NCBI RefSeq assembly: GCF_000190595.1
Contig: NC_015167.1
Span: 1,353,501-1,417,500, forward strand
Direction: 5' to 3'
Length of the DNA stretch: 64,000 nucleotides
Source: Cellulophaga lytica DSM 7489
GTDB lineage: Bacteria; Bacteroidota; Bacteroidia; Flavobacteriales; Flavobacteriaceae
Below, one piece after another: positions 1 to 64,000 of the stretch. The translations under genes were made by a program, and so were the position numbers. Each line of letters begins with the position of its first letter. Position 1 is the first letter of the stretch. The notes beneath the pieces were generated by a model. The model did no database searches, was not told the origin of the DNA, and worked only from the letters and a program-made list of their open reading frames with translations.

Positions 1-51
1 AAAGATATAATTGATATATATATTATTATTTTTTTCATAGCTGTATTTTTT

Positions 52-3000
52 TTAAAATCCAATTTTAATACCTGTAGTAAATACTTTAGATATAGGAAAA
101 CGATTGTTGTCTCTACCTGCACTAATGTCATTATTATACAAGTTTGAAGCCTCTGGATCTGCTCCAGGGTAATCTGTAACTGTAAACAAATTCTGCCCTG
201 TTACATAAACTGATACGCGGTCTATTCCTTTTAATTGGTTTATTAGTTGTTTAGAGAAATTATAACTTAGATTAACTGTTTTTAATCTTAAATAAGATGC
301 ATCATAAACATAATGGGTAGAGACTCTATCATTATTGTTTGGATCAAAATATACTGCCCTAGGAATATCTGTATCTGTATTTTCTGGAGACCAAGCGTTT
401 AGCACAGTGTTAATTTTATTTTCTCCAATAAATGTACTGGCGAAGTTTGTTCCTCTTGCTAAACCAAATGCATCTAAATCATTTCCAATAGAGTAGGTAA
501 AAAATGTAGACAAAGAAAAACCTTTATATGTAAAAGTATTATTTATACCCCCAAAGAAATCTGGTTGTGTATCTCCAATTACACGTTGATCTAGATTTGT
601 TATTCTACCATCTGGAACACCATCAGGCCCATTTATGTCTAAAAACTTTATATCTCCTGGAGCCGTTAATGAATTTTGATAGACGCCTGTTTCTGACCCT
701 TCATTTAGATTATCAATTTCTGATTGTTCTTGAAAAAGACCATCTGCTACATAGCCATAAATAAGTCCAATTGGACTCCCTTCTCTAAGTCTACCTCCTC
801 CTGGAAAGCCTGTTAAAAATCCATCATCATCTTTAAAATCATCAGATATCTTAGTTAAAGTATTATCGTTTTTACTGATGTTAAATGACACATTCCAAGC
901 AAAATCTTTTTTTCTAATTATACTTGCTTTTAACTCTAATTCATAGCCTTCATTTTTAGTGTTACCAATATTTGCAATTACTCTATTTACTCCTGTATTA
1001 CCGGGTGTAATAGCTGTAAACAAGGCATCTTTAGTTTCTTTTGTATAGTAACCTAATGTACCTGATAAACGAGAATTGAATAAAGAAAAATCTAATCCTA
1101 AATCAAATTGATCTGTTGTTTCCCATTTCAATTTATCATTACCTAACTGTGTTAATATTATTGATGGGTCTGGTCCATAATCTTCAGTTTCATACAATGT
1201 TCTCCAAGCATAATCTCCAAAATCTTGCTGACCAGTTTTACCTAAACTGGCTCTAATTTTTAATTCATCGATAAACTTATTATTTCTCAAGAAAGGTTCT
1301 CCTGATATTCTCCATGCTAATGCTGCTGCTGGGAAAAATGCATATTGGTTATCTTTTGCAAACTTAGATGAACCATCTACCCTGGCAGACAACGTTAATA
1401 AATACTTATTATCATAATCATAATTTACTCTTCCAAAATAAGATTCTAAGCCAGAACCAGATTCAAAAGATGAAGCGTCTGTAAATACCGTTGCGCTATT
1501 AATATTAGTTAGTACATCATTAAAAAAGCCTTCCCCCCAACCTTTAGTATTAGAGGACTTATTTTTCTCAAAAGATACTCCTACAACGGAGTTTATATTA
1601 TGTTTACCAAAAAAACCTTCATAGGTTAATGTATTTTGCCAAAGTGTATTAGTAAACCTACTCCTACTCTCTTGAGCATAACCGTCTCCATCTCCAGTTA
1701 ATCTTCCCCAACCACCAGTAAATGTGTACGCAGGATAGAAACTTTTTTGGTTTCCGTTATTGTAGTTTAAAGAAAAAAGAGATTTTAATTTTAATCCTTT
1801 CGCCAACTTTATTTGTGTATAAATTGAACCTAACACGAGTAGTGTTACATTACTGTTAGTACCGTTAGACCGTGCTACCGGATTCTCTGAATTAAACTGA
1901 CTAGAAAATGAGTAGTTACCACCCTCATCAAAAACAGTTAAATCTGGTCTAAAATTGTATATTAATTGAGTTAGACCTCCATCTACAGATTCTTGATCTG
2001 TTGAGGACACATTTAACTTAGTGCCAAATGACCAACGATCATTTATTTTTGTATCTAAATTTGTGTTAAAGGTGTACTTATCAAATCCAGTATTATCATA
2101 AACACCTTCTTGAGTATTTACACCTAAGGATGCACTATACCTAGTAGTTTTGGATCCTCCATACACATTTAAGTTATATGCAGTTGCTAAAGGTATTCCT
2201 GGACCAACTTCTTTTTCCCAATCTGTATCTGCATCCCCAAAGTATGAGCCATCTAAAACACTACGAGCAAAAGCATCATTTCTAGAACCATTTGTAACTG
2301 CCTGTGTCCAAACATCCTTAAATTGATCAGCGTTTAAAACATCTAATGTTTGTGCATTTTGACTACTAAAAGACACACTAGCATCAAATTTTGTTTTACC
2401 AGAGTATACACCTTGTTTTGTATTTATAATGATTACTCCATTTGCAGCTCTAGAGCCATAAATTGCAGCTGCAGATGCATCTTTCAAAATACTAATAGAT
2501 TCTATATCTGATGTATTTATATTTCCTATAGGTGTACTTAACCCCTCTTGTGCTAACTCATTACCCAAATTACCTCCTTCTGTACCTCCTATTGGTATAT
2601 TGCTATTTGGCACAACAGGGATACCATCTATTACAAATAAAGGCTGATTAGAACCCAATAACGAAGTAGTACCTCTAATTCTAATTCTTGCAGCTGCTCC
2701 TGGTTGCCCTGTAGAACTAGACACATAAACACCAGCAACTTGCCCTTGTAAAGCATTGTCTATATTTACAGTAGGTGCTTGGTTTGCTATATTTTTTACA
2801 TCTATAGTAGATACGGAGCCTGTTAAATTTTCCTTTTTTACTTTTCCATAGCCCACAAGAACCACTTCTTCCATTTTTTCAATAGACTCCTTTAATGTTA
2901 CATTTATTGTGGATTTGTTATTTATTAATATCTCAGAATTCTGAAAACCAATGTAAGAGAAAACCAGTACATCATTACCATTGTTTGCTACAATAGTATA

Positions 3001-3519
3001 CTTACCATCTTTATTTGCAGAAACACCTCTACCGGTTCCCTTAACTACTACCGTAGCTCCTAACAAGGGGATGCCATTTTCATCAACAATCTTACCTTTT
3101 ACTTCAAACTGCTGTGATACAATTTCTAACTTTTCTTTTTCTAAATTTGACTTTCTAGAATTGTGTTTTAAGATTATTTGATTTTTCTTTATTTTAAAAG
3201 TAGTTCCCGTTCCTTTAAATAAATCCTCTAAGGTTGACTCTATTCTTTTATCTTTTACGTTTATAGAAACCTTACTGTTTAAGTTAACATCTGTGTTCTT
3301 GAAAAAGAAACTTAAATCTGTTTTTGACTCTATATCCTGTAACACCTCAAAAAGGTTAACATTATATAATTCTAGTGTCACTTTAGTCTTTTGCGAGTAG
3401 CCTTCACTAGCAAGCATTTGAAACATTACAGTAATAAAAAGTAAAAAGGAGAGTTTCATCTTTAAATCTAACTTCATAAACACCCAAATTTTGAGTGCTC
3501 TTTCATTGTTTTTTTTCAT
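52..3519 (-). CDS. SusC/RagA-type TonB-dependent receptor with N-terminal STN domain
   Basis: Outer-membrane TonB-dependent transporter of the SusC class, 1155 residues. After a signal segment (about residues 20-42, ending near YSQ) comes an STN secretin/TonB N-terminal domain (about 45-120), the domain through which such receptors signal to a FecR anti-sigma factor. A carboxypeptidase-regulatory-like domain (about 137-210), the plug (about 215-370, with the usual LVGYGKVKKENLTGSVS box) and a long beta-barrel ending in aromatic GIKIGF follow. The stop lies 51 bases from the left edge, so a SusD partner, if present, is outside the window. The FecR gene lies just upstream on the same strand, so a cell-surface-signalling trio with the nearby ECF sigma factor is likely. 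The substrate cannot be read from sequence. The family call is certain. Confidence 0.95.
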   Translation of the reverse strand: MKKNNERALKIWVFMKLDLKMKLSFLLFITVMFQMLASEGYSQKTKVTLELYNVNLFEVLQDIESKTDLSFFFKNTDVNLNSKVSINVKDKRIESTLEDLFKGTGTTFKIKKNQIILKHNSRKSNLEKEKLEIVSQQFEVKGKIVDENGIPLLGATVVVKGTGRGVSANKDGKYTIVANNGNDVLVFSYIGFQNSEILINNKSTINVTLKESIEKMEEVVLVGYGKVKKENLTGSVSTIDVKNIANQAPTVNIDNALQGQVAGVYVSSSTGQPGAAARIRIRGTTSLLGSNQPLFVIDGIPVVPNSNIPIGGTEGGNLGNELAQEGLSTPIGNINTSDIESISILKDASAAAIYGSRAANGVIIINTKQGVYSGKTKFDASVSFSSQNAQTLDVLNADQFKDVWTQAVTNGSRNDAFARSVLDGSYFGDADTDWEKEVGPGIPLATAYNLNVYGGSKTTRYSASLGVNTQEGVYDNTGFDKYTFNTNLDTKINDRWSFGTKLNVSSTDQESVDGGLTQLIYNFRPDLTVFDEGGNYSFSSQFNSENPVARSNGTNSNVTLLVLGSIYTQIKLAKGLKLKSLFSLNYNNGNQKSFYPAYTFTGGWGRLTGDGDGYAQESRSRFTNTLWQNTLTYEGFFGKHNINSVVGVSFEKNKSSNTKGWGEGFFNDVLTNINSATVFTDASSFESGSGLESYFGRVNYDYDNKYLLTLSARVDGSSKFAKDNQYAFFPAAALAWRISGEPFLRNNKFIDELKIRASLGKTGQQDFGDYAWRTLYETEDYGPDPSIILTQLGNDKLKWETTDQFDLGLDFSLFNSRLSGTLGYYTKETKDALFTAITPGNTGVNRVIANIGNTKNEGYELELKASIIRKKDFAWNVSFNISKNDNTLTKISDDFKDDDGFLTGFPGGGRLREGSPIGLIYGYVADGLFQEQSEIDNLNEGSETGVYQNSLTAPGDIKFLDINGPDGVPDGRITNLDQRVIGDTQPDFFGGINNTFTYKGFSLSTFFTYSIGNDLDAFGLARGTNFASTFIGENKINTVLNAWSPENTDTDIPRAVYFDPNNNDRVSTHYVYDASYLRLKTVNLSYNFSKQLINQLKGIDRVSVYVTGQNLFTVTDYPGADPEASNLYNNDISAGRDNNRFPISKVFTTGIKIGF

Positions 3520-3577
3520 ATTTTTACGTGATTTTAGGTTGGTGATTCAGCTTATTTAATCAACATTTTTAAAAATT

Positions 3578-3601
3578 CGGGGAATGTTGGCGCATTTCCC
3601 G
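3578..3601 (-). terminator. Hairpin in the fecR-susC gap, possible attenuator
   Basis: On the minus strand CGGGAA pairs with TTCCCCG (one bulge) and is followed by AATTTTT. It sits in the 102-base gap between fecR and the STN-type susC. A weak terminator or attenuator here would lower receptor expression relative to FecR. The stem is imperfect and the U-run short, so this is tentative. Confidence 0.35.
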
Positions 3602-3621
3602 TTTTTCTTTCATTTTCTATT

Positions 3622-4740
3622 TTATTTTAGAGTTACTACTTTATTTTCTATTTTAAATTCAAAATTTGTATTCTCTGTAAATAATTCTAATATACTCTCT
3701 AGAGTTTCCCCTTTTTTAAAAGAAGCCGTATACCTAATATTATTTAGCGCATCATTAGTATTATTAATCTTAACATTATAGTGTCTTTCTAATTCTAGAA
3801 TAATATTTTTAAACTCATCATTTATAAAAAGTAAGCTACCGTCTATCCAAGCTATATGCTTATTAACATTTACTTTTTCTGCTATAAACTTATTATTAAC
3901 GAGTTTAACTCGTTCTCCTGGCATTATTGTTAGAGAATCATTATCTACTACATTATTACTTACAACCCTAACACTACCTTCTTGCAATACAACAGAATTA
4001 TTATTTTCATTAGCATAAGTAGAAACATTAAACTTTGTCCCTAATACAGTCACATTAACTTTTTCTGTTTCAACAAAAAATGGTTTTTTTTTATTTTTAG
4101 CTACATCAAAATAAGCCTCCCCTTGTAAATATACTTTTCGGTTATTTGGCTTATTAAAAGCTACTGGATATCTTAAAGAACTACCGGCATTTAAAAATAC
4201 TATTGTACCGTCTGACAATTGTATTTGAAAACGCTCACCATAGGGAACCACTAGCTTATTATAAACAAGCTTTTTGTTTTCATCTTCTTTCTGGTCGTAT
4301 ACCAATTTGGTATACTCTTGTTTTACTTGCGTATTACTTTCATTAATCTTAAAAAAAACTTTCTTACCTACATTTATAGGCTTTATGGTTCCATCAGGGA
4401 GTTCTAATGTTATTTGGTTTTCTAATTTATTATCTATGTTTAAAAATCCTGACATGTATATTCCATATACAAAACCAACTAATAAGATAATAACCGCTGC
4501 ATATTTAAAAACAACTGGCCAAATACGTTTTGCTGGCTTATTGTTATTTATCTGTTGTTGAATTTTAACAAATGACGCAGCTGTATCTGGTTCAAGAAAA
4601 GAGTAGTTTAAATTATAGTCGTCTTTAATGTACTCTTCCATTAAAGTCTTATTTTCTGGGACAACTAACCAATCTTTAAGTGTAATTAGTTCTTCTTCAG
4701 AAATTGTGTTATCTATAAATTTTTGTACTAGTTCTATCAA
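3622..4740 (-). CDS. FecR family anti-sigma factor
   Basis: Inner-membrane anti-sigma factor of 372 residues. The N-terminal cytoplasmic segment (about 1-75, starting MIELVQKFIDNTISEEEL) should bind the ECF sigma factor. A single transmembrane helix follows (about 80-103, rich in V, I and L), then the periplasmic FecR domain (about 165-265, with the PYGERFQIQLSDGT and LNAGSSLRYPV signatures) and a C-terminal DUF4974-type domain (about 300-372) that contacts the STN domain of the receptor. It lies 102 bases upstream of the STN-containing susC on the same strand. The sigma gene at 4867 is on the opposite strand, so sigma and anti-sigma start from divergent promoters in a 126-base gap instead of sharing the usual operon. 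Confidence 0.95.
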   Translation of the reverse strand: MIELVQKFIDNTISEEELITLKDWLVVPENKTLMEEYIKDDYNLNYSFLEPDTAASFVKIQQQINNNKPAKRIWPVVFKYAAVIILLVGFVYGIYMSGFLNIDNKLENQITLELPDGTIKPINVGKKVFFKINESNTQVKQEYTKLVYDQKEDENKKLVYNKLVVPYGERFQIQLSDGTIVFLNAGSSLRYPVAFNKPNNRKVYLQGEAYFDVAKNKKKPFFVETEKVNVTVLGTKFNVSTYANENNNSVVLQEGSVRVVSNNVVDNDSLTIMPGERVKLVNNKFIAEKVNVNKHIAWIDGSLLFINDEFKNIILELERHYNVKINNTNDALNNIRYTASFKKGETLESILELFTENTNFEFKIENKVVTLK

Positions 4741-4866
4741 AACGCTTTAAATATTAGCTTTATATTGGCAATACGGGAAAAACTTAATAATCCCCTAACA
4801 AAAATTTATTTTTTTTTTCATCTTTAGTTTATATTCACTGAAAATATACTATTTCTACAATAATTT

Positions 4867-5388
4867 ATGAATGATATATCGCTAGCAAATGCAATCTACA
4901 ATGGTGATAGTAATGCTTTTAAAATATTTTTTAAGCGTTACCACAAACCCTTGTTAGCATATATTACAACTTTCACCAATGATAGTAAGGATGCGGAAGA
5001 TATCGTGCAACAGGCTTTTATAACATTATGGGAAGAAAGAAAAAAACTTAAAAAAAACGTATCTTCTAAAAGTTATTTATACAAAATAGCCTATAATAAT
5101 TATATAAGCCAATATAGAAAAAAGAAAAAACACAACACTTTTATAAATGAGTTTAAGGTATTAGCCTTACAAGAATGTTTAACCGAAAAGGATGATGACT
5201 TTAGAACAAAAAAACTTATGTCTCTTGTAAATTCATTACCCCCTAGATGTCAAGAGATTTTAAAGCTCAGCAAACAAGAGAATTTAAAATATAAAGAAAT
5301 TGCAGAGCACTTGCAAATTTCTCTAAAAACGGTAGATGCTCAATTACAAATTGCTTATAAAAAAATAAGAGAGGGATTTAAAAACTAA
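4867..5388 (+). CDS. ECF RNA polymerase sigma factor (FecI-like)
   Basis: Extracytoplasmic-function sigma factor, 173 residues, the normal length. Region 2 is at about residues 10-80 (FKRYHKPLLAYI, then DAEDIVQQAFITLWE, the helix that contacts the -10 element). Region 4 is at about 115-170 (LPPRCQEILKLSKQENLKYK, then EIAEHLQISLKTVDAQL, a helix-turn-helix). It should direct transcription of the divergent fecR-susC unit once the receptor signals through FecR. It is transcribed away from fecR, and its end overlaps the convergent AraC gene by 4 bases. No recognisable SD sequence, as usual in this phylum. Confidence 0.95.
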   Translation: MNDISLANAIYNGDSNAFKIFFKRYHKPLLAYITTFTNDSKDAEDIVQQAFITLWEERKKLKKNVSSKSYLYKIAYNNYISQYRKKKKHNTFINEFKVLALQECLTEKDDDFRTKKLMSLVNSLPPRCQEILKLSKQENLKYKEIAEHLQISLKTVDAQLQIAYKKIREGFKN

Positions 5389-6257
5389 TGCTTTGTTATT
5401 AACTTCTGTTGATCTCTAAAATAACTAGGAGTATACCCCATTTTACGTTTAAAGGTTCTATTAAAGTTAGATATATTATTAAAACCACTATCAAAACAAA
5501 TTTCGTTTATAGAGCGTTCTGTCTCTATAAGTAACCTTGCTGCGTGCCCCAAGCGCAAATCACTAACATAGTCAGAGAATGAAGAATTTGTACTTTTTTT
5601 AAAAAAATGGCTAAATGCAGACTCAGACATATTTACCAAACTTGCCACATCTTTTAAAGGTATTTTTTGATGCAGATTTTCTTTAATATAATTGTTCACT
5701 TTTTCTATTCTTCTGCTTTTATGTATTGTATAATGGTCTACATAAGAGTGAGATGCCAACATTTTTGTATTGCGTGCAATAGACAAATCATACAAAATAG
5801 ATAAAAAATTAAGCAAGGAATCAAAATCCTGAGATTCTGATAAACGTAATATTTTTGGTTTTAAAACTGCTATTGTTTCTTTAGAAAATAAAATACCTCT
5901 TTTAGATTTTTCTATTAAATCTCTTATAGGCAACATTAACTTTCTGTTTAATGCTAATTCCGATAAAAACTTTTCATGAAACTGTACGGTTACCACATGA
6001 GCATTTGTGTTTTTGTCTTCACCCGTCCATGCATGTGGTGTGTTAGAGCCAACCAAAACCAAATCATTAGCTACATACTCTTGTATAGAGTCTCCAATAA
6101 TTCTTTTGCCTGACGAGTTTAGCACTAAATTAAGCTCTAATTCTGGATGAAAATGCACAGGAAAATCAAACTTAGCAGAATGATGATTAAGGACAATGAA
6201 AAAATCATCTTCAGAAATAGGCACTAATTCTCTTAAAATACGCGCTTCTTTATTCAT
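5385..6257 (-). CDS. AraC family regulator with cupin sensor domain
   Basis: Transcription factor of 290 residues. The N-terminal cupin-like ligand domain (about 15-110) contains HFHPELELNLV and the typical GTHPHAW-like segment SNTPHAWTG. The C-terminal AraC DNA-binding domain (about 185-285) has two helix-turn-helices, the first at IPLKDVASLVNMSESAFSHF and the second ending in the family signature ICFDSGFNNISNFNRTFKR followed by MGYTPSYFR. It is divergent from the susC gene at 6516 across a 258-base regulatory gap, so it is the likely sugar-responsive regulator of that utilization locus. Its ligand is unknown. It overlaps the sigma gene tail-to-tail by 4 bases. Confidence 0.93.
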   Translation of the reverse strand: MNKEARILRELVPISEDDFFIVLNHHSAKFDFPVHFHPELELNLVLNSSGKRIIGDSIQEYVANDLVLVGSNTPHAWTGEDKNTNAHVVTVQFHEKFLSELALNRKLMLPIRDLIEKSKRGILFSKETIAVLKPKILRLSESQDFDSLLNFLSILYDLSIARNTKMLASHSYVDHYTIHKSRRIEKVNNYIKENLHQKIPLKDVASLVNMSESAFSHFFKKSTNSSFSDYVSDLRLGHAARLLIETERSINEICFDSGFNNISNFNRTFKRKMGYTPSYFRDQQKLITKH

Positions 6258-6378
6258 AATAGTATCAAATCAAATTTACAAAAAACAAGGTGTCAATTAT
6301 ATAAAAATGTAAATAAACGACTACATTTTTATCAAATTAAATAAAAATAACTTAAAAAATAACTGTTAAACACAAAAA

Positions 6379-6419
6379 ATATGAATTAAAATATCAATAA
6401 TACAATCCAAAATTCATAT
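6379..6419. promoter_or_regulatory. Inverted repeat in the AraC-SusC intergenic region
   Basis: ATATGAATT (6379-6387) and its perfect complement AATTCATAT (6411-6419) are separated by 23 bases in the divergent gap between the AraC regulator and susC. A perfect 9-bp inverted repeat is a plausible operator, but the region is very AT-rich, so chance is possible. Confidence 0.35.
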
Positions 6420-6515
6420 AAGTATCACTATTTAACATCATTTACAAAATTAATGTTAATGATATGTTATTCTTTTGTAAACAACTTAATTACTAACTAA
6501 AAAATTCATGAACTA

Positions 6516-9500
6516 ATGAAATATGAGTTTCAAAAAAGTATGATTTTTATTGTTTTCTTAATTATAGGCTTTACTGGAGCTGCACAAATTAAGGTAACCG
6601 GAACAGTAAAATCTAACGACGGTGTTCCTCTACTTGGTGTTACCATTATGGAGCAGGGTTCTAGCACAAACGGAACCACTACAGATTTTGACGGAAACTT
6701 TGCTATTGAAGTTGATAGTCCTAAAGATGTACTTGTAATATCTTACATTGGCTTTATTACTAAAACGATTTCGATACCAGAAAACAACATTGTAAACGTA
6801 CAGTTAGTTGAAGATTTAGAACAATTATCTGAGGTGGTAGTTGTTGGTTATGGCTCTGTAAAAAAGAGCGACCTTACCGGGTCTGTTACTTCTGTAGAAA
6901 TGGACAACATACCATCTAAACCTGCCAACTCTATAGACGGTTTATTACAAGGGCAAGTTGCCGGTGTGCAAGTAACTACACCATCAGACAACCCTGGTGC
7001 TGGTGCAGTTATAAGAATTAGAGGTGGTAGCTCTTTACGTGGTGGTAATGATCCGCTTGTGGTTGTAGATGGTTTTCCTATTGGATATGCCGGAGATTTA
7101 AAACAAATATCGCCACAAGATATTGCCTCTATGGAAGTACTTAAAGATGCTTCTGCTGCTGCAATTTATGGCTCTAGAGGTGCAAATGGTGTAATCATGA
7201 TTACAACTAAAAAAGGTGCCAAACATACCACAGAGGTTACCGTGTCTCAGCAAAATACATATGCTAGTTTTACGTCTGATTTAAACCTGTGGAGAGATCC
7301 TGTTTTAATGGCAGAATTAAGTAACGAAAGCAGAATTAATGGTGGTTTTACCCCTATTTACATTGGTGCTAAAGATGCAAATGGCGTTTACTACCCTTCT
7401 GTTAATGAACTTAAAAATGGCAATTGGGCTTACAATACACGTTGGGATGATATTGTTTTTCGTGACCCCGTATCTAACAACACAAATGTTGCTGTACGTA
7501 GCCAAACAGACCGCACACAGTTTAGCCTAAGTACAACATATTATACCAATGAGGGTGTTTATATTAATGATGATTATGAAAAACTAAACATTAACTTAAA
7601 TGTAATTCATAAAATTTATGATGATAAGGTTACCATTGGTGGTAACATTATTTACTCTAAAGGAAACCAAAATAACAATGGTGATTTAGCCTACTGGCGT
7701 AACCCTATTTTTCCTATTTATGAAGATGGCAATCCTATTAATGATTACTTCTTAGCAGGTTCTCAAGACTACTCTCACCCTATTGCATTAACAGAAAACA
7801 GAACCAATAAAAACAAATTTTTAGACTTTATTGGCTCTGCTTTTATTGAGGTAGATTTTACTAAAAATTTAAAACTTAAAACCCAAGTAAACCATAAATT
7901 TGGGCGTTCTATTACAGATTACTACAACCCAAAAATTTATACAGAAGACGGCACCTTTAATAATGGTTCTGGTGGTATTAACAATTGGGAAAGTAGTGAA
8001 ACCGTTGCAGAAACTTTTTTAACCTACAACAATACATTTAATAACATACACAACTTTACTGCAATGGGTGGTTTCTCTTACCAAGGGTATGAGGCCAGAA
8101 CATCTGACCTAAAAGCGTATGATTTTTTAAATGAATCTTTAGGCAATGGTAACCTTGCTGCTGGTAACCCAGAAAAGCAATCTGTTGCCAATAGCCTTTC
8201 TGAAACCGTTATGTACTCTGGTCTTGGGCGTTTAAATTATTCTTATGACGACAAGTATTTGGTAACTTTTACGATGCGTACAGACGGCTCATCTAAATTT
8301 GGAGAAAACAACCAATGGGCTATGTTCCCCTCTGGAGCCTTAGGTTGGAAAATGCATAAAGAAGATTTTATACGTAATTTAAATGTTTTTGATGAACTTA
8401 AACTACGTGCTAGTTATGGTATATCTGGTAACCAAGGTATTTCTCCTTACTTAATTAATAGTAGGTACGGACAAGACCAATACTATGTTAATGGCCGTTG
8501 GCAAACAACAATTGGCCCTGGTTATGTAGTTGGGCAAGATAGTCAAAGTGGTAAAAAAACGTGGGGAGGTATTCCTAATCCAGATTTAAAATGGGAAACT
8601 ACAGAGCAATTTAACATTGGTGCAGATTTTGCCTTTTTTAATAACAGATTAAAAGTTACTGCAGATTACTACAAAAAACACACGTCAGACTTATTACGCG
8701 AGCGTTTGCTTTCCCCTTCTTCTTCTTATGATAAAATGTGGGTTAATGATGGCGAAATAGAAAACCAAGGTGTAGAGGTTACATTAGATGGTACTATGGT
8801 TAACAAAGAAGACTGGGGCTTAAACGGTATGTTTATTTTCTCTAGAAACAAAAACAAAGTTGTTAGTCTTGGTAATGCTGTTTCTTCTGGTTTAAATACT
8901 GATGCGTTAACTGGTATTAAATATGAATTTTCAGGCAGCCAAGTAGAAGCTTTCCGTGCTATACCAAACATACTAGCTGTTGGGCAACCAATAAATGTAT
9001 TTTATGGTTATAAAGTAGATGGCATTATACAGTCTGAGGCCGAAGGCTTAGCAGCAGGTTTACAAGGCAACTTAGCGCAACCAGGAGAGTTTAAATATGT
9101 AGACTTAAATGAAGATGGTGTTATAGATGAAAATGACCGTACTATAATTGGTAATCCTAATCCAGATTTTACAGCTAGTTTAAACCTTAATGGCCGTTAC
9201 AAAAACTTTGATTTTTCTTTATTCTTTAACGGTAGTTTTGGTCAAGATATTTTTAATACAAAAGCATTTAGTGAGCCAGGAAACATACCATTACGCTGGA
9301 CGCAAGACAACACTACAAACAACTACCCAAGCTTAAGAGACGGACGCACACTTTATATGTCTGACTGGTTTATAGAAAAAGGAAGCTTTGTACGCTTACA
9401 AAACGTTTCTATTGGCTATAACATAAAAAACTTAAACACTGCTTGGTTTAAAAAAGGTAGAATTTTTATGAACGGAACCAACCTATTCACCATAACAGAT

Positions 9501-9599
9501 TTTGATGGTTATGACCCAGAATTAGGTGGAGACGGTATTTATTGGGGTGGTTACCCTAAGTTAAGAAACTGGACTTTAGGTGTAGAGTTAACCTTTTAA
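6516..9599 (+). CDS. SusC-type TonB-dependent glycan receptor
   Basis: Outer-membrane receptor of 1027 residues without an STN domain. It has a signal peptide (about 1-23, ending GAAQ), a carboxypeptidase-regulatory-like domain (about 25-100), a plug (about 105-240, with EVVVVGYGSVKKSDLTGSV at its start and LKDASAAAIYGSRGANGVI) and a TonB-dependent barrel to the C-terminus (LGVELTF). It is first in a same-strand series with SusD, a lipoprotein, glycosidases and a symporter, with gaps of about 10-60 bases. It should import oligosaccharides generated at the cell surface. With a GH130 enzyme in the operon, a mannoside-containing glycan is the best guess. Regulation is probably by the divergent AraC protein. 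Confidence 0.96.
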   Translation: MKYEFQKSMIFIVFLIIGFTGAAQIKVTGTVKSNDGVPLLGVTIMEQGSSTNGTTTDFDGNFAIEVDSPKDVLVISYIGFITKTISIPENNIVNVQLVEDLEQLSEVVVVGYGSVKKSDLTGSVTSVEMDNIPSKPANSIDGLLQGQVAGVQVTTPSDNPGAGAVIRIRGGSSLRGGNDPLVVVDGFPIGYAGDLKQISPQDIASMEVLKDASAAAIYGSRGANGVIMITTKKGAKHTTEVTVSQQNTYASFTSDLNLWRDPVLMAELSNESRINGGFTPIYIGAKDANGVYYPSVNELKNGNWAYNTRWDDIVFRDPVSNNTNVAVRSQTDRTQFSLSTTYYTNEGVYINDDYEKLNINLNVIHKIYDDKVTIGGNIIYSKGNQNNNGDLAYWRNPIFPIYEDGNPINDYFLAGSQDYSHPIALTENRTNKNKFLDFIGSAFIEVDFTKNLKLKTQVNHKFGRSITDYYNPKIYTEDGTFNNGSGGINNWESSETVAETFLTYNNTFNNIHNFTAMGGFSYQGYEARTSDLKAYDFLNESLGNGNLAAGNPEKQSVANSLSETVMYSGLGRLNYSYDDKYLVTFTMRTDGSSKFGENNQWAMFPSGALGWKMHKEDFIRNLNVFDELKLRASYGISGNQGISPYLINSRYGQDQYYVNGRWQTTIGPGYVVGQDSQSGKKTWGGIPNPDLKWETTEQFNIGADFAFFNNRLKVTADYYKKHTSDLLRERLLSPSSSYDKMWVNDGEIENQGVEVTLDGTMVNKEDWGLNGMFIFSRNKNKVVSLGNAVSSGLNTDALTGIKYEFSGSQVEAFRAIPNILAVGQPINVFYGYKVDGIIQSEAEGLAAGLQGNLAQPGEFKYVDLNEDGVIDENDRTIIGNPNPDFTASLNLNGRYKNFDFSLFFNGSFGQDIFNTKAFSEPGNIPLRWTQDNTTNNYPSLRDGRTLYMSDWFIEKGSFVRLQNVSIGYNIKNLNTAWFKKGRIFMNGTNLFTITDFDGYDPELGGDGIYWGGYPKLRNWTLGVELTF

Positions 9600-9644
9600 A
9601 TTCAGTTAAAAATGAAAACATTTACAATAATAAACGAATTGAAA

Positions 9645-11147
9645 ATGAAGCAATTTAAAAAATTAATAGTGGCACTTACTCTTGTAGTAGGTGGTACTTC
9701 TTGCGAAGGTTTAGACGTAGAGCCTACTGGTTTTTATTCTGATGAAAACTTTTACAAGACTATTGAAGATGCAGAGGCGTCTATTTTATATGCTTATGAT
9801 GCACTAACATTAGTGAGTTACGCTCCTGTTACGTATTACTTTACAGAATTAGCGTCAGACAACTGCATTGTTAAAGCAGATGAAGGTGCAGATGCACAGG
9901 CATTTGTAAATTGGGAGGTAACAGCTCAAAACCAATTACTAACACAGTATTACAGATCTATATATATTGCTGTAAACCGTGCAAATGCAGTAATAGAAAA
10001 TATAGAGGGTAAAGGTTTTAATCCAGAAGATGAAAAACGTATTTTAGGAGAAGCTTTGTTTTTAAGAGCTTACAACCACTTTAACGCTGTAAAAGCCTTT
10101 GGTTTAGCCCCTTTACAAAAATCTCTAATAGATAAGTTAGATGAAACCACAGCTACACTGCCTGCAGATATGCAAGAAGTTTACACCTTTTTAATAGACG
10201 ATTTAACTAGAGCAATAGACAACTTAGAGGTAAACAGAGTTACTGGTCGTGCAGATAAAGTTGCTGCACAGGCACTGCTTTCTAAAGTGTACTTATTTGC
10301 TGCTTCTGCTAAAGAAAGTGGTGTTCCTAAATACAATACTATTACAGAAAGTGTAGACAATTTATATGCTAAAGCAGCAGAGTATGCAGGTATGGTTCTA
10401 AACAACCAAGGAGAATATAGTCACGATACTGATCTACAAAATATTTATAATGTTGACTCTCCTAACGGACCTGAACATATTTTTATATTATCGTTAGATA
10501 GGTCTGGCACAGAAGAAGGAGATTACTCTAAATTATCTAAATACTTTATTCCTTATATAGATGGTGCAACAGTTTATCTAAAAAATACAAATGGCACTTT
10601 TTCTCCAACACATGACGGGTGGAGCGTTTTTCAGACTACAGATAAATTATTTACTTCTTATGAAACAGAAGACAAACGTAAAACAGATTTGTTTGTTTCT
10701 GAAATATACAACCAAGATGGTGTTGCTGTAGGTTCTGTTGCAGATGGTACTGTAATTTATCCGTTTACAAGAAAATACATAGATCCTTTATTTGAAGGCG
10801 ATAAAACAAGTACAAGACCATACTTAATTCGTTACTCAGACATACAATTGGTTTATGCAGAAGCTACTGCTAATGCAGATGGTTTAGCACAATACAATCA
10901 AATTAGAAGCAGAGCAAACGCTACAGAGTTAGCTAGTATAGGTGGTTTATCTAAGGCAGACTTTAGAAAACTGGTTGTAGAAGAACGCCAAAGAGAACTT
11001 GCTTACGAAGGAGACCGCCTATGGGATCTTAGACGTACAAACACAGTACAAAGCAATGTAACCAATGCCGCTGGTTTATCTCCAGAAGCAGTTGCTTTTT
11101 ATCCTATTCCACAACGTGAAATAGACTTAAACCCTAACATCAACTAA
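9645..11147 (+). CDS. SusD/RagB family glycan-binding lipoprotein
   Basis: Surface lipoprotein that caps the SusC barrel and binds the glycan. I use the Met at 9645 because it begins a clean lipoprotein signal (MKQFKKLIVALTLVVGGTSC, lipobox Cys at residue 20). An upstream in-frame ATG at 9612 would add 11 residues ahead of the signal. The mature protein shows the SusD N-terminal region (NFYKTIEDAEASILYAYDAL), TPR-like helices including RILGEALFLRAYNHF, and the C-terminal SusD signature (YAEATANADGLAQYNQIRSR, then VVEERQRELAYEGDRLWDLRR). About 500 residues is normal for the family. The gene follows susC closely. Confidence 0.95.
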   Translation: MKQFKKLIVALTLVVGGTSCEGLDVEPTGFYSDENFYKTIEDAEASILYAYDALTLVSYAPVTYYFTELASDNCIVKADEGADAQAFVNWEVTAQNQLLTQYYRSIYIAVNRANAVIENIEGKGFNPEDEKRILGEALFLRAYNHFNAVKAFGLAPLQKSLIDKLDETTATLPADMQEVYTFLIDDLTRAIDNLEVNRVTGRADKVAAQALLSKVYLFAASAKESGVPKYNTITESVDNLYAKAAEYAGMVLNNQGEYSHDTDLQNIYNVDSPNGPEHIFILSLDRSGTEEGDYSKLSKYFIPYIDGATVYLKNTNGTFSPTHDGWSVFQTTDKLFTSYETEDKRKTDLFVSEIYNQDGVAVGSVADGTVIYPFTRKYIDPLFEGDKTSTRPYLIRYSDIQLVYAEATANADGLAQYNQIRSRANATELASIGGLSKADFRKLVVEERQRELAYEGDRLWDLRRTNTVQSNVTNAAGLSPEAVAFYPIPQREIDLNPNIN

Positions 11148-11158
11148 ACTAAAGCGCA

Positions 11159-12856
11159 ATGAAAAAATTAAATAACATATATTTTATAGTGCTGGCACTA
11201 TTTTTTGTGGCCTGTACAGAAAATCCTCTAGAAGATGTAGAGGGCACAGATTGGCAAAAAGAACGCAACGTGGTTTCTATTTTAGTTGAAGGTCAAATAG
11301 GTACAGCTATTATAGAACGTAATTTTGATGATGCTAAAATTAAAATTTATGCAAAAACAGAAAATATAGCAGATTTATCTAAGGTAGAAATTAAAAATAT
11401 TGAGCTTTCATATGGTGCAACTTCTGCAAATGAAAAGGGCACAACATTAGATTTAAGTTCTGGTACAGCTACAATTGCTGTAACAGCTGGGGCTGGCGAA
11501 ACCCTAAATTGGGAAGTTACATTACTACCATTTAAGTCTGACCTAGAAGGCACTTGGTACATTGGTGATGTACGTATGTATTGTGATATGTTTACCTGGG
11601 AGAGCTGGGGCTGGGAAAAGAATGAAAGTATGTTTAGTTACTTAGCAGAATTAAACCCAGAGTTAGACAACGAAATTATTTTTACTGTAGAAGGCGCAGA
11701 TGCTAAAGGAAACCCTTTTGGTAATTATGAGCATAACGCAGGTAATGATGGTGCTTTTGGTAGTTATACTGATGCTAGCAAAGGATGGAACTTTAATACA
11801 CGATTTCGTAAAATACCAACAGGTAAAGGTACTTGGCTGCGCGATTTTGAACGAAACAAAGTAATTATTACCGATGCAAACAAAGTAGAACATGAACTAG
11901 ATTTAGAGTTACTAACCGCAACTAACGAAGTAAATTTAAAAACTGAAGTTCCTTACTTAGCCGAAAACTTTAACTGGACAGATACTGACTGGAGTTATGA
12001 AGAATTAGCTCATATGTCTAAACTAACCTGGTATACATTAACCAAAAAACGTGTATTACAAACAGGTAATAGCATTACTGGCTTAACTGTTAAAGACCAA
12101 GTAGGAGACACACAAATAGATGCAGATGCTAAAGAAATTACAGTTACTGTTGCAGATAACGGAGCAGACATTTCTGCTATAGAACTTACAGGCCTAAACA
12201 TTTCTTATGCAGCTACAGCAGACACAAGTGTTGGTAATACTTTAAATTTTTCTACAGACAATAGCACTACAATAAATGTTACTTCACAAACTGGTGAAAG
12301 CACTTTATGGACAGTTAAACTAAAAATAGATGTTGATTTAAGTAACGTGTCTATTGCAGGAACTTGGAACATTTCCGAAATAGGCGTTTACTGTGATATG
12401 TTTACCTGGGAAAGCTGGGGCTGGGAAAAAACTGAACTTTTAAATAATTACCTACCTAGTGCAGGTAAAGAACTAGATAATACAATTTCATTTGTTGTAG
12501 AAGGTAAAAACGGAGACAACCCTTACGGCACATTTGAAAACAATGCTGGTGCAGATGGCGAGCACGGAGATTTTGTTTCTGATGACACTACTTGGCCAGA
12601 AACAGAATTTAATGCAAGATTTAGAAAAGTGCCTACAGGTACAGGAACTTGGGAACTTGTAGGAGACACAGTAACTATTACAGATAGTGCAGGCACTGTA
12701 TTTGTTTTAACACTAGAAATTAATTCTGAAACTGAAATTGCTATAACCTCAGAAGTAGAGTATTTATCTGAATTATACAATTGGACAGACACAAACTACA
12801 ATTACGAAGAGACAGCACATATGTCTAAAAAAATGTGGTACAACTTAAGCAAATAA
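11159..12856 (+). CDS. Surface lipoprotein with two tandem aromatic-rich modules (SusE/F position)
   Basis: Lipoprotein of 565 residues (signal ends FFVACTEN, Cys at about 20). It consists of two copies of one unit, about 35-300 and about 305-565. Each unit has an Ig-like segment followed by a beta-rich domain. The hallmark YCDMFTWESWGWEK appears in both copies, and so do LDN.I.F.VEG, FRK.PTG.GTW, NWTDT and AHMSK. The dense Trp/Tyr/Phe content suggests carbohydrate binding by stacking. It lies 11 bases after susD, where SusE/SusF-type surface glycan-binding proteins are encoded. I do not recognise the second domain as an established carbohydrate-binding family, so its role is inferred from position, lipidation and aromatic content. 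Confidence 0.75.
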   Translation: MKKLNNIYFIVLALFFVACTENPLEDVEGTDWQKERNVVSILVEGQIGTAIIERNFDDAKIKIYAKTENIADLSKVEIKNIELSYGATSANEKGTTLDLSSGTATIAVTAGAGETLNWEVTLLPFKSDLEGTWYIGDVRMYCDMFTWESWGWEKNESMFSYLAELNPELDNEIIFTVEGADAKGNPFGNYEHNAGNDGAFGSYTDASKGWNFNTRFRKIPTGKGTWLRDFERNKVIITDANKVEHELDLELLTATNEVNLKTEVPYLAENFNWTDTDWSYEELAHMSKLTWYTLTKKRVLQTGNSITGLTVKDQVGDTQIDADAKEITVTVADNGADISAIELTGLNISYAATADTSVGNTLNFSTDNSTTINVTSQTGESTLWTVKLKIDVDLSNVSIAGTWNISEIGVYCDMFTWESWGWEKTELLNNYLPSAGKELDNTISFVVEGKNGDNPYGTFENNAGADGEHGDFVSDDTTWPETEFNARFRKVPTGTGTWELVGDTVTITDSAGTVFVLTLEINSETEIAITSEVEYLSELYNWTDTNYNYEETAHMSKKMWYNLSK

Positions 12857-12863
12857 AGATCAT

Positions 12864-12886
12864 CACCTTAACTATAAATTAAGGTG
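12864..12886 (+). other. Intercistronic hairpin between lipoprotein and glycosidase genes
   Basis: CACCTTAA and TTAAGGTG form a perfect 8-bp stem with a 7-base loop, with no U-run after it. It lies in the 56-base gap after the lipoprotein gene and may stabilise the upstream mRNA end, giving more binding protein than downstream enzymes. Confidence 0.5.
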
Positions 12887-12912
12887 CTACAACAATACTA
12901 AAGAAATAGAAT

Positions 12913-14430
12913 ATGACACTAAAAAATATTTTCACTGCTGTATTACCAATGCTACTTGTTGCCGCAAGTTGTAATGATGATGAGCCTGCATTTACTTCTA
13001 TAGAAAAAAACAGAGAGGTACTAATTACAGAAGAACTTGTTTCTACCAATTTTGTTGGTAATGGTGCACAATGGGGTGGTTATGATATGGTGCCAACCTG
13101 GTTAGGAACAGAAACACTTAGTGATGCAGATTGGAACACCCTATTTAAGCGTATAGATTTTATGAGGCCTCCGTTTTTAAGAATTGTAACCAATTCTGGT
13201 TGGTCTTATGATAATGATGGTGTGTATGATGAGACTACAAAAACGTTATCGCTTTTTAAAATGTTAGACTATGCCAAAGAACGCAATATAGAAATTACGT
13301 ATGGTGAATGGGGCCACAGCTCTACAGGTGACATTAGCACTATAGATATGGATTGGATTGAAAAATCTGTGAAATTCTTAAATCATTTGGTAAACGAAAA
13401 AGGCTATACCAACATTAAAACAATAAATATTATTAATGAGCCTAATGGCGATTGGTCTAGTACTAAAGGAGATTACAACATTTGGAAAAATGTACAGCTA
13501 GCTTATTTAGAAGAAATGAAAAACTACAGCTTGGCAGACATTAAAGTAATGGGGCCAGATATAGCCGTTTTTAACACCGCTAGCCAAACAGAATGGTTAA
13601 CAAAAACTGAGGCAGATTTAGGAGACAATGTAGGTTTGTATGACATTCACGTGTACCCACAACAACAACTAATTCGTAATGGTGAGTTTGCACAAATGCT
13701 TAGCGCATATAAAAAAATAACTCCGGCAGACAAGCGTATTGTTTTAGGAGAAATAGGATTTAAATACACAGAGGTAGATGCGCAGCTAAAATTAGAAAAC
13801 GAAGAAGCTATTGCTAACGACCCATATGCTGGTGAAGATTCTAATATGATGATTTACAAAGCTTTTTACGGCATAGATATGGCAGATGCCTTAATACAAG
13901 CAATGAGAGAAGGCTTCTCTGGCTCTTTAGTTTGGAATATGGATGACGCTATGTACAATAGTCCAGACAACGGAGATTACCAGTCTGATAAATTAAAACG
14001 TTGGGGTTTTTGGAACATTTTAGGCGAAGAACACACTGGCAATGTTAGTGATGAAGACATTAGACCATACTTTTATCCTGTTTCATTATTAACTCGCTTT
14101 TTTCCTGCTGGTAGTGATATTTATAACGTAGAACTACCTAATAAAAAAGGATTACGTGCCGTAGTAGGTACATACAATGGTAAACAAACAATTGCTATTG
14201 TAAACTCTCATTACAGTACCTATGAGCTTAATTTAAAATCGGACTTTTTAGGCAACATTACTGCAAATAAATACAGCTACAAGTCTAACGCAGATGGCTC
14301 TTTTGTTGGTAAAGTAGATGAAAATGGCTTTGCTACTCCAATAGAAAATAACAAAGAATTAAACTTTACAAATGGTGTAAATATGACCCTAGAAGGGGAG
14401 TCTTTTATACTATTTACAAATATGGAGTAA
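12913..14430 (+). CDS. Clan GH-A glycoside hydrolase, lipoprotein
   Basis: Predicted lipoprotein glycosidase of 505 residues (lipobox VAASC, Cys20). The (beta/alpha)8-barrel catalytic pair of clan GH-A is visible. The acid/base is Glu176 in INEPNGDW, preceded by the conserved Asn, and the nucleophile is Glu280 in VLGEIGF. A YDIHVYP segment lies before the nucleophile. A C-terminal beta-sandwich (about 420-505) completes it. It is related over its whole length to the enzyme at 15520, sharing the VGNG/IGNG start, the NEPNG and GEIGF motifs, and a WNMDDAM/WGLDDAM segment. It overlaps GH5/GH30/GH39-like families in appearance, and I cannot assign one. Next to GH130 it probably releases mannose-containing oligosaccharides at the outer membrane. 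Confidence 0.8.
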   Translation: MTLKNIFTAVLPMLLVAASCNDDEPAFTSIEKNREVLITEELVSTNFVGNGAQWGGYDMVPTWLGTETLSDADWNTLFKRIDFMRPPFLRIVTNSGWSYDNDGVYDETTKTLSLFKMLDYAKERNIEITYGEWGHSSTGDISTIDMDWIEKSVKFLNHLVNEKGYTNIKTINIINEPNGDWSSTKGDYNIWKNVQLAYLEEMKNYSLADIKVMGPDIAVFNTASQTEWLTKTEADLGDNVGLYDIHVYPQQQLIRNGEFAQMLSAYKKITPADKRIVLGEIGFKYTEVDAQLKLENEEAIANDPYAGEDSNMMIYKAFYGIDMADALIQAMREGFSGSLVWNMDDAMYNSPDNGDYQSDKLKRWGFWNILGEEHTGNVSDEDIRPYFYPVSLLTRFFPAGSDIYNVELPNKKGLRAVVGTYNGKQTIAIVNSHYSTYELNLKSDFLGNITANKYSYKSNADGSFVGKVDENGFATPIENNKELNFTNGVNMTLEGESFILFTNME

Positions 14431-14492
14431 TCTATAAAGTAGAATTAAAAAATCAATCAATATAATTTACAAATAAGGAAATAAAAATTAGT

Positions 14493-15539
14493 ATGAATAC
14501 TGTAGAACAAAAAAAAACAGGATTATTACGTCTTAAAAAACACCAAAACAACCCAGTTTTAAGTCCAAATCCAGAAAACGATTGGGAAAGTTTAGTTGTT
14601 TGCAACCCAGGAGTTTGGTATGAAAACGGTACATTTTTTATGCTGTACAGAGCCGCTGGTAATGATAAAGAGCATCAAATACGTTTTGGTTTAGCCACAA
14701 GTACAGATGGTGTAAACTTTACTCGTACCTCTAACCAACCTGTTTTTAGTCCAAGTACAGATGGGCCAGATATGGGCGCTGTAGAAGATCCTAGAATTGT
14801 AAAATTTGGAGATGAGTTTTATGTAACATATGCTTACAGACCTCATCCTCCAGGACAGTATTGGAATTTTGATCATGATCAAATTTTATTACCAGATTGT
14901 GATGCTGATGCTCCGTTGGTTTTAAAAAACAACATTGCAAACTCGGGCTTACTTTTAACCAAAGATTTTAAAAATTACAGACGCTTAGGAAGAATTACAC
15001 AAAGTAATTTAGACGATAGAGATGTTATTATTTTTCCAGAAAAAATAAACGGGAAATATGCAATGTTACACAGACCAAAAGAATGGATTGGTGAAGAGTA
15101 TGGCTGTGATAAACCTTCTATATGGATTCGTTTTTCTAACGATTTAATGGTTTGGGAAGAGCCAAGTACATTGCTACTTGCAGGTATTAATAATAGCTGG
15201 GAAGAAAAAATTGGCGGTAGCACACCTCCTTTAAAAACTAAAGATGGCTGGTTAATTATATATCATGGTGTAGAAAATGGCGGCTTAGGTTATTACCGTG
15301 TTGGTGCGGCTCTTTTAGATTTAGAAGACCCTACAATTGTAAAATCTAGACTAACCAATTGGATCATGGAGCCAGAGCACGATTATGAAATTGATGGCTT
15401 TTACAAAGGTTGTGTTTTTCCAACAGGAAATATGATTATTGATGATACTTTATACGTATATTATGGTGCTGCAGACAGGTATGTTGGTCTTGCAACATGT
15501 AATATTGATGAATTATTAAATGAACTTAAAAATGCTTAA
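14493..15539 (+). CDS. GH130 family glycosidase/phosphorylase
   Basis: Enzyme of 348 residues with no signal peptide, so probably cytoplasmic. GH130 five-bladed beta-propeller features are clear: NPVLSPNPENDWE, then NPGVWYENGTFFMLYRA, GAVEDPRIVKF (its Asp is the usual catalytic residue), IFPEKINGKYAMLHRP, WEEKIGGSTPPLKTKDGWL and YHGV near the phosphate site. Characterised GH130 members cleave beta-mannosides by phosphorolysis or hydrolysis. It is the best indicator that this locus handles a mannose-containing glycan. It lies between two related GH-A enzymes, overlapping the next gene by up to 20 bases. The exact linkage cannot be read from sequence. Confidence 0.92.
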   Translation: MNTVEQKKTGLLRLKKHQNNPVLSPNPENDWESLVVCNPGVWYENGTFFMLYRAAGNDKEHQIRFGLATSTDGVNFTRTSNQPVFSPSTDGPDMGAVEDPRIVKFGDEFYVTYAYRPHPPGQYWNFDHDQILLPDCDADAPLVLKNNIANSGLLLTKDFKNYRRLGRITQSNLDDRDVIIFPEKINGKYAMLHRPKEWIGEEYGCDKPSIWIRFSNDLMVWEEPSTLLLAGINNSWEEKIGGSTPPLKTKDGWLIIYHGVENGGLGYYRVGAALLDLEDPTIVKSRLTNWIMEPEHDYEIDGFYKGCVFPTGNMIIDDTLYVYYGAADRYVGLATCNIDELLNELKNA

Positions 15540-17076
15540 AAAGCAAGTATTTAATTACCTATTACTTCTCCTTTTTTTGCCGTTAGCATTTTGCCAAACG
15601 GTAAAAAAGGAAGAGTTAGTTACAATTGATGCCAATACTATTATCTCTTCGGAATTTATTGGCAATGGAGTAGAGTGGTCTGCGTATCCACACGCAGATG
15701 CAGATGACGCAGAATGGGGCTTATTAATGACCAATAAAAAATGGGAAACTGTTTTTAAAAGGTTAAATTATATGAAACCCAAAATAGTACGTGTACTAGA
15801 CCAAGCAAATTGGAGGTACCTAGAGGGTATAGACAAAGATGGCAACCCAATTCTTAATTTTGAAAACCAAGAAATGCACGCTTTATACAAGCTGCTAGAC
15901 TACTGCCAAAAAAATGACATTAAAGTTATACTTGGAGAATGGGGACAACCGTACAAGGTGCATGACACACATTTAAAAATGCAAAATACCTTTACTGGTG
16001 CTACAGACCCTAAATGGTTAAATAGCATTGCAGAGCACCTAAACTACCTTGTAAATACTAAAGGATACAGCTGTATTAAGTATTACAACTTAGTAAATGA
16101 GCCAAACGGCTATTGGTCTTCTATAGATGGTAATTGGGACGAGTGGAAACTTGGTGTTAAAAAATTAGATAGTGCATTAGTGTCTAAAAAACTGAAAACA
16201 CCTGTACACGTTATAGGACCAGATGCTACACCTTTTAATAATGACAAATCTAAATATACAGGAACAGAATGGGCAAAGGAGTCTGTTTTACAATTAAGCA
16301 ATGTTTTAGCTGCTTATGATGTACATGATTACCCTACAAAAGAGTTTGTACGTTCTGGTGAGTTTGAAAAAAAATACTCTGCAATGATTTCTTTTGCTGA
16401 TAGCGTTGCAAAAAAACCTTTTATTTTAGGCGAAATTGGGTTTGAAAAATATGTAGATGAAAACATAAAAAGGTATGAGGCAGACCCGTTTGCTAGCCCA
16501 GATAGTCAATTATCTGTTTATGATTATGACTATGGTGTAGATATGGCAGATGTGCTAATACAATCTATGAATAGCGGTTTTGATGCCGTTATTGCTTGGG
16601 GGTTAGATGATGCTATGCATACCAACGGTGACACCGGAGATAAAAATCAGCTTAAAAAATGGGGAATGTGGAATATTCTTGGCAAAGAACTAACTGGTGA
16701 TGCTAAAGAAGAAGATATTAGACCTTGGTTTTATACGTGGTCTATTATAACCAGATACTTTACAGAAGATATGAAAATTGTAAAAACTACTGGTTTAAAG
16801 CTAAACAAAGTACGTATGGTATCTGGCTGGTCTACAAACAACCACGTTACGTTTTCTATTGTAAATAATAGTAGTAAAAACGCAACTTTTACACTAGACA
16901 CCAAAAATTTACAAAATAAAAACTTTAAAAAGTTTATATACAGTGAAAAAAACAGACCTGTAGACGGCAATAACTTTCCTAAAGCAGTACAAACTAATTT
17001 AAGTTTTACATCAGACTCAAAGCAAATAACTATTCCTGCAAAAAGCGTATTACTTTACACAACCTACAATTATTAA
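15520..17076 (+). CDS. Clan GH-A glycoside hydrolase, exported, paralog of the 12913 enzyme
   Basis: Exported glycosidase of 518 residues. The catalytic residues are readable: Glu194 in LVNEPNG (acid/base) and Glu305 in ILGEIGF (nucleophile). The signal sequence is hydrophobic (FNYLLLLLFLPLAFC) and may be lipidated, although PLAFC is not a perfect lipobox. Two starts are possible: 15520, overlapping the GH130 end by 20 bases, or the Met at 15532, overlapping by 8. Both keep the signal. It resembles the enzyme at 12913 throughout, including a WGLDDAM segment and C-terminal beta-sandwich, but is diverged enough to suggest a different chain-length or linkage preference. It ends 3 bases before the symporter gene, implying translational coupling. 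Confidence 0.8.
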   Translation: MNLKMLKKQVFNYLLLLLFLPLAFCQTVKKEELVTIDANTIISSEFIGNGVEWSAYPHADADDAEWGLLMTNKKWETVFKRLNYMKPKIVRVLDQANWRYLEGIDKDGNPILNFENQEMHALYKLLDYCQKNDIKVILGEWGQPYKVHDTHLKMQNTFTGATDPKWLNSIAEHLNYLVNTKGYSCIKYYNLVNEPNGYWSSIDGNWDEWKLGVKKLDSALVSKKLKTPVHVIGPDATPFNNDKSKYTGTEWAKESVLQLSNVLAAYDVHDYPTKEFVRSGEFEKKYSAMISFADSVAKKPFILGEIGFEKYVDENIKRYEADPFASPDSQLSVYDYDYGVDMADVLIQSMNSGFDAVIAWGLDDAMHTNGDTGDKNQLKKWGMWNILGKELTGDAKEEDIRPWFYTWSIITRYFTEDMKIVKTTGLKLNKVRMVSGWSTNNHVTFSIVNNSSKNATFTLDTKNLQNKNFKKFIYSEKNRPVDGNNFPKAVQTNLSFTSDSKQITIPAKSVLLYTTYNY

Positions 17077-17079
17077 ATT

Positions 17080-18717
17080 ATGAGTAACTTAAGTTATATA
17101 GACCTTACTGTACTAGTACTGTACATTGTTTTTATAGTATGGTGGGCCTTAAAAAATGGAAAAAGTAAAGATTCTGACGCCTATTTTTTAGCTGGCAGAA
17201 ACCTAACTTGGCCAATGGTTGGGTTATCTTTATTTGCCGCAAGTGTATCTAGTTCTACATTAATGGGGCATTCTGGAGAAGGCTTTATTAGCGGTATTGC
17301 TGTGTTTAATTACAACTGGATATCGGTTTTAATAATGGTATTTTTTGCCATGTTCTTTTTGCCTTTCTACATAAAATCTGGAATTTTTACAATGCCGGAA
17401 TTTTTAGAACGCAGGTTTGATGGTAAGTCTAGATCTTACTTTTCTTTTATTACAATTATTGGTAACGTTTTTTTAGATGCCTCTGCTACCCTATACACAG
17501 GCGCCTTAATTATAAAAATGATTTTTCCGGAAGTAGAAATTTTCTGGATTATTATAGGTATGGCAGCTGTTGCAGGTAGTTATACCATTATTGGTGGTTT
17601 GTCTTCTGCAATTAATGCAGATATGATACAAGCTGCTGTGTTAATTATTGGTTCTTCAATTTTATCATTCTACGCTATTAGTAGTATTGGTGGTTGGGAA
17701 TCTTTTATAGATAAATTTAACGATGGTGTTTGGTTAAAATTAACCAGACCGTTAGATGACCCTACTGTACCTTGGTTAGGAATGTGGATTGGTATTCCTA
17801 TTCTTGGGTTTTACTTTTGGGCTAACAACCAAGTTATGGTACAACGTGTATTATCTGCAAAATCTATAGACCATGGAAGAAAAGGTGTTTTACTAGTAGG
17901 TTTTTTATACCTATTTACATTATTTATTTTTATTGTTCCCGGATTAATTGCACGTGGTATAAACCTTTTTGGAGTAGAAAATTTGCCGCATGAATTAATA
18001 AGCGGAATTGATTTAAAAGAAAAATACGGTATAAATACAGACCAAGTATATCCAAGGCTTATTGTTAAGTTATTACCTGTTGGCCTTATTGGTATTATTT
18101 TATCTGCAATGATATCTGCTTTAACATCTACCTTAAGTGCCACATTAAGCTCTGTATCTACTTTATTTACTATGGATTTTTATAGTAAAATAGATAAAAA
18201 TGCCAGTAGCGCTAAAAAGGTAAAAGTTGGTAAAATTACAGCTGTTGTAACATTAGTAATTGCTGTTATTTGGGCTCCTTATATTCAGACTTTTGATTCG
18301 CTTATAGCCTATTACCAAGAAATAGTTTCTTATTTGGCACCACCAATTGTAGGTACATTTTTTATAGGTTTATTTTGGAAAAGAGCCAATGCTAAGGGCG
18401 CTTTTAGCGGCTTAATGGCAGGTTTAGCTGTTGCTGCCTTAATTATGACATTAAAGTATGTGCTAAACGTAGAAATAAATATTCACTTTTTACTATTAGC
18501 TCCTGTTCTGCTAATTATAAGCTTGGTAGTATCTATAATTGTGAGTTTAGCTACTGCACCACCACCAGCAGATAAGGTTGCAGAAAACACTTGGACCAAA
18601 CAAATTTGGATAGATGAAACTAAAGAACTTAAAGGTATTGTTTGGTATAAAAACTTTAGAGTACAAGCTATTTTGTTAGTTATAGCTTGCTTTGTTATGT
18701 ATGGCTTATTTTATTAA
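17080..18717 (+). CDS. Sodium:solute symporter (SSS family)
   Basis: Inner-membrane transporter of 545 residues with about 14 hydrophobic helices. The N-terminus (LVLYIVFIVWWALKNGKSKDSDAYFLAGRNLTW) and the following SLFAASVSSSTLMGHSGEGF segment are typical of the SSS family. A second family-typical region is the ALTSTLSATLSSVSTLFTMDFY stretch near residue 350. It ends the utilization operon and is followed by a strong terminator at 18741. It probably carries the released mono- or oligosaccharide into the cytoplasm, where GH130 acts. Confidence 0.92.
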   Translation: MSNLSYIDLTVLVLYIVFIVWWALKNGKSKDSDAYFLAGRNLTWPMVGLSLFAASVSSSTLMGHSGEGFISGIAVFNYNWISVLIMVFFAMFFLPFYIKSGIFTMPEFLERRFDGKSRSYFSFITIIGNVFLDASATLYTGALIIKMIFPEVEIFWIIIGMAAVAGSYTIIGGLSSAINADMIQAAVLIIGSSILSFYAISSIGGWESFIDKFNDGVWLKLTRPLDDPTVPWLGMWIGIPILGFYFWANNQVMVQRVLSAKSIDHGRKGVLLVGFLYLFTLFIFIVPGLIARGINLFGVENLPHELISGIDLKEKYGINTDQVYPRLIVKLLPVGLIGIILSAMISALTSTLSATLSSVSTLFTMDFYSKIDKNASSAKKVKVGKITAVVTLVIAVIWAPYIQTFDSLIAYYQEIVSYLAPPIVGTFFIGLFWKRANAKGAFSGLMAGLAVAALIMTLKYVLNVEINIHFLLLAPVLLIISLVVSIIVSLATAPPPADKVAENTWTKQIWIDETKELKGIVWYKNFRVQAILLVIACFVMYGLFY

Positions 18718-18740
18718 AAAAGTCTAAGTTTAGTTAATTA

Positions 18741-18774
18741 AAAATCCCACATCATTACAATGTGGGATTTTTTT
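18741..18774 (+). terminator. Bidirectional terminator after the utilization operon
   Basis: AAATCCCACA and TGTGGGATTT form a 10-bp stem with a 9-base loop, followed by a T-run on the plus strand and preceded by an A-run. It ends the symporter transcript, and on the minus strand it can also end the REC-GT2 transcript. Confidence 0.92.
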
Positions 18775-18794
18775 AGTTAGAAGAGAACCTTAAC

Positions 18795-19946
18795 CTAAAC
18801 TTCATAACTTTTATTTCCGTAGTGCATTTTAATCTGCGCTAACTGACCAACAATTTTAATAGAATCTTTCATAGATAATTTAGAGCCATCTGCGTGTATC
18901 CACCTTTTTAATGGTTGCTCGCAAATTAACTGCTGCACATTATCTTTTCCGTATTTCTTTTTCATACGCATAAAGATCTCTACATCAAACAACCAACGTG
19001 TAATAAACTTTTTATTAAACATTGTAGTTGCTATTTCTCTGTCCATTATTTTAGCTCCACATTGGGTATCTTTAAATGGCATTTTTAATATATTTTGTAT
19101 AATAAGGTTTATGGTTTTACTTATTATTTTTCGAGCAGATTCTTTAGTAATATCTGCTCCCATTCTGCTAATTCTAGAACCACTTACAATTTTATACTCA
19201 GAGTTTTCTATGGTTTTAACTAATTCATCAAAATCTCTAAAATCTGTAGATAAATCTGCATCTAAATAGCCTATATAGTCAAACTGAGAATCTTTTGCTA
19301 AATGCAATACTCCTTGACGAACCGCTTCTGCTTTACCTCCATTTTTTTTACAATTGTAAACACTAATGGTATTTTCACTTTCTTTTCTTAATTCTTCTAA
19401 AACTTCTAAAGTATTATCTGTACTACCATCATTTACAAAACACAAGTGGTAGCCCAGGTTTTTTTGGGCAAAATCTTTAAACTCTGCACTAGATAGCCTA
19501 TCTGCTTCATTATAACAAGGTATAACAACACCTACACAATTTTTTTGTAGCATTTGTGCACCATCAACCTTTGTAGCGGTTTTAGCCTCTGTAGGAGCAC
19601 CAACAATACGCTTAACACGTGCTGCTACTTCTTCTAAACTTACAGGCTTCTTCATATAGTCATCTATACCAAGATTAAATCCGTCTAAAATTATATCTTC
19701 ATCTGTATTACCAGACATTACCATTATTGCCGTACTAGAATTGTTTTTAATGTGCTTTACCACATCTAAACCGCTCATATCTGGCATATTAATATCTACT
19801 ATTACAAGATCTGGCTTAAAAGAGTTAAAAGTTTCTATTCCGGTTGCTCCAGAACTTGCTGTTTGTACTTGGTATCCTAAATCAGTTAATTTTTTTTCTA
19901 CGGAGAGTAAAATTAATTGCTGATCATCAATAGCTAAAATTTTCAT
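18795..19946 (-). CDS. Response regulator receiver fused to a GT2 glycosyltransferase
   Basis: A 383-residue fusion. Residues 1-118 are a CheY-like receiver with acidic pair Asp7/Asp8, phospho-acceptor Asp51 in VIVDINMP, and the KP dipeptide at about 100. Residues 137-375 are a family 2 glycosyltransferase of the dolichyl/polyprenyl-phosphate glucosyltransferase type: VVIPCYNEADR, FVNDGSTDNT, the DAD metal site (229-231), VSGSR and DTQCGAK. No membrane segment is visible. The GT2 part should load a sugar from a nucleotide donor onto a lipid phosphate, and the receiver suggests that phosphorylation controls this. The divergent gene encodes a large membrane protein that could use such a lipid-linked sugar. 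Its promoter has the LytTR-type box, its leader has CUUAACCU against the ATG, and its stop codon UAG lies inside AGGUUAAG. Confidence 0.9.
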   Translation of the reverse strand: MKILAIDDQQLILLSVEKKLTDLGYQVQTASSGATGIETFNSFKPDLVIVDINMPDMSGLDVVKHIKNNSSTAIMVMSGNTDEDIILDGFNLGIDDYMKKPVSLEEVAARVKRIVGAPTEAKTATKVDGAQMLQKNCVGVVIPCYNEADRLSSAEFKDFAQKNLGYHLCFVNDGSTDNTLEVLEELRKESENTISVYNCKKNGGKAEAVRQGVLHLAKDSQFDYIGYLDADLSTDFRDFDELVKTIENSEYKIVSGSRISRMGADITKESARKIISKTINLIIQNILKMPFKDTQCGAKIMDREIATTMFNKKFITRWLFDVEIFMRMKKKYGKDNVQQLICEQPLKRWIHADGSKLSMKDSIKIVGQLAQIKMHYGNKSYEV

Positions 19947-20005
19947 AGGTTAAGGTTTTTTTGTTTTGGGGAAAAGGTTATAGTTTTTACCATAACTTTC
20001 TGGTA

Positions 20006-20075
20006 CAAAGGTACTACGGTTATATAACTAAAAAGTTAGCAGCAAGGTCAATAACCGTTTTCTGTAGACGAGTGG
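20006..20075 (-). promoter_or_regulatory. REC-GT2 promoter with LytTR-type box 42 bp upstream of the -7 element
   Basis: Read on the minus strand, TACCTTTG (20006-20013) fits the Bacteroidota -7 consensus TAnnTTTG. The box at 20055-20075 (plus-strand core TGTAGACGAGTGG) begins 42 bases upstream of it. A weak copy lies 21 bases nearer the promoter. There is no TTG at the -33 position, which fits activator dependence. The same spacing recurs at three other promoters in this window. Confidence 0.7.
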
Positions 20076-20161
20076 TTTTGTAAGCAAGTTAACATACATT
20101 ATTTATAATACCACAATATGTTTATCTTTATCTTGTTTTATATTCTTACAGGTTAAAATTT

Positions 20162-23100
20162 ATGAAGAGAACCAATATTTTATTAATATTAGCTCTTATT
20201 GTTGGTATTGCTTTCCATGGGTCTAGTATTTTCTTTACGTTAGAGAATACTTATGATGCATTAATTCACCTGTTTTTTGCAGACCATTACGCTAATAGTT
20301 GGTTTGAGCCTTGGGATTATAGGTGGTATACTGGTTTTACAGTACAAGCGTACCCGCCTTTAGTACACCAACTAATAGGTCTTTTATCTTACATAGGCGG
20401 TTTAAAATTTGGTATGTTTACCGTTGCTCTTTTAGCTATAGTATTATTTATAACTGGTGCGTATAGATTTGGGTTGCTTATAACCGCTAATAGGCGCGTT
20501 GCTGGTTATACTGCATTACTAGCTGTTTTTTCTTCAACATTTATAGAAACCCTACACATATTTGGGCAACTGCCCAGCATTATGGGCTTATCTATATTAC
20601 TGCATAGTATACCAGAAATATATTTGTGGATAAAAGAAGGTAGAATTAGGTACTTGGTTACAAGTTTATCTTTAATTGCTGTAACAGTAACGTCTCATCA
20701 TGTTACACCAATTTTTGGTATGGTATTCTTTATATTTCCGTTAATTGGTATGGTGATAATGGATACAGCTAAAGACAAAGTAAAAGACACTAAAGCAATA
20801 CATTTAAAAACATTTATTTGGGCATTTAAAAAGCTATTTTGGCGTATTGTAACTTTTGGTTTTTCATCATTAATGCTCATTATATTTTGTATTCTTCCGT
20901 ACTGGGTAAACTCTAAAAAAAATCCAATAACTCAGGTTCCTATTCCGCATGGCTCTAGAGACAACTTTTTAGAGGTTTTATCTTCTGGCTTGGTCTTTTT
21001 TATGATTCCGTGGGGAATATTACTATTTATACTACCTTATATTTTTTATAGGTTTTACAGCAAGCGCTACTTATTTTTTGGACTATCTTTTTCTATGCTA
21101 ACTATTTTAGGAACAGGTGGCACAACACCTATTCCTTTAAAACTATTAGGAGAAACCGCTTTTAATATTTTAACCTTAGACCGTTTTACTCTTTGGGCTA
21201 CAATTATGGCCTTACCAATATTTGGTGAGTTTGCATATAGGATGATAGAAGGCGATTTAAAAAACAACATTCAAAAAAGGTTTGGAGCTGTATATCACAG
21301 AATTGTGGGTGGTTTTTTTATGGTTGGCATATTATTTATGGTAATTTTTACAATGAGCTTGGGCTATTTTAGACCATCACAGCCAGCAAAAATTAAAATG
21401 CTGCCTATTGTAAACTTTTTAAATCAGGATCAGCATGATCATTGGCGTTACTTAACTCTTGGTTTTGGAGACCAAATGGCTTGGCTATCTGCGCAAACAA
21501 AAGCAATGACTGTAGATGGCAATTACCATTCTGCTCGAAGGTTACCAGAGCTTACCACTAGAGCTATAGAACGCTTAGAAAATTCAAAATTTAGAGGCGT
21601 AGAAGGTATTGGATCCTTACAACAATTTTTAACGGTACCAGAAAAATACAATTTAAAGTATATTTTTTCTAACGATAAGTTTTATGATCCCATATTGTAT
21701 TTCTCTGGCTGGCAACGTTTGCAACAGTTAGAAAACGGCATAATGGTTTGGGAGAAACTAAATGTACCTCCAATACCTGCAATTATACCAAAAGAAGACG
21801 TACCTACATTTTTAAAAATAATGTGGAGTACTATTCCTGTTTTAACCATTTTACTGGCCTTTATTATTAATATTCAAATGGTGTGGTACAGAACGCTAAA
21901 ATCTAAAAAACTAGCGTTACCATCTTACTTAAAATACAGAATAGAGTACACAAAATTTTCTAGAGGCTTAGTAACCGTTAATCATATTTGGGCAGGAATT
22001 GTTATGGTTTGTTTAGCCTACGGCGGATATTTATTTTATGTAGAAAACAGCACACAACTGTCTGCTAAAAATGTAGTAACTGCTTATTATGATGCTGTAG
22101 ATTTTAAAGAGTTTGAAAGGGCTTTTTCATACATTAATCCAGATGACGGTGTTAGCCTTTCTCAGTATATGTTAGAAATTTCTGTTACAGATGGTATTTT
22201 AAGTTCATACGCAAAGTTAGACTCCATTGGCATTTCATTTGTAAACAAAACAAAAAACAGTGCAAAGGTTAAAGTAGACACAAGGTGGATTACACCTTTA
22301 GATGCAGTAGAAAAAACGTTTTATCACACTGTAAAAAAGAAAAAAAATAAATGGTACTTAAGCGTTTCTAAGTTAGATAATGACTTACCACCAGACCAGT
22401 TGTTTACAGATAATTCTACTACATTTTTTAACCATGGCAGAAGAAAAATAACCACAGAGCAAACACACCATGAAGATGTTTTAAAACAACCCGTTTTAGA
22501 AATTTTAACTGCAAAATTAATAAAATACAATGGCAGGTATAGTATAATTGGGCAAATACAAAATGTAGACAACGTACCGTCTGATGTTGTTATTAAAGGC
22601 ACCCTTTACAATGATAAAAATAAAGAGTTGGCTAACTATAATGCTAAAGACAACATAAAACACAAGCTAATGCCTAAGGAGATTACCGCATTTAAAATTA
22701 ATTTTGAGGGTATTGCTTGGTCTTCTACCAAAGATACTTTGCCGCCAACATTTAATCCGGATGAGTTTACACCAATTAATTTAGAAGAAATACCAACCAA
22801 ATTTAATTTACAGTGCGCTGGCAATGTTGCCAATACAGATTTGTATAAAAAATTGTCTTTGCAAGAGTTAAACTTTACTAACAATACAATGAGCGGCTCC
22901 CTTTTTAACTCTGGCGTACAGGAGGTTACTATACCTCAGCTATTAATTTCTTATTATGACAATGATAAAAAACTAGTTTGGGTAGATCATAATTTTTTAT
23001 CTGAAGGTGTACGTATACAAAGAAAACAACATTTTAACTACAACCTATTAAACCTTAGCAATTTAAAAGTTATTAGTGATGATATGACAAATTGTTTTGT

Positions 23101-23248
23101 AAATGGCTCTCCTAACATAGAAATAGCTAAAAAAATGTTTCCGGACAGGAACCACAACCATATGTTAGAGCAGCTACAAGAACAAAAAGGAGATGGTTTT
23201 AATTTTATAAGACTAGAGGTTAATAGTTACATTGGTAATCCAAAATAA
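20162..23248 (+). CDS. Large polytopic membrane protein, candidate GT-C-type glycosyltransferase
   Basis: A 1028-residue inner-membrane protein. The first 410 residues hold about ten hydrophobic helices. An early loop with EPWDYRWYTGFTVQAYPPL resembles the family annotated as 6-pyruvoyl-tetrahydropterin synthase-related membrane proteins, whose topology and acidic first loop are GT-C-like. Further helices lie near 565-590 and 620-645. A periplasmic NTF2-like segment (about 655-755, starting AKNVVTAYYDAVDF) and a beta-rich C-terminus follow. It is divergent from the REC-GT2 gene and starts a three-gene unit with a lipoprotein (4-base gap) and a membrane glycosidase. I infer that it polymerises or transfers lipid-linked sugars for the exopolysaccharide. 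No catalytic residue can be proven from sequence. Confidence 0.7.
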   Translation: MKRTNILLILALIVGIAFHGSSIFFTLENTYDALIHLFFADHYANSWFEPWDYRWYTGFTVQAYPPLVHQLIGLLSYIGGLKFGMFTVALLAIVLFITGAYRFGLLITANRRVAGYTALLAVFSSTFIETLHIFGQLPSIMGLSILLHSIPEIYLWIKEGRIRYLVTSLSLIAVTVTSHHVTPIFGMVFFIFPLIGMVIMDTAKDKVKDTKAIHLKTFIWAFKKLFWRIVTFGFSSLMLIIFCILPYWVNSKKNPITQVPIPHGSRDNFLEVLSSGLVFFMIPWGILLFILPYIFYRFYSKRYLFFGLSFSMLTILGTGGTTPIPLKLLGETAFNILTLDRFTLWATIMALPIFGEFAYRMIEGDLKNNIQKRFGAVYHRIVGGFFMVGILFMVIFTMSLGYFRPSQPAKIKMLPIVNFLNQDQHDHWRYLTLGFGDQMAWLSAQTKAMTVDGNYHSARRLPELTTRAIERLENSKFRGVEGIGSLQQFLTVPEKYNLKYIFSNDKFYDPILYFSGWQRLQQLENGIMVWEKLNVPPIPAIIPKEDVPTFLKIMWSTIPVLTILLAFIINIQMVWYRTLKSKKLALPSYLKYRIEYTKFSRGLVTVNHIWAGIVMVCLAYGGYLFYVENSTQLSAKNVVTAYYDAVDFKEFERAFSYINPDDGVSLSQYMLEISVTDGILSSYAKLDSIGISFVNKTKNSAKVKVDTRWITPLDAVEKTFYHTVKKKKNKWYLSVSKLDNDLPPDQLFTDNSTTFFNHGRRKITTEQTHHEDVLKQPVLEILTAKLIKYNGRYSIIGQIQNVDNVPSDVVIKGTLYNDKNKELANYNAKDNIKHKLMPKEITAFKINFEGIAWSSTKDTLPPTFNPDEFTPINLEEIPTKFNLQCAGNVANTDLYKKLSLQELNFTNNTMSGSLFNSGVQEVTIPQLLISYYDNDKKLVWVDHNFLSEGVRIQRKQHFNYNLLNLSNLKVISDDMTNCFVNGSPNIEIAKKMFPDRNHNHMLEQLQEQKGDGFNFIRLEVNSYIGNPK

Positions 23249-23251
23249 AGC

Positions 23252-24481
23252 TTGAAAAATTACTTATACATAATATTATTATTTCTTTTCTGCACTAGCT
23301 GCAGCAAAAAAGAAACACCCAAAAAACAAAATACCAGTAACGTAACTTTTACTACATTAACAGCTAAAAAAAATTATACCGTTGCAGATTCTATTACTTT
23401 AGAGTTTACTGCCAGCAAACAAAGTAATGCGGTTTTGGTTTTAAAAAATGCTTATGGTATAACCGCAATTAAACCAATACAAAGCAACAACAAGTTAACC
23501 TATAAAGTACCAGAAAATTTCACTAAAATTGTTGGTAATTTGCATTGGCTACTGGTTTTAAACAACCATATAAAATTGCAAGATACCGTTGTGATAATGC
23601 CTGAAGCTAACAACTACCCAAAACTAGAAACCTATTTAGGACCAAGAAGTATTGTTGCTGGCGGTAACGACTTTTCTATGCTTGTAAATGCGCCTACAGA
23701 TAGGTTTGATAATCCTTTGGCAGCAGGCACTAAAGTGGCTATAAAACATCAATTTAGAAAAGAGGTTACAACAGACACTTTAAAGGTTAAAAATTTGGTG
23801 GCTTGGACCAATATTTTTTCTCCACAAAAAACGGGACGCATATTAATTACATCTTTGGTAGACAGTACAAAATCTAAAGAATTAACCTCGGTAATATTGC
23901 CAGATAACGCATCTAACTTTACAATAAATTACAGCAGAAACCATAAGTACGCAGATGGCAACCAAATTATAACATTTACAACATCTACAATAAAAGACAA
24001 CCACGGTAATGTAGTTAGTGATGGTACTTTGGTTCTTTTTACTGTAAAAGATAACCAAGGCAACTTGCTACAAACAAATGGTACAACCATAAACGGTGTA
24101 GCTATAGCAAAACTATTGCACCCATCTAAAAAAGAATCTTGGACTGTTACTGCCTATGTTACAGGAGCGGCAAAAAGCGACTCTATTAAGGTAGATTTTA
24201 GCTCTGCAGTAAAAGATTATAAAGTGCACTTATCTGCAAACAACAGAACAATTACTATTGGGCCAATAGAAAGTTTTATGCAGCAATTTGTACCAGACGG
24301 ATTAACCGTAACTGTATTTATTTACACTAAAGAAGGTGCTTTATTAAACACCATTAAAACTACAACTTTAAAAGGAGTTGCTAGGTTTAATTTTGATGAA
24401 AACTTTTATAAAAAAGGAAGTTATACTATTAAAATTGAAGCTGCCGGAATTATTAAAAACAAAGTAATAATGCTAAAATGA
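23252..24481 (+). CDS. Periplasmic or surface lipoprotein with Ig-like domains
   Basis: A 409-residue lipoprotein. Its start is TTG, 3 bases after the upstream stop. The signal is MKNYLYIILLFLFCTSC (lipobox Cys17), followed by a Lys-rich linker. The rest is beta-rich and looks like three or four Ig-like domains, one of which (about 225-320, NHKYADGNQIITFTTSTIKD) resembles a bacterial Ig/invasin-type repeat. It ends with ATGA overlapping the start of the glycosidase gene, so the two are translationally coupled. By position between a polymer-forming membrane protein and a membrane glycosidase, it may guide the polymer through the periplasm. No enzymatic motif seen. Confidence 0.7.
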   Translation: MKNYLYIILLFLFCTSCSKKETPKKQNTSNVTFTTLTAKKNYTVADSITLEFTASKQSNAVLVLKNAYGITAIKPIQSNNKLTYKVPENFTKIVGNLHWLLVLNNHIKLQDTVVIMPEANNYPKLETYLGPRSIVAGGNDFSMLVNAPTDRFDNPLAAGTKVAIKHQFRKEVTTDTLKVKNLVAWTNIFSPQKTGRILITSLVDSTKSKELTSVILPDNASNFTINYSRNHKYADGNQIITFTTSTIKDNHGNVVSDGTLVLFTVKDNQGNLLQTNGTTINGVAIAKLLHPSKKESWTVTAYVTGAAKSDSIKVDFSSAVKDYKVHLSANNRTITIGPIESFMQQFVPDGLTVTVFIYTKEGALLNTIKTTTLKGVARFNFDENFYKKGSYTIKIEAAGIIKNKVIMLK

Positions 24482-26001
24482 AGATAAATAAAATTATATA
24501 TCGTGCACTTTTACTACTGTCTTTTGTAGCCTTAAATGGTTTGGTGTTAATTGGCATAAGTGCTATGCTATCTTACTTAAATACGGGAGCAGAAAGAACT
24601 TCTATTTTACATATTGAGCAAAATTTTGAAGAAACATATTCTCCTAAAATAGTTTGGCATAACACTACTAATGAAGGCAGAGAAATTGAAGATCAAACTT
24701 TACAATCTATAGAAGAAGATTATAAAAATGCTTGGAATGTGCGCAACATTGCTTTAGCAAGTAACAATATGTATGGTGTAGATGATTTTTTTACAACTAG
24801 TGCCAGAGCTAAATTAGATAGCATTATTAAACTAAATTCTAAAAACGGAATTACGCTAGTTACCACATCTATACAACATAACCCAACTGTAGACTTTTAC
24901 AGTGCAGATGGTAAACTTGTAGTGTTTACAGATAATAATGCAGAACAATACAATGAGGTTTACAGCAATAATACTTTGGTAAGCAATTTTTACAGCACAC
25001 CCAGTTATAAGGTAATGATGCTTTTAGAAGATGGTTTTTGGCGTATTAGACACCTGGTAGAAATAAATAAAAAAAACACTGCCAATACATTAATACCACA
25101 AAAAAAACAGCAAAGCAAAACCATAACATCTGGTATAAACTATTACCCAAAAAACACTCCTTGGAATATGTTTGGCAAAACATACAACAGTAGTGTAATA
25201 GAAAAAGACTTTGCATTAATACAAGAGTTACAGCTAAATACAATTCGTATTTTTGTTCCTTATGAAGCTTTTGGAAAAGCTAATGTAGACCCTAAAAAGT
25301 TAATGCAATTAAAACAAACTTTAGATATTGCAGAAAGGCACAAACTTAATGTAATAGTTACTCTTTTTGACTTTTATGGTAATTATGATGTACAAGACTG
25401 GACATTAAACCACAGACACGCAGAGCAAATTGTAAATGCTCTTAAAAATCATCCTGCCTTGGTTGCTTGGGATATTAAAAATGAACCCGATTTAGACTTT
25501 GAATCTAGAGGAAAACTAAAAGTAATTGCTTGGCTTAAAGAAATGATTAAAAATATAAGAAAGTGGGATTCTAAAACCAATATTACTATTGGATGGTCTA
25601 GTACAGAAGCTGCAGAAAACCTAGTTGAAGAAGTAGATATTGTATCTTTTCATTATTACAAAGAGCCTAAAGATTTTTTAAAATCCTTTGCTGTATTAAA
25701 AAACAAAGCTAAGGGTAAAGATTTGGTTTTACAAGAGTACGGCTACTCGTCTTACAGTGGCTTTTGGAACCTATTCACAGGTTCTATAGATGACCAAGCT
25801 GCTTATTACAAAGAAATGCAATTGTATATAGAACAAGAGAATATTCCTTTTGTATTATGGACATTGTATGATTTTGAAACAATACCAACAGCCGTTGTTG
25901 GTAGGTTACCTTGGCGTAAAAATCAGCAAAAGTATTTTGGCTTATTTACTGTAGACGGACAGCCAAAGGATGCATTACAATATATTAAACCTAAAAAGTA
26001 A
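24478..26001 (+). CDS. Membrane-anchored clan GH-A glycosidase of the exopolysaccharide cluster
   Basis: A 507-residue protein with an N-terminal membrane anchor (about 8-34), an NTF2-like domain (about 78-195, ending FWRIRHLVEI) and a (beta/alpha)8 glycosidase domain (about 215-505). Catalytic residues are Glu336 in DIKNEPD (acid/base, after the conserved Asn) and Glu420 in LVLQEYG (nucleophile). The closest general match is GH5/GH2-type barrels. It overlaps the lipoprotein gene by 4 bases and is followed directly by a terminator. Glycosidases encoded inside exopolysaccharide clusters (PslG, BcsZ and PelA are known examples) trim or process the polymer in the periplasm. A similar role is inferred here. 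Confidence 0.82.
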   Translation: MKINKIIYRALLLLSFVALNGLVLIGISAMLSYLNTGAERTSILHIEQNFEETYSPKIVWHNTTNEGREIEDQTLQSIEEDYKNAWNVRNIALASNNMYGVDDFFTTSARAKLDSIIKLNSKNGITLVTTSIQHNPTVDFYSADGKLVVFTDNNAEQYNEVYSNNTLVSNFYSTPSYKVMMLLEDGFWRIRHLVEINKKNTANTLIPQKKQQSKTITSGINYYPKNTPWNMFGKTYNSSVIEKDFALIQELQLNTIRIFVPYEAFGKANVDPKKLMQLKQTLDIAERHKLNVIVTLFDFYGNYDVQDWTLNHRHAEQIVNALKNHPALVAWDIKNEPDLDFESRGKLKVIAWLKEMIKNIRKWDSKTNITIGWSSTEAAENLVEEVDIVSFHYYKEPKDFLKSFAVLKNKAKGKDLVLQEYGYSSYSGFWNLFTGSIDDQAAYYKEMQLYIEQENIPFVLWTLYDFETIPTAVVGRLPWRKNQQKYFGLFTVDGQPKDALQYIKPKK

Positions 26002-26034
26002 AAGGGAAACAGCTAACCATACTGTTTCCCTTTT
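26001..26034. terminator. Bidirectional terminator between the glycosidase and GT4 genes
   Basis: AAAGGGAAACAG and CTGTTTCCCTTTT form a 12-bp stem with a 9-base loop between convergent genes. The plus-strand side ends the membrane-protein/lipoprotein/glycosidase unit and the minus-strand side ends the GT4 transcript. CTTAACCT at 26040-26047 lies between this hairpin and the GT4 stop codon. Confidence 0.92.
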
Positions 26035-26056
26035 TGTGGCTTAACCTCACCATAAT

Positions 26057-27328
26057 TTATTTTACTAAAAGCTCTACTGCTTCTCTTTCTTTCTCCATCT
26101 CTCTTTCTTTTTCTCTTTCTGCTATAATAGTATCAATACTTATGTTTCCGGCTTTAGCCATTTGTATTGCTGCAAAATAATCTACATACATCTGTGCAAT
26201 ATCAGACATTGGTAAAGAGCACGCTGCTTTATAATTTATTTTACTTAATTCTTCGCGGTAATCATCATATGTAATAATGTTTTCTATTGCATCTGCTAAA
26301 GATTCTGCACTTTCTGGCTCAAAAAATTCACCTTTATAACCTTCTTCCTTAACTAGTATGCTTAAATCTCCTAAATCTGGTAACGCAACTGCTTTTCCGT
26401 AGCTACCTGCTTGGTGTAAAACTCCAGAGCTACCTGTTGTAGATGTGTAAGGAAAAACTACCACTGCACTATCATTAAAAATAACAGGTACATCTTCTTC
26501 TGCAACATAACCAGTAAACCTAAGTTGGTCTACGTGCTTATATTTTTCGCTCACTTCATTTAAATAACCTGGTGTGTTTGGGCTATCTGTACCTGCTATT
26601 ACTATTTCTATATCTTGTTTTGTACGCTGACGAATAATTTCTACAGCATCAATTAAAATTTCTACTTTTTTGTATGTTCCAAACTTTCCAAAAGCCATTA
26701 CTTGCTTAGGACCTTTTGGTAATTGATAAGTTGGTTCTGGCGGAGTTTCAAAAGCACCATGAGGAATTAAAGCAACGTTTCTAGACTTGTATTTGCTTTC
26801 TAAAATACCTTTGTATTTGCTTATTGTTACGGCTAAAATATCTGAAGATAAAATTACTTTAGTTAATGAAGCTCCAATAAAATTGTATGCTTTTTTAAGA
26901 AAACTACTTTTAGTTATACCAGCATTTTCTAAATCTACCTGCTCTAATATATTGTGCAGTAAAGATATTGTTGGTATTCCTTTTAATTTACATATTAAAG
27001 GCAACATTAAACCTAACGCAGCAGGTACTTTTTTGTCTCCAAATTTTAAAAACTGAAGGTTAAATAAAACTGCGTCTGGTTTAGTGTCTGCAATTGCGCC
27101 CATAATACCAAAAACGTTTTTATAGCTATTAAAACTCCAGCATTCTTTTACTGTAATTTTACAGCCTTCTTCTGTAAAAGAAAGATCTTTTGCTTCTTTG
27201 GTTTTGTCTGTAATTAAGACTATTTCAGTTACTTCTTTTTGTAGTCTAAAATGTTTTACCAAGTGGTATCCGTATTCTGTTAAAGTTACTTTACTTGGTG
27301 GGTACGCTGTTACAATTGCTAATTTCAT
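26057..27328 (-). CDS. Family 4 glycosyltransferase
   Basis: Cytoplasmic GT-B-fold glycosyltransferase of 423 residues. The N-terminal acceptor domain starts MKLAIVTAYPPSKVTLTEYG. The C-terminal nucleotide-sugar domain shows KQVMAFGKFGTYKKVEILIDA, FTGYVAEEDVPVIFNDSAVVVFPYTS and TGSSGVLHQAGSYGKAVALPD, the EX7E-like region of GT4. The tail is a highly charged Glu/Arg/Lys helix (about 398-423). It is transcribed alone from a promoter with a LytTR-type box 42 bases upstream of its -7 element. Its leader has AACUUAACCU two bases before AUG. In exopolysaccharide clusters such an enzyme builds or extends the chain. The donor sugar is unknown. Confidence 0.92.
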   Translation of the reverse strand: MKLAIVTAYPPSKVTLTEYGYHLVKHFRLQKEVTEIVLITDKTKEAKDLSFTEEGCKITVKECWSFNSYKNVFGIMGAIADTKPDAVLFNLQFLKFGDKKVPAALGLMLPLICKLKGIPTISLLHNILEQVDLENAGITKSSFLKKAYNFIGASLTKVILSSDILAVTISKYKGILESKYKSRNVALIPHGAFETPPEPTYQLPKGPKQVMAFGKFGTYKKVEILIDAVEIIRQRTKQDIEIVIAGTDSPNTPGYLNEVSEKYKHVDQLRFTGYVAEEDVPVIFNDSAVVVFPYTSTTGSSGVLHQAGSYGKAVALPDLGDLSILVKEEGYKGEFFEPESAESLADAIENIITYDDYREELSKINYKAACSLPMSDIAQMYVDYFAAIQMAKAGNISIDTIIAEREKEREMEKEREAVELLVK

Positions 27329-27369
27329 AAGGTTAAGTTTTAATAATTTATTTGGGATAAATTGTTATA

Positions 27370-27439
27370 CAAATATCCATCTTAAAGCCTTATTTAATAG
27401 GGGTTAAGAGACCAAATACCATTTACTGTAGACGAATGG
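27370..27439 (-). promoter_or_regulatory. GT4 promoter with LytTR-type box 42 bp upstream of the -7 element
   Basis: On the minus strand GATATTTG (27370-27377) is a one-mismatch TAnnTTTG box. The regulator box at 27419-27439 contains the plus-strand core TGTAGACGAATGG and starts exactly 42 bases upstream. A degenerate copy (AGAC.AA) lies one 21-base period closer. No -33 TTG is visible. Confidence 0.7.
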
Positions 27440-27563
27440 AAAGCACCCTGCGGTTAACGTTTTTTTAACAAAACTAAAACAGAATTTTAATGAAGAAGTA
27501 GTTATAAAATGAGTTTAAAAAAGAAGTTAAAATCTTACATAATATTACAGGCACGTATAAAAG

Positions 27564-27595
27564 TAAAAAAGCCTAAAACTTAAAAAGCTTTAGGC
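27564..27595 (-). terminator. Terminator of the STAS-flippase transcript
   Basis: On the minus strand GCCTAAA and TTTAGGC form a 7-bp stem with an 11-base loop, followed by TTTTTTAC. It lies 40 bases after the flippase stop codon. Confidence 0.8.
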
Positions 27596-27634
27596 AATTA
27601 ATTGGGGGGAATGCTAACCAAATTAAAAGTAGGT

Positions 27635-28870
27635 TTATATGTTTCGTTTTGATGAAAAGTAAAGTAGTTGTGCAAAAAGTAATGCCAACATTACTATAAT
27701 TTGTAGTTGTACAACCATAGCTAAACTGCTATGAAAAAATACGATTAATCCTATTTGTGATAATCCTAGTATACCAGATAATATTACCGGAACATAATAG
27801 TCTAGAGATAAAAAATAATATGCAAATATGTTAGATATAGCAAAAAGCGATGTTGCTAATGCATACTGCCATAATAAAGATGACATTTCTAAATAGGCAT
27901 CACCAAACATTAATGATATAATTGTTTCTGGAAAAAGGTAGCAACCAGCAACTATAGTTACAGATAGTAAACTTATATAACCAACATACTTAAATAAAAT
28001 TGGTGCTGTACGTTTACCTTCTTTTCTTTTTTCTATTACTGCTGGTAATAATAACATTACAAACATCCAAGCTACAAAATAAACTACTCTACCTATTAAT
28101 GCTAAAGAAGCATAAAGCCCGGCATCTAAAGAATTAAAATAATGTTTTACTAAAAGTACATCGCTATTGTTTATAATAATTTGCGTAAGCTCATAACCGG
28201 CTGTTAATAGTATAAATGTGGTAACTTTCTTTTTATTTTCTACAGTTAAAATATTAGATGCAGCAAAAGATATTTTCTTAAATTTTATTGGCATTAATCC
28301 AAAAACAAAAGATATTACTATACCTACAGCTACTAAAAAAGCAGAGTTCATTGGTACTAATAACAATAAAGCTAGTGTTACTAACAATCTGCTCCACATT
28401 TCTGATTGGTAGGTTACAGATAAGTTAGTATAATTTTGTTTGCCTTGGTATTTTCCTCTTTTAATAGACATTATAAAGTAAAGCGGAATACCTACAGCAA
28501 ATACTCTAAACATTGTTACAGATTCTGTATTAAATAACTGCTGTAAATTGTTTGCAAATAAAAATAATAAAGCCCCTATAGCAACACCAAAAATAATGGC
28601 GTATTTGTGCATATAGTTTTCAAAAGCTTTCCATTGGTTACCAGAAAACAAAATATTAAACTTGGTGGTTACCAACTGAAAAGTCATTCCTACAAAAGAA
28701 AGCACCAACAATAATGTTATTAGTAAAGCTGCATCTGCAAAGGCAGCAGGCCCTAACATACGCCCTAGTATTAAGTTATACAGGTAGTTGCCTCCATTTA
28801 CAACAAGTACACTTGTCATAAATATTTGTTCTGGAGTTATTTTTTTATTTACAAAACTAAACGCGGTCAT
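27635..28870 (-). CDS. Polysaccharide flippase / MATE-like exporter (Wzx or PelG type)
   Basis: Inner-membrane protein of 411 residues with about 12 hydrophobic helices. The N-terminus (SVLVVNGGNYLYNLILGRMLGPAAFADAA) is typical of the polysaccharide biosynthesis/flippase superfamily. I chose the Met at 28870 because it directly precedes this conserved start. Upstream in-frame codons lie inside the STAS gene. With this start the two genes overlap by 14 bases in different frames, which suggests translational coupling. It should move a lipid-linked or growing polysaccharide across the inner membrane. It is transcribed with the STAS gene from a LytTR-type promoter. Confidence 0.9.
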   Translation of the reverse strand: MTAFSFVNKKITPEQIFMTSVLVVNGGNYLYNLILGRMLGPAAFADAALLITLLLVLSFVGMTFQLVTTKFNILFSGNQWKAFENYMHKYAIIFGVAIGALLFLFANNLQQLFNTESVTMFRVFAVGIPLYFIMSIKRGKYQGKQNYTNLSVTYQSEMWSRLLVTLALLLLVPMNSAFLVAVGIVISFVFGLMPIKFKKISFAASNILTVENKKKVTTFILLTAGYELTQIIINNSDVLLVKHYFNSLDAGLYASLALIGRVVYFVAWMFVMLLLPAVIEKRKEGKRTAPILFKYVGYISLLSVTIVAGCYLFPETIISLMFGDAYLEMSSLLWQYALATSLFAISNIFAYYFLSLDYYVPVILSGILGLSQIGLIVFFHSSLAMVVQLQIIVMLALLFAQLLYFSSKRNI

Positions 28871-29159
28871 TGCTAAAGATATAAGAAGTGTTAGACATTT
28901 CCATAATAGAAGCAATTTGTTTATTCTCCTGACCAACAATAGCTAAAACCTTATTGTTTTTTGCTACTTTAATGTATAGTTGCTCTAACTGCTTTGCGCT
29001 AGAATACATTATGTTATTTACATTGTCTAGAGATAAAATTAGCTTTTCATTACCTTTTAAGTAATAGTCTATATGGCTTTTAAGTGCTTTCATATTCTGA
29101 GAGTTAAGGTTTCCTTTAACTTCCATAAAATTGTTAATGTGATCTATACGTAATGCCAT
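28857..29159 (-). CDS. STAS domain protein (anti-sigma-antagonist-like)
   Basis: A 100-residue protein made of a single STAS fold: the strand IDHINNFMEVKGNLN, a helix, LILSLDNVNNIMYSSAKQL with Ser residues at the site phosphorylated in SpoIIAA-type proteins, then LAIVGQENKQI. In that family the phosphorylated or free form binds a partner kinase or target. No anti-sigma or RsbW-type kinase gene is in this window. The gene overlaps the flippase gene by 14 bases, so it may gate polysaccharide export. Its promoter has two LytTR-type boxes 21 bp apart, and its leader contains AACUUAACCUA. Confidence 0.85.
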   Translation of the reverse strand: MALRIDHINNFMEVKGNLNSQNMKALKSHIDYYLKGNEKLILSLDNVNNIMYSSAKQLEQLYIKVAKNNKVLAIVGQENKQIASIMEMSNTSYIFSNDRV

Positions 29160-29200
29160 AATAATTGTGTTTTAGGTTAAGTTTGTATTATTTGTTACAG

Positions 29201-29270
29201 CAAATATCTTTTTTTAATAAAGGAAAAATTGCCGCCTGTAGATGATTGGCCGTTTACTGTAGACGAATGG
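29201..29270 (-). promoter_or_regulatory. STAS-flippase promoter with two LytTR-type boxes in tandem
   Basis: On the minus strand GATATTTG (29201-29208) serves as the -7 box. Two 21-base boxes abut: a weaker one at 29229-29249 (TGTAGATGATTGG on plus) and a strong one at 29250-29270 (TGTAGACGAATGG). The strong box starts 42 bases upstream of the -7 element and the weak one 21 bases. The divergent exporter gene at 29386 could share these sites. Confidence 0.75.
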
Positions 29271-29385
29271 TAAGTTTTAATCTTTAAATTAAAAATTTAA
29301 CTAACTCATAATTAAATCATAAAAGCCTAATAAATACAGAATGTGTACGTTATAGTACTGTAGTACTAACCCTACCGTTTTTATA

Positions 29386-31458
29386 ATGAAGAAAATTGTA
29401 TTCTATTTATTACTTATTGCAACTGTAACAGTTTATGCACAGGAAGACTTAACTCCTGGTTTTAAAATGCTAGAAAAAGGCAATTTTAAAGAGGCTAAAA
29501 CTTTTTTTAAACCATTGGCACAAGCTTACCCTACCAATAAAACAATATTAATATGTTACGGTAGAGCAGTAGGTTTAAGTGGAGAACCTAAAGTTGCTAA
29601 TACCATATTTAAAGGTTTATTAGAAAAGCACCCAAATGATTTTGAGGTTCAAATAAACTATTACGAGTCCTTTTTATGGGCCAATCAATTTAAAGAAGCC
29701 AAACCATTATACGCAGACCTAGTTGCAAACAACCCTAAAAACTTTGCTGCCATATTAGGTTATGCCAACACATTAAGTAACTTAAAAGAGTATAAAGAGG
29801 CTTTAAAGTGGGTTAACAAAGCTATAGAGGTAGATCCTGATAATAATAGTGCCAAAGTATCTAAAAAGTATATTAAGCTTGGTTACGCTAATTATTACGT
29901 TAATAACCAAAACTATAAAAAAGGAGAAAGTTTATTAAAAGAAATACTTGAAGATTTTAAGGACGATAAAGATGCACTCCTAAATTTGGCCAATATTTAT
30001 TTAATTACCAAAGATGTAAACAAAGCTAAAAATACATATTACCAATATGCTAAAACACCTAAAGATACTGTAACCGCATTAATTGGAATTGCACTAGCAG
30101 AGCATATTGGAGAAAAAGACAAAATAGCCTTAGAAACAGCCATTAATGCCAAACAAAAGGCAGAAAAAATTGAAGATTTTGAACTTATTGAAAAAAGTAA
30201 CGAACGTTACGTACAGGCTTTAATTTGGAACCGCAAATTTGTTTCTGCAAAAAAAGAAATAGAGGTATTAGAAGAAAAATATCCAAACCGTAATTGGGTG
30301 ATGTCTTTAAAAGCAACTTTAGGTATGTATACTTCTAAATTTAAAACCAGTATTAGTAATTACAATACTATATTGGCTAATGATAGTTTGTCTTTTGACG
30401 GTAATTTAGGTAAAGCAAATGCTTTATTTGCTTCAGATAAAATTGTACCTGCATACGTTACAACATATAAAACATTAGAAATTTTTCCGAAACAGAAAGA
30501 TGCTACTGGGCTTATAAAAAAATTAAATAAAAACTACACTCCGTTTGCAGAACAACAAGTTAGCTACACGTTTGATAATGGAGACAACACTGCTCTTTCT
30601 TTAAAAACAGCAGCGATGGTACCTTTATCTACCAAATTTAAAACAACTGTAACATACCAATACAGAACCACAGAAAACACTACAACAAACAATAAAGCAA
30701 CAGCACATTTAGTACAAGCAGATGTTGAGTATAAGTTAATGCCACAAACTAATTTATTAGCTTCTGCAGGTTTTAACAACTCTAGGTTTTCTAACACGTC
30801 ATACACACAACCTATACTACAAGCCAAGTTACAAACTAAACCTTTGTCTTTTTTAAACTTAGATTTGGGCTACCAAAGAGAAGTACAAAGTTTTAATGCA
30901 GAACTTATAGAAAGAGAAATAGTAATGAACCACTATAGCTTAATTTACAATTTAAGCACTAATTTTAACTTAGGTTGGTACACACAACTAATACATACTA
31001 AACAGACAGATGATAACGAGAGAAATTTACTTTTTACCTCTTTGTATTATAATGTGTTAAGAAAACCAGCTTTAAAATTTGGACTAAACTACCAATACAT
31101 AACTTTTAAAGACCAATTACCAGTAATTTACTTTAGTCCAGAAACCTATAAAGCCTTTGAACTTTTTGGTGATGTAAGAGGTAAAATAAACGAAAAAACA
31201 AATTATTTTGCTAGTGCAGCTACAGGCTTACAATATGTAGAGGAGCAAGATGCTAGTTCACTCTTTAGAGCCGAAGCTGGCTTAACACACCAGTTTTCTG
31301 AAAGACTTATTGGTGATGTGTATGGCAAATATAGTAACATTGCCTCTGCAACTGCTGCTGGTTTTGAGTTTACAGAAGTTGGTATTAAACTAAAATACTA
31401 CCTAACAAAAAAACCATTATTTTTAGATAAGCTGAAGAAAAAATATCAAATAAAATAA
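29386..31458 (+). CDS. TPR and beta-barrel outer-membrane polysaccharide exporter
   Basis: A 690-residue outer-membrane protein. A signal peptide (about 1-19, ending VYAQ) is followed by tetratricopeptide-like helices (about 20-385, such as KEALKWVNKAIEVDPDNNSAKV). A C-terminal beta-barrel with alternating aromatic strands (about 390-690) is of the YaiO type. This TPR-plus-barrel design is that of PgaA, PelB and BcsC exporters, in which periplasmic TPRs guide the polymer to the pore. The gene is divergent from STAS-flippase across 226 bases that contain the tandem LytTR-type boxes, and is followed by its own terminator. The barrel end is an amphipathic YYLTKKPLF segment, not a classic terminal Phe. 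Confidence 0.82.
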   Translation: MKKIVFYLLLIATVTVYAQEDLTPGFKMLEKGNFKEAKTFFKPLAQAYPTNKTILICYGRAVGLSGEPKVANTIFKGLLEKHPNDFEVQINYYESFLWANQFKEAKPLYADLVANNPKNFAAILGYANTLSNLKEYKEALKWVNKAIEVDPDNNSAKVSKKYIKLGYANYYVNNQNYKKGESLLKEILEDFKDDKDALLNLANIYLITKDVNKAKNTYYQYAKTPKDTVTALIGIALAEHIGEKDKIALETAINAKQKAEKIEDFELIEKSNERYVQALIWNRKFVSAKKEIEVLEEKYPNRNWVMSLKATLGMYTSKFKTSISNYNTILANDSLSFDGNLGKANALFASDKIVPAYVTTYKTLEIFPKQKDATGLIKKLNKNYTPFAEQQVSYTFDNGDNTALSLKTAAMVPLSTKFKTTVTYQYRTTENTTTNNKATAHLVQADVEYKLMPQTNLLASAGFNNSRFSNTSYTQPILQAKLQTKPLSFLNLDLGYQREVQSFNAELIEREIVMNHYSLIYNLSTNFNLGWYTQLIHTKQTDDNERNLLFTSLYYNVLRKPALKFGLNYQYITFKDQLPVIYFSPETYKAFELFGDVRGKINEKTNYFASAATGLQYVEEQDASSLFRAEAGLTHQFSERLIGDVYGKYSNIASATAAGFEFTEVGIKLKYYLTKKPLFLDKLKKKYQIK

Positions 31459-31460
31459 AA

Positions 31461-31488
31461 AACCCCAATACAATTTGGGGCTTTTTTT
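31461..31488. terminator. Terminator between the exporter and LytTR genes
   Basis: AACCCCAA and TTGGGG form a stem followed by CTTTTTTT on the plus strand. It ends the exporter transcript. An A-run on the other side lets it serve the convergent LytTR operon as well. Confidence 0.85.
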
Positions 31489-31501
31489 ACTGATATATAA
31501 A

Positions 31502-32224
31502 TTATAATAGGTTTAACCTTCTCATTAATTCTGGCCTGTTAGACCTACTAATAGGCACTACATTTTTCTCAATAAGTACACTATTGTCTTCTATATCTAT
31601 AATTTTTGTGAAATTAATTATATAAGATCTATGTATTTGCAAAAACAACTTTTCTGGTAACTTGTCTTTAATTTTTTTTAGAGTATTGCGTACTCTGTAG
31701 TTTTCTTTTGTTGTTTTAACCTCTATATAATCTCCTTTAGCTTCAATAAGTTGTATATCATTAAAGTTAATTTTTATAAGACGTCTATCTATATTAATAT
31801 ATAGTTCTTGGCCCAATGCTGTGTTGCTTTTTGTAGTGTCCTCAGAAACAGTTTCTGGTTCTGGAGCCTTAGCAAGTGCTGCTTTTACTTTTTGTATAGA
31901 TTTATTAAAACGATCTTGTGTAACTGGTTTTACTAAATAATCTACAATTGACTCATACTCATAAGCCTCAATAGCGAAGTTGGTATCTGAGGTTGTTAAA
32001 ACAATTTTTGGCGGATTTTTTAATGTTTGTACAAAGTCAAAACCACTAAAACCAGGCATATGTATATCTAAAAAAATAACATCTACTGTATTCTGATTTA
32101 AAAACTTTATAGCCTCCATTGCGCTTCCAAAGGCATCTATAACCTCTAACTCTTCAACGTTAGAGCAAAGTTGTGCAACTATTAACCTAGCTGTTGCCTC
32201 GTCGTCTACTATAATACAATTCAT
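31502..32224 (-). CDS. LytTR family response regulator
   Basis: A 240-residue DNA-binding response regulator. The receiver spans about 1-120, with Asp7/Asp8, phospho-acceptor Asp53 in IFLDIHMP, and the KP pair in DYLVKPVTQ. The LytTR DNA-binding domain spans about 140-240 (QELYINIDRRLIKINFNDI, IEAKGDYIEVKT, LFLQIHRSYIINFTKI). LytTR regulators such as AlgR and AgrA bind paired 9-base half-sites about two helical turns apart. The TGTAGACGAATGG boxes found at four nearby promoters have this form, so they are its best candidate sites. It is last in the signalling operon, 3 bases after the Hpt gene. Confidence 0.95.
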   Translation of the reverse strand: MNCIIVDDEATARLIVAQLCSNVEELEVIDAFGSAMEAIKFLNQNTVDVIFLDIHMPGFSGFDFVQTLKNPPKIVLTTSDTNFAIEAYEYESIVDYLVKPVTQDRFNKSIQKVKAALAKAPEPETVSEDTTKSNTALGQELYINIDRRLIKINFNDIQLIEAKGDYIEVKTTKENYRVRNTLKKIKDKLPEKLFLQIHRSYIINFTKIIDIEDNSVLIEKNVVPISRSNRPELMRRLNLL

Positions 32225-32227
32225 AGT

Positions 32228-32545
32228 TTAAATGGTTTTTAGGTAGGTTGTTATTTTTTCTAAAATTAATTTAAATTCTGTATGTAAGTCATATGTTCCC
32301 TTTAACAGTTGTTCTTCATACGTTACTGCCAAACCATATGCTTTTTCTAACCCTAGAATATTAAATTTGTGTTTTAGCTTATGTACTATTTCTGCAGAGG
32401 CTTTATTATCCTTAGCGTTAACAGCGTTAATATATGTTTCGTTTTCTTCAGGAAACTCACTTTTAATAATACTTATAAATTGATTTAGAAACTCTGTATT
32501 ACCATCTGCTAGTTTGTGTACGTAATTTAGGTTGGGCTGTTCCAT
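32228..32545 (-). CDS. Hpt (histidine phosphotransfer) protein
   Basis: A 105-residue Hpt domain protein. I use the Met at 32545, one base after the upstream kinase stop. An earlier in-frame Met at 32587 would overlap the kinase gene by 41 bases. The phosphorylatable residue is His55 in IVHKLKHKFNILGL, the Hpt signature. Hpt proteins pass phosphate between receivers or from kinase to receiver. Its place between a histidine kinase and the LytTR regulator suggests it passes phosphate onward to the LytTR receiver. Confidence 0.9.
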   Translation of the reverse strand: MEQPNLNYVHKLADGNTEFLNQFISIIKSEFPEENETYINAVNAKDNKASAEIVHKLKHKFNILGLEKAYGLAVTYEEQLLKGTYDLHTEFKLILEKITTYLKTI

Positions 32546-32546
32546 A

Positions 32547-33608
32547 TTAATTTTTTTTAATGGTAAAATAAAATACCGTTCCTTCATCTTCCTTAGAATC
32601 TACCCAAATTTTACCTCCATAGAAAGTTACAATTTTTTCTACTAATGCTAGCCCTATTCCATTAGATTCTACATCATTATCTAGCTTTTTAAACATTTCA
32701 AATATTTTATTCAAATATTTTTGTGGTATTCCCTTGCCATTGTCTTTAATACTAAATTGCCAATAGTTAGGCTTTTCTAAAACATCTACATTTACAATAC
32801 CATTTTCTAAATGCTCTGTTGCTTTTACAGCATTAGTTAATAAGTTCATAAAAAGTTGCTCTAACCTATATTTGTCTAAAAATAAGGTTGGTAAATTGTC
32901 TGCTACTTTTATTGTAACGTTTTTAGGTATGTAAATAGTACTTTTTATGTCTTTTAAAAGTAATGAAATATTTACATTGCTTTTAGCTTCTTCATTATTG
33001 CCTATAGTAGCGTGTTTTAAAATGCCACTAACTAGCTTGTCCATTTTTACCAAGTTTTGAGATATTAAATCGCAATTATTAATACTATCTTGTGTAAACT
33101 TGTGTTTTTCTTCTTCAACAATCCAACTCATTAGCGTATTAATATTACGCATAGGAGATTTTAGATCATGAGATACTACGTGGGCGTAGTTGTTTAAAGA
33201 TTTATTTTGCTCCTCTAAATCTTTAACTAAGTTATCTTTTTCTTTAGTAACCAAAGCAATATGTTCTGCTTGCTTACTAATATGTTTGGCTAGTTTTTGC
33301 GCACTAACTATATTTTGTTTAGAGTGCACTATATCTTCTGTATTATCTAAATTTAAATTAAGACTATTAACTGCTTGCTCTAAGGCTTGCAGTGTCTTCT
33401 TCTGTTCTTGCGCCTCTTGTGCCAACTCTATATTTGCTGCTTTTAATTCTTGTGCACTAATAGTAGTAGCACGTTGTATCATTGCAATTTTATCATCGTA
33501 ATCTTCATAAGATTTTTCTATTGCATTAAAAAATTTGTCTAAATCTGGATTACCTTTTAGCTCCTCTGGCAAATTTTTGCGTATTTGTCTTCTTAAAAGT
33601 GAATGCAT
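32547..33608 (-). CDS. Histidine kinase with coiled coil, no sensor domain
   Basis: A 353-residue cytoplasmic kinase. The ATG at 33608 overlaps the FIST stop codon as TAATG. A Met at 33656 would overlap FIST by 49 bases and is less likely. The N-terminal region (MHSLLRRQIRKNLPEEL, then a coiled coil to about 130) has no PAS, GAF or membrane segment. HisKA has its His in VVSHDLKSPMRNINTL (about 145), and the HATPase domain has N-box LLTNAVKATEH, DNGKGIP and GIGLALVEKI. Kinases next to FIST/NosP proteins commonly lack their own sensor and are controlled by the FIST protein. I infer the same here. Confidence 0.93.
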   Translation of the reverse strand: MHSLLRRQIRKNLPEELKGNPDLDKFFNAIEKSYEDYDDKIAMIQRATTISAQELKAANIELAQEAQEQKKTLQALEQAVNSLNLNLDNTEDIVHSKQNIVSAQKLAKHISKQAEHIALVTKEKDNLVKDLEEQNKSLNNYAHVVSHDLKSPMRNINTLMSWIVEEEKHKFTQDSINNCDLISQNLVKMDKLVSGILKHATIGNNEEAKSNVNISLLLKDIKSTIYIPKNVTIKVADNLPTLFLDKYRLEQLFMNLLTNAVKATEHLENGIVNVDVLEKPNYWQFSIKDNGKGIPQKYLNKIFEMFKKLDNDVESNGIGLALVEKIVTFYGGKIWVDSKEDEGTVFYFTIKKN

Positions 33609-34741
33609 TACTCGCTTATTAAAGTTAATGTCATTGTTTGGTTGTGCAACATACAAGCATTGTTACCTTCAAAAGGAGCCATTTCTCCGTAAGAATAATA
33701 CCCCATAATTTTAGACTGGTTGCCAATTACATCTAAAACTTCTTCTACCTCTTCTTCTGTTCTTTGATCCATAACTAACTTACGGCCAACACAACTAACA
33801 AGTAATGCTAATTGCGGAAGATTTTCTCTGTTTCTAATAGCATATTTAGCAGCTACACTTGCACCTTCAGCTATGTCATCTACAGTAGACATCATTAATT
33901 GTACAGTAGATCCTTGCGGAACATCACCGGCTAATATCATCGTATTTGTATCTTCGTCAATATTTATAATGGTACGTACAATTGGTTGTGAATCTTCAGT
34001 AATTTTTACATTTAATGGGTACAGTAATGCTGACTTTGGTAATTCTTTTGCCTTATCTCCCAAGTATTTTTTATACAAGTCTAATGCAGGTTTCCCATCT
34101 AACTCATACAAAACATTACCCTTAGACTTTGTTATAATACGTTCTGGCCCAAAGCCGGTCCAACCACCATAATTTGCACTTGTAATTTCTAATGTTTTGC
34201 CATAAAAACCTATAGCTACAATTTCTCCTTCTTTAGGTGTAGCATTATTAGACACTAGTGTTTTTTCAAACCTAGCATCATCCCCACATAAACCGCCAGA
34301 CAACCCAATAGATATGTGTTTTTCTTTTTCAATTCCTTCTATTAAAGCACTACCATTTACCGTGCTTCCTTCAGAAATTATATAAATGTGTTTCAGATCT
34401 TTTTTAGGAAACTCTTCAATTAACTTAGCTCCTAAATCCAAATCGTTATAACCAAACTCTTTTACATTTTTACTTTTTACTATATAGGTAGATTTTTCAA
34501 ACTCTATAGCAGTTAAAACAATTGTATTTTCTGATACTTTATCTCCAATTATTTCTCCTGAAGTACTCCCAAAAACAACATTTCCGTTAGGAAACATCTC
34601 TTTAATTTCTTGATATAGATTTTCTTCTTCTAATAAAAATCTATTACCAAAAACTAAAACCAAAGGGTCTTTTAAAGTAATTTTATCTGTTATAAAAATA
34701 AAATTAGCTCCTTTTTCTTTTTTTGCTTGTACTATTTTCAT
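33608..34741 (-). CDS. FIST domain sensor protein (NosP-like)
   Basis: A 377-residue cytoplasmic protein with FIST_N (about 30-215, including FPNGNVVFGSTSGEI and GLSGGLCGDDARFEKT) and FIST_C (about 220-370, ending GYYSYGEMAPFEGNNACMLHNQTMTLTLIS) domains. The GEMAPF.G...LHNQT segment is the usual FIST_C end. Several FIST proteins (NosP) bind heme and report nitric oxide to a partner kinase encoded next door. Histidines are present, including the one in LHNQT, but the heme ligand cannot be assigned from sequence. It lies 8 bases after the PAS kinase and overlaps the next kinase by one base. Confidence 0.88.
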   Translation of the reverse strand: MKIVQAKKEKGANFIFITDKITLKDPLVLVFGNRFLLEEENLYQEIKEMFPNGNVVFGSTSGEIIGDKVSENTIVLTAIEFEKSTYIVKSKNVKEFGYNDLDLGAKLIEEFPKKDLKHIYIISEGSTVNGSALIEGIEKEKHISIGLSGGLCGDDARFEKTLVSNNATPKEGEIVAIGFYGKTLEITSANYGGWTGFGPERIITKSKGNVLYELDGKPALDLYKKYLGDKAKELPKSALLYPLNVKITEDSQPIVRTIINIDEDTNTMILAGDVPQGSTVQLMMSTVDDIAEGASVAAKYAIRNRENLPQLALLVSCVGRKLVMDQRTEEEVEEVLDVIGNQSKIMGYYSYGEMAPFEGNNACMLHNQTMTLTLISE

Positions 34742-34749
34742 AACTAAAA

Positions 34750-36732
34750 TTAATTATTAAGATCTTTTTTTAAAGTAAAAAAGAATTTTGTCCCTTTACC
34801 TAACTCACTCTCTACCCATACATTACCTTCATAACGGTCTACAATTTTTTTAACTATTGATAGGCCTATACCCGTAGAGCGCTCATTATCTCCTATTGAT
34901 TGAAAAATTTCGAATATCTTTTTATGAAACTTTTCTGGGATACCAACACCATTATCTTCTATACAAAATTGCCAATGCTGTGGTTCTTCTTTATAAAGTA
35001 CTTGTACTAATCCTTTTTCTGCTTCAATATGAACAACTGCATTTCCAATAATATTTTGGAAAAGCTGATGCATTTTTGTACTATCTGCGTTTAAAAGCGG
35101 TAGTTTTTTTGGAACAACTACCTGTACATGATCTGGAATATAAATACTCTCTGTAATGTCTGTTATTACAGTATTTAAATCTACTTTACTGGTAGACATT
35201 TGTGCGCTACCAGCTGTAGAATACTCTAAAATTCCGTGAATTAGCTTGTCCATGAATGCAACTTTCTCTTGCATTAACGTTAGGTTTTGCACACCTGCTT
35301 CATCTAAAACGTCTTTATAATCTTCATAAGTCCAAGTAGCTAAAGCACTAATACTACGTAATGGAGATTTAAGGTCATGAGAAACTATATGGGCATATTC
35401 TTGTAAACCATCATTACTAATTTTAAGCTCTTTTAATAATTGCTCCTTTTGTAACTCTAATTCTTTTTGCTCTGTAATATCTAAATGTATACCTATAGAA
35501 CCTACAACCTTGCCTTCTTCATTATAATTTGGAGCACCACTTACTAGCCAGTGTCTTGTTTCTCCTTTTTTATTTTTTATTTTTATTTCATAAGAGTCAG
35601 AGATTCCTTTTAATCTATTTTCAGACTTTTTCTCTATTCTTTCAGAGTTCTCTATCTTCAATATTTTTACAGCATCTTCCCCTAAAAGTTCATCTTTAGA
35701 GTATCCGCTCATTTTACAAAAACTCTGGTTAACAAGCTGTACTTCATTATCTATGGTAACTTCTACCATACCTAAATTCATATTAGCAATAATACCCCTG
35801 TACTTTTCTTTTTCTGCTTTTATTTTTTCTTCTGCTTGGCGCTCTTTTGTGATGTCTTCTATTACGCAAACCTGGTACTCTACTTTGCCTTCGTTATTTT
35901 TAACGGCACTAATACTAGCTTTTGCTAAAATCTGAGCTCCATTTTTTTTGAAAAATCTTTTTACAATAGAAAAATTATCTATTAAACCTGCATTTAAGTC
36001 AGACTCTAATTTTTTTGTCATTTCTTCATCCTCGGACTCAGATATGTCTGATAATTTTAATTTTCTGGCAACATTTTCTGGGTATCCTAAAAGCGCCGCA
36101 AATGTAGCGTTACTCTTTATTATTTCATCATTAACTGTTAGTACAATACCTAGCGGAGAGTTTTCTACAATTATGTCTAATTGTCTTTTTTGCTCGCTTA
36201 GCATTTCCTTAATTTCAGTTTCTTTACTAATGTCTCTTATAATACCTTGTGCACCTATTGGTTTTTGTTCTTTATCATAAATTACACTAGTATTTATTTG
36301 CACCCATTTATGTGTGCCATTTTTTGTGATAATTTTAGATCTGTAGTTTTTTAACGTACCTATTTGCATTAGAGTTTTAAAAGATTCTATGGTGTATTGC
36401 ATAAAATCTTTGTGCACTAATTTTGGCAGGTTAATAGTTTCTTTAGTGTTGTCATACCCTAAAAATTCTCTAGCAGAACTGTTCATATTAACAACATTAA
36501 AGCTAAGATCCATTACTACGTATGGGTCTATAATATTAACAAAACCACCATCTAATTTAGAGGTAGTTTCGGTTAATAAATTCTCTAATTTATTATTAGC
36601 TTGTTTAAGGTGTAAGGTAGTATCAAAAAGCTCTTTAGATTTTACTTCTAAAATTTTTTCTGCTTGTAGCCTTGCTTTTTTCTGTCTTTCTAACGCCTTT
36701 TTTAGTAATAAAATTTCTTTGTTACTATCCAT
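34750..36732 (-). CDS. PAS-containing hybrid-free histidine kinase
   Basis: A soluble kinase of 660 residues from the Met at 36732, which overlaps the H-NOX stop by 8 bases. An ATG at 36747 is the alternative. Order: a coiled coil (about 1-55, LKKALERQKKARLQAEKIL), three PAS/PAC domains (about 60-175, 185-305 and 310-430), HisKA (His in YAHIVSHDLKSPLRSISAL, near 450) and HATPase (QNIIGNAVVHIE, DNGVGIP, STGIGLSIVKKI). No receiver is attached. The coupling to the H-NOX gene fits the known pairing in which H-NOX controls the adjacent kinase. Confidence 0.93.
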   Translation of the reverse strand: MDSNKEILLLKKALERQKKARLQAEKILEVKSKELFDTTLHLKQANNKLENLLTETTSKLDGGFVNIIDPYVVMDLSFNVVNMNSSAREFLGYDNTKETINLPKLVHKDFMQYTIESFKTLMQIGTLKNYRSKIITKNGTHKWVQINTSVIYDKEQKPIGAQGIIRDISKETEIKEMLSEQKRQLDIIVENSPLGIVLTVNDEIIKSNATFAALLGYPENVARKLKLSDISESEDEEMTKKLESDLNAGLIDNFSIVKRFFKKNGAQILAKASISAVKNNEGKVEYQVCVIEDITKERQAEEKIKAEKEKYRGIIANMNLGMVEVTIDNEVQLVNQSFCKMSGYSKDELLGEDAVKILKIENSERIEKKSENRLKGISDSYEIKIKNKKGETRHWLVSGAPNYNEEGKVVGSIGIHLDITEQKELELQKEQLLKELKISNDGLQEYAHIVSHDLKSPLRSISALATWTYEDYKDVLDEAGVQNLTLMQEKVAFMDKLIHGILEYSTAGSAQMSTSKVDLNTVITDITESIYIPDHVQVVVPKKLPLLNADSTKMHQLFQNIIGNAVVHIEAEKGLVQVLYKEEPQHWQFCIEDNGVGIPEKFHKKIFEIFQSIGDNERSTGIGLSIVKKIVDRYEGNVWVESELGKGTKFFFTLKKDLNN

Positions 36733-37267
36733 TCTGGGTAATGTCAAATTTTACTTCGGTACCGTTTTCATTTAAAAGTTTGTACGTTACAGTTGCACTG
36801 CTATTAAAATGCTCAAAAGATTTTTCTATTAAGCCGTGCGCTAATTGGTACAATCCTCTGCTAGATGAGTATACCATAGAAATAGATGTGTCTGTCTTTT
36901 CTAAAATTTTAAACGTAGGTAATTCTGCGTCTGGATATAATTTTTTAACGTGTACGTGTATGTGGTCTTCAATAGAATAGATGAGGCTTAACGGTGAGTT
37001 ATAGCTTTTAATAACATCTGGGTGTGCTTTAGCCAAACCGTCAAACAAAAATAAACCAAAAGCATAAATTAAATCTCCTACTGGTGTTTTTACCTCAGAG
37101 CTTAAACTGGTAATAAGACTTACCATTTCATTAAAATTATACGTTCCAACAGATGTGTAAATTCCTTCTGATGGCAAATTAGAGTTTTCTATTATGGTGT
37201 CTACAGTTTCTAATCCAAACTTAGATTCTACCATTTCTAAAAACTCTGTAAATACAACTCCCTTCAT
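36725..37267 (-). CDS. H-NOX heme nitric-oxide sensor
   Basis: A 180-residue H-NOX (HNOB) domain protein of standard length. It begins MKGVVFTEFLEMVESKFG. The proximal heme ligand is His104 in the signature IHVHVKKLYPDAELPTF, and the propionate-binding YxSxR motif is Tyr133, Ser135 and Arg137. These residues match the family exactly, so heme and nitric oxide binding is very likely. Oxygen-binding H-NOX proteins carry a distal Tyr; I cannot identify one by eye. The gene overlaps the PAS kinase start by 8 bases and lies 78 bases after a receiver gene. Confidence 0.95.
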   Translation of the reverse strand: MKGVVFTEFLEMVESKFGLETVDTIIENSNLPSEGIYTSVGTYNFNEMVSLITSLSSEVKTPVGDLIYAFGLFLFDGLAKAHPDVIKSYNSPLSLIYSIEDHIHVHVKKLYPDAELPTFKILEKTDTSISMVYSSSRGLYQLAHGLIEKSFEHFNSSATVTYKLLNENGTEVKFDITQNG

Positions 37268-37345
37268 AATTAGACATTTAGAGCTGTAAAAGTAAGAAAA
37301 AGGATACCTAGGGTGTAATTTTTGTTGTGAAAGGTGTTAAAATTA

Positions 37346-37747
37346 CTAGCCTTTTACTAGTTCATTGTTGTCCCAGTAGTTTAAAACACTTTGTAATTTG
37401 GTTTCATAATCCTCATATTTTAGAGGCTTTATTACATAACCTGCAATTCCTATTCTATAACATTCTAATAAATCTGCTCTATTTTCTGATGTAGTTAATA
37501 CTATTGTTGGTAAAAATTTAAGCTTTTCATCTGCCTTTAAAACACTTAAAAACTCAGTGCCACTCATTCTTGGCATATTTAAATCTAACAAAATTATATC
37601 TGGTAATGTATTTCCAGATTGTAGTATATCTAGAGCTTCCTCACCGTTTTTTGCTTCGGTAATGTTGTGTTTTAATTGAAGTTTAGAGATCGTTCTCTTC
37701 AGCTTCATCGTCTCGATCATGTCGTCTTCAATAAATAAAATATTCAT
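37346..37747 (-). CDS. Single-domain response regulator receiver
   Basis: A 133-residue CheY-like receiver with no output domain. Acidic residues Glu7, Asp8 and Asp9 precede phospho-acceptor Asp55 in LLDLNMPRMSG, and the KP pair is in GYVIKPLKYEDY. It is the first gene of the signalling operon and carries its LytTR-type promoter. The leader is only about 20 bases and has no CUUAACCU. Single receivers of this type act as phosphate relays or bind target proteins. Here it could feed the Hpt protein or control a polysaccharide enzyme. Confidence 0.95.
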   Translation of the reverse strand: MNILFIEDDMIETMKLKRTISKLQLKHNITEAKNGEEALDILQSGNTLPDIILLDLNMPRMSGTEFLSVLKADEKLKFLPTIVLTTSENRADLLECYRIGIAGYVIKPLKYEDYETKLQSVLNYWDNNELVKG

Positions 37748-37767
37748 AGCTCTAATTTTTATATCTG

Positions 37768-37858
37768 CAAATGTAATATCCCATTTCTAATTAATTTTTA
37801 CTATAAAGTTGAACAGTAAATTAGTGTAGACGAATGGTAGTTTACTGTAGATGGATAA
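37768..37858 (-). promoter_or_regulatory. Signalling-operon promoter with two LytTR-type boxes
   Basis: On the minus strand TACATTTG (37768-37775) is a perfect -7 box. Two boxes with period 21 lie upstream. One is at 37817-37837, with a perfect TGTAGACGAATGG on plus but a degenerate left half, and starts exactly 42 bases from the -7 box. The second is at 37838-37858 (TTTACTGTAGATGG). Because the operon encodes the LytTR regulator, this suggests autoregulation. Confidence 0.72.
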
Positions 37859-37929
37859 ATTTGCACATTTAACCAACGTCTTAAAACCCCTTTAAAATGC
37901 AGGTAAACTCGACGAAATGCACTGTTAGT

Positions 37930-40662
37930 TTATTTTATCTCTTTAGCTACAAATGGCTGGTCTGGATCACAAATTGCACCTACTAATTTATGCAATTCTT
38001 TTGTAAATTTAAGTAAAGTGTCCTGTGTAATTATAGAATTTTTATTCTCTGAAAACTTTAATATACCTGCCTTAATATTTTTAAAAGAAAAAATTCCTGC
38101 TTCTACTTTATCTACAGGAACCAAATGATTATACATATAAGCATAACACAATAATTGAAAAGCTTTGCTTTTATCATACTCTTCTACAATGTCTTCCCAG
38201 TTGCTTAAATTAAGGTTTCTTTGCTCTACTTTACCTGTTTTATAATCTATAACACGCAAAACACCATCTATCTCATCAATTCTGTCTAATTTACCTTTTA
38301 TATGAACAGGAAAATTTACTCCAGGTACATTAATAGCTGTTTTTAAAGACAGTTCTAAGCCTATAATTTTAATTTTATGTTTTTTAGCACTTTCAATTTC
38401 TAATTTAATAAAGTTTTCTACATATTTTAAAACTACGTTAAAGGCTATTAAATTTTTACCTTCTTCTAAACTTACATTTTTATAATGTATAGCAAAATGT
38501 TTACGTACTGTGCTATTTATTTTTGGCAGTAACGCTTTTAATTGTTCAGCTTCTAAAAAAGTATTTACAAACGGCTGGTATAGCTCGTCTAAAGTTTCAT
38601 GTACAATTGTACCAAAGGTATTAGCAGCAACTGTTTCTTCAACCTCTTCTAGCTCATTAATTTTTAAAATGTTTTTTTTATAAAAATCTAAAGGATTTCT
38701 AATATAGTTTGATAGTGATGTTGGAGAAAAACCATAAGCAGCAATGCCTTTAATTAGTTCCATTAAATGAGCATCTTTTTGTATAGAAACAACTTTCTTT
38801 TTGGGTGATTTTATTTCAGGAAAAGCAATAGTTTCTGTAATATAGTTTGATATATTACTATCTGCTAACAATTGCCTAATAAGCCTACTAACCTCGCCTC
38901 CCTCTAAAACATCTGGTTCTGTATTGTACACCAAATGTATGTTTTTGGCACGTTGAAGAAGTCTGTAGAAATGATACGTATAAACGGCATCTTTTTCTTT
39001 ATAGGTAGGTAAACCATACATCTTTTTAATATCAAAAGGAATAAAAGAATTGTTAGATTTACCTGAAGGCAAAATGCCCTCATTTACAGATGTTAATAAT
39101 ACGGTTTCAAAATCTAGATTTCTACTTTCTAGCATTCCCATAATTTGCAAACCTTTTAAAGGCTCTCCTTTAAAGTCTAAAGTTTCACTAGATAATAACT
39201 CTTTATATAAACCAAAGAGCGACTGCAAATCATTTAAAAAAGGGTATTTAACCACTAAATTATTTAGCTGGTTAAACAATTGATGAAATCTGTATAAATA
39301 CTCTAACTCTAACCCGTTACCCTCTGCGTTTATTTTTTCTTTTACAGCTAAAATAAGTGCTAAGCATTTTTTAATAAAAACAGGAACAGTTAAGTTTGAC
39401 TTATAAAAAAGTAAGTCTAAATTACTTGTACTACTAATTAATTGCAGTTTGGCTACGTCTACATAAATCCAGTTTCTACTCTTAATTTGGTTGCATATTG
39501 CATCTGCAGCATTTATTGTATTGTCTTCTGTTGCAAACAATAATTGTATATATGGGTGGTTTAGTACAGTTGTTACATGCTGGTAGTACCAACCTTTTTC
39601 ATCTTTACGTATATAAAGGTCAAACAACTGTGAAAATAAACTCTCTAAAGGCGATTTATGTAACGGAAAACCCATTGTTATGTTAATGCCATTTATTTCT
39701 TCTGGTATGGCATTTATTAATGGATTTAAAAGTGTTTCATCTCCTAATACAACTGCTGTATTGGTTAACATACTTTTTTTATCATTATACAATTTACCCA
39801 AAACACTACCTATATATTTTGCCTGAGATACATTTTTAGGAACACCTGTAATAGTTATATTTTTTGGTGTTAAATAATTGCCATTAGTAACTTGTAAGGG
39901 CTTGTCTTTAAAGTAGTACCATTGTTTGCTAAACTGACGAATAAAAAAGCCAGCATCATGCACAGGGTCACTATAAAAATACTCGTCTAAATCCCAATAA
40001 ATTTCTGCGTTTGTATTTTCTAGTATGGTTTGTATAATTAATTCTTCAGCAGTATTTAGAGCATTAAAACCAATAAAAAGATGTTTTTGTTTACTGGTGC
40101 TTTGTATATAAGCATTTAAATTAGCACAAGCCTCTCTGTATACTAATCCTTGGTGGCCCAGACCATCTTGCTTTAATGATGTATTAAAAGCTGTATACAG
40201 CTCCTCTAATGAGTTCCAAAAAGCCATATAATTGGTAATAATGGTACTCTTATCCTTTTCTACAGTCCAATGATTAATTTCTTGTACTGCATTTAAGTGT
40301 GAAAATATTTTTTTGGTATCTACCAAATACCTATCAATTTCATTAAAATCTTGTAGTAGCGTAGTTCCCCATTTAGAAAACGCATAAAAAGTGTCTTGTT
40401 CTCCTTTTACTGTAGTTGTGTAAGCTTTATAAAGCTCAAAAAGTTGCTGTGTACTAGACGCATAAGCTAAGCCAGAAATGTTTTCTACAAAATCTTCAAT
40501 ACTCTGTATTTCTGGAGCAAATATTGTGCTGCTGGTATGTTTAGAAATTGCATTTTTAAGAAACGTACCTGCACGTTTACTTGGTAAAACAAAAATAAGG
40601 TTCTCTAATGAACCTTCTTTTTTAATAATTGTAAGTAGTGTTTCTTCTAAAAAGCTTTGCAT
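37930..40662 (-). CDS. AddB-like PD-(D/E)XK nuclease family protein
   Basis: A 910-residue protein with an inactivated-helicase-like body and a C-terminal PD-(D/E)XK nuclease domain (about 630-900). Nuclease motifs are ELSLKTAINVPGV, KGKLDRIDEIDGVLRVIDYKTG (the Asp and the Asp-Tyr-Lys core) and KAFQLLCYAYMY. Its N-terminus (FVLPSKRAGTFLKNAI) is typical of the AddB-like proteins of this phylum. With the AddA-like helicase encoded at 43402, it probably forms the double-strand-break resection complex. The two genes are separated by OmpA and Kbl. The iron-sulfur cysteines of classic AddB are not obvious. Confidence 0.88.
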   Translation of the reverse strand: MQSFLEETLLTIIKKEGSLENLIFVLPSKRAGTFLKNAISKHTSSTIFAPEIQSIEDFVENISGLAYASSTQQLFELYKAYTTTVKGEQDTFYAFSKWGTTLLQDFNEIDRYLVDTKKIFSHLNAVQEINHWTVEKDKSTIITNYMAFWNSLEELYTAFNTSLKQDGLGHQGLVYREACANLNAYIQSTSKQKHLFIGFNALNTAEELIIQTILENTNAEIYWDLDEYFYSDPVHDAGFFIRQFSKQWYYFKDKPLQVTNGNYLTPKNITITGVPKNVSQAKYIGSVLGKLYNDKKSMLTNTAVVLGDETLLNPLINAIPEEINGINITMGFPLHKSPLESLFSQLFDLYIRKDEKGWYYQHVTTVLNHPYIQLLFATEDNTINAADAICNQIKSRNWIYVDVAKLQLISSTSNLDLLFYKSNLTVPVFIKKCLALILAVKEKINAEGNGLELEYLYRFHQLFNQLNNLVVKYPFLNDLQSLFGLYKELLSSETLDFKGEPLKGLQIMGMLESRNLDFETVLLTSVNEGILPSGKSNNSFIPFDIKKMYGLPTYKEKDAVYTYHFYRLLQRAKNIHLVYNTEPDVLEGGEVSRLIRQLLADSNISNYITETIAFPEIKSPKKKVVSIQKDAHLMELIKGIAAYGFSPTSLSNYIRNPLDFYKKNILKINELEEVEETVAANTFGTIVHETLDELYQPFVNTFLEAEQLKALLPKINSTVRKHFAIHYKNVSLEEGKNLIAFNVVLKYVENFIKLEIESAKKHKIKIIGLELSLKTAINVPGVNFPVHIKGKLDRIDEIDGVLRVIDYKTGKVEQRNLNLSNWEDIVEEYDKSKAFQLLCYAYMYNHLVPVDKVEAGIFSFKNIKAGILKFSENKNSIITQDTLLKFTKELHKLVGAICDPDQPFVAKEIK

Positions 40663-40673
40663 GGGTTAAAAAT

Positions 40674-40704
40674 AAAAAAAGCTCCGCAATTGCGGAGCCT
40701 TTTC
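40674..40704 (-). terminator. Terminator after ompA
   Basis: GCTCCGC and GCGGAGC form a 7-bp GC-rich stem around AATT, flanked on the minus strand by a downstream T-run (TTTTTTT). It closes the OmpA transcript. Confidence 0.93.
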
Positions 40705-40730
40705 TATAAAATTAGAGTTTTAAACTCTTA

Positions 40731-42089
40731 TTATTTTACTAAGTTGATTTCAACTCTTCTGTTTTGCTTTCTACCAGCTCTAGTTTTGTTAGTAGCAATT
40801 GGCTTATCTTCACCGTAACCTACAGCAGATAATCTAAATTCTCCAATTCCTTTTTCTACTAAAAATTCTTTTACAGAAAGAGCTCTAGACTCAGATAACT
40901 TCTGGTTTAAAGTAGCAGAACCTACACTATCAGTATGACCTTCAACAGTAAACTTAGCGTTAGGGTACTCTTTTAAGATAGTAATGATATCTACCATAAC
41001 AGCAGTAGACTCAGCTTTGATAGAAGATTTACCTGTATCAAATAAGATAGTTCTAGCGTAATCATTTAATTTTTTCTGAACTTCTTCAGTTACTTCAGGA
41101 CAACCGTTGTTAGCAACAGTACCAGCAACCTCTGGACATTTATCATCCTTATCTAAAACACCATCTTTATCTTTATCTTCCCAAGGACATCCGTTGTTTG
41201 CAGCAGGACCAGCTTCAGAAGGACATTTGTCATCTTTATCAGCAACACCGTCACCATCAGCATCAGGACAACCGTTTAATGCAGCAGTACCTGCTTCATT
41301 AGGACAAGCATCATCTTTATCAGCAATACCATCACCATCAGCATCAGGACAACCGTTCATTTCTTTAGATCCAGCTTCGTTAGGACAAGCATCTTTGCTG
41401 TCTTCGATACCATCACCATCAGCATCAGGACAACCGTTGAAAGCTTCTAAACCAGCAACTTCTGGACAAGCATCATCTTTGTCATAAACACCGTCACCAT
41501 CTGTATCAGCACCACCAAATTTGATAGCAAGACCAGCTAAGTGTTGGAAATGTTTAACGCTGTAATCTTCAAATCCGTGCTTGTAACCAGTTTGTAATGT
41601 TAAACCTATGTTCTCAGAGAACCATACGTTAACACCAATACCACCATTTACAGTACCAGATCCAATTTCATCAACCCACGTGTAACCACCACCGATTTCA
41701 ACGAAAGGATCAATTGTTGTGTTTTTTAAGAATGCATATTTAATTGCACCATCTAAACCGTAGTAAGATAGATCATCAGCTGACCAGTCTCCTAAGTTTT
41801 CAATTCTATTTAAAGAACCTCTAACTCCTACAGAGAAACCATTACCTACAGATCTAGAAACTCCAATATAAGAGATAGAAGGAAGAATGTTCCAGTGATC
41901 AGTAGCGTTAAAGTACTCATCAAACAATTCTCCTGTAGGGTAAACGGCATCCTCATCATTAGTTGGGTACATATCAACTGCGTTTACACCAAAGCTAATC
42001 TGCCAAGGATTATTTTCGTCTTGCGCTTGTATGTTGTTTACCCCTACTAGTAGTAAGGCAACAAGCATTAATTTGCTAAGATTTTTCAT
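40731..42089 (-). CDS. OmpA family outer-membrane protein with thrombospondin type 3 repeats
   Basis: A 452-residue outer-membrane structural protein. It has a signal peptide (1-22, ending IQAQ) and an N-terminal beta-barrel (about 25-192). About five calcium-binding thrombospondin type 3 repeats of about 26 residues (195-331, [16 protein letters not shown]) follow, then a C-terminal OmpA peptidoglycan-binding domain (about 343-452, [11 protein letters not shown] and the RR.EI region). It is a common abundant porin-like anchor of this phylum. Its promoter has a perfect TACATTTG and a -33 TTG at 19-base spacing, so strong constitutive expression is likely. Confidence 0.95.
41097..41507 (-). 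repeat. Thrombospondin type 3 repeat-coding tract in ompA
   Basis: About five in-frame repeats of about 78 bases, each encoding a D.DGDG.-D-.D.CP unit, which binds calcium. They are protein-coding repeats, not a CRISPR array. Confidence 0.85.
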
Positions 42090-42124
42090 GCTTTAAAATT
42101 TAAGTTTTAAGTGTTTGTAAGCTG

Positions 42125-42154
42125 CAAATGTAAGTTGTTAGGATTTATTAACAA
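42125..42154 (-). promoter_or_regulatory. ompA promoter
   Basis: On the minus strand a TTG (42152-42154) lies 19 bases before TACATTTG (42125-42132), matching the Bacteroidota -33/-7 consensus closely. It is a useful reference for the nearby regulated promoters, which lack the TTG. Confidence 0.75.
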
Positions 42155-42203
42155 AATCAAACAACCCTTTTTTTTAACACAATTAGTAAAAAAATTAACT
42201 TAA

Positions 42204-43397
42204 TTAAATGATTCCAAGTTCTTTTCCAACCTCGGTAAAAGCTGCAATTGCTTGGTCTAAATGCTCTTTTTTATGCGCTGCAGATAACTGAACTCTTATT
42301 CTTGCTTTACCTTTTGGCACTACAGGAAAGAAAAATCCTATTACGTAAATACCTCTATCCAAAAGCATATCAGCCATTTTTTGAGAAAGCTTGGCATCAT
42401 ACAGCATTACTGGCACTATGGCAGAATCTCCGTCTATAATATCTAATCCAGCTGCTTTCATTCTTTTTTTAAAATATGCCGTATTTTCTGCCAACTTATC
42501 TCTTAAGGTGGTGTCTTTATCTAGCATATCAAAAACCTTAATAGATGCACCTACAATTGCAGGAGCTAAGGAATTAGAAAATAAATATGGTCTAGAGCGT
42601 TGTCTTAAAATTTCTATAATTTCTTTTTTACCCGTAGTATAGCCTCCCATTGCACCACCTAGTGCTTTTCCTAAAGTACCTGTAATAATATCTATACGGT
42701 CTAAAACTCCTTTTTCTTCTAGTGTTCCGCGACCTGTTTCTCCTATAAATCCGGCAGAATGGCATTCATCAATCATTACCAATGCATCATACTTATCTGC
42801 TAAATCACATATTTTATCTAATGGCGCCAATAAACCATCCATAGAGAAAACTCCATCTGTAACTATTATTTTAAATCTAGATCCGTCTTCATTAGCTTGT
42901 TTAAGTTGCTTTTCTAAATCTGCCATATCATTATTAGCATATCTATATCGCTTTGCTTTACATAAACGTACACCATCTATAATTGAAGCATGATTTAATG
43001 AATCTGATATTATAGCGTCTTCTGCAGTTAATAAAGGTTCAAAAACACCACCATTAGCATCAAAAGCTGCTGCGTATAATATGGTATCTTCTGTACCATA
43101 AAAATTAGCTACTTTTTGCTCTAACTCTTTATGTATATCTTGTGTACCACAAATAAAACGTACAGATGACATTCCAAAACCGTGTGTATCCATAGCATCT
43201 TTTGCTGCTTGCACAACATCTGGATGAGAAGACAACCCTAAATAGTTGTTTGCACAAAAATTTATAACTTCTTCTCCTGTAGATATTTTTATAACAGCAT
43301 CTTGTGGAGACGTTATAATACGCTCTGTTTTGTATAGACCTGCTTCTTTTATTGCGTCTAGTTCTTCTTGTAAGTGTTCTTTAATTTTTCCGTACAT
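42204..43397 (-). CDS. kbl: Glycine C-acetyltransferase (2-amino-3-ketobutyrate CoA ligase)
   Basis: A 397-residue PLP enzyme of the alpha-oxoamine synthase family. The PLP lysine is in [15 protein letters not shown], and the Asp/His in [13 protein letters not shown] hold the cofactor. [15 protein letters not shown] and YSNGFLFP-like segments mark this subfamily. It cleaves 2-amino-3-oxobutyrate with CoA to glycine and acetyl-CoA during threonine breakdown. It starts 4 bases after the AddA-like gene ends on the same strand, so it is probably co-transcribed, although the functions are unrelated. Threonine dehydrogenase is not in the window. Confidence 0.94.
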
Positions 43398-43401
43398 AAT
43401 T

Positions 43402-46400
43402 TTAAATTATAAATTCTGGAGTTATATTATCATTTATATATACTATTATCTTAGATACTACTTTATAATTCATAGCCTCTAGTGCATAAGCATAACTATT
43501 TACTTGTTGATGGTAACTATTATTTGGTGTACCTGTTTTGTAATCTATAACAGTTGCCTCATTATTTGTGTTAATTACAACTCTATCTGGGCGCAAAAGT
43601 AATCCTTCTGCTGTAATTATATCCTTTTCATTCTTAACAATATTTCCTTCTTTATAATATTTAGCTAAATCTGGGTGTTCTATTATAGTAAGTACTTTTT
43701 GTTTTGTTACTGCTACATCTAAAGGAGTTAAATGTCCGTCTCTTATTACTATTGATATGGCCTTATCTACATCTTTTTTAGTTTTTACATAACTTAATAG
43801 CAGGTGTATTAAGTTTCCTTTTTCTAACGCTACGTCTCTGCCTGTTTCCCACAACATACCAGATTTGGTAAGTATTTTAAAACTAGGCCTATCTTTAGTA
43901 GAGTATTGATAATTTATGTGGTTTAACTTTTCTACTTTAGCAGTGCTTTCTTCTGCTATTTGCAAATTACCAAAGCTATAGGTTAATTGTGTGTCTGACC
44001 ACAAGCCCAGTTGCTGCAAATATTTAATAAATAAACCAGAATATTTGTTAACACTAGGTTCTCCTTTAGTATTTAGCTCTTTTTTGCTTATTATATATAG
44101 TGCTTTTACTGCTCTGGTTAATGCCACATACAATACATTAAAGGCATCTAGCTCTTGTTTACTATGTTCGTCTAAAAATAGTTTTGCCGCTAAGTCTCCA
44201 TATTGTTCCATTTCTTGCTTTTTGGTAACTAATACTTCTGAAAAACCATTAAATTGCTCTGGATCTACAGGCAGCCATATTTTTTCATCTTTACCATATA
44301 TAAAGGAATTGGCAAACGGAAAAATTACAATAGGAAACTCTAACCCTTTAGATTTATGCACGGTCATTATTTGCACAGCATTAATATTGTCTGGTGCTTT
44401 TAATGATAATTTGTCTTTTTTCTTGTCCCAATAAGTTAAAAAGGTTTGGGCACTAACACCGTCTTTTTGTTCTCCATCTAAAACCTCATCCATTAAACTA
44501 ATAAGGTAAGCATCTGATGTTTCTGCTAGTTTAAATTGATGAATAGCCTTTTCAAAAGCATCAAAAACAGATAATTGTTTTAATTTATCTATTGCAAAAC
44601 CATATTGCTGTAATAAAAACTCTTCTAAACTGTTTAAATGCTTTTGTATAAATTGGTGCGTATCTTCACCTTTCTCTGCCAAAAAATATAAAATTTCATA
44701 AGCTGTGTCTTTGTCTTTAGGCTGCGTACTATAAGTTAAAAGGTTTAATAAAAAACTTACTTTTTCACTACTCTTTAGCAACAGAGATTCTGATGATATT
44801 ACAGGAATTTCTTTAGATGTTAAAAAATCTGCCAACACATAACTGTGGTTGTTAGAGCGTACTAAAATGCAAATATCTTTATAATTGTATTTTTTTTCTG
44901 ATGTTAGCGCTGTTATTGTTTCTAAAACCGACTCACAGTACAAGTCGTTATCTTGCTCCTCTTTTTCATTAGGAATAAAAGACAACGTTACCAAACCACC
45001 CGTTTTTGTGTTTATTTCTTGCTTATTTCCAGACACATACAAATCTGCATAAGCAGTATTGTTTAGCAAGTTACTTGTAATGGTAAAAAAGTTATTGTTG
45101 AAATTAATAATTTCTGAATAACTCCTGTAGTTTCTTGGTAGTTCTGTGGTTTTTGGTTCTAAAACATAAGGCAATTCTTCTTTATTAGTTAACTTTATAA
45201 ATTGTTCTGCCTTACCACCACGCCATCTGTAAATAGCCTGTTTGGCATCACCAACCAATAAAAGTGATCCTTTTTTACCATAATCATCTAAACTTTCTAG
45301 AGCATTACCTATTAATGGTATTAAGTTTTGCCACTGAAGCTCTGAGGTATCTTGAAACTCATCTACAAAATAGTGTCTGTATTTTTCACCAAGCCTCTCA
45401 TAAATAAATGGTGCTGGCTGGTTTTTTATTTCTTTAGAAATTATTGCATTAAAAGATGCTAAAGTTAACTGATCTCTTTCTTTGCAAATAGCATTAATTT
45501 CTTTTTGTATTTCATTTAAAACAGTTAATGGCACAAGATTAGCGTACACATTTTTATACATTGCCCTTTGATAAATGGTATTTTTTACACTGTTATAAAT
45601 TTCTAACAACATAGGAGCTATGTGGTCTGGTGCATTTTTAACGGTAGCTTTAAATATTTTACCCTGTTCTAAATTTTCACCTAGTTTATTTTTATATAAT
45701 TTAAGTAAACTAAACTCACCTTCTACTATTTTTTTAAAATGATTTGGCAATGTTTGCCTAGGGAAATCTGCAACATCTATACCTTCTGTTTGTATTAAAA
45801 TATCTACAGTTTTTGCTTTTTGTATAGCTGCATCTTCTAAATTTTTAATGGTAGACGAAAGCGTTTTTTTAAGTTCTAAAAAATTGGTAATGCTTTTAGT
45901 TTTAAAACTTTTTAAGTGTTCTATGTTGTTTTCATTAAACAACATTTTACCCACTTTATTTAAATCAAAAGAAATATCCCAGCTTTTGTCATCATCAATT
46001 TTCTCAAAAGTAAATTCTAATAACGTGCTTGTTAAAAGCTTATCTGTACCAGCTTTTGCTAGCAATCTTTCTACAGCTTCAGACAACAACAATTCTATAT
46101 CTAAAACAACCTCAAAATTCTGAGGTATTTTTAAATCCTTAGCAAAGGTTCTAATAAGCCTGTGTGTAAACTTATCTATGGTAGAAATATCAAAAAAAGC
46201 GTAATTGTGTAGTATACTTTTATGTACTTGTTTAGCTCTTTTTTGTAACTCTTCAGTAGAAACATTTAGCTCTTTAGCAACATCTAAAAATAAGTCTGAT
46301 GGCTTATTCTCTTCATCTACTTTACTAAAAGCATACAAATTATCTAAAATTCGCTGTTTCATTTCATTAACAGCCTTATTGGTAAATGTAATGGCTAATA

Positions 46401-46521
46401 TTTGTCTGTAACTTTTTGCTGTTGCAGAAGATAAAATTATTTTAAGGTATTCCTTGGCCAAGGTATACGTTTTACCAGAACCTGCAGATGCACTGTATAT
46501 TTTGTAAGGCGAAGTTTCCAA
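43402..46521 (-). CDS. AddA-like UvrD/Rep helicase-nuclease
   Basis: A 1039-residue superfamily 1A helicase with C-terminal nuclease. Walker A is at residues 9-17 (SAGSGKTYT). Helicase motifs include [15 protein letters not shown] (Ia), [13 protein letters not shown] (II), [13 protein letters not shown] (III), [13 protein letters not shown] (V) and [15 protein letters not shown] (VI). The end contains a PD-(D/E)XK nuclease ([22 protein letters not shown]). It is the likely partner of the AddB-like protein at 37930 in double-strand-break repair. The gene is divergent from superoxide dismutase. Confidence 0.93.
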
Positions 46522-46597
46522 CTAGTTTTTAGCTGCAAATTACATAATATTACAATGTTCTTAACAGAAACGTTATGGAAAATGCCTTAGAATATTG

Positions 46598-46605
46598 TAA
46601 ATTTG
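46598..46605 (+). promoter_or_regulatory. sodB/sodA promoter -7 element
   Basis: TAAATTTG is a perfect TAnnTTTG box 38 bases before the ATG at 46644. It lies inside a longer reading frame that starts at 46575, so it argues that the downstream Met is the true start. Confidence 0.6.
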
Positions 46606-46643
46606 AGCTACGACATTTTTTTAACTTAAAAATAGATATAATT

Positions 46644-47252
46644 ATGGCTTTTGAATTACCAAAATTACCTTACGCATATGATGCGTTAGAACCACATATT
46701 GATGCAAGAACTATGGAGATTCACCATACTAAACATCACAACGGATACACAACTAAACTTAACGGTGCTATTGAAGGTACTGATTTAGCTGGGAAACCTA
46801 TAGAAGATATCTTAACTAATTTAGATATGAGTAATGGTGCAGTACGTAACAACGGTGGTGGTTTTTACAATCACTCACTTTTTTGGGAAGTAATGTCTCC
46901 AAACGGTGGCGGAGAACCAACTGGCGAGTTAGCAACAGCTATTAATGATGCTTATGGTTCTTTTGATGCTTTTAAAGAAGCTTTTTCTACTGCAGCAGCA
47001 ACTAGATTTGGTTCTGGTTGGGCTTGGTTATGTGTACATAAAGGTGGTAAAGTAGAGGTTTGTTCTTCTCCTAACCAAGATAACCCATTAATGCCTGGTG
47101 TTGGTTGTGGCGGTTTTCCTATTTTAGGATTAGACGTTTGGGAACATGCTTATTACTTAAATTACCAAAACAGAAGACCTGACTATATTGGTGGATTTTT
47201 TAATGTAATTAACTGGGAAAAAGTATCTGAACTTTACGCTAGTAACAAATAA
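46644..47252 (+). CDS. Superoxide dismutase (Fe/Mn)
   Basis: A 202-residue cytoplasmic superoxide dismutase. I use the ATG at 46644 ([18 protein letters not shown], the universal start of the family). An upstream ATG at 46575 would add 23 residues and cover the likely promoter. Metal ligands are His27 in EIHHTKHH, the His in FYNHSLFW, and the Asp and His in [10 protein letters not shown]. The [11 protein letters not shown] and GSGWAWL segments are standard. Whether iron or manganese is used cannot be decided safely. A strong terminator follows. Confidence 0.96.
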
Positions 47253-47272
47253 AAAATTACACTTAAAAATAC

Positions 47273-47305
47273 AAAAGCCACTCTAATTTTAGAGTGGCTT
47301 TTTTT
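47273..47305 (+). terminator. Terminator after superoxide dismutase
   Basis: AAAAGCCACTCT and AGAGTGGCTTTTT form a 12-bp stem with a 6-base loop, followed by a T-run. Confidence 0.93.
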
Positions 47306-47337
47306 ATATAAAATTTCTACTTAATTCTATAAAATAG

Positions 47338-47408
47338 AAAAGGGCAGAGAAGTCTCTACCCTTTTCGTCCCAAATCTTACCATAAACTTAACCTACTTAT
47401 GCTATGGC
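47338..47408 (-). ncRNA. Small RNA family copy 1
   Basis: One of four near-identical units of about 70 bases, read on the minus strand. It starts near GCCATAGCATAAG (47408) and carries the seed UAGGUUAAGUU (around 47387-47394). An 8-base block AUUUGGGA follows, then a terminator stem AAAAGGGUAGAG/CUCUGCCCUUUU with ACUU loop and a U-rich tail. The 5' part can fold as CCAUA/UAUGG, leaving the seed in the loop. AUUUGGGA matches the GT4 leader block UCCCAAAU exactly, unlike copies 2-4. Its -7 box, TAATTTAG, has one mismatch. No reading frame of note. Confidence 0.7.
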
Positions 47409-47412
47409 TCTG

Positions 47413-47420
47413 CTAAATTA
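47413..47420 (-). promoter_or_regulatory. -7 element of small RNA copy 1
   Basis: On the minus strand TAATTTAG (one mismatch to TAnnTTTG) ends 4 bases before the conserved start of the unit. Confidence 0.5.
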
Positions 47421-47533
47421 CTGGTATTGTGTCTAATAAAAAAAAAAATCTGCAAAAAAATTAACACAATAACATAGAATATTGCAAATAATATCGATGA
47501 AATGCACCCTAATAGCTTGATTACAAGCAAACA

Positions 47534-47559
47534 AAAAGACGAAGTTTCCTTCGTCTTTT
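47534..47559 (-). terminator. Hairpin resembling the small RNA terminators
   Basis: AAAAGACGAAG/CTTCGTCTTTT with a GAAA loop on the minus strand, nearly identical to the copy 2 terminator but without the conserved CCATAGC..AGGTTAAG part or a clear -7 box. It is 100 bases after the metallopeptidase stop and is probably its terminator, or a decayed fifth unit. Confidence 0.7.
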
Positions 47560-47659
47560 CTCCAAAAACCAACTAGAAATTCAACTCAAAAATCCCATAG
47601 TTTTGTTAAAATTTTAGCGCTAATTAAAAAATTATACTAAAGTAGGTGTTCATAAATTT

Positions 47660-48556
47660 TTAATCTAGATTAAAATACTCTTCATCAGACATTTCTCCGT
47701 TGCTAATTTTTTGCAATTCTTTTGCGTAAGAACGTATATACTTATCTAATTCTGCATTAAAATATTCAGATTTTTCTTGCTTGTAAGATCCATTTAAAAC
47801 TCCGTTATAGTAGTAAAAAAAGTTGTAGTCAAAACTAGCCGCATTTAAATCATAAGCACCTAATAAAAACCCTAATCTTACTGCAGAGCGTCTTTGGTAA
47901 CTACGCCCGTGGTGACCAGGACTGGTTGTGTTATTATCTCCAATAGAAGCTGCAAATTCATAAGCAGTAGCTATCTGAGAAAAACTAGTTTTGTTATAGC
48001 CATTAGGTCTTCTTAAATAGTAACCTGCCATACCATCTGCCTCTAATTCTGCTGCTCTGGCAGTAGATTCATTTTTAGATGGGTAACCGTATGTAAATTG
48101 TAATTGATGAGCAAACTCATGTGCTAATATCATAACATTTGCTATTTGCCCTTGTGCCTTTGCAGCATTATAAATGGCTTCTCCGTAATAAATTTTACCA
48201 CTACCATAAGATATAGCATTGTAAGTAGAGTTAGGGTTAGAGTTGTCTTTTACAAAACTAAGTGGCACAGCTGGTCTTCCCCATACTGCTGCAATTTTAG
48301 AGTTTTGTGTTTGCATAAAATTAGTCTCAGAAGACGTTCCTATAGAACTGCTTAAATATGCTGTACTACTCCAGTTTCCGTCTACATAACCACATTCATA
48401 TAATTCGTTTTCAAAAGCTTCAGAAATTGCCAACTCTTGTGCTTCTGCAACTTCGGTTTGCTGTTCCAAAGAGTCTGTATCTTTAGAACAAGATTGTAAA
48501 ACTGCTACAAAAGTTAACCCTAGTAGGTAGGTTCTTTTAAAATTTAAGTTTTTCAT
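47660..48556 (-). CDS. Zincin-type metallopeptidase lipoprotein
   Basis: A 298-residue lipoprotein (signal ends VLQSC, Cys23). The zinc motif HEFAH (HExxH type) lies at about residues 146-150 in MILAHEFAHQLQFTYG. A downstream Glu in AAELEADGMAGYYLRR is the likely third ligand, the pattern of neutral zinc metallopeptidases of the YpfJ/gluzincin kind. The substrate is unknown. The gene is embedded in the small RNA region, with copy 1 on its 3' side and copies 2-4 on its 5' side, all transcribed in its direction. No CUUAACCU is seen in its own leader. Confidence 0.82.
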   Translation of the reverse strand: MKNLNFKRTYLLGLTFVAVLQSCSKDTDSLEQQTEVAEAQELAISEAFENELYECGYVDGNWSSTAYLSSSIGTSSETNFMQTQNSKIAAVWGRPAVPLSFVKDNSNPNSTYNAISYGSGKIYYGEAIYNAAKAQGQIANVMILAHEFAHQLQFTYGYPSKNESTARAAELEADGMAGYYLRRPNGYNKTSFSQIATAYEFAASIGDNNTTSPGHHGRSYQRRSAVRLGFLLGAYDLNAASFDYNFFYYYNGVLNGSYKQEKSEYFNAELDKYIRSYAKELQKISNGEMSDEEYFNLD

Positions 48557-48768
48557 AATTAATATTGTATTGATTATTAGTTAACACAATATTAGTAAAT
48601 ATTTTCCTACTATTTATGCAATAAGTTAAAAAAATTAACAATACAAATATAACTATCGGATAACTAGAGTATTAGAACTCAAATAAGGATTGAAAAAATG
48701 AAAACAACTAGTACTATGATAGTTACAGCTAAATAAAAATGAAGACTTTACAAATTATGGGTAAAAAT

Positions 48769-48837
48769 AAAAAGGCGAAGTTTCCTTCGCCTTTTTCCCC
48801 AAATCTTACCATGAACTTAACCTACTTATGCTATGGT
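48769..48837 (-). ncRNA. Small RNA family copy 2
   Basis: A 69-base unit on the minus strand. It starts ACCATAGCATAAG, then has UAGGUUAAGUU, AUUUGGGGAAAAAGG and the terminator stem AAAAAGGCGAAG/CUUCGCCUUUUU with a GAAA tetraloop. The first 41 bases are identical to copy 3, while the terminator stem differs by paired changes. A perfect TACATTTG -7 box ends 5 bases before the start. The plus-strand position of the seed complement is 48816-48823. Confidence 0.75.
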
Positions 48838-48842
48838 GATAA

Positions 48843-48850
48843 CAAATGTA
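48843..48850 (-). promoter_or_regulatory. -7 element of small RNA copy 2
   Basis: TACATTTG on the minus strand, a perfect TAnnTTTG, 5 bases before the conserved ACCATAGC start. Confidence 0.65.
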
Positions 48851-48965
48851 TATTAATTATATAGTGCAATAAACAATATTAGTTAAACTAAAGAGTTTAC
48901 TAGACTAAGTGATTTTTATATATTTTTTTTAAAAGGAATTGAATTTCAGGAAAGTAGTAAAAAAT

Positions 48966-49034
48966 AAAAAGGTAGAGTCTCCTCCACCTTTTTCCCCAAA
49001 TCTTACCATGAACTTAACCTACTTATGCTATGGT
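48966..49034 (-). ncRNA. Small RNA family copy 3
   Basis: A 69-base unit on the minus strand. The 5' part is identical to copy 2 (ACCATAGC, UAGGUUAAGUU, AUUUGGGG). The terminator stem is AAAAAGGUGGAG/CUCUACCUUUUU with a GAGA loop, so three stem bases changed while pairing was kept. A perfect TATCTTTG -7 box lies 4 bases upstream. The seed complement on plus is at 49013-49020. Confidence 0.75.
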
Positions 49035-49038
49035 ACAG

Positions 49039-49046
49039 CAAAGATA
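49039..49046 (-). promoter_or_regulatory. -7 element of small RNA copy 3
   Basis: TATCTTTG on the minus strand, a perfect TAnnTTTG, 4 bases before the conserved start. Confidence 0.65.
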
Positions 49047-49142
49047 ACTTAAGTTTATATTTTGTTCCTAAAGTATCGGATTAACGCCCATTTCATCAGT
49101 CCAACTACATATTATCCGATGAATGGTATAGTATAAAAAATA

Positions 49143-49209
49143 AAAAGGCGGAGTTTCCTCCACCTTTTCCCCAAATTTTACCATGAACTTAACCTACTTA
49201 TGCTATGGT
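49143..49209 (-). ncRNA. Small RNA family copy 4
   Basis: A 67-base unit on the minus strand: ACCATAGC start, UAGGUUAAGUU seed, then UUUGGGGAAAAGG and terminator stem AAAAGGUGGAG/CUCCGCCUUUU with a GAAA loop. The 13-base UUUGGGGAAAAGG is a perfect complement of CCUUUUCCCCAAA in the REC-GT2 leader, which copies 2 and 3 match only with a bulge. A perfect TAATTTTG -7 box lies 5 bases upstream. The seed complement on plus is at 49188-49195. Confidence 0.75.
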
Positions 49210-49214
49210 AATCA

Positions 49215-49222
49215 CAAAATTA
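49215..49222 (-). promoter_or_regulatory. -7 element of small RNA copy 4
   Basis: TAATTTTG on the minus strand, a perfect TAnnTTTG, 5 bases before the conserved start. Confidence 0.65.
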
Positions 49223-49312
49223 GCTATGTAACTACCCTTTGGCTGCATAAAAAAGCTAAAACGCATATATTACCGACAAAATACACTATTTAATGCATTT
49301 CATCGATGCATT

Positions 49313-51211
49313 TTAATACGCTCGTTCACTTTTACCTTCATAAAAGTTAATAAATGCTCTGTTAACCACTCTGTTACCTCCTGGAGTAGGGTAATCTCCG
49401 GTAAAGTACCAATCTCCTAAATTTTTAGGACAAGCCTCATGTAAACTTTCTACAGTTTGGTATATAATTTCTACCTCTGCTTTAATTTCTGATGAGCTAA
49501 GTAATTCTCCTATTTTTTTAGAAATTTGCTTTGCCGTAAAAGGCTTGTAAAACTCTTTCACATAGTTAACAACCTCTTTGTCTGGTCTGTTTACTTGTGT
49601 TAAACATTTCTCATAAATACCTTTTACAATATCCATAGAGTCATTTTCTTTATGTAGTGCTAAGGCAGCCCTAAAAGCAATAAAGTCTTCTAGTTTAGCC
49701 ATATCAATACCATAACAATCTGGATATCTAATTTGTGGAGCAGATGAAACTACTACTATTTTCTTTGGTAATAACCTATCTAGTATTTTTAAAATACTCT
49801 TTTTAAGCGTTGTACCACGTACTATACTATCATCTATAATAACAAGGTTGTCTCCCTTTTTTACAGAACCGTAAGATATATCATATACATGCGCTACTAG
49901 ATCATCTCTACTACTGTCTTGTGTAATAAATGTTCTAAGTTTAGCATCTTTAATTGCTACTTTTTCTATACGAGGTCTAACCTCTAGTATTTCGTGTAAC
50001 TCCTCTGATGTAATTTTTCTTCCTATAGATAAAATTTGCTGTTCCTTTTTACGGTTTAAGTGGTTTTGCGCCTCTTTAACCATACCATAAAAAGAAGTTT
50101 CTGCTGTATTTGGTATGTATGAAAAAACAGTGTTTTTAATATCACCATCTATAGACTCTAATATTTGCGGAAAAAGTAACTTACCAAGCTCTTTACGCTC
50201 TTTATAAATTTCTTTATCACTACCTCTAGAAAAATAAATACGCTCAAAAGAACATGCTTTACGCTCTACTGGCTCTAGAATTTGTTTAATATTAGCTTTA
50301 CCACTTTTCTTTACTATAAGAGCGTGTCCAGGTTCTAGTTCTTTTATTTCATCAAAAGGTACGTTAAATACTGTTTGTATTGCTGGTCTTTCCGATGCTA
50401 CAACAACAACCTCATCATCTTTATAATAGTAAACGGGTCTAATACCTGCAGGATCTCTAAGCACAAAACTATCTCCATGGCCTAATAAACCAGACATAGC
50501 ATAACCACCATCCCAGTTTTTAGCTGCCTTTTTAAGAATTTTAGCAACGTTTAAACGCTCTGCTATAATTGGTGAAGCTTCTAATTTAGTAAACCCTTCC
50601 TTTTTTATTTGCTTGTACAGTTTTGCTACAGCGTCATCTAAAAAATGACCTATTTTTTCCATAACAGTTACTGTATCTGCCATTTCTTTTGGGTGCTGAC
50701 CAATTTGCACCAAATTGTCAAAAAGTTCATTAACATTGGTCATGTTAAAATTACCTGCCACAATTAGGTTTCTATGCATCCAATTGTTTTGTCTTAAAAA
50801 AGGGTGCACACTCTCTATACTATTTTTACCAAAAGTACCGTAGCGTACGTGCCCTAGCAACACCTCTCCTATATAAGGAATGTGTTTTTTTTGTAAAGCT
50901 ACATTGTCTACATACTCTGGGTTTTCTTGTAAAGCAGTGTTTATGCGGTCATTTATTTGAGCAAAAATATCTTGTATTGGCTGACTTTGAGCAGAACGCA
51001 CTCTACTCATATAACGCTCTCCTTGCTTCATATCTAATTTAATGCTGGCAAAACCTGCACCGTCTTGTCCACGGTTGTGTTGCTTTTCCATCATTAAGTA
51101 CATTTTATTTACTCCGTAAAAAGCTGTACCGTACTTTTCTTTGTAATACTCTAAGGGCTTTAACAGCCTAATCATAGAAATTCCACATTCGTGTTTAATG
51201 GCGTCACTCAT
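49313..51211 (-). CDS. Amidophosphoribosyltransferase, long Bacteroidota form
   Basis: A 632-residue PurF-like enzyme that makes 5-phosphoribosylamine from PRPP and glutamine in purine synthesis. The glutaminase nucleophile is an internal Cys9 (KHECGISMI), where classic PurF exposes the Cys at residue 1 or 2 after processing. The phosphoribosyl motif is VIIDDSIVRGTTLKKSI. It is about 130 residues longer than typical PurF, with extensions in the glutaminase domain and at the C-terminus. PurN and a PfkB kinase are encoded on the same strand nearby. Confidence 0.85.
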   Translation of the reverse strand: MSDAIKHECGISMIRLLKPLEYYKEKYGTAFYGVNKMYLMMEKQHNRGQDGAGFASIKLDMKQGERYMSRVRSAQSQPIQDIFAQINDRINTALQENPEYVDNVALQKKHIPYIGEVLLGHVRYGTFGKNSIESVHPFLRQNNWMHRNLIVAGNFNMTNVNELFDNLVQIGQHPKEMADTVTVMEKIGHFLDDAVAKLYKQIKKEGFTKLEASPIIAERLNVAKILKKAAKNWDGGYAMSGLLGHGDSFVLRDPAGIRPVYYYKDDEVVVVASERPAIQTVFNVPFDEIKELEPGHALIVKKSGKANIKQILEPVERKACSFERIYFSRGSDKEIYKERKELGKLLFPQILESIDGDIKNTVFSYIPNTAETSFYGMVKEAQNHLNRKKEQQILSIGRKITSEELHEILEVRPRIEKVAIKDAKLRTFITQDSSRDDLVAHVYDISYGSVKKGDNLVIIDDSIVRGTTLKKSILKILDRLLPKKIVVVSSAPQIRYPDCYGIDMAKLEDFIAFRAALALHKENDSMDIVKGIYEKCLTQVNRPDKEVVNYVKEFYKPFTAKQISKKIGELLSSSEIKAEVEIIYQTVESLHEACPKNLGDWYFTGDYPTPGGNRVVNRAFINFYEGKSERAY

Positions 51212-51229
51212 TTCTTATAAATTGATATT

Positions 51230-51252
51230 AAAAAAAGCCCATAAATGGGCTT
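51230..51252 (-). terminator. Terminator after the PfkB kinase gene
   Basis: AAGCCCAT and ATGGGCTT form an 8-bp stem with a 2-base loop, followed on the minus strand by a T-run. It separates the kinase transcript from purF. Confidence 0.85.
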
Positions 51253-51259
51253 GTAATTA

Positions 51260-52186
51260 TTATTGTAATTCTATGTTAAACTGGGTTAATTCCGCAAACT
51301 GACGCAGCCTCTTGTCTACTTCTGTTTTTTCTAATTTCTCCATACGCTCTGTTCCAAAGCGTTCTACACAAAAAGAGGCCAAATTAGAACCGTGAATTAT
51401 TGCGCTTTTTAAATTGTCAAAAGAAACGTTACCTGAAGCTGCTAAATAACCAGAGAAGCCACCTGCAAAAGTGTCTCCTGCACCTGTAGGGTCAAAAACC
51501 TCTTCTAATGGTAATGCTGGTGCAAAAAACACATTATCATCTTTAAACAATAATGCTCCGTGTTCTCCTTTTTTAATAACAACAAATTTTGGTCCCATTG
51601 TTTGTATTTTGGCAGCTGCCTTAACTAAAGAGTATTCTCCTGTTAATTGTCTTGCCTCTTCATCATTAATTGTAATAACATCTATATGCTTAATTACGTT
51701 TAACAATTCATCTAATGCATTATCCATCCAAAAGTTCATTGTATCTAAAACAATAAGCTTTGGTTTTTTTGTCATTTGTTCAATAACACTCATTTGTACG
51801 CTAGGGTGTAGATTTCCTAACATAACAACATCTGCTTCTTTATAACTTTCTGGAACTACTGGTTTAAAATCTGCCAATACGTTTAACTCTGTAGCTAAAG
51901 TATCTCTAGAGTTTAAATCGTTATGATATTTACCTTTCCAATAAAATGTTTTACCTCCTTTTACAATTTCTAAGGCAGATAAATCTACATTTTTACTCTT
52001 TAATAAGTCTAGGTGTTCTTGAGGGAAATCTTCACCAACAACAGATACTATTGCAGAGTTTACTTTAAATTGTGACGCAGCTAAAGCTATGTACGTTGCT
52101 GCACCACCAAGAATAACATCTGTTTTACCAAAAGGGGTTTCTATAGCATCAAAAGCTACTGTACCCACAATTAACAATTTGCTCAT
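51260..52186 (-). CDS. PfkB family sugar/nucleoside kinase
   Basis: A 308-residue ribokinase-like enzyme. I use the Met at 52186 (MSKLLIVGTVAFDAIETPFG). An upstream in-frame Met would add 14 residues that do not fit the family. The substrate-site GGAATYIALAASQF and the catalytic signature FDPTGAGDTFAGGF (with the conserved Asp) are intact. The closest group by eye is the adenosine/ribokinase-like kinases of Bacteroidota. The exact sugar or nucleoside cannot be named, although purine genes on both sides make a nucleoside or ribose derivative plausible. Confidence 0.92.
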   Translation of the reverse strand: MSKLLIVGTVAFDAIETPFGKTDVILGGAATYIALAASQFKVNSAIVSVVGEDFPQEHLDLLKSKNVDLSALEIVKGGKTFYWKGKYHNDLNSRDTLATELNVLADFKPVVPESYKEADVVMLGNLHPSVQMSVIEQMTKKPKLIVLDTMNFWMDNALDELLNVIKHIDVITINDEEARQLTGEYSLVKAAAKIQTMGPKFVVIKKGEHGALLFKDDNVFFAPALPLEEVFDPTGAGDTFAGGFSGYLAASGNVSFDNLKSAIIHGSNLASFCVERFGTERMEKLEKTEVDKRLRQFAELTQFNIELQ

Positions 52187-52272
52187 ATAAGTTAATTTTG
52201 GTGCAAAGATACATTTTTGAAATAGCAATTCCGATTCATTAGAACATCAATTTATAAAAACAAGAAAAAGTA

Positions 52273-52905
52273 CTATTTACGCCCAAAGTCTGCAGGAATT
52301 TCTCCCCAAGCTTTAGTTTCCCATTTTACAATTGTTGTAGTGTATGTATTTGTTTTTAACCAATCTTCTGCTCTACGTATTAACTCAAAAACATCTTCAT
52401 TTTTTTTAGACTCCTTTAATTTACTATTGCACTTTTTTTTGCGTACCCAACTCATAGCTGTTCTAGAGTCTGTATAAATTATACGGTTACTATTATTTTT
52501 TTTAAGATATGCCAAGCCATGTACCAAAGCTAAAAACTCTCCTATATTATTAGTGCCTTGTTTAAAAGGCCCTTGTTTAAAAAGCTCTTTGGCGGTTTGG
52601 GTGTCTACACCACGGTATTCCATAATACCTGGGTTGCCACTAGATGCTGCATCTACAGCAATAGAGTTGTAATTTAGTTGCCCTATTTTATCTAGCTCTG
52701 CTTTAGACAAGCTTGTAGTAATTTTTTTACCTCTATAATCATCATAACTACCATTAAAAGCTTTTTTTGCAGCTTCAAAAGTTGGAAAAGACTTATACTG
52801 GGCGCCTTTCTCTTTATTAATGGCAGCCTTGCAAGCAACCCAAGAATCGTAAATTCCGGGTTTTTTACCTTTCCAAACTGTATAAAATTTTCCTTTTTTA
52901 CCCAT
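52273..52905 (-). CDS. RNase HI with N-terminal viroplasmin domain
   Basis: A 210-residue enzyme. The N-terminal RNA/DNA-hybrid-binding domain (about 1-50, KFYTVWKGKKPGIYDSW) is the viroplasmin/caulimovirus VI type. The RNase H domain (about 75-210) has the catalytic Asp and Glu residues in VDAASSGNPG, NNIGEFLALVHGLAYL and YTDSRTAMSWV. It removes RNA from RNA:DNA hybrids. Its ATG overlaps the purN stop as TAATG. Confidence 0.92.
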   Translation of the reverse strand: MGKKGKFYTVWKGKKPGIYDSWVACKAAINKEKGAQYKSFPTFEAAKKAFNGSYDDYRGKKITTSLSKAELDKIGQLNYNSIAVDAASSGNPGIMEYRGVDTQTAKELFKQGPFKQGTNNIGEFLALVHGLAYLKKNNSNRIIYTDSRTAMSWVRKKKCNSKLKESKKNEDVFELIRRAEDWLKTNTYTTTIVKWETKAWGEIPADFGRK

Positions 52906-53471
52906 TATTTTGATAAAAGTTGATCTATTACCTTTGGAAAGTGCTCATACTCTAACATGTGTACCTTTTTTGCAATGTCATCTACAGAATCGTTACTATT
53001 AACTGCTGTTTCTGCCTGATAAATTATAGCTCCTTCATCATAATTTTCATTTACATAATGAATTGTTATGCCAGTTTTTGACTCATTATTATTTTTTACT
53101 GCATTGTGCACATGCATGCCGTACATTCCTTTTCCTCCATAATTTGGCAGTAATGCAGGGTGTATATTTACAATCTTATTAGGGAAAGCATCAACAAACT
53201 TTTGGGGTATTTTTAGTAAAAAACCCGCCAAAATAATTAAATCTGGTTGCATACCCTTAATTATGTCTAATAAGCAGTCTGACTTAGAAAAAGCCTTTCT
53301 ATTGAAGCACAAGGAGCTTATATTCAGTCTGTTACATCTATCTATGACTTTGGCATCTCTTTTGTTAGTAAGTACACAGGTAATAGTAACCAAAGGGTTG
53401 TCTTTAAAATAATTTGCTATGTTCTCTACATTAGAACCAGAACCAGAAGCAAGTAGAACAATACGTTTCAT
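52905..53471 (-). CDS. purN: Phosphoribosylglycinamide formyltransferase
   Basis: A 188-residue GAR transformylase that uses 10-formyl-tetrahydrofolate in purine synthesis. The start LLASGSGSNVENIANYF, the catalytic Asn/His/Asp group in IVNIHPALLPNYGGKG, the HVHNAV segment and the GITIHYVNENYDEGAIIYQ signature are present. It is upstream of the RNase H gene with a 1-base overlap, and divergent from acpP. Confidence 0.96.
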   Translation of the reverse strand: MKRIVLLASGSGSNVENIANYFKDNPLVTITCVLTNKRDAKVIDRCNRLNISSLCFNRKAFSKSDCLLDIIKGMQPDLIILAGFLLKIPQKFVDAFPNKIVNIHPALLPNYGGKGMYGMHVHNAVKNNNESKTGITIHYVNENYDEGAIIYQAETAVNSNDSVDDIAKKVHMLEYEHFPKVIDQLLSK

Positions 53472-53593
53472 AGAGCGCCAAATAAGGTAATTAATGAATA
53501 AAAAATGAGGTGTAAAATTAACACTTCAATATTAAATTAAATTAAAAATTGACACATTTTAACGACAAATGGTGTATTTAAACCAAAGTTTTT

Positions 53594-53601
53594 TATTTTT
53601 G
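53594..53601 (+). promoter_or_regulatory. acpP promoter -7 element
   Basis: TATTTTTG is a perfect TAnnTTTG box 32 bases before the acpP start codon. Confidence 0.6.
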
Positions 53602-53633
53602 CCTTCAATTAAAATTATTAAAACAAAATTATT

Positions 53634-53867
53634 ATGTCAGACATTGCATCAAGAGTAAAAGCTATAATCGTTGACAAATTAGGAGTTGATGAGAACGAAG
53701 TTGTTACAGAAGCGAGCTTTACTAACGACTTAGGAGCAGATTCTTTAGATACTGTTGAGTTAATTATGGAGTTCGAAAAAGAATTCGATATTCAGATTCC
53801 AGATGATCAAGCAGAAAACATTGCAACAGTTGGTCAAGCAATAAGTTATATAGAAGAAGCAAAGTAA
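53634..53867 (+). CDS. acpP: Acyl carrier protein
   Basis: A 77-residue acidic carrier protein. The phosphopantetheine serine is in [15 protein letters not shown] (the DSL motif). The N-terminus [17 protein letters not shown] and C-terminal [13 protein letters not shown] are standard. It shuttles acyl chains in fatty acid synthesis. A terminator-like hairpin separates it from fabF, fitting the need for much more carrier than enzyme. Confidence 0.97.
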
Positions 53868-53892
53868 TTTATTATATCTTGAACAAGATTTA

Positions 53893-53936
53893 AAAAAATA
53901 TCCATGTGGTAGTCTTGCTGCATGGATTTTTTTTTT
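53893..53936 (+). terminator. Terminator/attenuator between acpP and fabF
   Basis: ATCCATG and CATGGAT form a stem flanked by an A-run before and a T-run of about ten after. It gives partial termination between acpP and fabF. Confidence 0.85.
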
Positions 53937-53981
53937 TAATTTACACATATCTAATTAATAGATTTAACAAAATTTGAGTTC

Positions 53982-55232
53982 ATGCAATTAAAGCGAGTTG
54001 TAGTTACAGGTCTAGGAGCTTTAACGCCTATAGGCAATAACATAGAAGAATACTGGGATGGGTTAGTAAACGGAAAAAGCGGATCTGCCCCTATTACCCA
54101 TTATGATGCAGAAAAATTTAAAACAAAATTTGCCTGCGAATTAAAAAACTATAATCCTGCAGATTTTTTCGATAGAAAAGAAGCACGTAAACTAGATAAG
54201 TTTGCTCAATACGCTATGGTTTCTGCAGATGAAGCAATAGCAGATTCTAAATTAGATTTAGACGCTCTAGACAAATTTAGAGTTGGCGTAATTTGGGGAG
54301 CAGGTATTGGTGGCTTAGAAACTTTCCAGAACGAAGTATTAAACTTTGCTGAAGGAGATGGTACACCAAGGTTTAACCCTTTCTTTATACCAAAAATGAT
54401 TGCTGATATAGCACCAGGTAACATATCTATTAAACACGGTTTTATGGGGCCTAACTATACTACTGTATCTGCATGCGCATCTTCTGCAAATGCAATTATA
54501 GATGCGTTAAACACTATACGCCTTGGCCATTGTGACGTTGTTGTTACAGGTGGTAGTGAGGCTGCTGTTACTATTGCAGGTATGGGTGGTTTTGGTGCTA
54601 TGCACGCGTTATCTACCAGAAATGATAGTCCGCAAACAGCATCTAGACCTTTTGACGCTACCAGAGATGGTTTTGTTTTAGGTGAAGGAGCTGGCGCTTT
54701 AGTGTTAGAAGAATATGAGCACGCTGTTGCCAGAGGAGCAAAAATATATGCAGAAGTAGCTGGCGGTGGTTTATCTAGTGATGCTTACCATATGACCGCA
54801 CCACATCCAGAAGGTATTGGCGTTGTACGTGTAATGGAAAACTGTTTAAGAGACGCTGGTTTAAAACCAGAAGATGTAGACGCTATTAATACACACGGTA
54901 CATCTACACCTTTAGGAGATGTAGCAGAGTTAAAAGCTATTAGCAAAGTTTTTGGTGAACACGCACATAATATTAACATAAACTCTACTAAGTCTATGAC
55001 GGGCCACTTGTTAGGAGCTGCCGGAGCAATAGAAGCAATTGCATCTATACTTGCAATGGAGCACGGTGTTGTACCGCCTACAATTAACCATGAAACTGTA
55101 GATGAAAACATAGATCCTAAGTTAAACCTTACACTTAATAAGGCTCAAAAAAGAGACGTAAACGTTGCATTAAGCAATACGTTTGGTTTTGGTGGGCACA
55201 ATGCTTGTGTAATTTTCAAAAAATTAAACTAA
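53982..55232 (+). CDS. fabF: Beta-ketoacyl-ACP synthase II
   Basis: A 416-residue elongating condensing enzyme of type II fatty acid synthesis. The catalytic Cys is in TVSACASSANAI, and the two active-site His are in NTHGTSTPLGD and SMTGHLLGAAG. The start RVVVTGLGALTPIGNN is typical. The gene stops 4 bases before rnc. Confidence 0.97.
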   Translation: MQLKRVVVTGLGALTPIGNNIEEYWDGLVNGKSGSAPITHYDAEKFKTKFACELKNYNPADFFDRKEARKLDKFAQYAMVSADEAIADSKLDLDALDKFRVGVIWGAGIGGLETFQNEVLNFAEGDGTPRFNPFFIPKMIADIAPGNISIKHGFMGPNYTTVSACASSANAIIDALNTIRLGHCDVVVTGGSEAAVTIAGMGGFGAMHALSTRNDSPQTASRPFDATRDGFVLGEGAGALVLEEYEHAVARGAKIYAEVAGGGLSSDAYHMTAPHPEGIGVVRVMENCLRDAGLKPEDVDAINTHGTSTPLGDVAELKAISKVFGEHAHNININSTKSMTGHLLGAAGAIEAIASILAMEHGVVPPTINHETVDENIDPKLNLTLNKAQKRDVNVALSNTFGFGGHNACVIFKKLN

Positions 55233-55236
55233 GATA

Positions 55237-55977
55237 ATGAGTTTTATCTCCAAAATATTTAATTCCCATCCAGAAAAAGATGGGGATTTTTTTTTAGGAA
55301 TAACACACATTTTAGGTTTTAAACCTAAAAATATAAGCATATACCGCAAAGCTTTTTTGCACAGATCTGCAAACAAAAAAGATAAAGACGGTAACCCTTT
55401 AAATTATGAACGCTTGGAGTTTTTAGGCGATTCTATGCTAGGCACTATTATTTCTAAATACCTATATAACGAAGTACCGCTAGGAGACGAAGGATACTTA
55501 ACTAAAATGCGCTCTAAAATTGTTAGTAGAGAACATTTAAATGAATTAGGGAAGGATTTAGAACTAATAAAATACGTAGAGAGTAGAATTTCTAAATCGC
55601 ACTTTGGAGACAATATACACGGCAATGTTTTTGAAGCACTAGTTGGTGCTATTTACCTAGATAGAGGCTACCAATATTGTGAAAAATTTATAAACGAAAG
55701 AGTAATTGGCCCATACGTAGATATAGAACAATTAGAAGGCAGAGTAATTAGCTATAAAAGTTTGGTTATAGAATGGTGCCAAAAACAAAAAAAGCAATTT
55801 AATTACAATGTTTATGAAGATACAGGCAATGACACCTTAAAACACTTTGCCGTTAAACTTTCTATAGACAATAATGTAATTGCAAAAGCAAGAGCAACAT
55901 CAAAAAAGAAGGCAGAAGAAGCTGCTTCTAAACGTGCATTTTTTGCTTTACAAGACAAAATTAAGAAGTCTAAGTAA
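55237..55977 (+). CDS. rnc: Ribonuclease III
   Basis: A 246-residue double-stranded-RNA endonuclease. The signature NYERLEFLGDSMLGTIIS holds the catalytic Glu and Asp, and a second acidic motif is FEALVGAIYLDRGY. The C-terminal double-stranded RNA-binding domain (about 170-240) ends in KKKAEEAASKRAFFAL. It is probably translated together with fabF. It would be the natural processor of any small RNA:mRNA duplex of the kind proposed in this window. Confidence 0.96.
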   Translation: MSFISKIFNSHPEKDGDFFLGITHILGFKPKNISIYRKAFLHRSANKKDKDGNPLNYERLEFLGDSMLGTIISKYLYNEVPLGDEGYLTKMRSKIVSREHLNELGKDLELIKYVESRISKSHFGDNIHGNVFEALVGAIYLDRGYQYCEKFINERVIGPYVDIEQLEGRVISYKSLVIEWCQKQKKQFNYNVYEDTGNDTLKHFAVKLSIDNNVIAKARATSKKKAEEAASKRAFFALQDKIKKSK

Positions 55978-56087
55978 AATAATTGTTAACTAAAACGTTT
56001 TCGTTTTAAATACCTTGCTTAAACCTTAAAACATACTAGGCTAGTATAAGTTTTAATCCTATATTTACTCTTTCAGACATAAAGAAT

Positions 56088-56552
56088 ATGGGAGCTATAC
56101 ATAAAATTTCTGAAGATTTTTTTGAAGATTCTTTTTCATTAATTGCCCTACACAGCAGTCTAGAAGATTACGCAATTGGCTATAATCTTAATTTATTTTT
56201 AAAATCTAATTTTAGAAGAGCTAAAATAGATTTGGATGTAAACAAACGCATTTCTTTTCCTTTTTTTGAATGGGAAGATGTAGACAACCACAATTACTGG
56301 ACTTTAATTAGCAACCATAGTAAAATAGAAGAGCAAGAAGAACAAGGAGGTCTGTTTGGTAGTGAACTATCATACACAACACATTATCTTATTCCTGAAT
56401 ATAAGGATGTAGATTACTTTTTAAAAATAGAGCAAGAAGACAAAGAAATTGTAGCTTCAATTTTAAAACAAATTGTAAGCATACCAAAAATTGTTACTGC
56501 TTACAGTATAGATGTTGATAACCTAAAATCTAAAAACAACTTAATTTTTTAA
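56088..56552 (+). CDS. IPExxxVDY family protein
   Basis: A 154-residue protein of unknown function, conserved in Bacteroidota and named for its motif, here IPEYKDVDY at about 111-119. No signal or membrane segment. It ends 2 bases before pyruvate kinase, with which it is usually adjacent, so the genes are co-transcribed. I cannot name a function. Confidence 0.9.
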   Translation: MGAIHKISEDFFEDSFSLIALHSSLEDYAIGYNLNLFLKSNFRRAKIDLDVNKRISFPFFEWEDVDNHNYWTLISNHSKIEEQEEQGGLFGSELSYTTHYLIPEYKDVDYFLKIEQEDKEIVASILKQIVSIPKIVTAYSIDVDNLKSKNNLIF

Positions 56553-56554
56553 CA

Positions 56555-58003
56555 ATGCCAACTAACAAAAAAACAAAAATAGTAGCAACCCTAGGGCCTG
56601 CAACAAGTAAAAAAGAAATTTTAAGAGATATGATTAATGCTGGAGTAAATGTCTTCAGAATTAATTTTTCTCACGCAGATTATTCAGATGTTACAGAGCG
56701 TGTTAAAATGATACGTGAGTTAAGTGATGAACTAGGCTCTAACACTTCTATTTTAGCAGATTTACAAGGACCTAAACTAAGAGTTGGGGTTATGGCTGGT
56801 GAAGTTGTTGTTGCTCCAGGAGATAAAATATCTTTTGTAACAGGAAAACCTTTTGAAGGTACTGCAGAAAAGGTATATATGAACTATGCATCTTTCCCTA
56901 AAGATGTTAAGCCAGGAGAATTGGTTCTTTTAGATGATGGTAAATTAATGTTTAAAGTAATCTCTACAAACAAAAAAGATGAAGTAAAAGCAGAGGTTAT
57001 ACAAGGTGGACCATTAAAATCTAAAAAAGGAGTAAACTTACCAAACACAAACATTTCTTTACCTGCACTTACAGAAAAAGATATTAAAGATGCAATTTTT
57101 GCAATTTCTCAAGATGTAGATTGGATTGCACTTTCTTTTGTTCGTTTTAGTCAAGACTTAATTGACCTACAAGCATTAATAAAAAAACACACAGACCATA
57201 AAATTCCTATTATAGCTAAGATTGAAAAACCTGAAGCTGTAGAAAATATAGATAAAATTGTTGCTTATTGTGACGGTTTAATGGTTGCTCGTGGAGATTT
57301 AGGGGTAGAAGTTCCTGCACATGAGGTACCATTAATTCAGAAACAATTGGTACTTACTGCTAAAAAAGCACGTATTCCTGTAATTATTGCTACACAAATG
57401 ATGGAAACAATGATTACTAGCCTTACACCAACACGTGCAGAGGTTAACGATGTTGCAAACTCTGTTATGGATGGTGCAGATGCTGTTATGCTTTCTGGAG
57501 AAACTTCTGTTGGTAACTATCCTGTACAGGTAATAGAAAAAATGTCTAGCATTTTAATGAGCGTGGAGAACTCAGATTTAATTTCTGTACCTCACAACCC
57601 TCCTCATGTTAAAACTAACAGATACATTACAAAATCTGTATGTTACCACGCAGCTATAATGGCTAACGAAATTAAAGCTAAAGCAATATCTACTTTAACA
57701 AATAGTGGTTATACTGCTTTTCAAATTTCTGCATGGAGACCAAGTGCTCACATTTTAGTTTTTACTTCTAACAAAAGAATATTAACACAATTAAACCTTT
57801 TATGGGGTGTTAAAGCTTTTTATTATGATAAGTATGTAACTACAGATGAAACTATAGAAGACGTAAATGCAATTGCCTGCCAAAAAGGATTTTTAGATGT
57901 TGGTGATATGCTTATTAGTCTTGCCGCAATGCCAATAGCAAATAAAGGTATGGTTAATACACTACGTGTTACAGAAATAGAATCTTGTAACGTAAAAAAA
58001 TAA
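56555..58003 (+). CDS. pyk: Pyruvate kinase
   Basis: A 482-residue glycolytic enzyme that makes pyruvate and ATP from phosphoenolpyruvate. Motifs: TKIVATLGPATSKKEIL, INFSHADYSD, ILADLQGPKLRVG, the catalytic IIAKIEKPEAVENID with the active-site Lys, MVARGDLGVEVP, and VMLSGETSVGNYP. The length is standard. A strong terminator follows. Confidence 0.97.
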   Translation: MPTNKKTKIVATLGPATSKKEILRDMINAGVNVFRINFSHADYSDVTERVKMIRELSDELGSNTSILADLQGPKLRVGVMAGEVVVAPGDKISFVTGKPFEGTAEKVYMNYASFPKDVKPGELVLLDDGKLMFKVISTNKKDEVKAEVIQGGPLKSKKGVNLPNTNISLPALTEKDIKDAIFAISQDVDWIALSFVRFSQDLIDLQALIKKHTDHKIPIIAKIEKPEAVENIDKIVAYCDGLMVARGDLGVEVPAHEVPLIQKQLVLTAKKARIPVIIATQMMETMITSLTPTRAEVNDVANSVMDGADAVMLSGETSVGNYPVQVIEKMSSILMSVENSDLISVPHNPPHVKTNRYITKSVCYHAAIMANEIKAKAISTLTNSGYTAFQISAWRPSAHILVFTSNKRILTQLNLLWGVKAFYYDKYVTTDETIEDVNAIACQKGFLDVGDMLISLAAMPIANKGMVNTLRVTEIESCNVKK

Positions 58004-58021
58004 AAACTTTTTAAGTTTAAT

Positions 58022-58058
58022 AAAAAAGAGTCCTGAGTGTTTACTCAGGATTCTTTTT
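58022..58058 (+). terminator. Terminator after pyruvate kinase
   Basis: TCCTGAGT and ACTCAGGA form an 8-bp stem with a GTTT loop, extended by flanking A/T pairs and followed by a T-run. Confidence 0.92.
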
Positions 58059-58135
58059 GTTTTACACCAATATAGTTGCTGTAAGTAAACCTTAGTTTTA
58101 AAGACTATTAAAATGTAGCAACAACAACCGTATTT

Positions 58136-58978
58136 ATGAAGTTTAAATTTACTGACACTAAAGTAGATTCTGTTTTTGGAATGACAGATGATATTAAAAA
58201 AAATTTAACCTATTTTAATACCAATAAAGACACCATAAGTATATTATGGAACCAAAATAATACGCCCGTTACTCTAGAAATAGATAATACTATTATAGAA
58301 CTACAACCTAATCAACTAATTACAACTACTTACTTACACTACGTATCTTATCAAAAAACAGAAAAACCTTTAACCGCTTTTATGTTTAACAGGCCTTTTT
58401 ACTGCATAAGAGATCATGACAGTGAGGTATCATGTAACGGAATTCTATTTTTTGGAACACAAGAACTACCAATTGTAACTATACCGGAAGACCAAAAAAG
58501 AAAATTTAGTACGCTCTATGAGATTTTTATAGACGAGTTTAGTACATCTGACAAAATCCAAGGAGATATGCTTCAAATGCTCTTAAAAAGGCTTATAATT
58601 ATATGTACACGTTTAGCCAAAGAACAACTTACTTTAAAAAAGTTAAACAATGAGCAAATAGATCTTGTACGTAGATTTAACGTTTTGGTTGACGAGCATT
58701 TTAAAACCAAACGTAAAGTTAGTGACTATGCAGACCTGTTATTTAAGAGTCCCAAAACACTTTCTAACATTTTTGCTTTATACAACCAAAGTTCACCACA
58801 GCAAATAATATTAAGTAGAATTGCACTTGAAGCAAAACGACTAATAAATTATACAGACAAGCAAAACCAAGAAATTGCGTATGATTTAGGTTTTAATGAT
58901 CCTGCACACTTTAGTTCATTTTTTAAAAAAATGACCAATTACTCGCCTACAAAATACCGAGAATTACACAAAAATTAA
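58136..58978 (+). CDS. AraC family transcriptional regulator
   Basis: A 280-residue regulator. The N-terminal region (about 1-165) is a probable cupin-type sensor (VTLEIDNTIIELQPNQLI). The C-terminal AraC domain (about 185-278) has its first helix-turn-helix at VSDYADLLFKSPKTLSNIF and the signature IAYDLGFNDPAHFSSFFKKMTNYSPTKYRE. Its stop is followed at once by two 21-base-spaced direct repeats and then the AhpD/cupredoxin genes, its likely target. Confidence 0.9.
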   Translation: MKFKFTDTKVDSVFGMTDDIKKNLTYFNTNKDTISILWNQNNTPVTLEIDNTIIELQPNQLITTTYLHYVSYQKTEKPLTAFMFNRPFYCIRDHDSEVSCNGILFFGTQELPIVTIPEDQKRKFSTLYEIFIDEFSTSDKIQGDMLQMLLKRLIIICTRLAKEQLTLKKLNNEQIDLVRRFNVLVDEHFKTKRKVSDYADLLFKSPKTLSNIFALYNQSSPQQIILSRIALEAKRLINYTDKQNQEIAYDLGFNDPAHFSSFFKKMTNYSPTKYRELHKN

Positions 58979-59049
58979 CCGTCGGGAAATTTCTACAAGC
59001 CGTCGGGAAATTGCTATTAACAAATAGCTCTTAATAGGTTGCATCTTTG
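58979..59049 (+). promoter_or_regulatory. Paired 13-bp direct repeats and promoter before the AhpD operon
   Basis: CCGTCGGGAAATT occurs at 58979-58991 and again at 59000-59012, exactly 21 bases apart, the two-turn spacing of AraC-type half-sites. CATCTTTG (59042-59049), one mismatch from TAnnTTTG, lies 29 bases after the second repeat, a classic activator position. Confidence 0.75.
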
Positions 59050-59075
59050 CATTGTAATTATAAAACAACGCAATT

Positions 59076-59237
59076 ATGAACTTCATACATACCTCTATTT
59101 TTAACCTAATAGAAATATTTAGGTCAGAGAAAAAAAGCAAACAACAGACTGTATTAGCTACAGACCATTGTGAAAAAAAATACCATCATGATTTCTATTG
59201 TGATGCAGAAAAACCTTTTATCCAAAATTTTCAATAA
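59076..59237 (+). CDS. Small hypothetical protein rich in Cys/His
   Basis: A 53-residue reading frame starting 27 bases after the -7 box and ending in TAA. Translation begins MNFIHTSIFNLIEIF, then a Lys-rich stretch, then CEKKYHHDFYCDAEKPFI. Two Cys and two adjacent His with charged residues suggest possible metal binding. It is the first frame of the AraC-controlled unit, 54 bases before the AhpD gene. Small size means it could be a leader peptide or chance. I do not recognise a family. Confidence 0.55.
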   Translation: MNFIHTSIFNLIEIFRSEKKSKQQTVLATDHCEKKYHHDFYCDAEKPFIQNFQ

Positions 59238-59291
59238 CTAAAAAATAATAACAATAGCCATTGTAAAGTGGCCACCTAAAAAAGAAGAATT

Positions 59292-59825
59292 ATGAGCACA
59301 TTTAACGTACCAACAAGAGCAGAAGTAAGCGAAAAAAATCAAGGAATTTTTGATTCATTAGAGAAAAAAGTAGGCTTTGTGCCCAACTTATATGCAACTT
59401 ACGCATACTCTAACAATGCCTTAGAAAACTACCTTAATTTAAGCGGAGCAAAAACATCATTAACCGCTAAAGAAAAAGAAACTGTAAACTTAGCAGTAAG
59501 TGAAGTTAATAATTGTATTTACTGTTTATCTGCACATACAGCAATAGGAAAAATGAATGGTTTTTCTGATGAAGAAATATTGGAATTAAGAGCTGGTAAA
59601 GCTTCTTTTGACTCTAAATTAGATGCATTAGCGGCGTTAGCTAAAAACATTACCGAAAAAAGAGGTGCTACAGATAAAAATGTAGTAGAAAACTTTTTAA
59701 ACGCTGGGTATACTAAAGAAAATTTAATAGACACAATTGTTTTAGTTGGCGATAAAACCATTTCTAACTATATACATAGCACAACAAAAGTTCCTGTAGA
59801 TTTTCCGGTAGCACAGGCTTTATAA
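59292..59825 (+). CDS. Carboxymuconolactone decarboxylase/AhpD-like protein
   Basis: A 177-residue AhpD-fold protein with redox motif Cys75-x-x-Cys78 and His82 in NNCIYCLSAHTAIG, the active site of AhpD-type peroxidase-linked disulfide reductases. It starts MSTFNVPTRAEVS and has the preceding helix with Asn/Glu typical of the family. With the AraC regulator and cupredoxin, it likely belongs to an oxidative-stress or metal response. The partner peroxidase is not encoded in this window. Confidence 0.92.
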   Translation: MSTFNVPTRAEVSEKNQGIFDSLEKKVGFVPNLYATYAYSNNALENYLNLSGAKTSLTAKEKETVNLAVSEVNNCIYCLSAHTAIGKMNGFSDEEILELRAGKASFDSKLDALAALAKNITEKRGATDKNVVENFLNAGYTKENLIDTIVLVGDKTISNYIHSTTKVPVDFPVAQAL

Positions 59826-59860
59826 CAAATTAATCAATAGTAAACTTTAAACAATAAAAG

Positions 59861-60247
59861 ATGAAAAATTTAAAAAACGCGATAGCATTAGTAGCCCTAT
59901 TAGTAGGTGTAGTATTTACAAGTAACGCTCAAGATAAAATGAGTAAAGTAATTTCTTTAGAACAAACTAAAGGCGAGTTTACACAGAAAAATTTAACTGT
60001 GGCGCCTGGTACTTATGTTTTTGAGATTGCAAACAATAACGTTGGTCATGATGTAGGTTTTGTTCTTGTAAAAAAAGGACAAGATGTTAGTAAACCAGAA
60101 AACCACATTAAAACTGCATACGTTACAAAAGCAGTTGCAAACGGTAAAACGGAAAAGTCTAACGCTACAGTTTTAGAAAAAGGCGAATATGTATATTTTT
60201 GCCCATTAAACCCAACGGCTACAAACAATACAATTACAGTAAAATAA
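59861..60247 (+). CDS. Secreted cupredoxin-like protein
   Basis: A 128-residue exported protein with signal peptide ending SNAQ (about 24). The fold pattern is plastocyanin/azurin-like: strand LTVAPGTYVFEIANN, His63 in VGHDVGF and Cys114 in YVYFCPLNP. The usual second His and Met after Cys are missing (CPLNPTATNN), so a type 1 copper site is incomplete and metal binding is uncertain. It ends the AhpD operon. Confidence 0.8.
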   Translation: MKNLKNAIALVALLVGVVFTSNAQDKMSKVISLEQTKGEFTQKNLTVAPGTYVFEIANNNVGHDVGFVLVKKGQDVSKPENHIKTAYVTKAVANGKTEKSNATVLEKGEYVYFCPLNPTATNNTITVK

Positions 60248-60267
60248 GTGTTATCATTTTGTGCAAT

Positions 60268-60308
60268 AAAATCCTTAATTGGCCTTAACAAGCTAGTTAA
60301 GGATTTTT
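60268..60308. terminator. Bidirectional terminator between the cupredoxin and GreA/B-like genes
   Basis: AAAATCCTTAA and TTAAGGATTTTT form an 11-bp stem between convergent genes, with T-runs on both sides. Confidence 0.88.
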
Positions 60309-60311
60309 GTT

Positions 60312-60761
60312 TTATAACACCTTAATTATTTTTATTGTTGTACCATTAAAAACAAAACTGTCTGTTGCGCTCTTACCCAACAGCAACTTACCAATTGGCG
60401 TATTTGCAGATATGCAATAAAACTTATTTTTATTTTGCACAAATTCCCCTGCTGATATAGCTATAAAGTAATTACTTTTTTCTGTGTATACTACACTTCC
60501 TAAACCAACCAAAGTAGTACTTTTTGCAATATTCACTTTAGACAATAACTGTTGCATTTTTTCTGCTTCTAGTAGTTGTGCTCCAAGTTTTTCTCTTTCT
60601 AGCTGTAGCATTGCCCTTCCTGTTTCATGCTTATCTCCAGCACTGCTTTTAGTTTCTGATGCAAGCGAATCTTGCACACCAGTAATATTGCTTTGTATTC
60701 TAGAAACCCTATTATTTATAAAATTTCTGCAAAACTCTAAAAGATCTTCTTTCTTTACCAT
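60312..60761 (-). CDS. GreA/GreB C-terminal domain-like protein
   Basis: A 149-residue protein with a helical N-terminal region (about 1-75, ETGRAMLQLEREKLGAQLLEAEKM) and a GreA/B-like FKBP-type C-terminal domain (about 85-149, GSVVYTEKSNYFIAIS through GKLLLGKSATDSF). It lacks the tip acidic pair of a true transcript-cleavage factor as far as I can see, so it may be a Gre-fold binding protein. It overlaps the FAD oxidoreductase gene by 7 bases. Confidence 0.7.
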   Translation of the reverse strand: MVKKEDLLEFCRNFINNRVSRIQSNITGVQDSLASETKSSAGDKHETGRAMLQLEREKLGAQLLEAEKMQQLLSKVNIAKSTTLVGLGSVVYTEKSNYFIAISAGEFVQNKNKFYCISANTPIGKLLLGKSATDSFVFNGTTIKIIKVL

Positions 60762-61873
60762 TTTACTAAATCTGCTAATTCTTTACCCACCAAACTACCA
60801 ATAGCAATTCCCATTCCGCCTAAACGCACACCACAATACACGTTAGGTTCAACTTCCTTTATTATTGGCTTTTTTTGGCTCCCAACACCCATTATACCAC
60901 TCCATTTTTTATCTATTTTAAAAGGTGTGTTGGGTAAAATTGTTTCTCTTAATATATCTTCAAGCTTTTGTTGCACTATTTTGGTTTGTCCAAATACTGT
61001 AGTTTCTTCTGCTTTAAAGTCTAAATTTCGTCCACCACCAAATAAAACTCTATCATCAATATTTCTAAAATAATAATACCCTTCGTCTAAATGAAAAGTC
61101 CCTTTAATATGCAAATTAGGTATAGGCGTTGTTACTAAAACTTGTGCTCTTGCTGGCTTAACCTTTTCTTGTAGTAATTCTGCTGCAAAACCATTGGTTG
61201 TAACTATTAGCTTTTTAGTCTGTAAAGTAAAATTACTAGTTTCTACTGCTACACTATTTGCCGTTGTTGCAAAGGCTTTTACATTTGTATTATTTAAAAT
61301 TAAAACACCTTTTTGATGAGCTTTAGCCAACAAAGACTGCATCATTGCACCAGTATTAATTTGACCTTCAAAAATATGAGTTATATAGTTTTCTTTTATT
61401 TTTTTAAAGTTGAATTTATTCTGCGTAGCCACAAACGCATCTGCTTTAAAAACTGGCTTTAACAAACTGTTTACATCATTAATTTTATCTAAACAATGCT
61501 CATATAAATCTTTATTAGCAGTTAAAAACAATTCATGTCCGCCATAATTTTTATACCCAATAGCAGTGTCACCTAAATTAGATCGCAATAAATTTATACC
61601 ATCCAATCTTTTTTTAACTAGTGATACAACCTCTTCTTCTGTATGCGAGTCCAAGTCCGATAAAACCTCTGAAATACTACCAAAACAAGCAAAACCAGCA
61701 TTTTTAGTACTAGCTCCTTGTGGCAACATTCCCTTTTCTAAAATTAAAATCTTAGCTTTAGGAAAACGCTCTTTTAAATACAAAGCACAATTTAACCCTA
61801 CAATACCACTACCAACAATAGTAAAATCTATTGCAGATAACCACGTTTTATGCTCCCAATAACTAAAATTCAT
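60755..61873 (-). CDS. FAD-dependent amine/amino acid oxidoreductase (DAO family)
   Basis: A 372-residue flavoenzyme. The dinucleotide-binding start is IVGSGIVGLNCALYL followed by ILEKGMLPQGASTKNAGFA. The central DAO domain contains VTTPIPN and the FAD-site GGGRNLDF region. GVGSQKKPII and GVRLGGMGIAIGSLVGK close the fold. It probably oxidises an amino acid or a similar amine in the cytoplasm. The substrate cannot be assigned. It is followed with overlap by the GreA/B-like gene. Confidence 0.85.
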   Translation of the reverse strand: MNFSYWEHKTWLSAIDFTIVGSGIVGLNCALYLKERFPKAKILILEKGMLPQGASTKNAGFACFGSISEVLSDLDSHTEEEVVSLVKKRLDGINLLRSNLGDTAIGYKNYGGHELFLTANKDLYEHCLDKINDVNSLLKPVFKADAFVATQNKFNFKKIKENYITHIFEGQINTGAMMQSLLAKAHQKGVLILNNTNVKAFATTANSVAVETSNFTLQTKKLIVTTNGFAAELLQEKVKPARAQVLVTTPIPNLHIKGTFHLDEGYYYFRNIDDRVLFGGGRNLDFKAEETTVFGQTKIVQQKLEDILRETILPNTPFKIDKKWSGIMGVGSQKKPIIKEVEPNVYCGVRLGGMGIAIGSLVGKELADLVKW

Positions 61874-61918
61874 CTTACTAAAATAAGAACTAAAACTAAG
61901 TAACTGCGTGCAAAAATG

Positions 61919-63316
61919 TTATTTAGCGTTTTCTAAGCCAAAAAAGAGTTGAGTTATAATATTTACATCGTCTCTTTTTGCAGATAATGTACCCTTTAGA
62001 CCAACAACTCCCGGTTTAACCTGGTTTGCTTTTACTTCTAGTGTATTTAAAAGTCCAAATAGTAAGTCAGACTTAGGAAAGCTTATATCGTTATTTAACT
62101 TAGAGAAATCTGCTGTAATATCTAAAAAGTTAGCGCTTTTAAAAATCGCTGTTTTAGGATTATTTTTAGTAGTAGCAAACAAGCTTGTTTTTGTTGCTGA
62201 TGACACATAAAAATTATAAATAGGTAACGCAGTAAATACACCTTGTTCTATAGCGCCTTGTTCTTGTAAATAAGCTGGTAAACCATTTTTATTTACACCT
62301 AAATTTACATACATTTTTGGCACCTCTTTTTCTTGTATCGTTTTCTTTTCTACTTTATTAAAATTATCATCATAATCATATGTAATAATAGTGTCTTGCT
62401 GTTTGGTTTTACCACTTACTACCAAGCTAAAAAAACCATTACTGTACTTTGCAATACTATCTATCTGTAAATTACTTTTTTGTAAAAAAGAGCTATTTTT
62501 AAAGGTTGATATAAAGTCTTTCTTGTGATTTTCATCAGCAAAACTATAATCTAAATACATTTGTAAAGAAGCATTTGGCACACTATTTACTGTAATTTCT
62601 TTTGAAAAAACTGAAGATTTATCAACTTCTAATTGTCCGGATACAGCTAGTTTTCCATCTTCAAAATTTAAACCAATTACACTTGTTCCTTTTAGGTATA
62701 CAACATGGTCTTTGGCATTTTTTAATTGCTCAATTAAGTTATTGTTTTTATCTGTAATCAACTTTTCATCTACCAAAACATCTGTAAAAACGGCAGAAAC
62801 CTTTGTAATATCTATTTTACTTGGTGTAGCCGCAATTGCAAGGTTTTTAGAGCTCCAAGCTATACAAACTTTAGATTTTTCTAATACTGCGTATTTATAA
62901 CCTTCTGCATCTTGTATTTTACCTTTTTTATTTTTTATGTACTCTTTTACATATGCATTAAAACCTGTAAAATTATCTATTGGAAATGTAGAAAAAACTG
63001 TATTGTCTACATTATTAAGTGTATATAAAACTACAGTATATGGTTTTAAGTTAATGCCCTTATCTAAGGTAGAATATTTCTCTTTTTTACTACTTGAAAA
63101 TGATATATTATCATAATAAAACTTAGGTGAAGATAGCGCATCTAAAACCAATGTTTCTTGTATACCATGCAAATCTATTTTAACAACAGCATCTGCATTT
63201 TTGTGCACAACTCCCAATAAGGATGATGTGTTGTTTATAAATTTATAGCCCCAATAAACTATACCTAAAAGTATAATTATTGGGACTACTATTTTTACTA
63301 TTTTTTTTAAACGCAT
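61919..63316 (-). CDS. Hypothetical membrane-anchored protein, paralog of the next gene
   Basis: A 465-residue protein with one N-terminal transmembrane segment (about 8-26) and no other recognised domain. It carries a YDYDDNFN...KE.VP motif (about 312-335) that is repeated in the gene just upstream (YDYDENYN...KEETVP). The two proteins are therefore related, and resemble DUF4836-type Bacteroidota proteins. The gene begins 12 bases after that neighbour. I do not recognise a function. Confidence 0.65.
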   Translation of the reverse strand: MRLKKIVKIVVPIIILLGIVYWGYKFINNTSSLLGVVHKNADAVVKIDLHGIQETLVLDALSSPKFYYDNISFSSSKKEKYSTLDKGINLKPYTVVLYTLNNVDNTVFSTFPIDNFTGFNAYVKEYIKNKKGKIQDAEGYKYAVLEKSKVCIAWSSKNLAIAATPSKIDITKVSAVFTDVLVDEKLITDKNNNLIEQLKNAKDHVVYLKGTSVIGLNFEDGKLAVSGQLEVDKSSVFSKEITVNSVPNASLQMYLDYSFADENHKKDFISTFKNSSFLQKSNLQIDSIAKYSNGFFSLVVSGKTKQQDTIITYDYDDNFNKVEKKTIQEKEVPKMYVNLGVNKNGLPAYLQEQGAIEQGVFTALPIYNFYVSSATKTSLFATTKNNPKTAIFKSANFLDITADFSKLNNDISFPKSDLLFGLLNTLEVKANQVKPGVVGLKGTLSAKRDDVNIITQLFFGLENAK

Positions 63317-63328
63317 ATTGCTTAAAAC

Positions 63329-64000
63329 TTAGTCTATAAATGCATCTATAAAATTAATAAAGTATGCTAAGCCATTTTTATGTCCTTCTTCTGGAGTATT
63401 TAAAATAACTTTAGTGCTAGACTTATTCCCCTTTAATTTACCTGTAGTAATTAAAAGATCTTCTGTATTACTAGTTAAAAAGTTAATTTTTCTTTTAAAC
63501 TCTCTTGGCAACTCATTAACTGGTATTTGAGAAATTATATTTTTACCGTTAACATATGCCGCAGAAGTATTTTTGCTAATATTTTTTTTGTGATCACCAC
63601 TTACACTACCTTTAAAACTACCATTTCTAATGGCTAACAACTGGTCTTTAGACGTTGCAAAAAACAACACTCCTTTAGCGTGCATTGCGTATACATTTAC
63701 AGGTACACTTCTTGGTGTGTTAAACTTATAAATACCGTTATCTACCGTCATTTCGTTTTCTTTAACAGCAATATTCATAAGCTTGTTAAAAATACTTTCT
63801 CCGTTAGAAGTGGCCATAAAAATAAAATCTGGTACCGTTTCTTCTTTTGTTTTCTCTATTGGAATTCTATTATAGTTTTCATCATAATCATACGTAGTAT
63901 AGGTTACTTGTTTTTTAGCAATATCATTAACTACAAATAACATATCTCCTCTAACCAATTCACCAACAGCCTCTTCATCTAAAAATACAGATAATAAGTC
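63329..64000 (-). CDS. Hypothetical protein, 5' end beyond the window
   Basis: The frame is open to the right edge of the window, so the N-terminus is missing. A TTG at 63958 is inside the gene, not a proven start. The visible 223 residues contain YDYDENYN and KEETVP, shared with the gene at 61919, and FKGSV and KRKINFLTSN segments in the C-terminal part. A relation to DUF4836 is likely. Function unknown. Confidence 0.6.
   Translation of the reverse strand, partial: DLLSVFLDEEAVGELVRGDMLFVVNDIAKKQVTYTTYDYDENYNRIPIEKTKEETVPDFIFMATSNGESIFNKLMNIAVKENEMTVDNGIYKFNTPRSVPVNVYAMHAKGVLFFATSKDQLLAIRNGSFKGSVSGDHKKNISKNTSAAYVNGKNIISQIPVNELPREFKRKINFLTSNTEDLLITTGKLKGNKSSTKVILNTPEEGHKNGLAYFINFIDAFID

Follow-up and report, generated by a model that had tools for sequence, protein, structure and literature searches.

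Sibling small RNAs (sRNAs) of the LhrC/Qrr type are encoded as several near-identical copies with separate promoters, and act on shared targets. To our knowledge, post-transcriptional control has been little explored in the Flavobacteriaceae, a large marine family of gliding, polysaccharide-using bacteria; the literature searched yielded one transcriptome study. In Bacteroides, the FopS sRNAs (RF04319, BTncRNA_FopS; about 65–70 nt) are multicopy RNAs with a shared seed in their 5′ region; by base pairing next to the start codon they repress the translation of several mRNAs connected with polysaccharides, mostly those of SusC-type transporters; as far as the accessible part of that report goes, nine FopS genes are intergenic, four are antisense, and one of the 14, FopS-14, derives from an mRNA 3′ end (PMC11697453). 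The same text describes GibS of Bacteroides thetaiotaomicron, which employs two seeds (R1 and R2) against a single target mRNA, close to its start codon (PMC11697453). The available portion of the report on Rfp18 of Flavobacterium psychrophilum presents a conserved sRNA that pairs by its third stem-loop, with metalloproteases as main targets and an adhesin among the predicted ones (PMC9723704).

Here we analyse a 64,000-nt stretch of the Cellulophaga lytica DSM 7489 chromosome (the window), which contains an array of four sRNA genes (75–78 nt, minus strand, 47331–49209). The array resembles FopS in being multicopy with one shared seed (four seed-bearing copies in the window), and in being predicted to pair next to the start codons of several mRNAs linked to polysaccharides; repression, like binding and antagonism by RbpB, is a feature described for FopS. 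However, the array seed lies in a hairpin loop and linker rather than at the 5′ end, the predicted targets concern exopolysaccharide (EPS) synthesis and adhesins rather than transporters, and the genes stand in tandem at one place. RF04319 did not reach its gathering score (best 24.5 bits versus a cut-off of 56). GibS is similar in its two seeds, but differs in promoter type and targets, by description. Rfp18 is likewise flavobacterial and conserved, whereas the array sRNA has two stem-loops in its predicted fold; compared by description with the partly accessible report, it may nevertheless be identical with Rfp18 or another Rfp RNA. The likeness to LhrC/Qrr is one of near-identical copies on shared targets without sequence relation, and the sole Qrr match in the searched stretch fell outside the sRNAs (20.8 bits versus 50). 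No Rfam 15 family reached its gathering score in the window (0 matches), the best sub-threshold match within the array being STnc40 (34 versus 45 bits), and in the openly accessible literature searched no description of this sRNA was found. The family is of interest for its occurrence in most sampled genomes at one chromosomal place, its absence from Rfam 15, and its precise predicted sites.

Structure and conservation of the sRNA array

Each sRNA is predicted to fold into a 5′ hairpin whose loop region holds GUAGGUUAAG, followed by the single-stranded linker GAUUUGGG(G) and a Rho-independent terminator, the hairpin of which is present in the sequence of all four copies (Table 1). Part of the seed lies inside a weak 3-bp inner stem in the MFE fold. 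The initial annotation held that all four RNAs contain UAGGUUAAGUU, and the 11-mer indeed occurs in 4/4 copies on the minus strand with zero mismatches. Terminators are accompanied by TAnnTTTG boxes ahead of s1–s3, so that promoter and terminator of a trans-acting sRNA are both recognizable at the sequence level; each sRNA is predicted to be its own transcription unit, presumably transcribed from its own promoter, with putative signals driving each copy separately. The ACAATACCAGTA element, which is specific to s4 in the window, accompanies the final array copy in other genera, and the degenerate fifth copy is also present in close relatives. A peptidase gene (47660–48556) lies within the bounds of the array.

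Table 1. Positions of sRNA genes, predicted sites and associated genes within the window
Feature	Position	Strand	Remark
sRNA copy s1	49134..49209	−	76 nt; 5′ hairpin with seed loop, linker AAAAUUUGGGG, terminator
TAnnTTTG box TAATTTTG of s1	49215–49222
sRNA copy s2	48959..49034	−	76 nt
TAnnTTTG box TATCTTTG of s2	49039–49046
sRNA copy s3	48763..48837	−	75 nt
TAnnTTTG box TACATTTG of s3	48843–48850
sRNA copy s4	47331..47408	−	78 nt; variant paralog: G start, UUUAUGG, GGGACGA linker
UAGGUUAAGUU in the four sRNAs	47385–47395, 48814–48824, 49011–49021, 49186–49196	−
ACAATACCAGTA element	47419..47430	−	5′ of s4; conserved
Degenerate fifth copy	47526..47601	−	without seed; E 9.8e-5
REC-GT2 (response-regulator receiver + GT2 glycosyltransferase)	18795..19946	−	candidate target gene
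CTTAACCT seed-loop site, REC-GT2 leader	19947..19954	−	abuts ATG
CCTTTTCCCCAAA second block, REC-GT2 leader	19965..19977	−	complement of sRNA linker
Predicted promoter box TACCTTTG of REC-GT2	20006..20013	−
TCGTCTACAGAAAAC box 5′ of REC-GT2	20057..20071	−	LytTR-like, as a guess
AGGTTAAG at REC-GT2 stop codon / 3′ UTR	18789..18796	−
GT4 (glycosyltransferase group 1)	26057..27328	−	candidate target gene
CTTAACCT seed-loop site, GT4 leader	27330..27337	−	1 nt before ATG
TCCCAAAT second block, GT4 leader	27350..27357	−
TCGTCTACAGTAAAT box 5′ of GT4	27421..27435	−
AGGTTAAG seed copy, GT4 3′ UTR	26040..26047	−	between stop codon and terminator-like hairpin
STAS-domain protein	28857..29159	−	candidate target gene; first gene, ahead of flippase
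CTTAACCT seed-loop site, STAS-flippase leader	29174..29181	−	inside exact 11-nt complement AACTTAACCTA
Polysaccharide flippase (Polysacc_synt_3)	27635..28891	−	behind STAS, overlapping
TCGTCTACAGTAAAC box 5′ of STAS	29252..29266	−
TPR protein	29386..31458	+	no CTTAACCT at ATG here

Beyond the window, the sRNA was found in 18/18 Cellulophaga genomes searched, with 3–5 model matches each, the weakest lacking the seed, and in 321 of 397 sampled genomes of the family (E ≤ 0.001; the 12 with E above 1e-5 are doubtful). The cores lie between sodA and a purF-like gene in 138/138 loci showing both neighbours, some genomes contributing more than one locus. Among 118 distinct copies out of the best 150, the core is nearly invariant, and the terminator stem carries double changes at 8 of 12 base pairs; of 135 copies, 62 have TAnnTTTG at 4–5 nt from the first sRNA nucleotide. 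We also sought, as the most compelling proof of pairing, co-variation of the seed with its targets and found none, the seed being identical in nearly all copies read. What differs among leaders is which of the two sRNA parts is matched, the seed itself remaining constant. The conserved, exposed seed is, as computed, complementary to several mRNA translation starts.

These patterns also bear on whether the repeats could instead encode a small peptide (AUGGUAAGAUUUGGG...) and no sRNA. The core does contain a conserved AUG, but the peptides come out different, owing to length changes beyond the core and to a base that the other type lacks, and the stem varies through compensatory changes. We dismissed the coding interpretation because the reading frame is not preserved, and regard it as barely credible.

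Predicted pairing with EPS leaders in the window

In the mechanism we propose, EPS-cluster mRNAs (REC-GT2, GT4 and STAS-flippase, and TPR in other genera) would pair through CUUAACCU, by their start codon, with the sRNA loop, and the linker would bind sites of the CCCAAAUCUUA type, which may add a second block or substitute for the first. The duplex would mask the sequence directly ahead of the start codon, keep the 30S subunit from binding and so repress translation; several genes would come under one control because the site is common to them, with less EPS and fewer adhesins as the expected outcome. What computation shows is the sRNA family with its structure, and the sites with their enrichment and recurrence; the complementarity suggests that pairing occurs in vivo, with repression of translation as its likeliest effect. 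We judge it probable that the four are siblings within a family of trans-acting sRNAs extending across the Flavobacteriaceae, and that they pair at EPS-gene starts and repress translation, this judgement applying to all parts jointly and to the explanation as a whole.

The 8-mer CTTAACCT was rejected as evidence in its own right: it occurs 10 times in the window against 4.5 expected, which is not significant, and four of the 10 are the complement of the sRNAs themselves. What makes the 8-mer significant is where it lies, the accompanying second block, the predicted pairing and its reappearance in further genera. The initial annotation had placed the site in the leaders of REC-GT2, GT4 and STAS-flippase and at no further gene start in the window, and this was borne out: three occurrences lie at those starts, and the remaining three at 18789, 26040 and 61157, the last within a gene on the opposite strand and the first two, also on the opposite strand, directly after the stop codons of REC-GT2 and GT4. 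Abutment of the REC-GT2 site to the ATG and the second block in correct antiparallel order in the REC-GT2 and GT4 leaders likewise agree with what had been described. By comparison, the long complement claimed for all three leaders holds over the full 11-mer for STAS, whereas REC-GT2 and GT4 have one mismatch each, and the STAS distance, given as 15 bases before the AUG, is near enough but was counted as 14.

By predicted pairing, CUUAACCU at the starts of REC-GT2, GT4 and STAS-flippase ranks first, second and third of 47 gene starts in the window, and for each of the three leaders none of 1000 shuffles of one sRNA core did as well. TAnnTTTG-like boxes end 60 or 42 nt before the ATG. The leaders are thus predicted to start upstream of the sites, and in silico we do not find the transcripts beginning downstream of them that would speak against pairing.

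Recurrence of the site across the family

Orthologs of the four EPS-cluster genes were compared after dividing the genomes into higher- and lower-scoring sRNA groups, a somewhat arbitrary split of best E-values judged by eye and cut near 5e-16; a script derived the gene starts from tblastn output, rows that gave no usable start (including L199 and L209 for REC-GT2) were dropped, and sRNA sequences were read for a subset of genomes. In the higher-scoring group, CTTAACCT lies within 30 nt of the start in 44 of 123 target leaders versus 3 of 312 other leaders (Fisher 8.7e-24). The TPR gene became a target after appearing among background matches; without it as a target, the counts are 34/87 versus 13/348 (p 8e-17). 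Retaining one leader per gene and genus gives 34/86 (p 2.6e-22), with the site in 15 of 25 genera. As the pairing model predicts, many orthologs from other genera have the site at their start codon, within leaders that differ elsewhere. Where present, it is 0–1 nt from the ATG in 12/12 REC-GT2, 10/10 TPR and 11/12 GT4 leaders, TPR orthologs having it in contact with the ATG in nine other genera. Six Cellulophaga loci yielded a STAS gene, five of them with the site retained, and nine loci yielded none; the GT4 site is retained in 7/15. Neither site, by our motif definition, is present in 55 of the 123 target leaders, and in genomes without a detected sRNA one of two GT4 leaders carries CTTAACCT.

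In the lower-scoring group, CTTAACCT was found in 0 of 104 target leaders. CCCCAAA occurs there in 7/104 target versus 5/254 other leaders (p 0.03), an excess that may arise partly because CCAAATTTG can be promoter sequence. The seed is unchanged in the lower-scoring sRNAs where read; EPS control would therefore operate in only part of the family, with loop–EPS pairing confined to 15 sampled genera, Cellulophaga included, which makes the family a good case for change in an sRNA regulon. Conservation of the sRNA far beyond the EPS sites implies that other targets exist, and could be taken to mean that the EPS leaders are decoys titrating the sRNAs off family-wide targets. We consider this improbable, as the sites are positioned at start codons and are spread over several distinct genes whose functions are related.

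A similarly slight probability attaches to the idea that EPS genes carry CTTAACCT by the ATG as a cis-acting element, for translation or at the DNA level, which the sRNA matches by coincidence. Its fixed position relative to the start codon would suit such an element, as would the few other leaders that carry it and the orthologs that lack it where the sRNA scores lower with the same seed. However, a scan of 7-mers along sRNA nt 1–56 gave two clear complementarity peaks, at nt 14–24 and about 29–40, which are the two blocks originally described; clearly enriched complements in this region were found only for the hairpin loop and single-stranded linker, the exposed parts of the predicted fold. 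Among loop and linker shuffles, 2 and 5 of 300 reached the observed maximum, probably because the same 7-mer was recreated. With CTTAACC masked, a second, different leader sequence still matches the linker: its complement AATCTTA occurs in 14/123 target versus 1/312 other leaders, and ATCTTAC in 8/123 versus 0/312.

Further candidate targets and direction of the effect

The two-block arrangement also precedes other genes of this genome, again contrary to an element private to EPS genes; among seven such leaders, chosen by hand, five have CCCAA upstream (P about 9e-6 given the base rate observed). Genome-wide, CCCAA-N(6-36)-CTTAACC has 19 matches, only mildly above the 13 of a reversed control; four of the 19 are the sRNAs, and gene-start matches alone were retained as candidates. 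The genomic CTTAACCT occurrences examined lie mostly in coding sequence or away from gene starts and were therefore not counted as targets. Additional candidates are an SprB-repeat adhesin, PorP/SprF, a GH3 hydrolase and a LuxR-type response regulator. Such a candidate regulon, spanning polysaccharide synthesis, an SprB-type adhesin, PorP/SprF and a regulator, would tie matrix production to surface adhesion and gliding in a species that glides.

The GH3 and LuxR-type sites are kept in close relatives only: the former in 5/30 loci (L379–L383), the latter (CTTAACC) in 5/19, while L414 and L421 have just the CCCAAAT block. In these two genes the paired blocks are located at least 30–40 nt ahead of the start codon, so simple occlusion of the start site fits them less well. 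This distance would suit sRNAs that pair with leaders yet activate or stabilise the mRNAs, and deletion of F. psychrophilum Rfp18 reduced two target mRNAs, as far as the accessible text reports (PMC9723704). For the EPS genes we nevertheless hold activation to be unlikely, since the REC-GT2, GT4 and TPR sites touch or nearly touch the start codon across genera, the position at which pairing blocks initiation in the Bacteroides case, as described in the available part of that study (PMC11697453).

Seed copies in 3′ UTRs

An unexpected observation was the presence of the sRNA seed in the 3′ UTR of 10 of 34 GT4 orthologs, versus 4 of 394 other ORFs. The 3′ seed and the 5′ site are associated (9/15 versus 2/19, p 0.003), and the genus loci gave the 3′ seed in 0 of 9 scored, six truncated ones being left out. 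The GT4 mRNA of the window carries both halves, a 5′ target site and the 3′ seed copy AGGUUAAG, and we tentatively suggest, with rather less than even confidence, that its 3′ end is a processed sibling of the array or a partner of its own 5′ end. In Staphylococcus aureus icaR, a 3′ UTR motif is complementary to the transcript's own translation start, in the control of exopolysaccharide. GT4 may resemble icaR in such 5′–3′ UTR pairing, although icaR is a regulator gene paired at its Shine-Dalgarno site, whereas here a glycosyltransferase gene shares its site with an sRNA. For a seed derived from a 3′ UTR, the 3′-end origin of FopS-14 offers a precedent, within what the accessible text relates. 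If correct, this would constitute a feedback loop in which a polysaccharide transcript yields its own repressor, parallel to the dedicated sRNA array. The corresponding REC-GT2 3′ copy is present in one of 80 homologs examined, namely that of the window itself.

Conserved sRNA copies and their predicted fold

The four sRNA copies of the window (s1–s4) are repeats that share the start RCCAUAGCAUAAGUAGGUUAAGUUYAUGGUAARAUUUGGG, followed by a brief A-rich segment, a 12–13-bp terminator hairpin and a U run. In the predicted fold, GUAGG occupies the end loop of a 5′ hairpin, which is followed by a single-stranded linker and the terminator; for the four copies in turn, 0, 1, 0 and 0 of 200 shuffles folded as well as the native sequence. 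A degenerate fifth copy retains the terminator without the seed, and close relatives have one too. The array also encloses a gene for a HEFAHQ-containing protein, which matches the YpfJ zinc-peptidase model weakly (27.7 versus 250 bits) and has a homolog in only 10 of 206 sRNA loci.

Coordinates of the sRNA copies and associated features in the window
Feature	Position	Strand	Remark
sRNA copy s1	49209-49134	minus	75-78-nt repeat
sRNA copy s2	49034-48959	minus	75-78-nt repeat
sRNA copy s3	48837-48763	minus	75-78-nt repeat
sRNA copy s4	47408-47331	minus	75-78-nt repeat, last of array
Degenerate fifth copy	47526-47601	minus
HEFAHQ-protein gene	47660-48556	minus
s4-type upstream element	47408-47440	minus	CACAATACCAGTAaTTTAG
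CCATTCGTCTACAGTAAACGG-like box	20057-20071	minus
CCATTCGTCTACAGTAAACGG-like box	27421-27435	minus
CCATTCGTCTACAGTAAACGG-like box	29252-29266	minus
CCATTCGTCTACAGTAAACGG-like box	37840-37854	minus
Response-regulator gene	37346-37747		CCATTCGTCTACAGTAAACGG-like box upstream
LytTR response-regulator gene	31502-32224
Regulatory and sensory genes	31502-37747	minus	adjoin EPS cluster
Seed in GT4 3′ UTR	26040-26047	minus	AGGTTAAG
Seed in REC-GT2 3′ UTR	18789-18796	minus	AGGTTAAG

A covariance model of the sRNA matched all 18 genomes of the genus and, at E ≤ 0.001, 321 of the 397 genomes sampled from the family; 12 of the 321 (E > 1e-5) are doubtful: the seed was missing in five of the six weakest among 30 lower-scoring genomes inspected. 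The exact core occurs, among the matches listed, in Zobellia, Maribacter, Aquimarina, Winogradskyella, Salegentibacter and Flavobacterium. Array copies are often spaced by ~200 bp. A purF-like gene is visible in 179 and sodA in 162 of 206 sRNA loci, many of them truncated by the ends of the sampled stretch; all cores lie between the two in 138 of 138 loci showing both genes and an exact core, some genomes contributing more than one locus. Among 118 distinct sequences from the best 150 matches, that is, the best-scoring copies, variation at the 3% level is confined, within nt 1–40, to positions 1 and 25, and 8 of the 12 terminator-stem pairs show double changes. A second sRNA type has one A fewer in the linker and often starts with ACCAUAACAU.

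Predicted pairing with target leaders

The initial annotation had proposed that the seed is complementary to the leaders of three exopolysaccharide (EPS) transcripts, REC-GT2, GT4 and STAS (ahead of the flippase), with a second complementary block in REC-GT2 and GT4. All three sites and both second blocks were located as described, although the full 11-mer is matched by STAS only. The 8-mer site alone is not rare in the window (10 observed versus 4.5 expected). When nt 1–46 of each sRNA were paired in RNAduplex with positions –60 to +20 around 47 gene starts, REC-GT2 (–30.3 kcal/mol), GT4 (–28.8) and STAS (–28.7) ranked first to third, compared to –24.3 for the fourth-best gene start and a mean of –17.0 kcal/mol. 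When the s2 core was shuffled 1000 times, no shuffle reached the energy observed with the best-pairing of the four sRNAs at REC-GT2, GT4 or STAS. The predicted duplexes, with s1 as best partner for REC-GT2 and s4 for GT4 and STAS, begin 31 (REC-GT2), 34 (GT4) and 41 (STAS) nt 5′ of the ATG and extend 5–17 nt beyond it with internal gaps, taking in the second block for REC-GT2 and GT4. The ATG is preceded by a TAnnTTTG-like box ending 60 nt away in REC-GT2 and 42 nt away in GT4 and STAS, upstream of the sites, which should therefore fall within the transcripts.

Whole-genome pattern searches and inspection, with domains assigned separately, yielded four further candidate targets in C. lytica: an SprB-repeat protein (TTCCCCAAG followed by CTTAACCT, which abuts the ATG), a PorP/SprF protein (site within the 26-nt gap after an SprB-repeat gene), a GH3/serine-hydrolase protein (exact TTCCCCAAATCTT plus CTTAACCT) and a LuxR-type response regulator (CCCAAAT plus CTTAACCT). 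The pattern ACTTAACCT-N(0–18)-ATG has 22 genome matches versus 3 when reversed; the 22 include the four sRNAs and three sites counted twice, and most of the remainder do not mark a gene start. CCCAA occurs upstream in five of seven hand-picked candidate or target leaders (P ~9e-6 from the base rate), and CCCAA and CTTAACC are both kept in close relatives at five loci each for the GH3 and LuxR-type candidates. Directly 3′ of the sRNA site of the LuxR-type candidate, before the main start codon, is a tiny frame, AUGCUAUUAUAG (L046:4110-4121), that is not clearly conserved.

Target sites and sRNA type across genera

Of the 397 genomes, 113 have REC-GT2 homologs (E ≤ 1e-60), some matching the GT2 part only, and 80 stretches, nearly all of ~15 kb, were sampled around most full-length homologs. 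Genomes were divided by best covariance-model E-value into higher- and lower-scoring sRNA groups. In the higher-scoring group, CTTAACCT is found no more than 30 nt from the ATG in 12/37 REC-GT2, 12/34 GT4, 10/16 STAS and 10/36 TPR leaders, or 44/123 pooled target leaders versus 3/312 leaders of other ORFs in these stretches (Fisher 8.7e-24). TPR was added as a target only after giving 10 of 13 background matches; without it the counts are 34/87 versus 13/348 (p 8e-17). Restricting the count to a single leader per gene and genus gives 34/86 (p 2.6e-22); sites occur in 15 of the 25 genera. Lower-scoring genomes have CTTAACCT in 0/104 target and 1/254 other leaders, that one a REC-GT2 paralog; genomes without a detected sRNA have it in 1/10 and 0/43, respectively. 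Where present, the site abuts the ATG in 12/12 REC-GT2, 10/10 TPR and 4/12 GT4 leaders, lies one base away in 7 further GT4 cases, and is 7–17 nt away in STAS.

Complements of every 7-mer in sRNA nt 1–56 were counted in leaders. Target leaders of the higher-scoring group are clearly enriched at nt 14–24 (loop) and ~29–40 (linker). The lower-scoring group has no loop 7-mer enrichment (0–4 of 104) and a slight CCCCAAA excess (7/104 versus 5/254, p 0.03). After masking CTTAACC, AATCTTA remains in 14/123 target versus 1/312 background leaders, and ATCTTAC in 8/123 versus 0/312. Of the 123 target leaders, 48 carry the loop complement (site 1), 25 the linker complement (site 2) and 68 either, compared to 5, 7 and 12 of 312 background leaders; both occur in just 5 of the 68, and most site-bearing leaders thus use one sRNA part or the other. 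By this motif definition C. lytica GT4 has both; the second block of C. lytica REC-GT2 (CCCCAAAA) is not covered by the motif set.

Promoters and possible inputs

Copies s1–s3 are preceded by an ordinary TAnnTTTG box, in place of which s4 has TATTTcnCACAATACCAGTAaTTTAG. The s4-type upstream element is kept across genera: 62 of 194 loci have it at the last visible copy, and two of these also at the copy before, with some genomes in two loci and the array incomplete in many stretches; all 64 sRNA copies bearing it have a G start and UUUAUGG. The REC-GT2, GT4 and STAS promoters share a TCGTCTACAGWAAAC box (6 window matches with up to 2 mismatches versus 0.19 expected), 93–107 nt upstream of the ATG for GT4 and STAS and 111–125 nt for REC-GT2. 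The CCATTCGTCTACAGTAAACGG-like boxes, duplicated 21 bp away in two cases, lie at a near-constant distance before EPS genes or a response-regulator gene and are possible LytTR sites; that the nearby LytTR regulator binds the TCGTCTACAGWAAAC box is a guess. Adjoining the EPS cluster are genes for this regulator, histidine kinases, FIST, H-NOX (haem-NO-binding) and receiver proteins, a set that suggests a gas or ligand input.

Proposed mechanism and relation to known sRNAs

Repression through blocked initiation is the most likely mode of action: pairing at start regions would block initiation and so lower expression of the targets. We infer all three steps, namely transcription of the RNA, pairing in vivo and repression. 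The regulon suggests a joint lowering of matrix polysaccharide and surface adhesins. A precedent is FopS of Bacteroides, whose pairing next to the start codon abolishes in vitro translation (PMC11697453). Rfam 15 contains no family scoring above its cut-off here; the FopS model reaches 24.5 bits against the 56 required. For F. psychrophilum Rfp18 the published description differs from what is seen here (PMC9723704), although the present sRNA may correspond to it or, equally, to another of the Rfp RNAs. A literature search found no description of this sRNA, which would be an addition to the known multicopy base-pairing sRNAs.

A seed copy in the GT4 3′ UTR

The sRNA seed itself, AGGTTAAG, is present in the GT4 3′ UTR between the stop codon and a terminator-like hairpin. 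It occurs within 80 nt after the stop in 10/34 GT4 orthologs of the higher-scoring group (8 genera) versus 4/394 other ORFs (p 2e-9), and in 0/360 ORFs of the lower-scoring group. The REC-GT2 3′ UTR carries it in 1/80 homologs, namely that of C. lytica. With a motif one base shorter allowed, the GT4 3′ seed tracks the 5′ site (9/15 versus 2/19, p 0.003). Related GGTTAG stretches in other GT4 3′ UTRs make another function possible; the GT4 3′ seed could give rise to a 3′-derived sibling sRNA or mediate a 5′–3′ contact.
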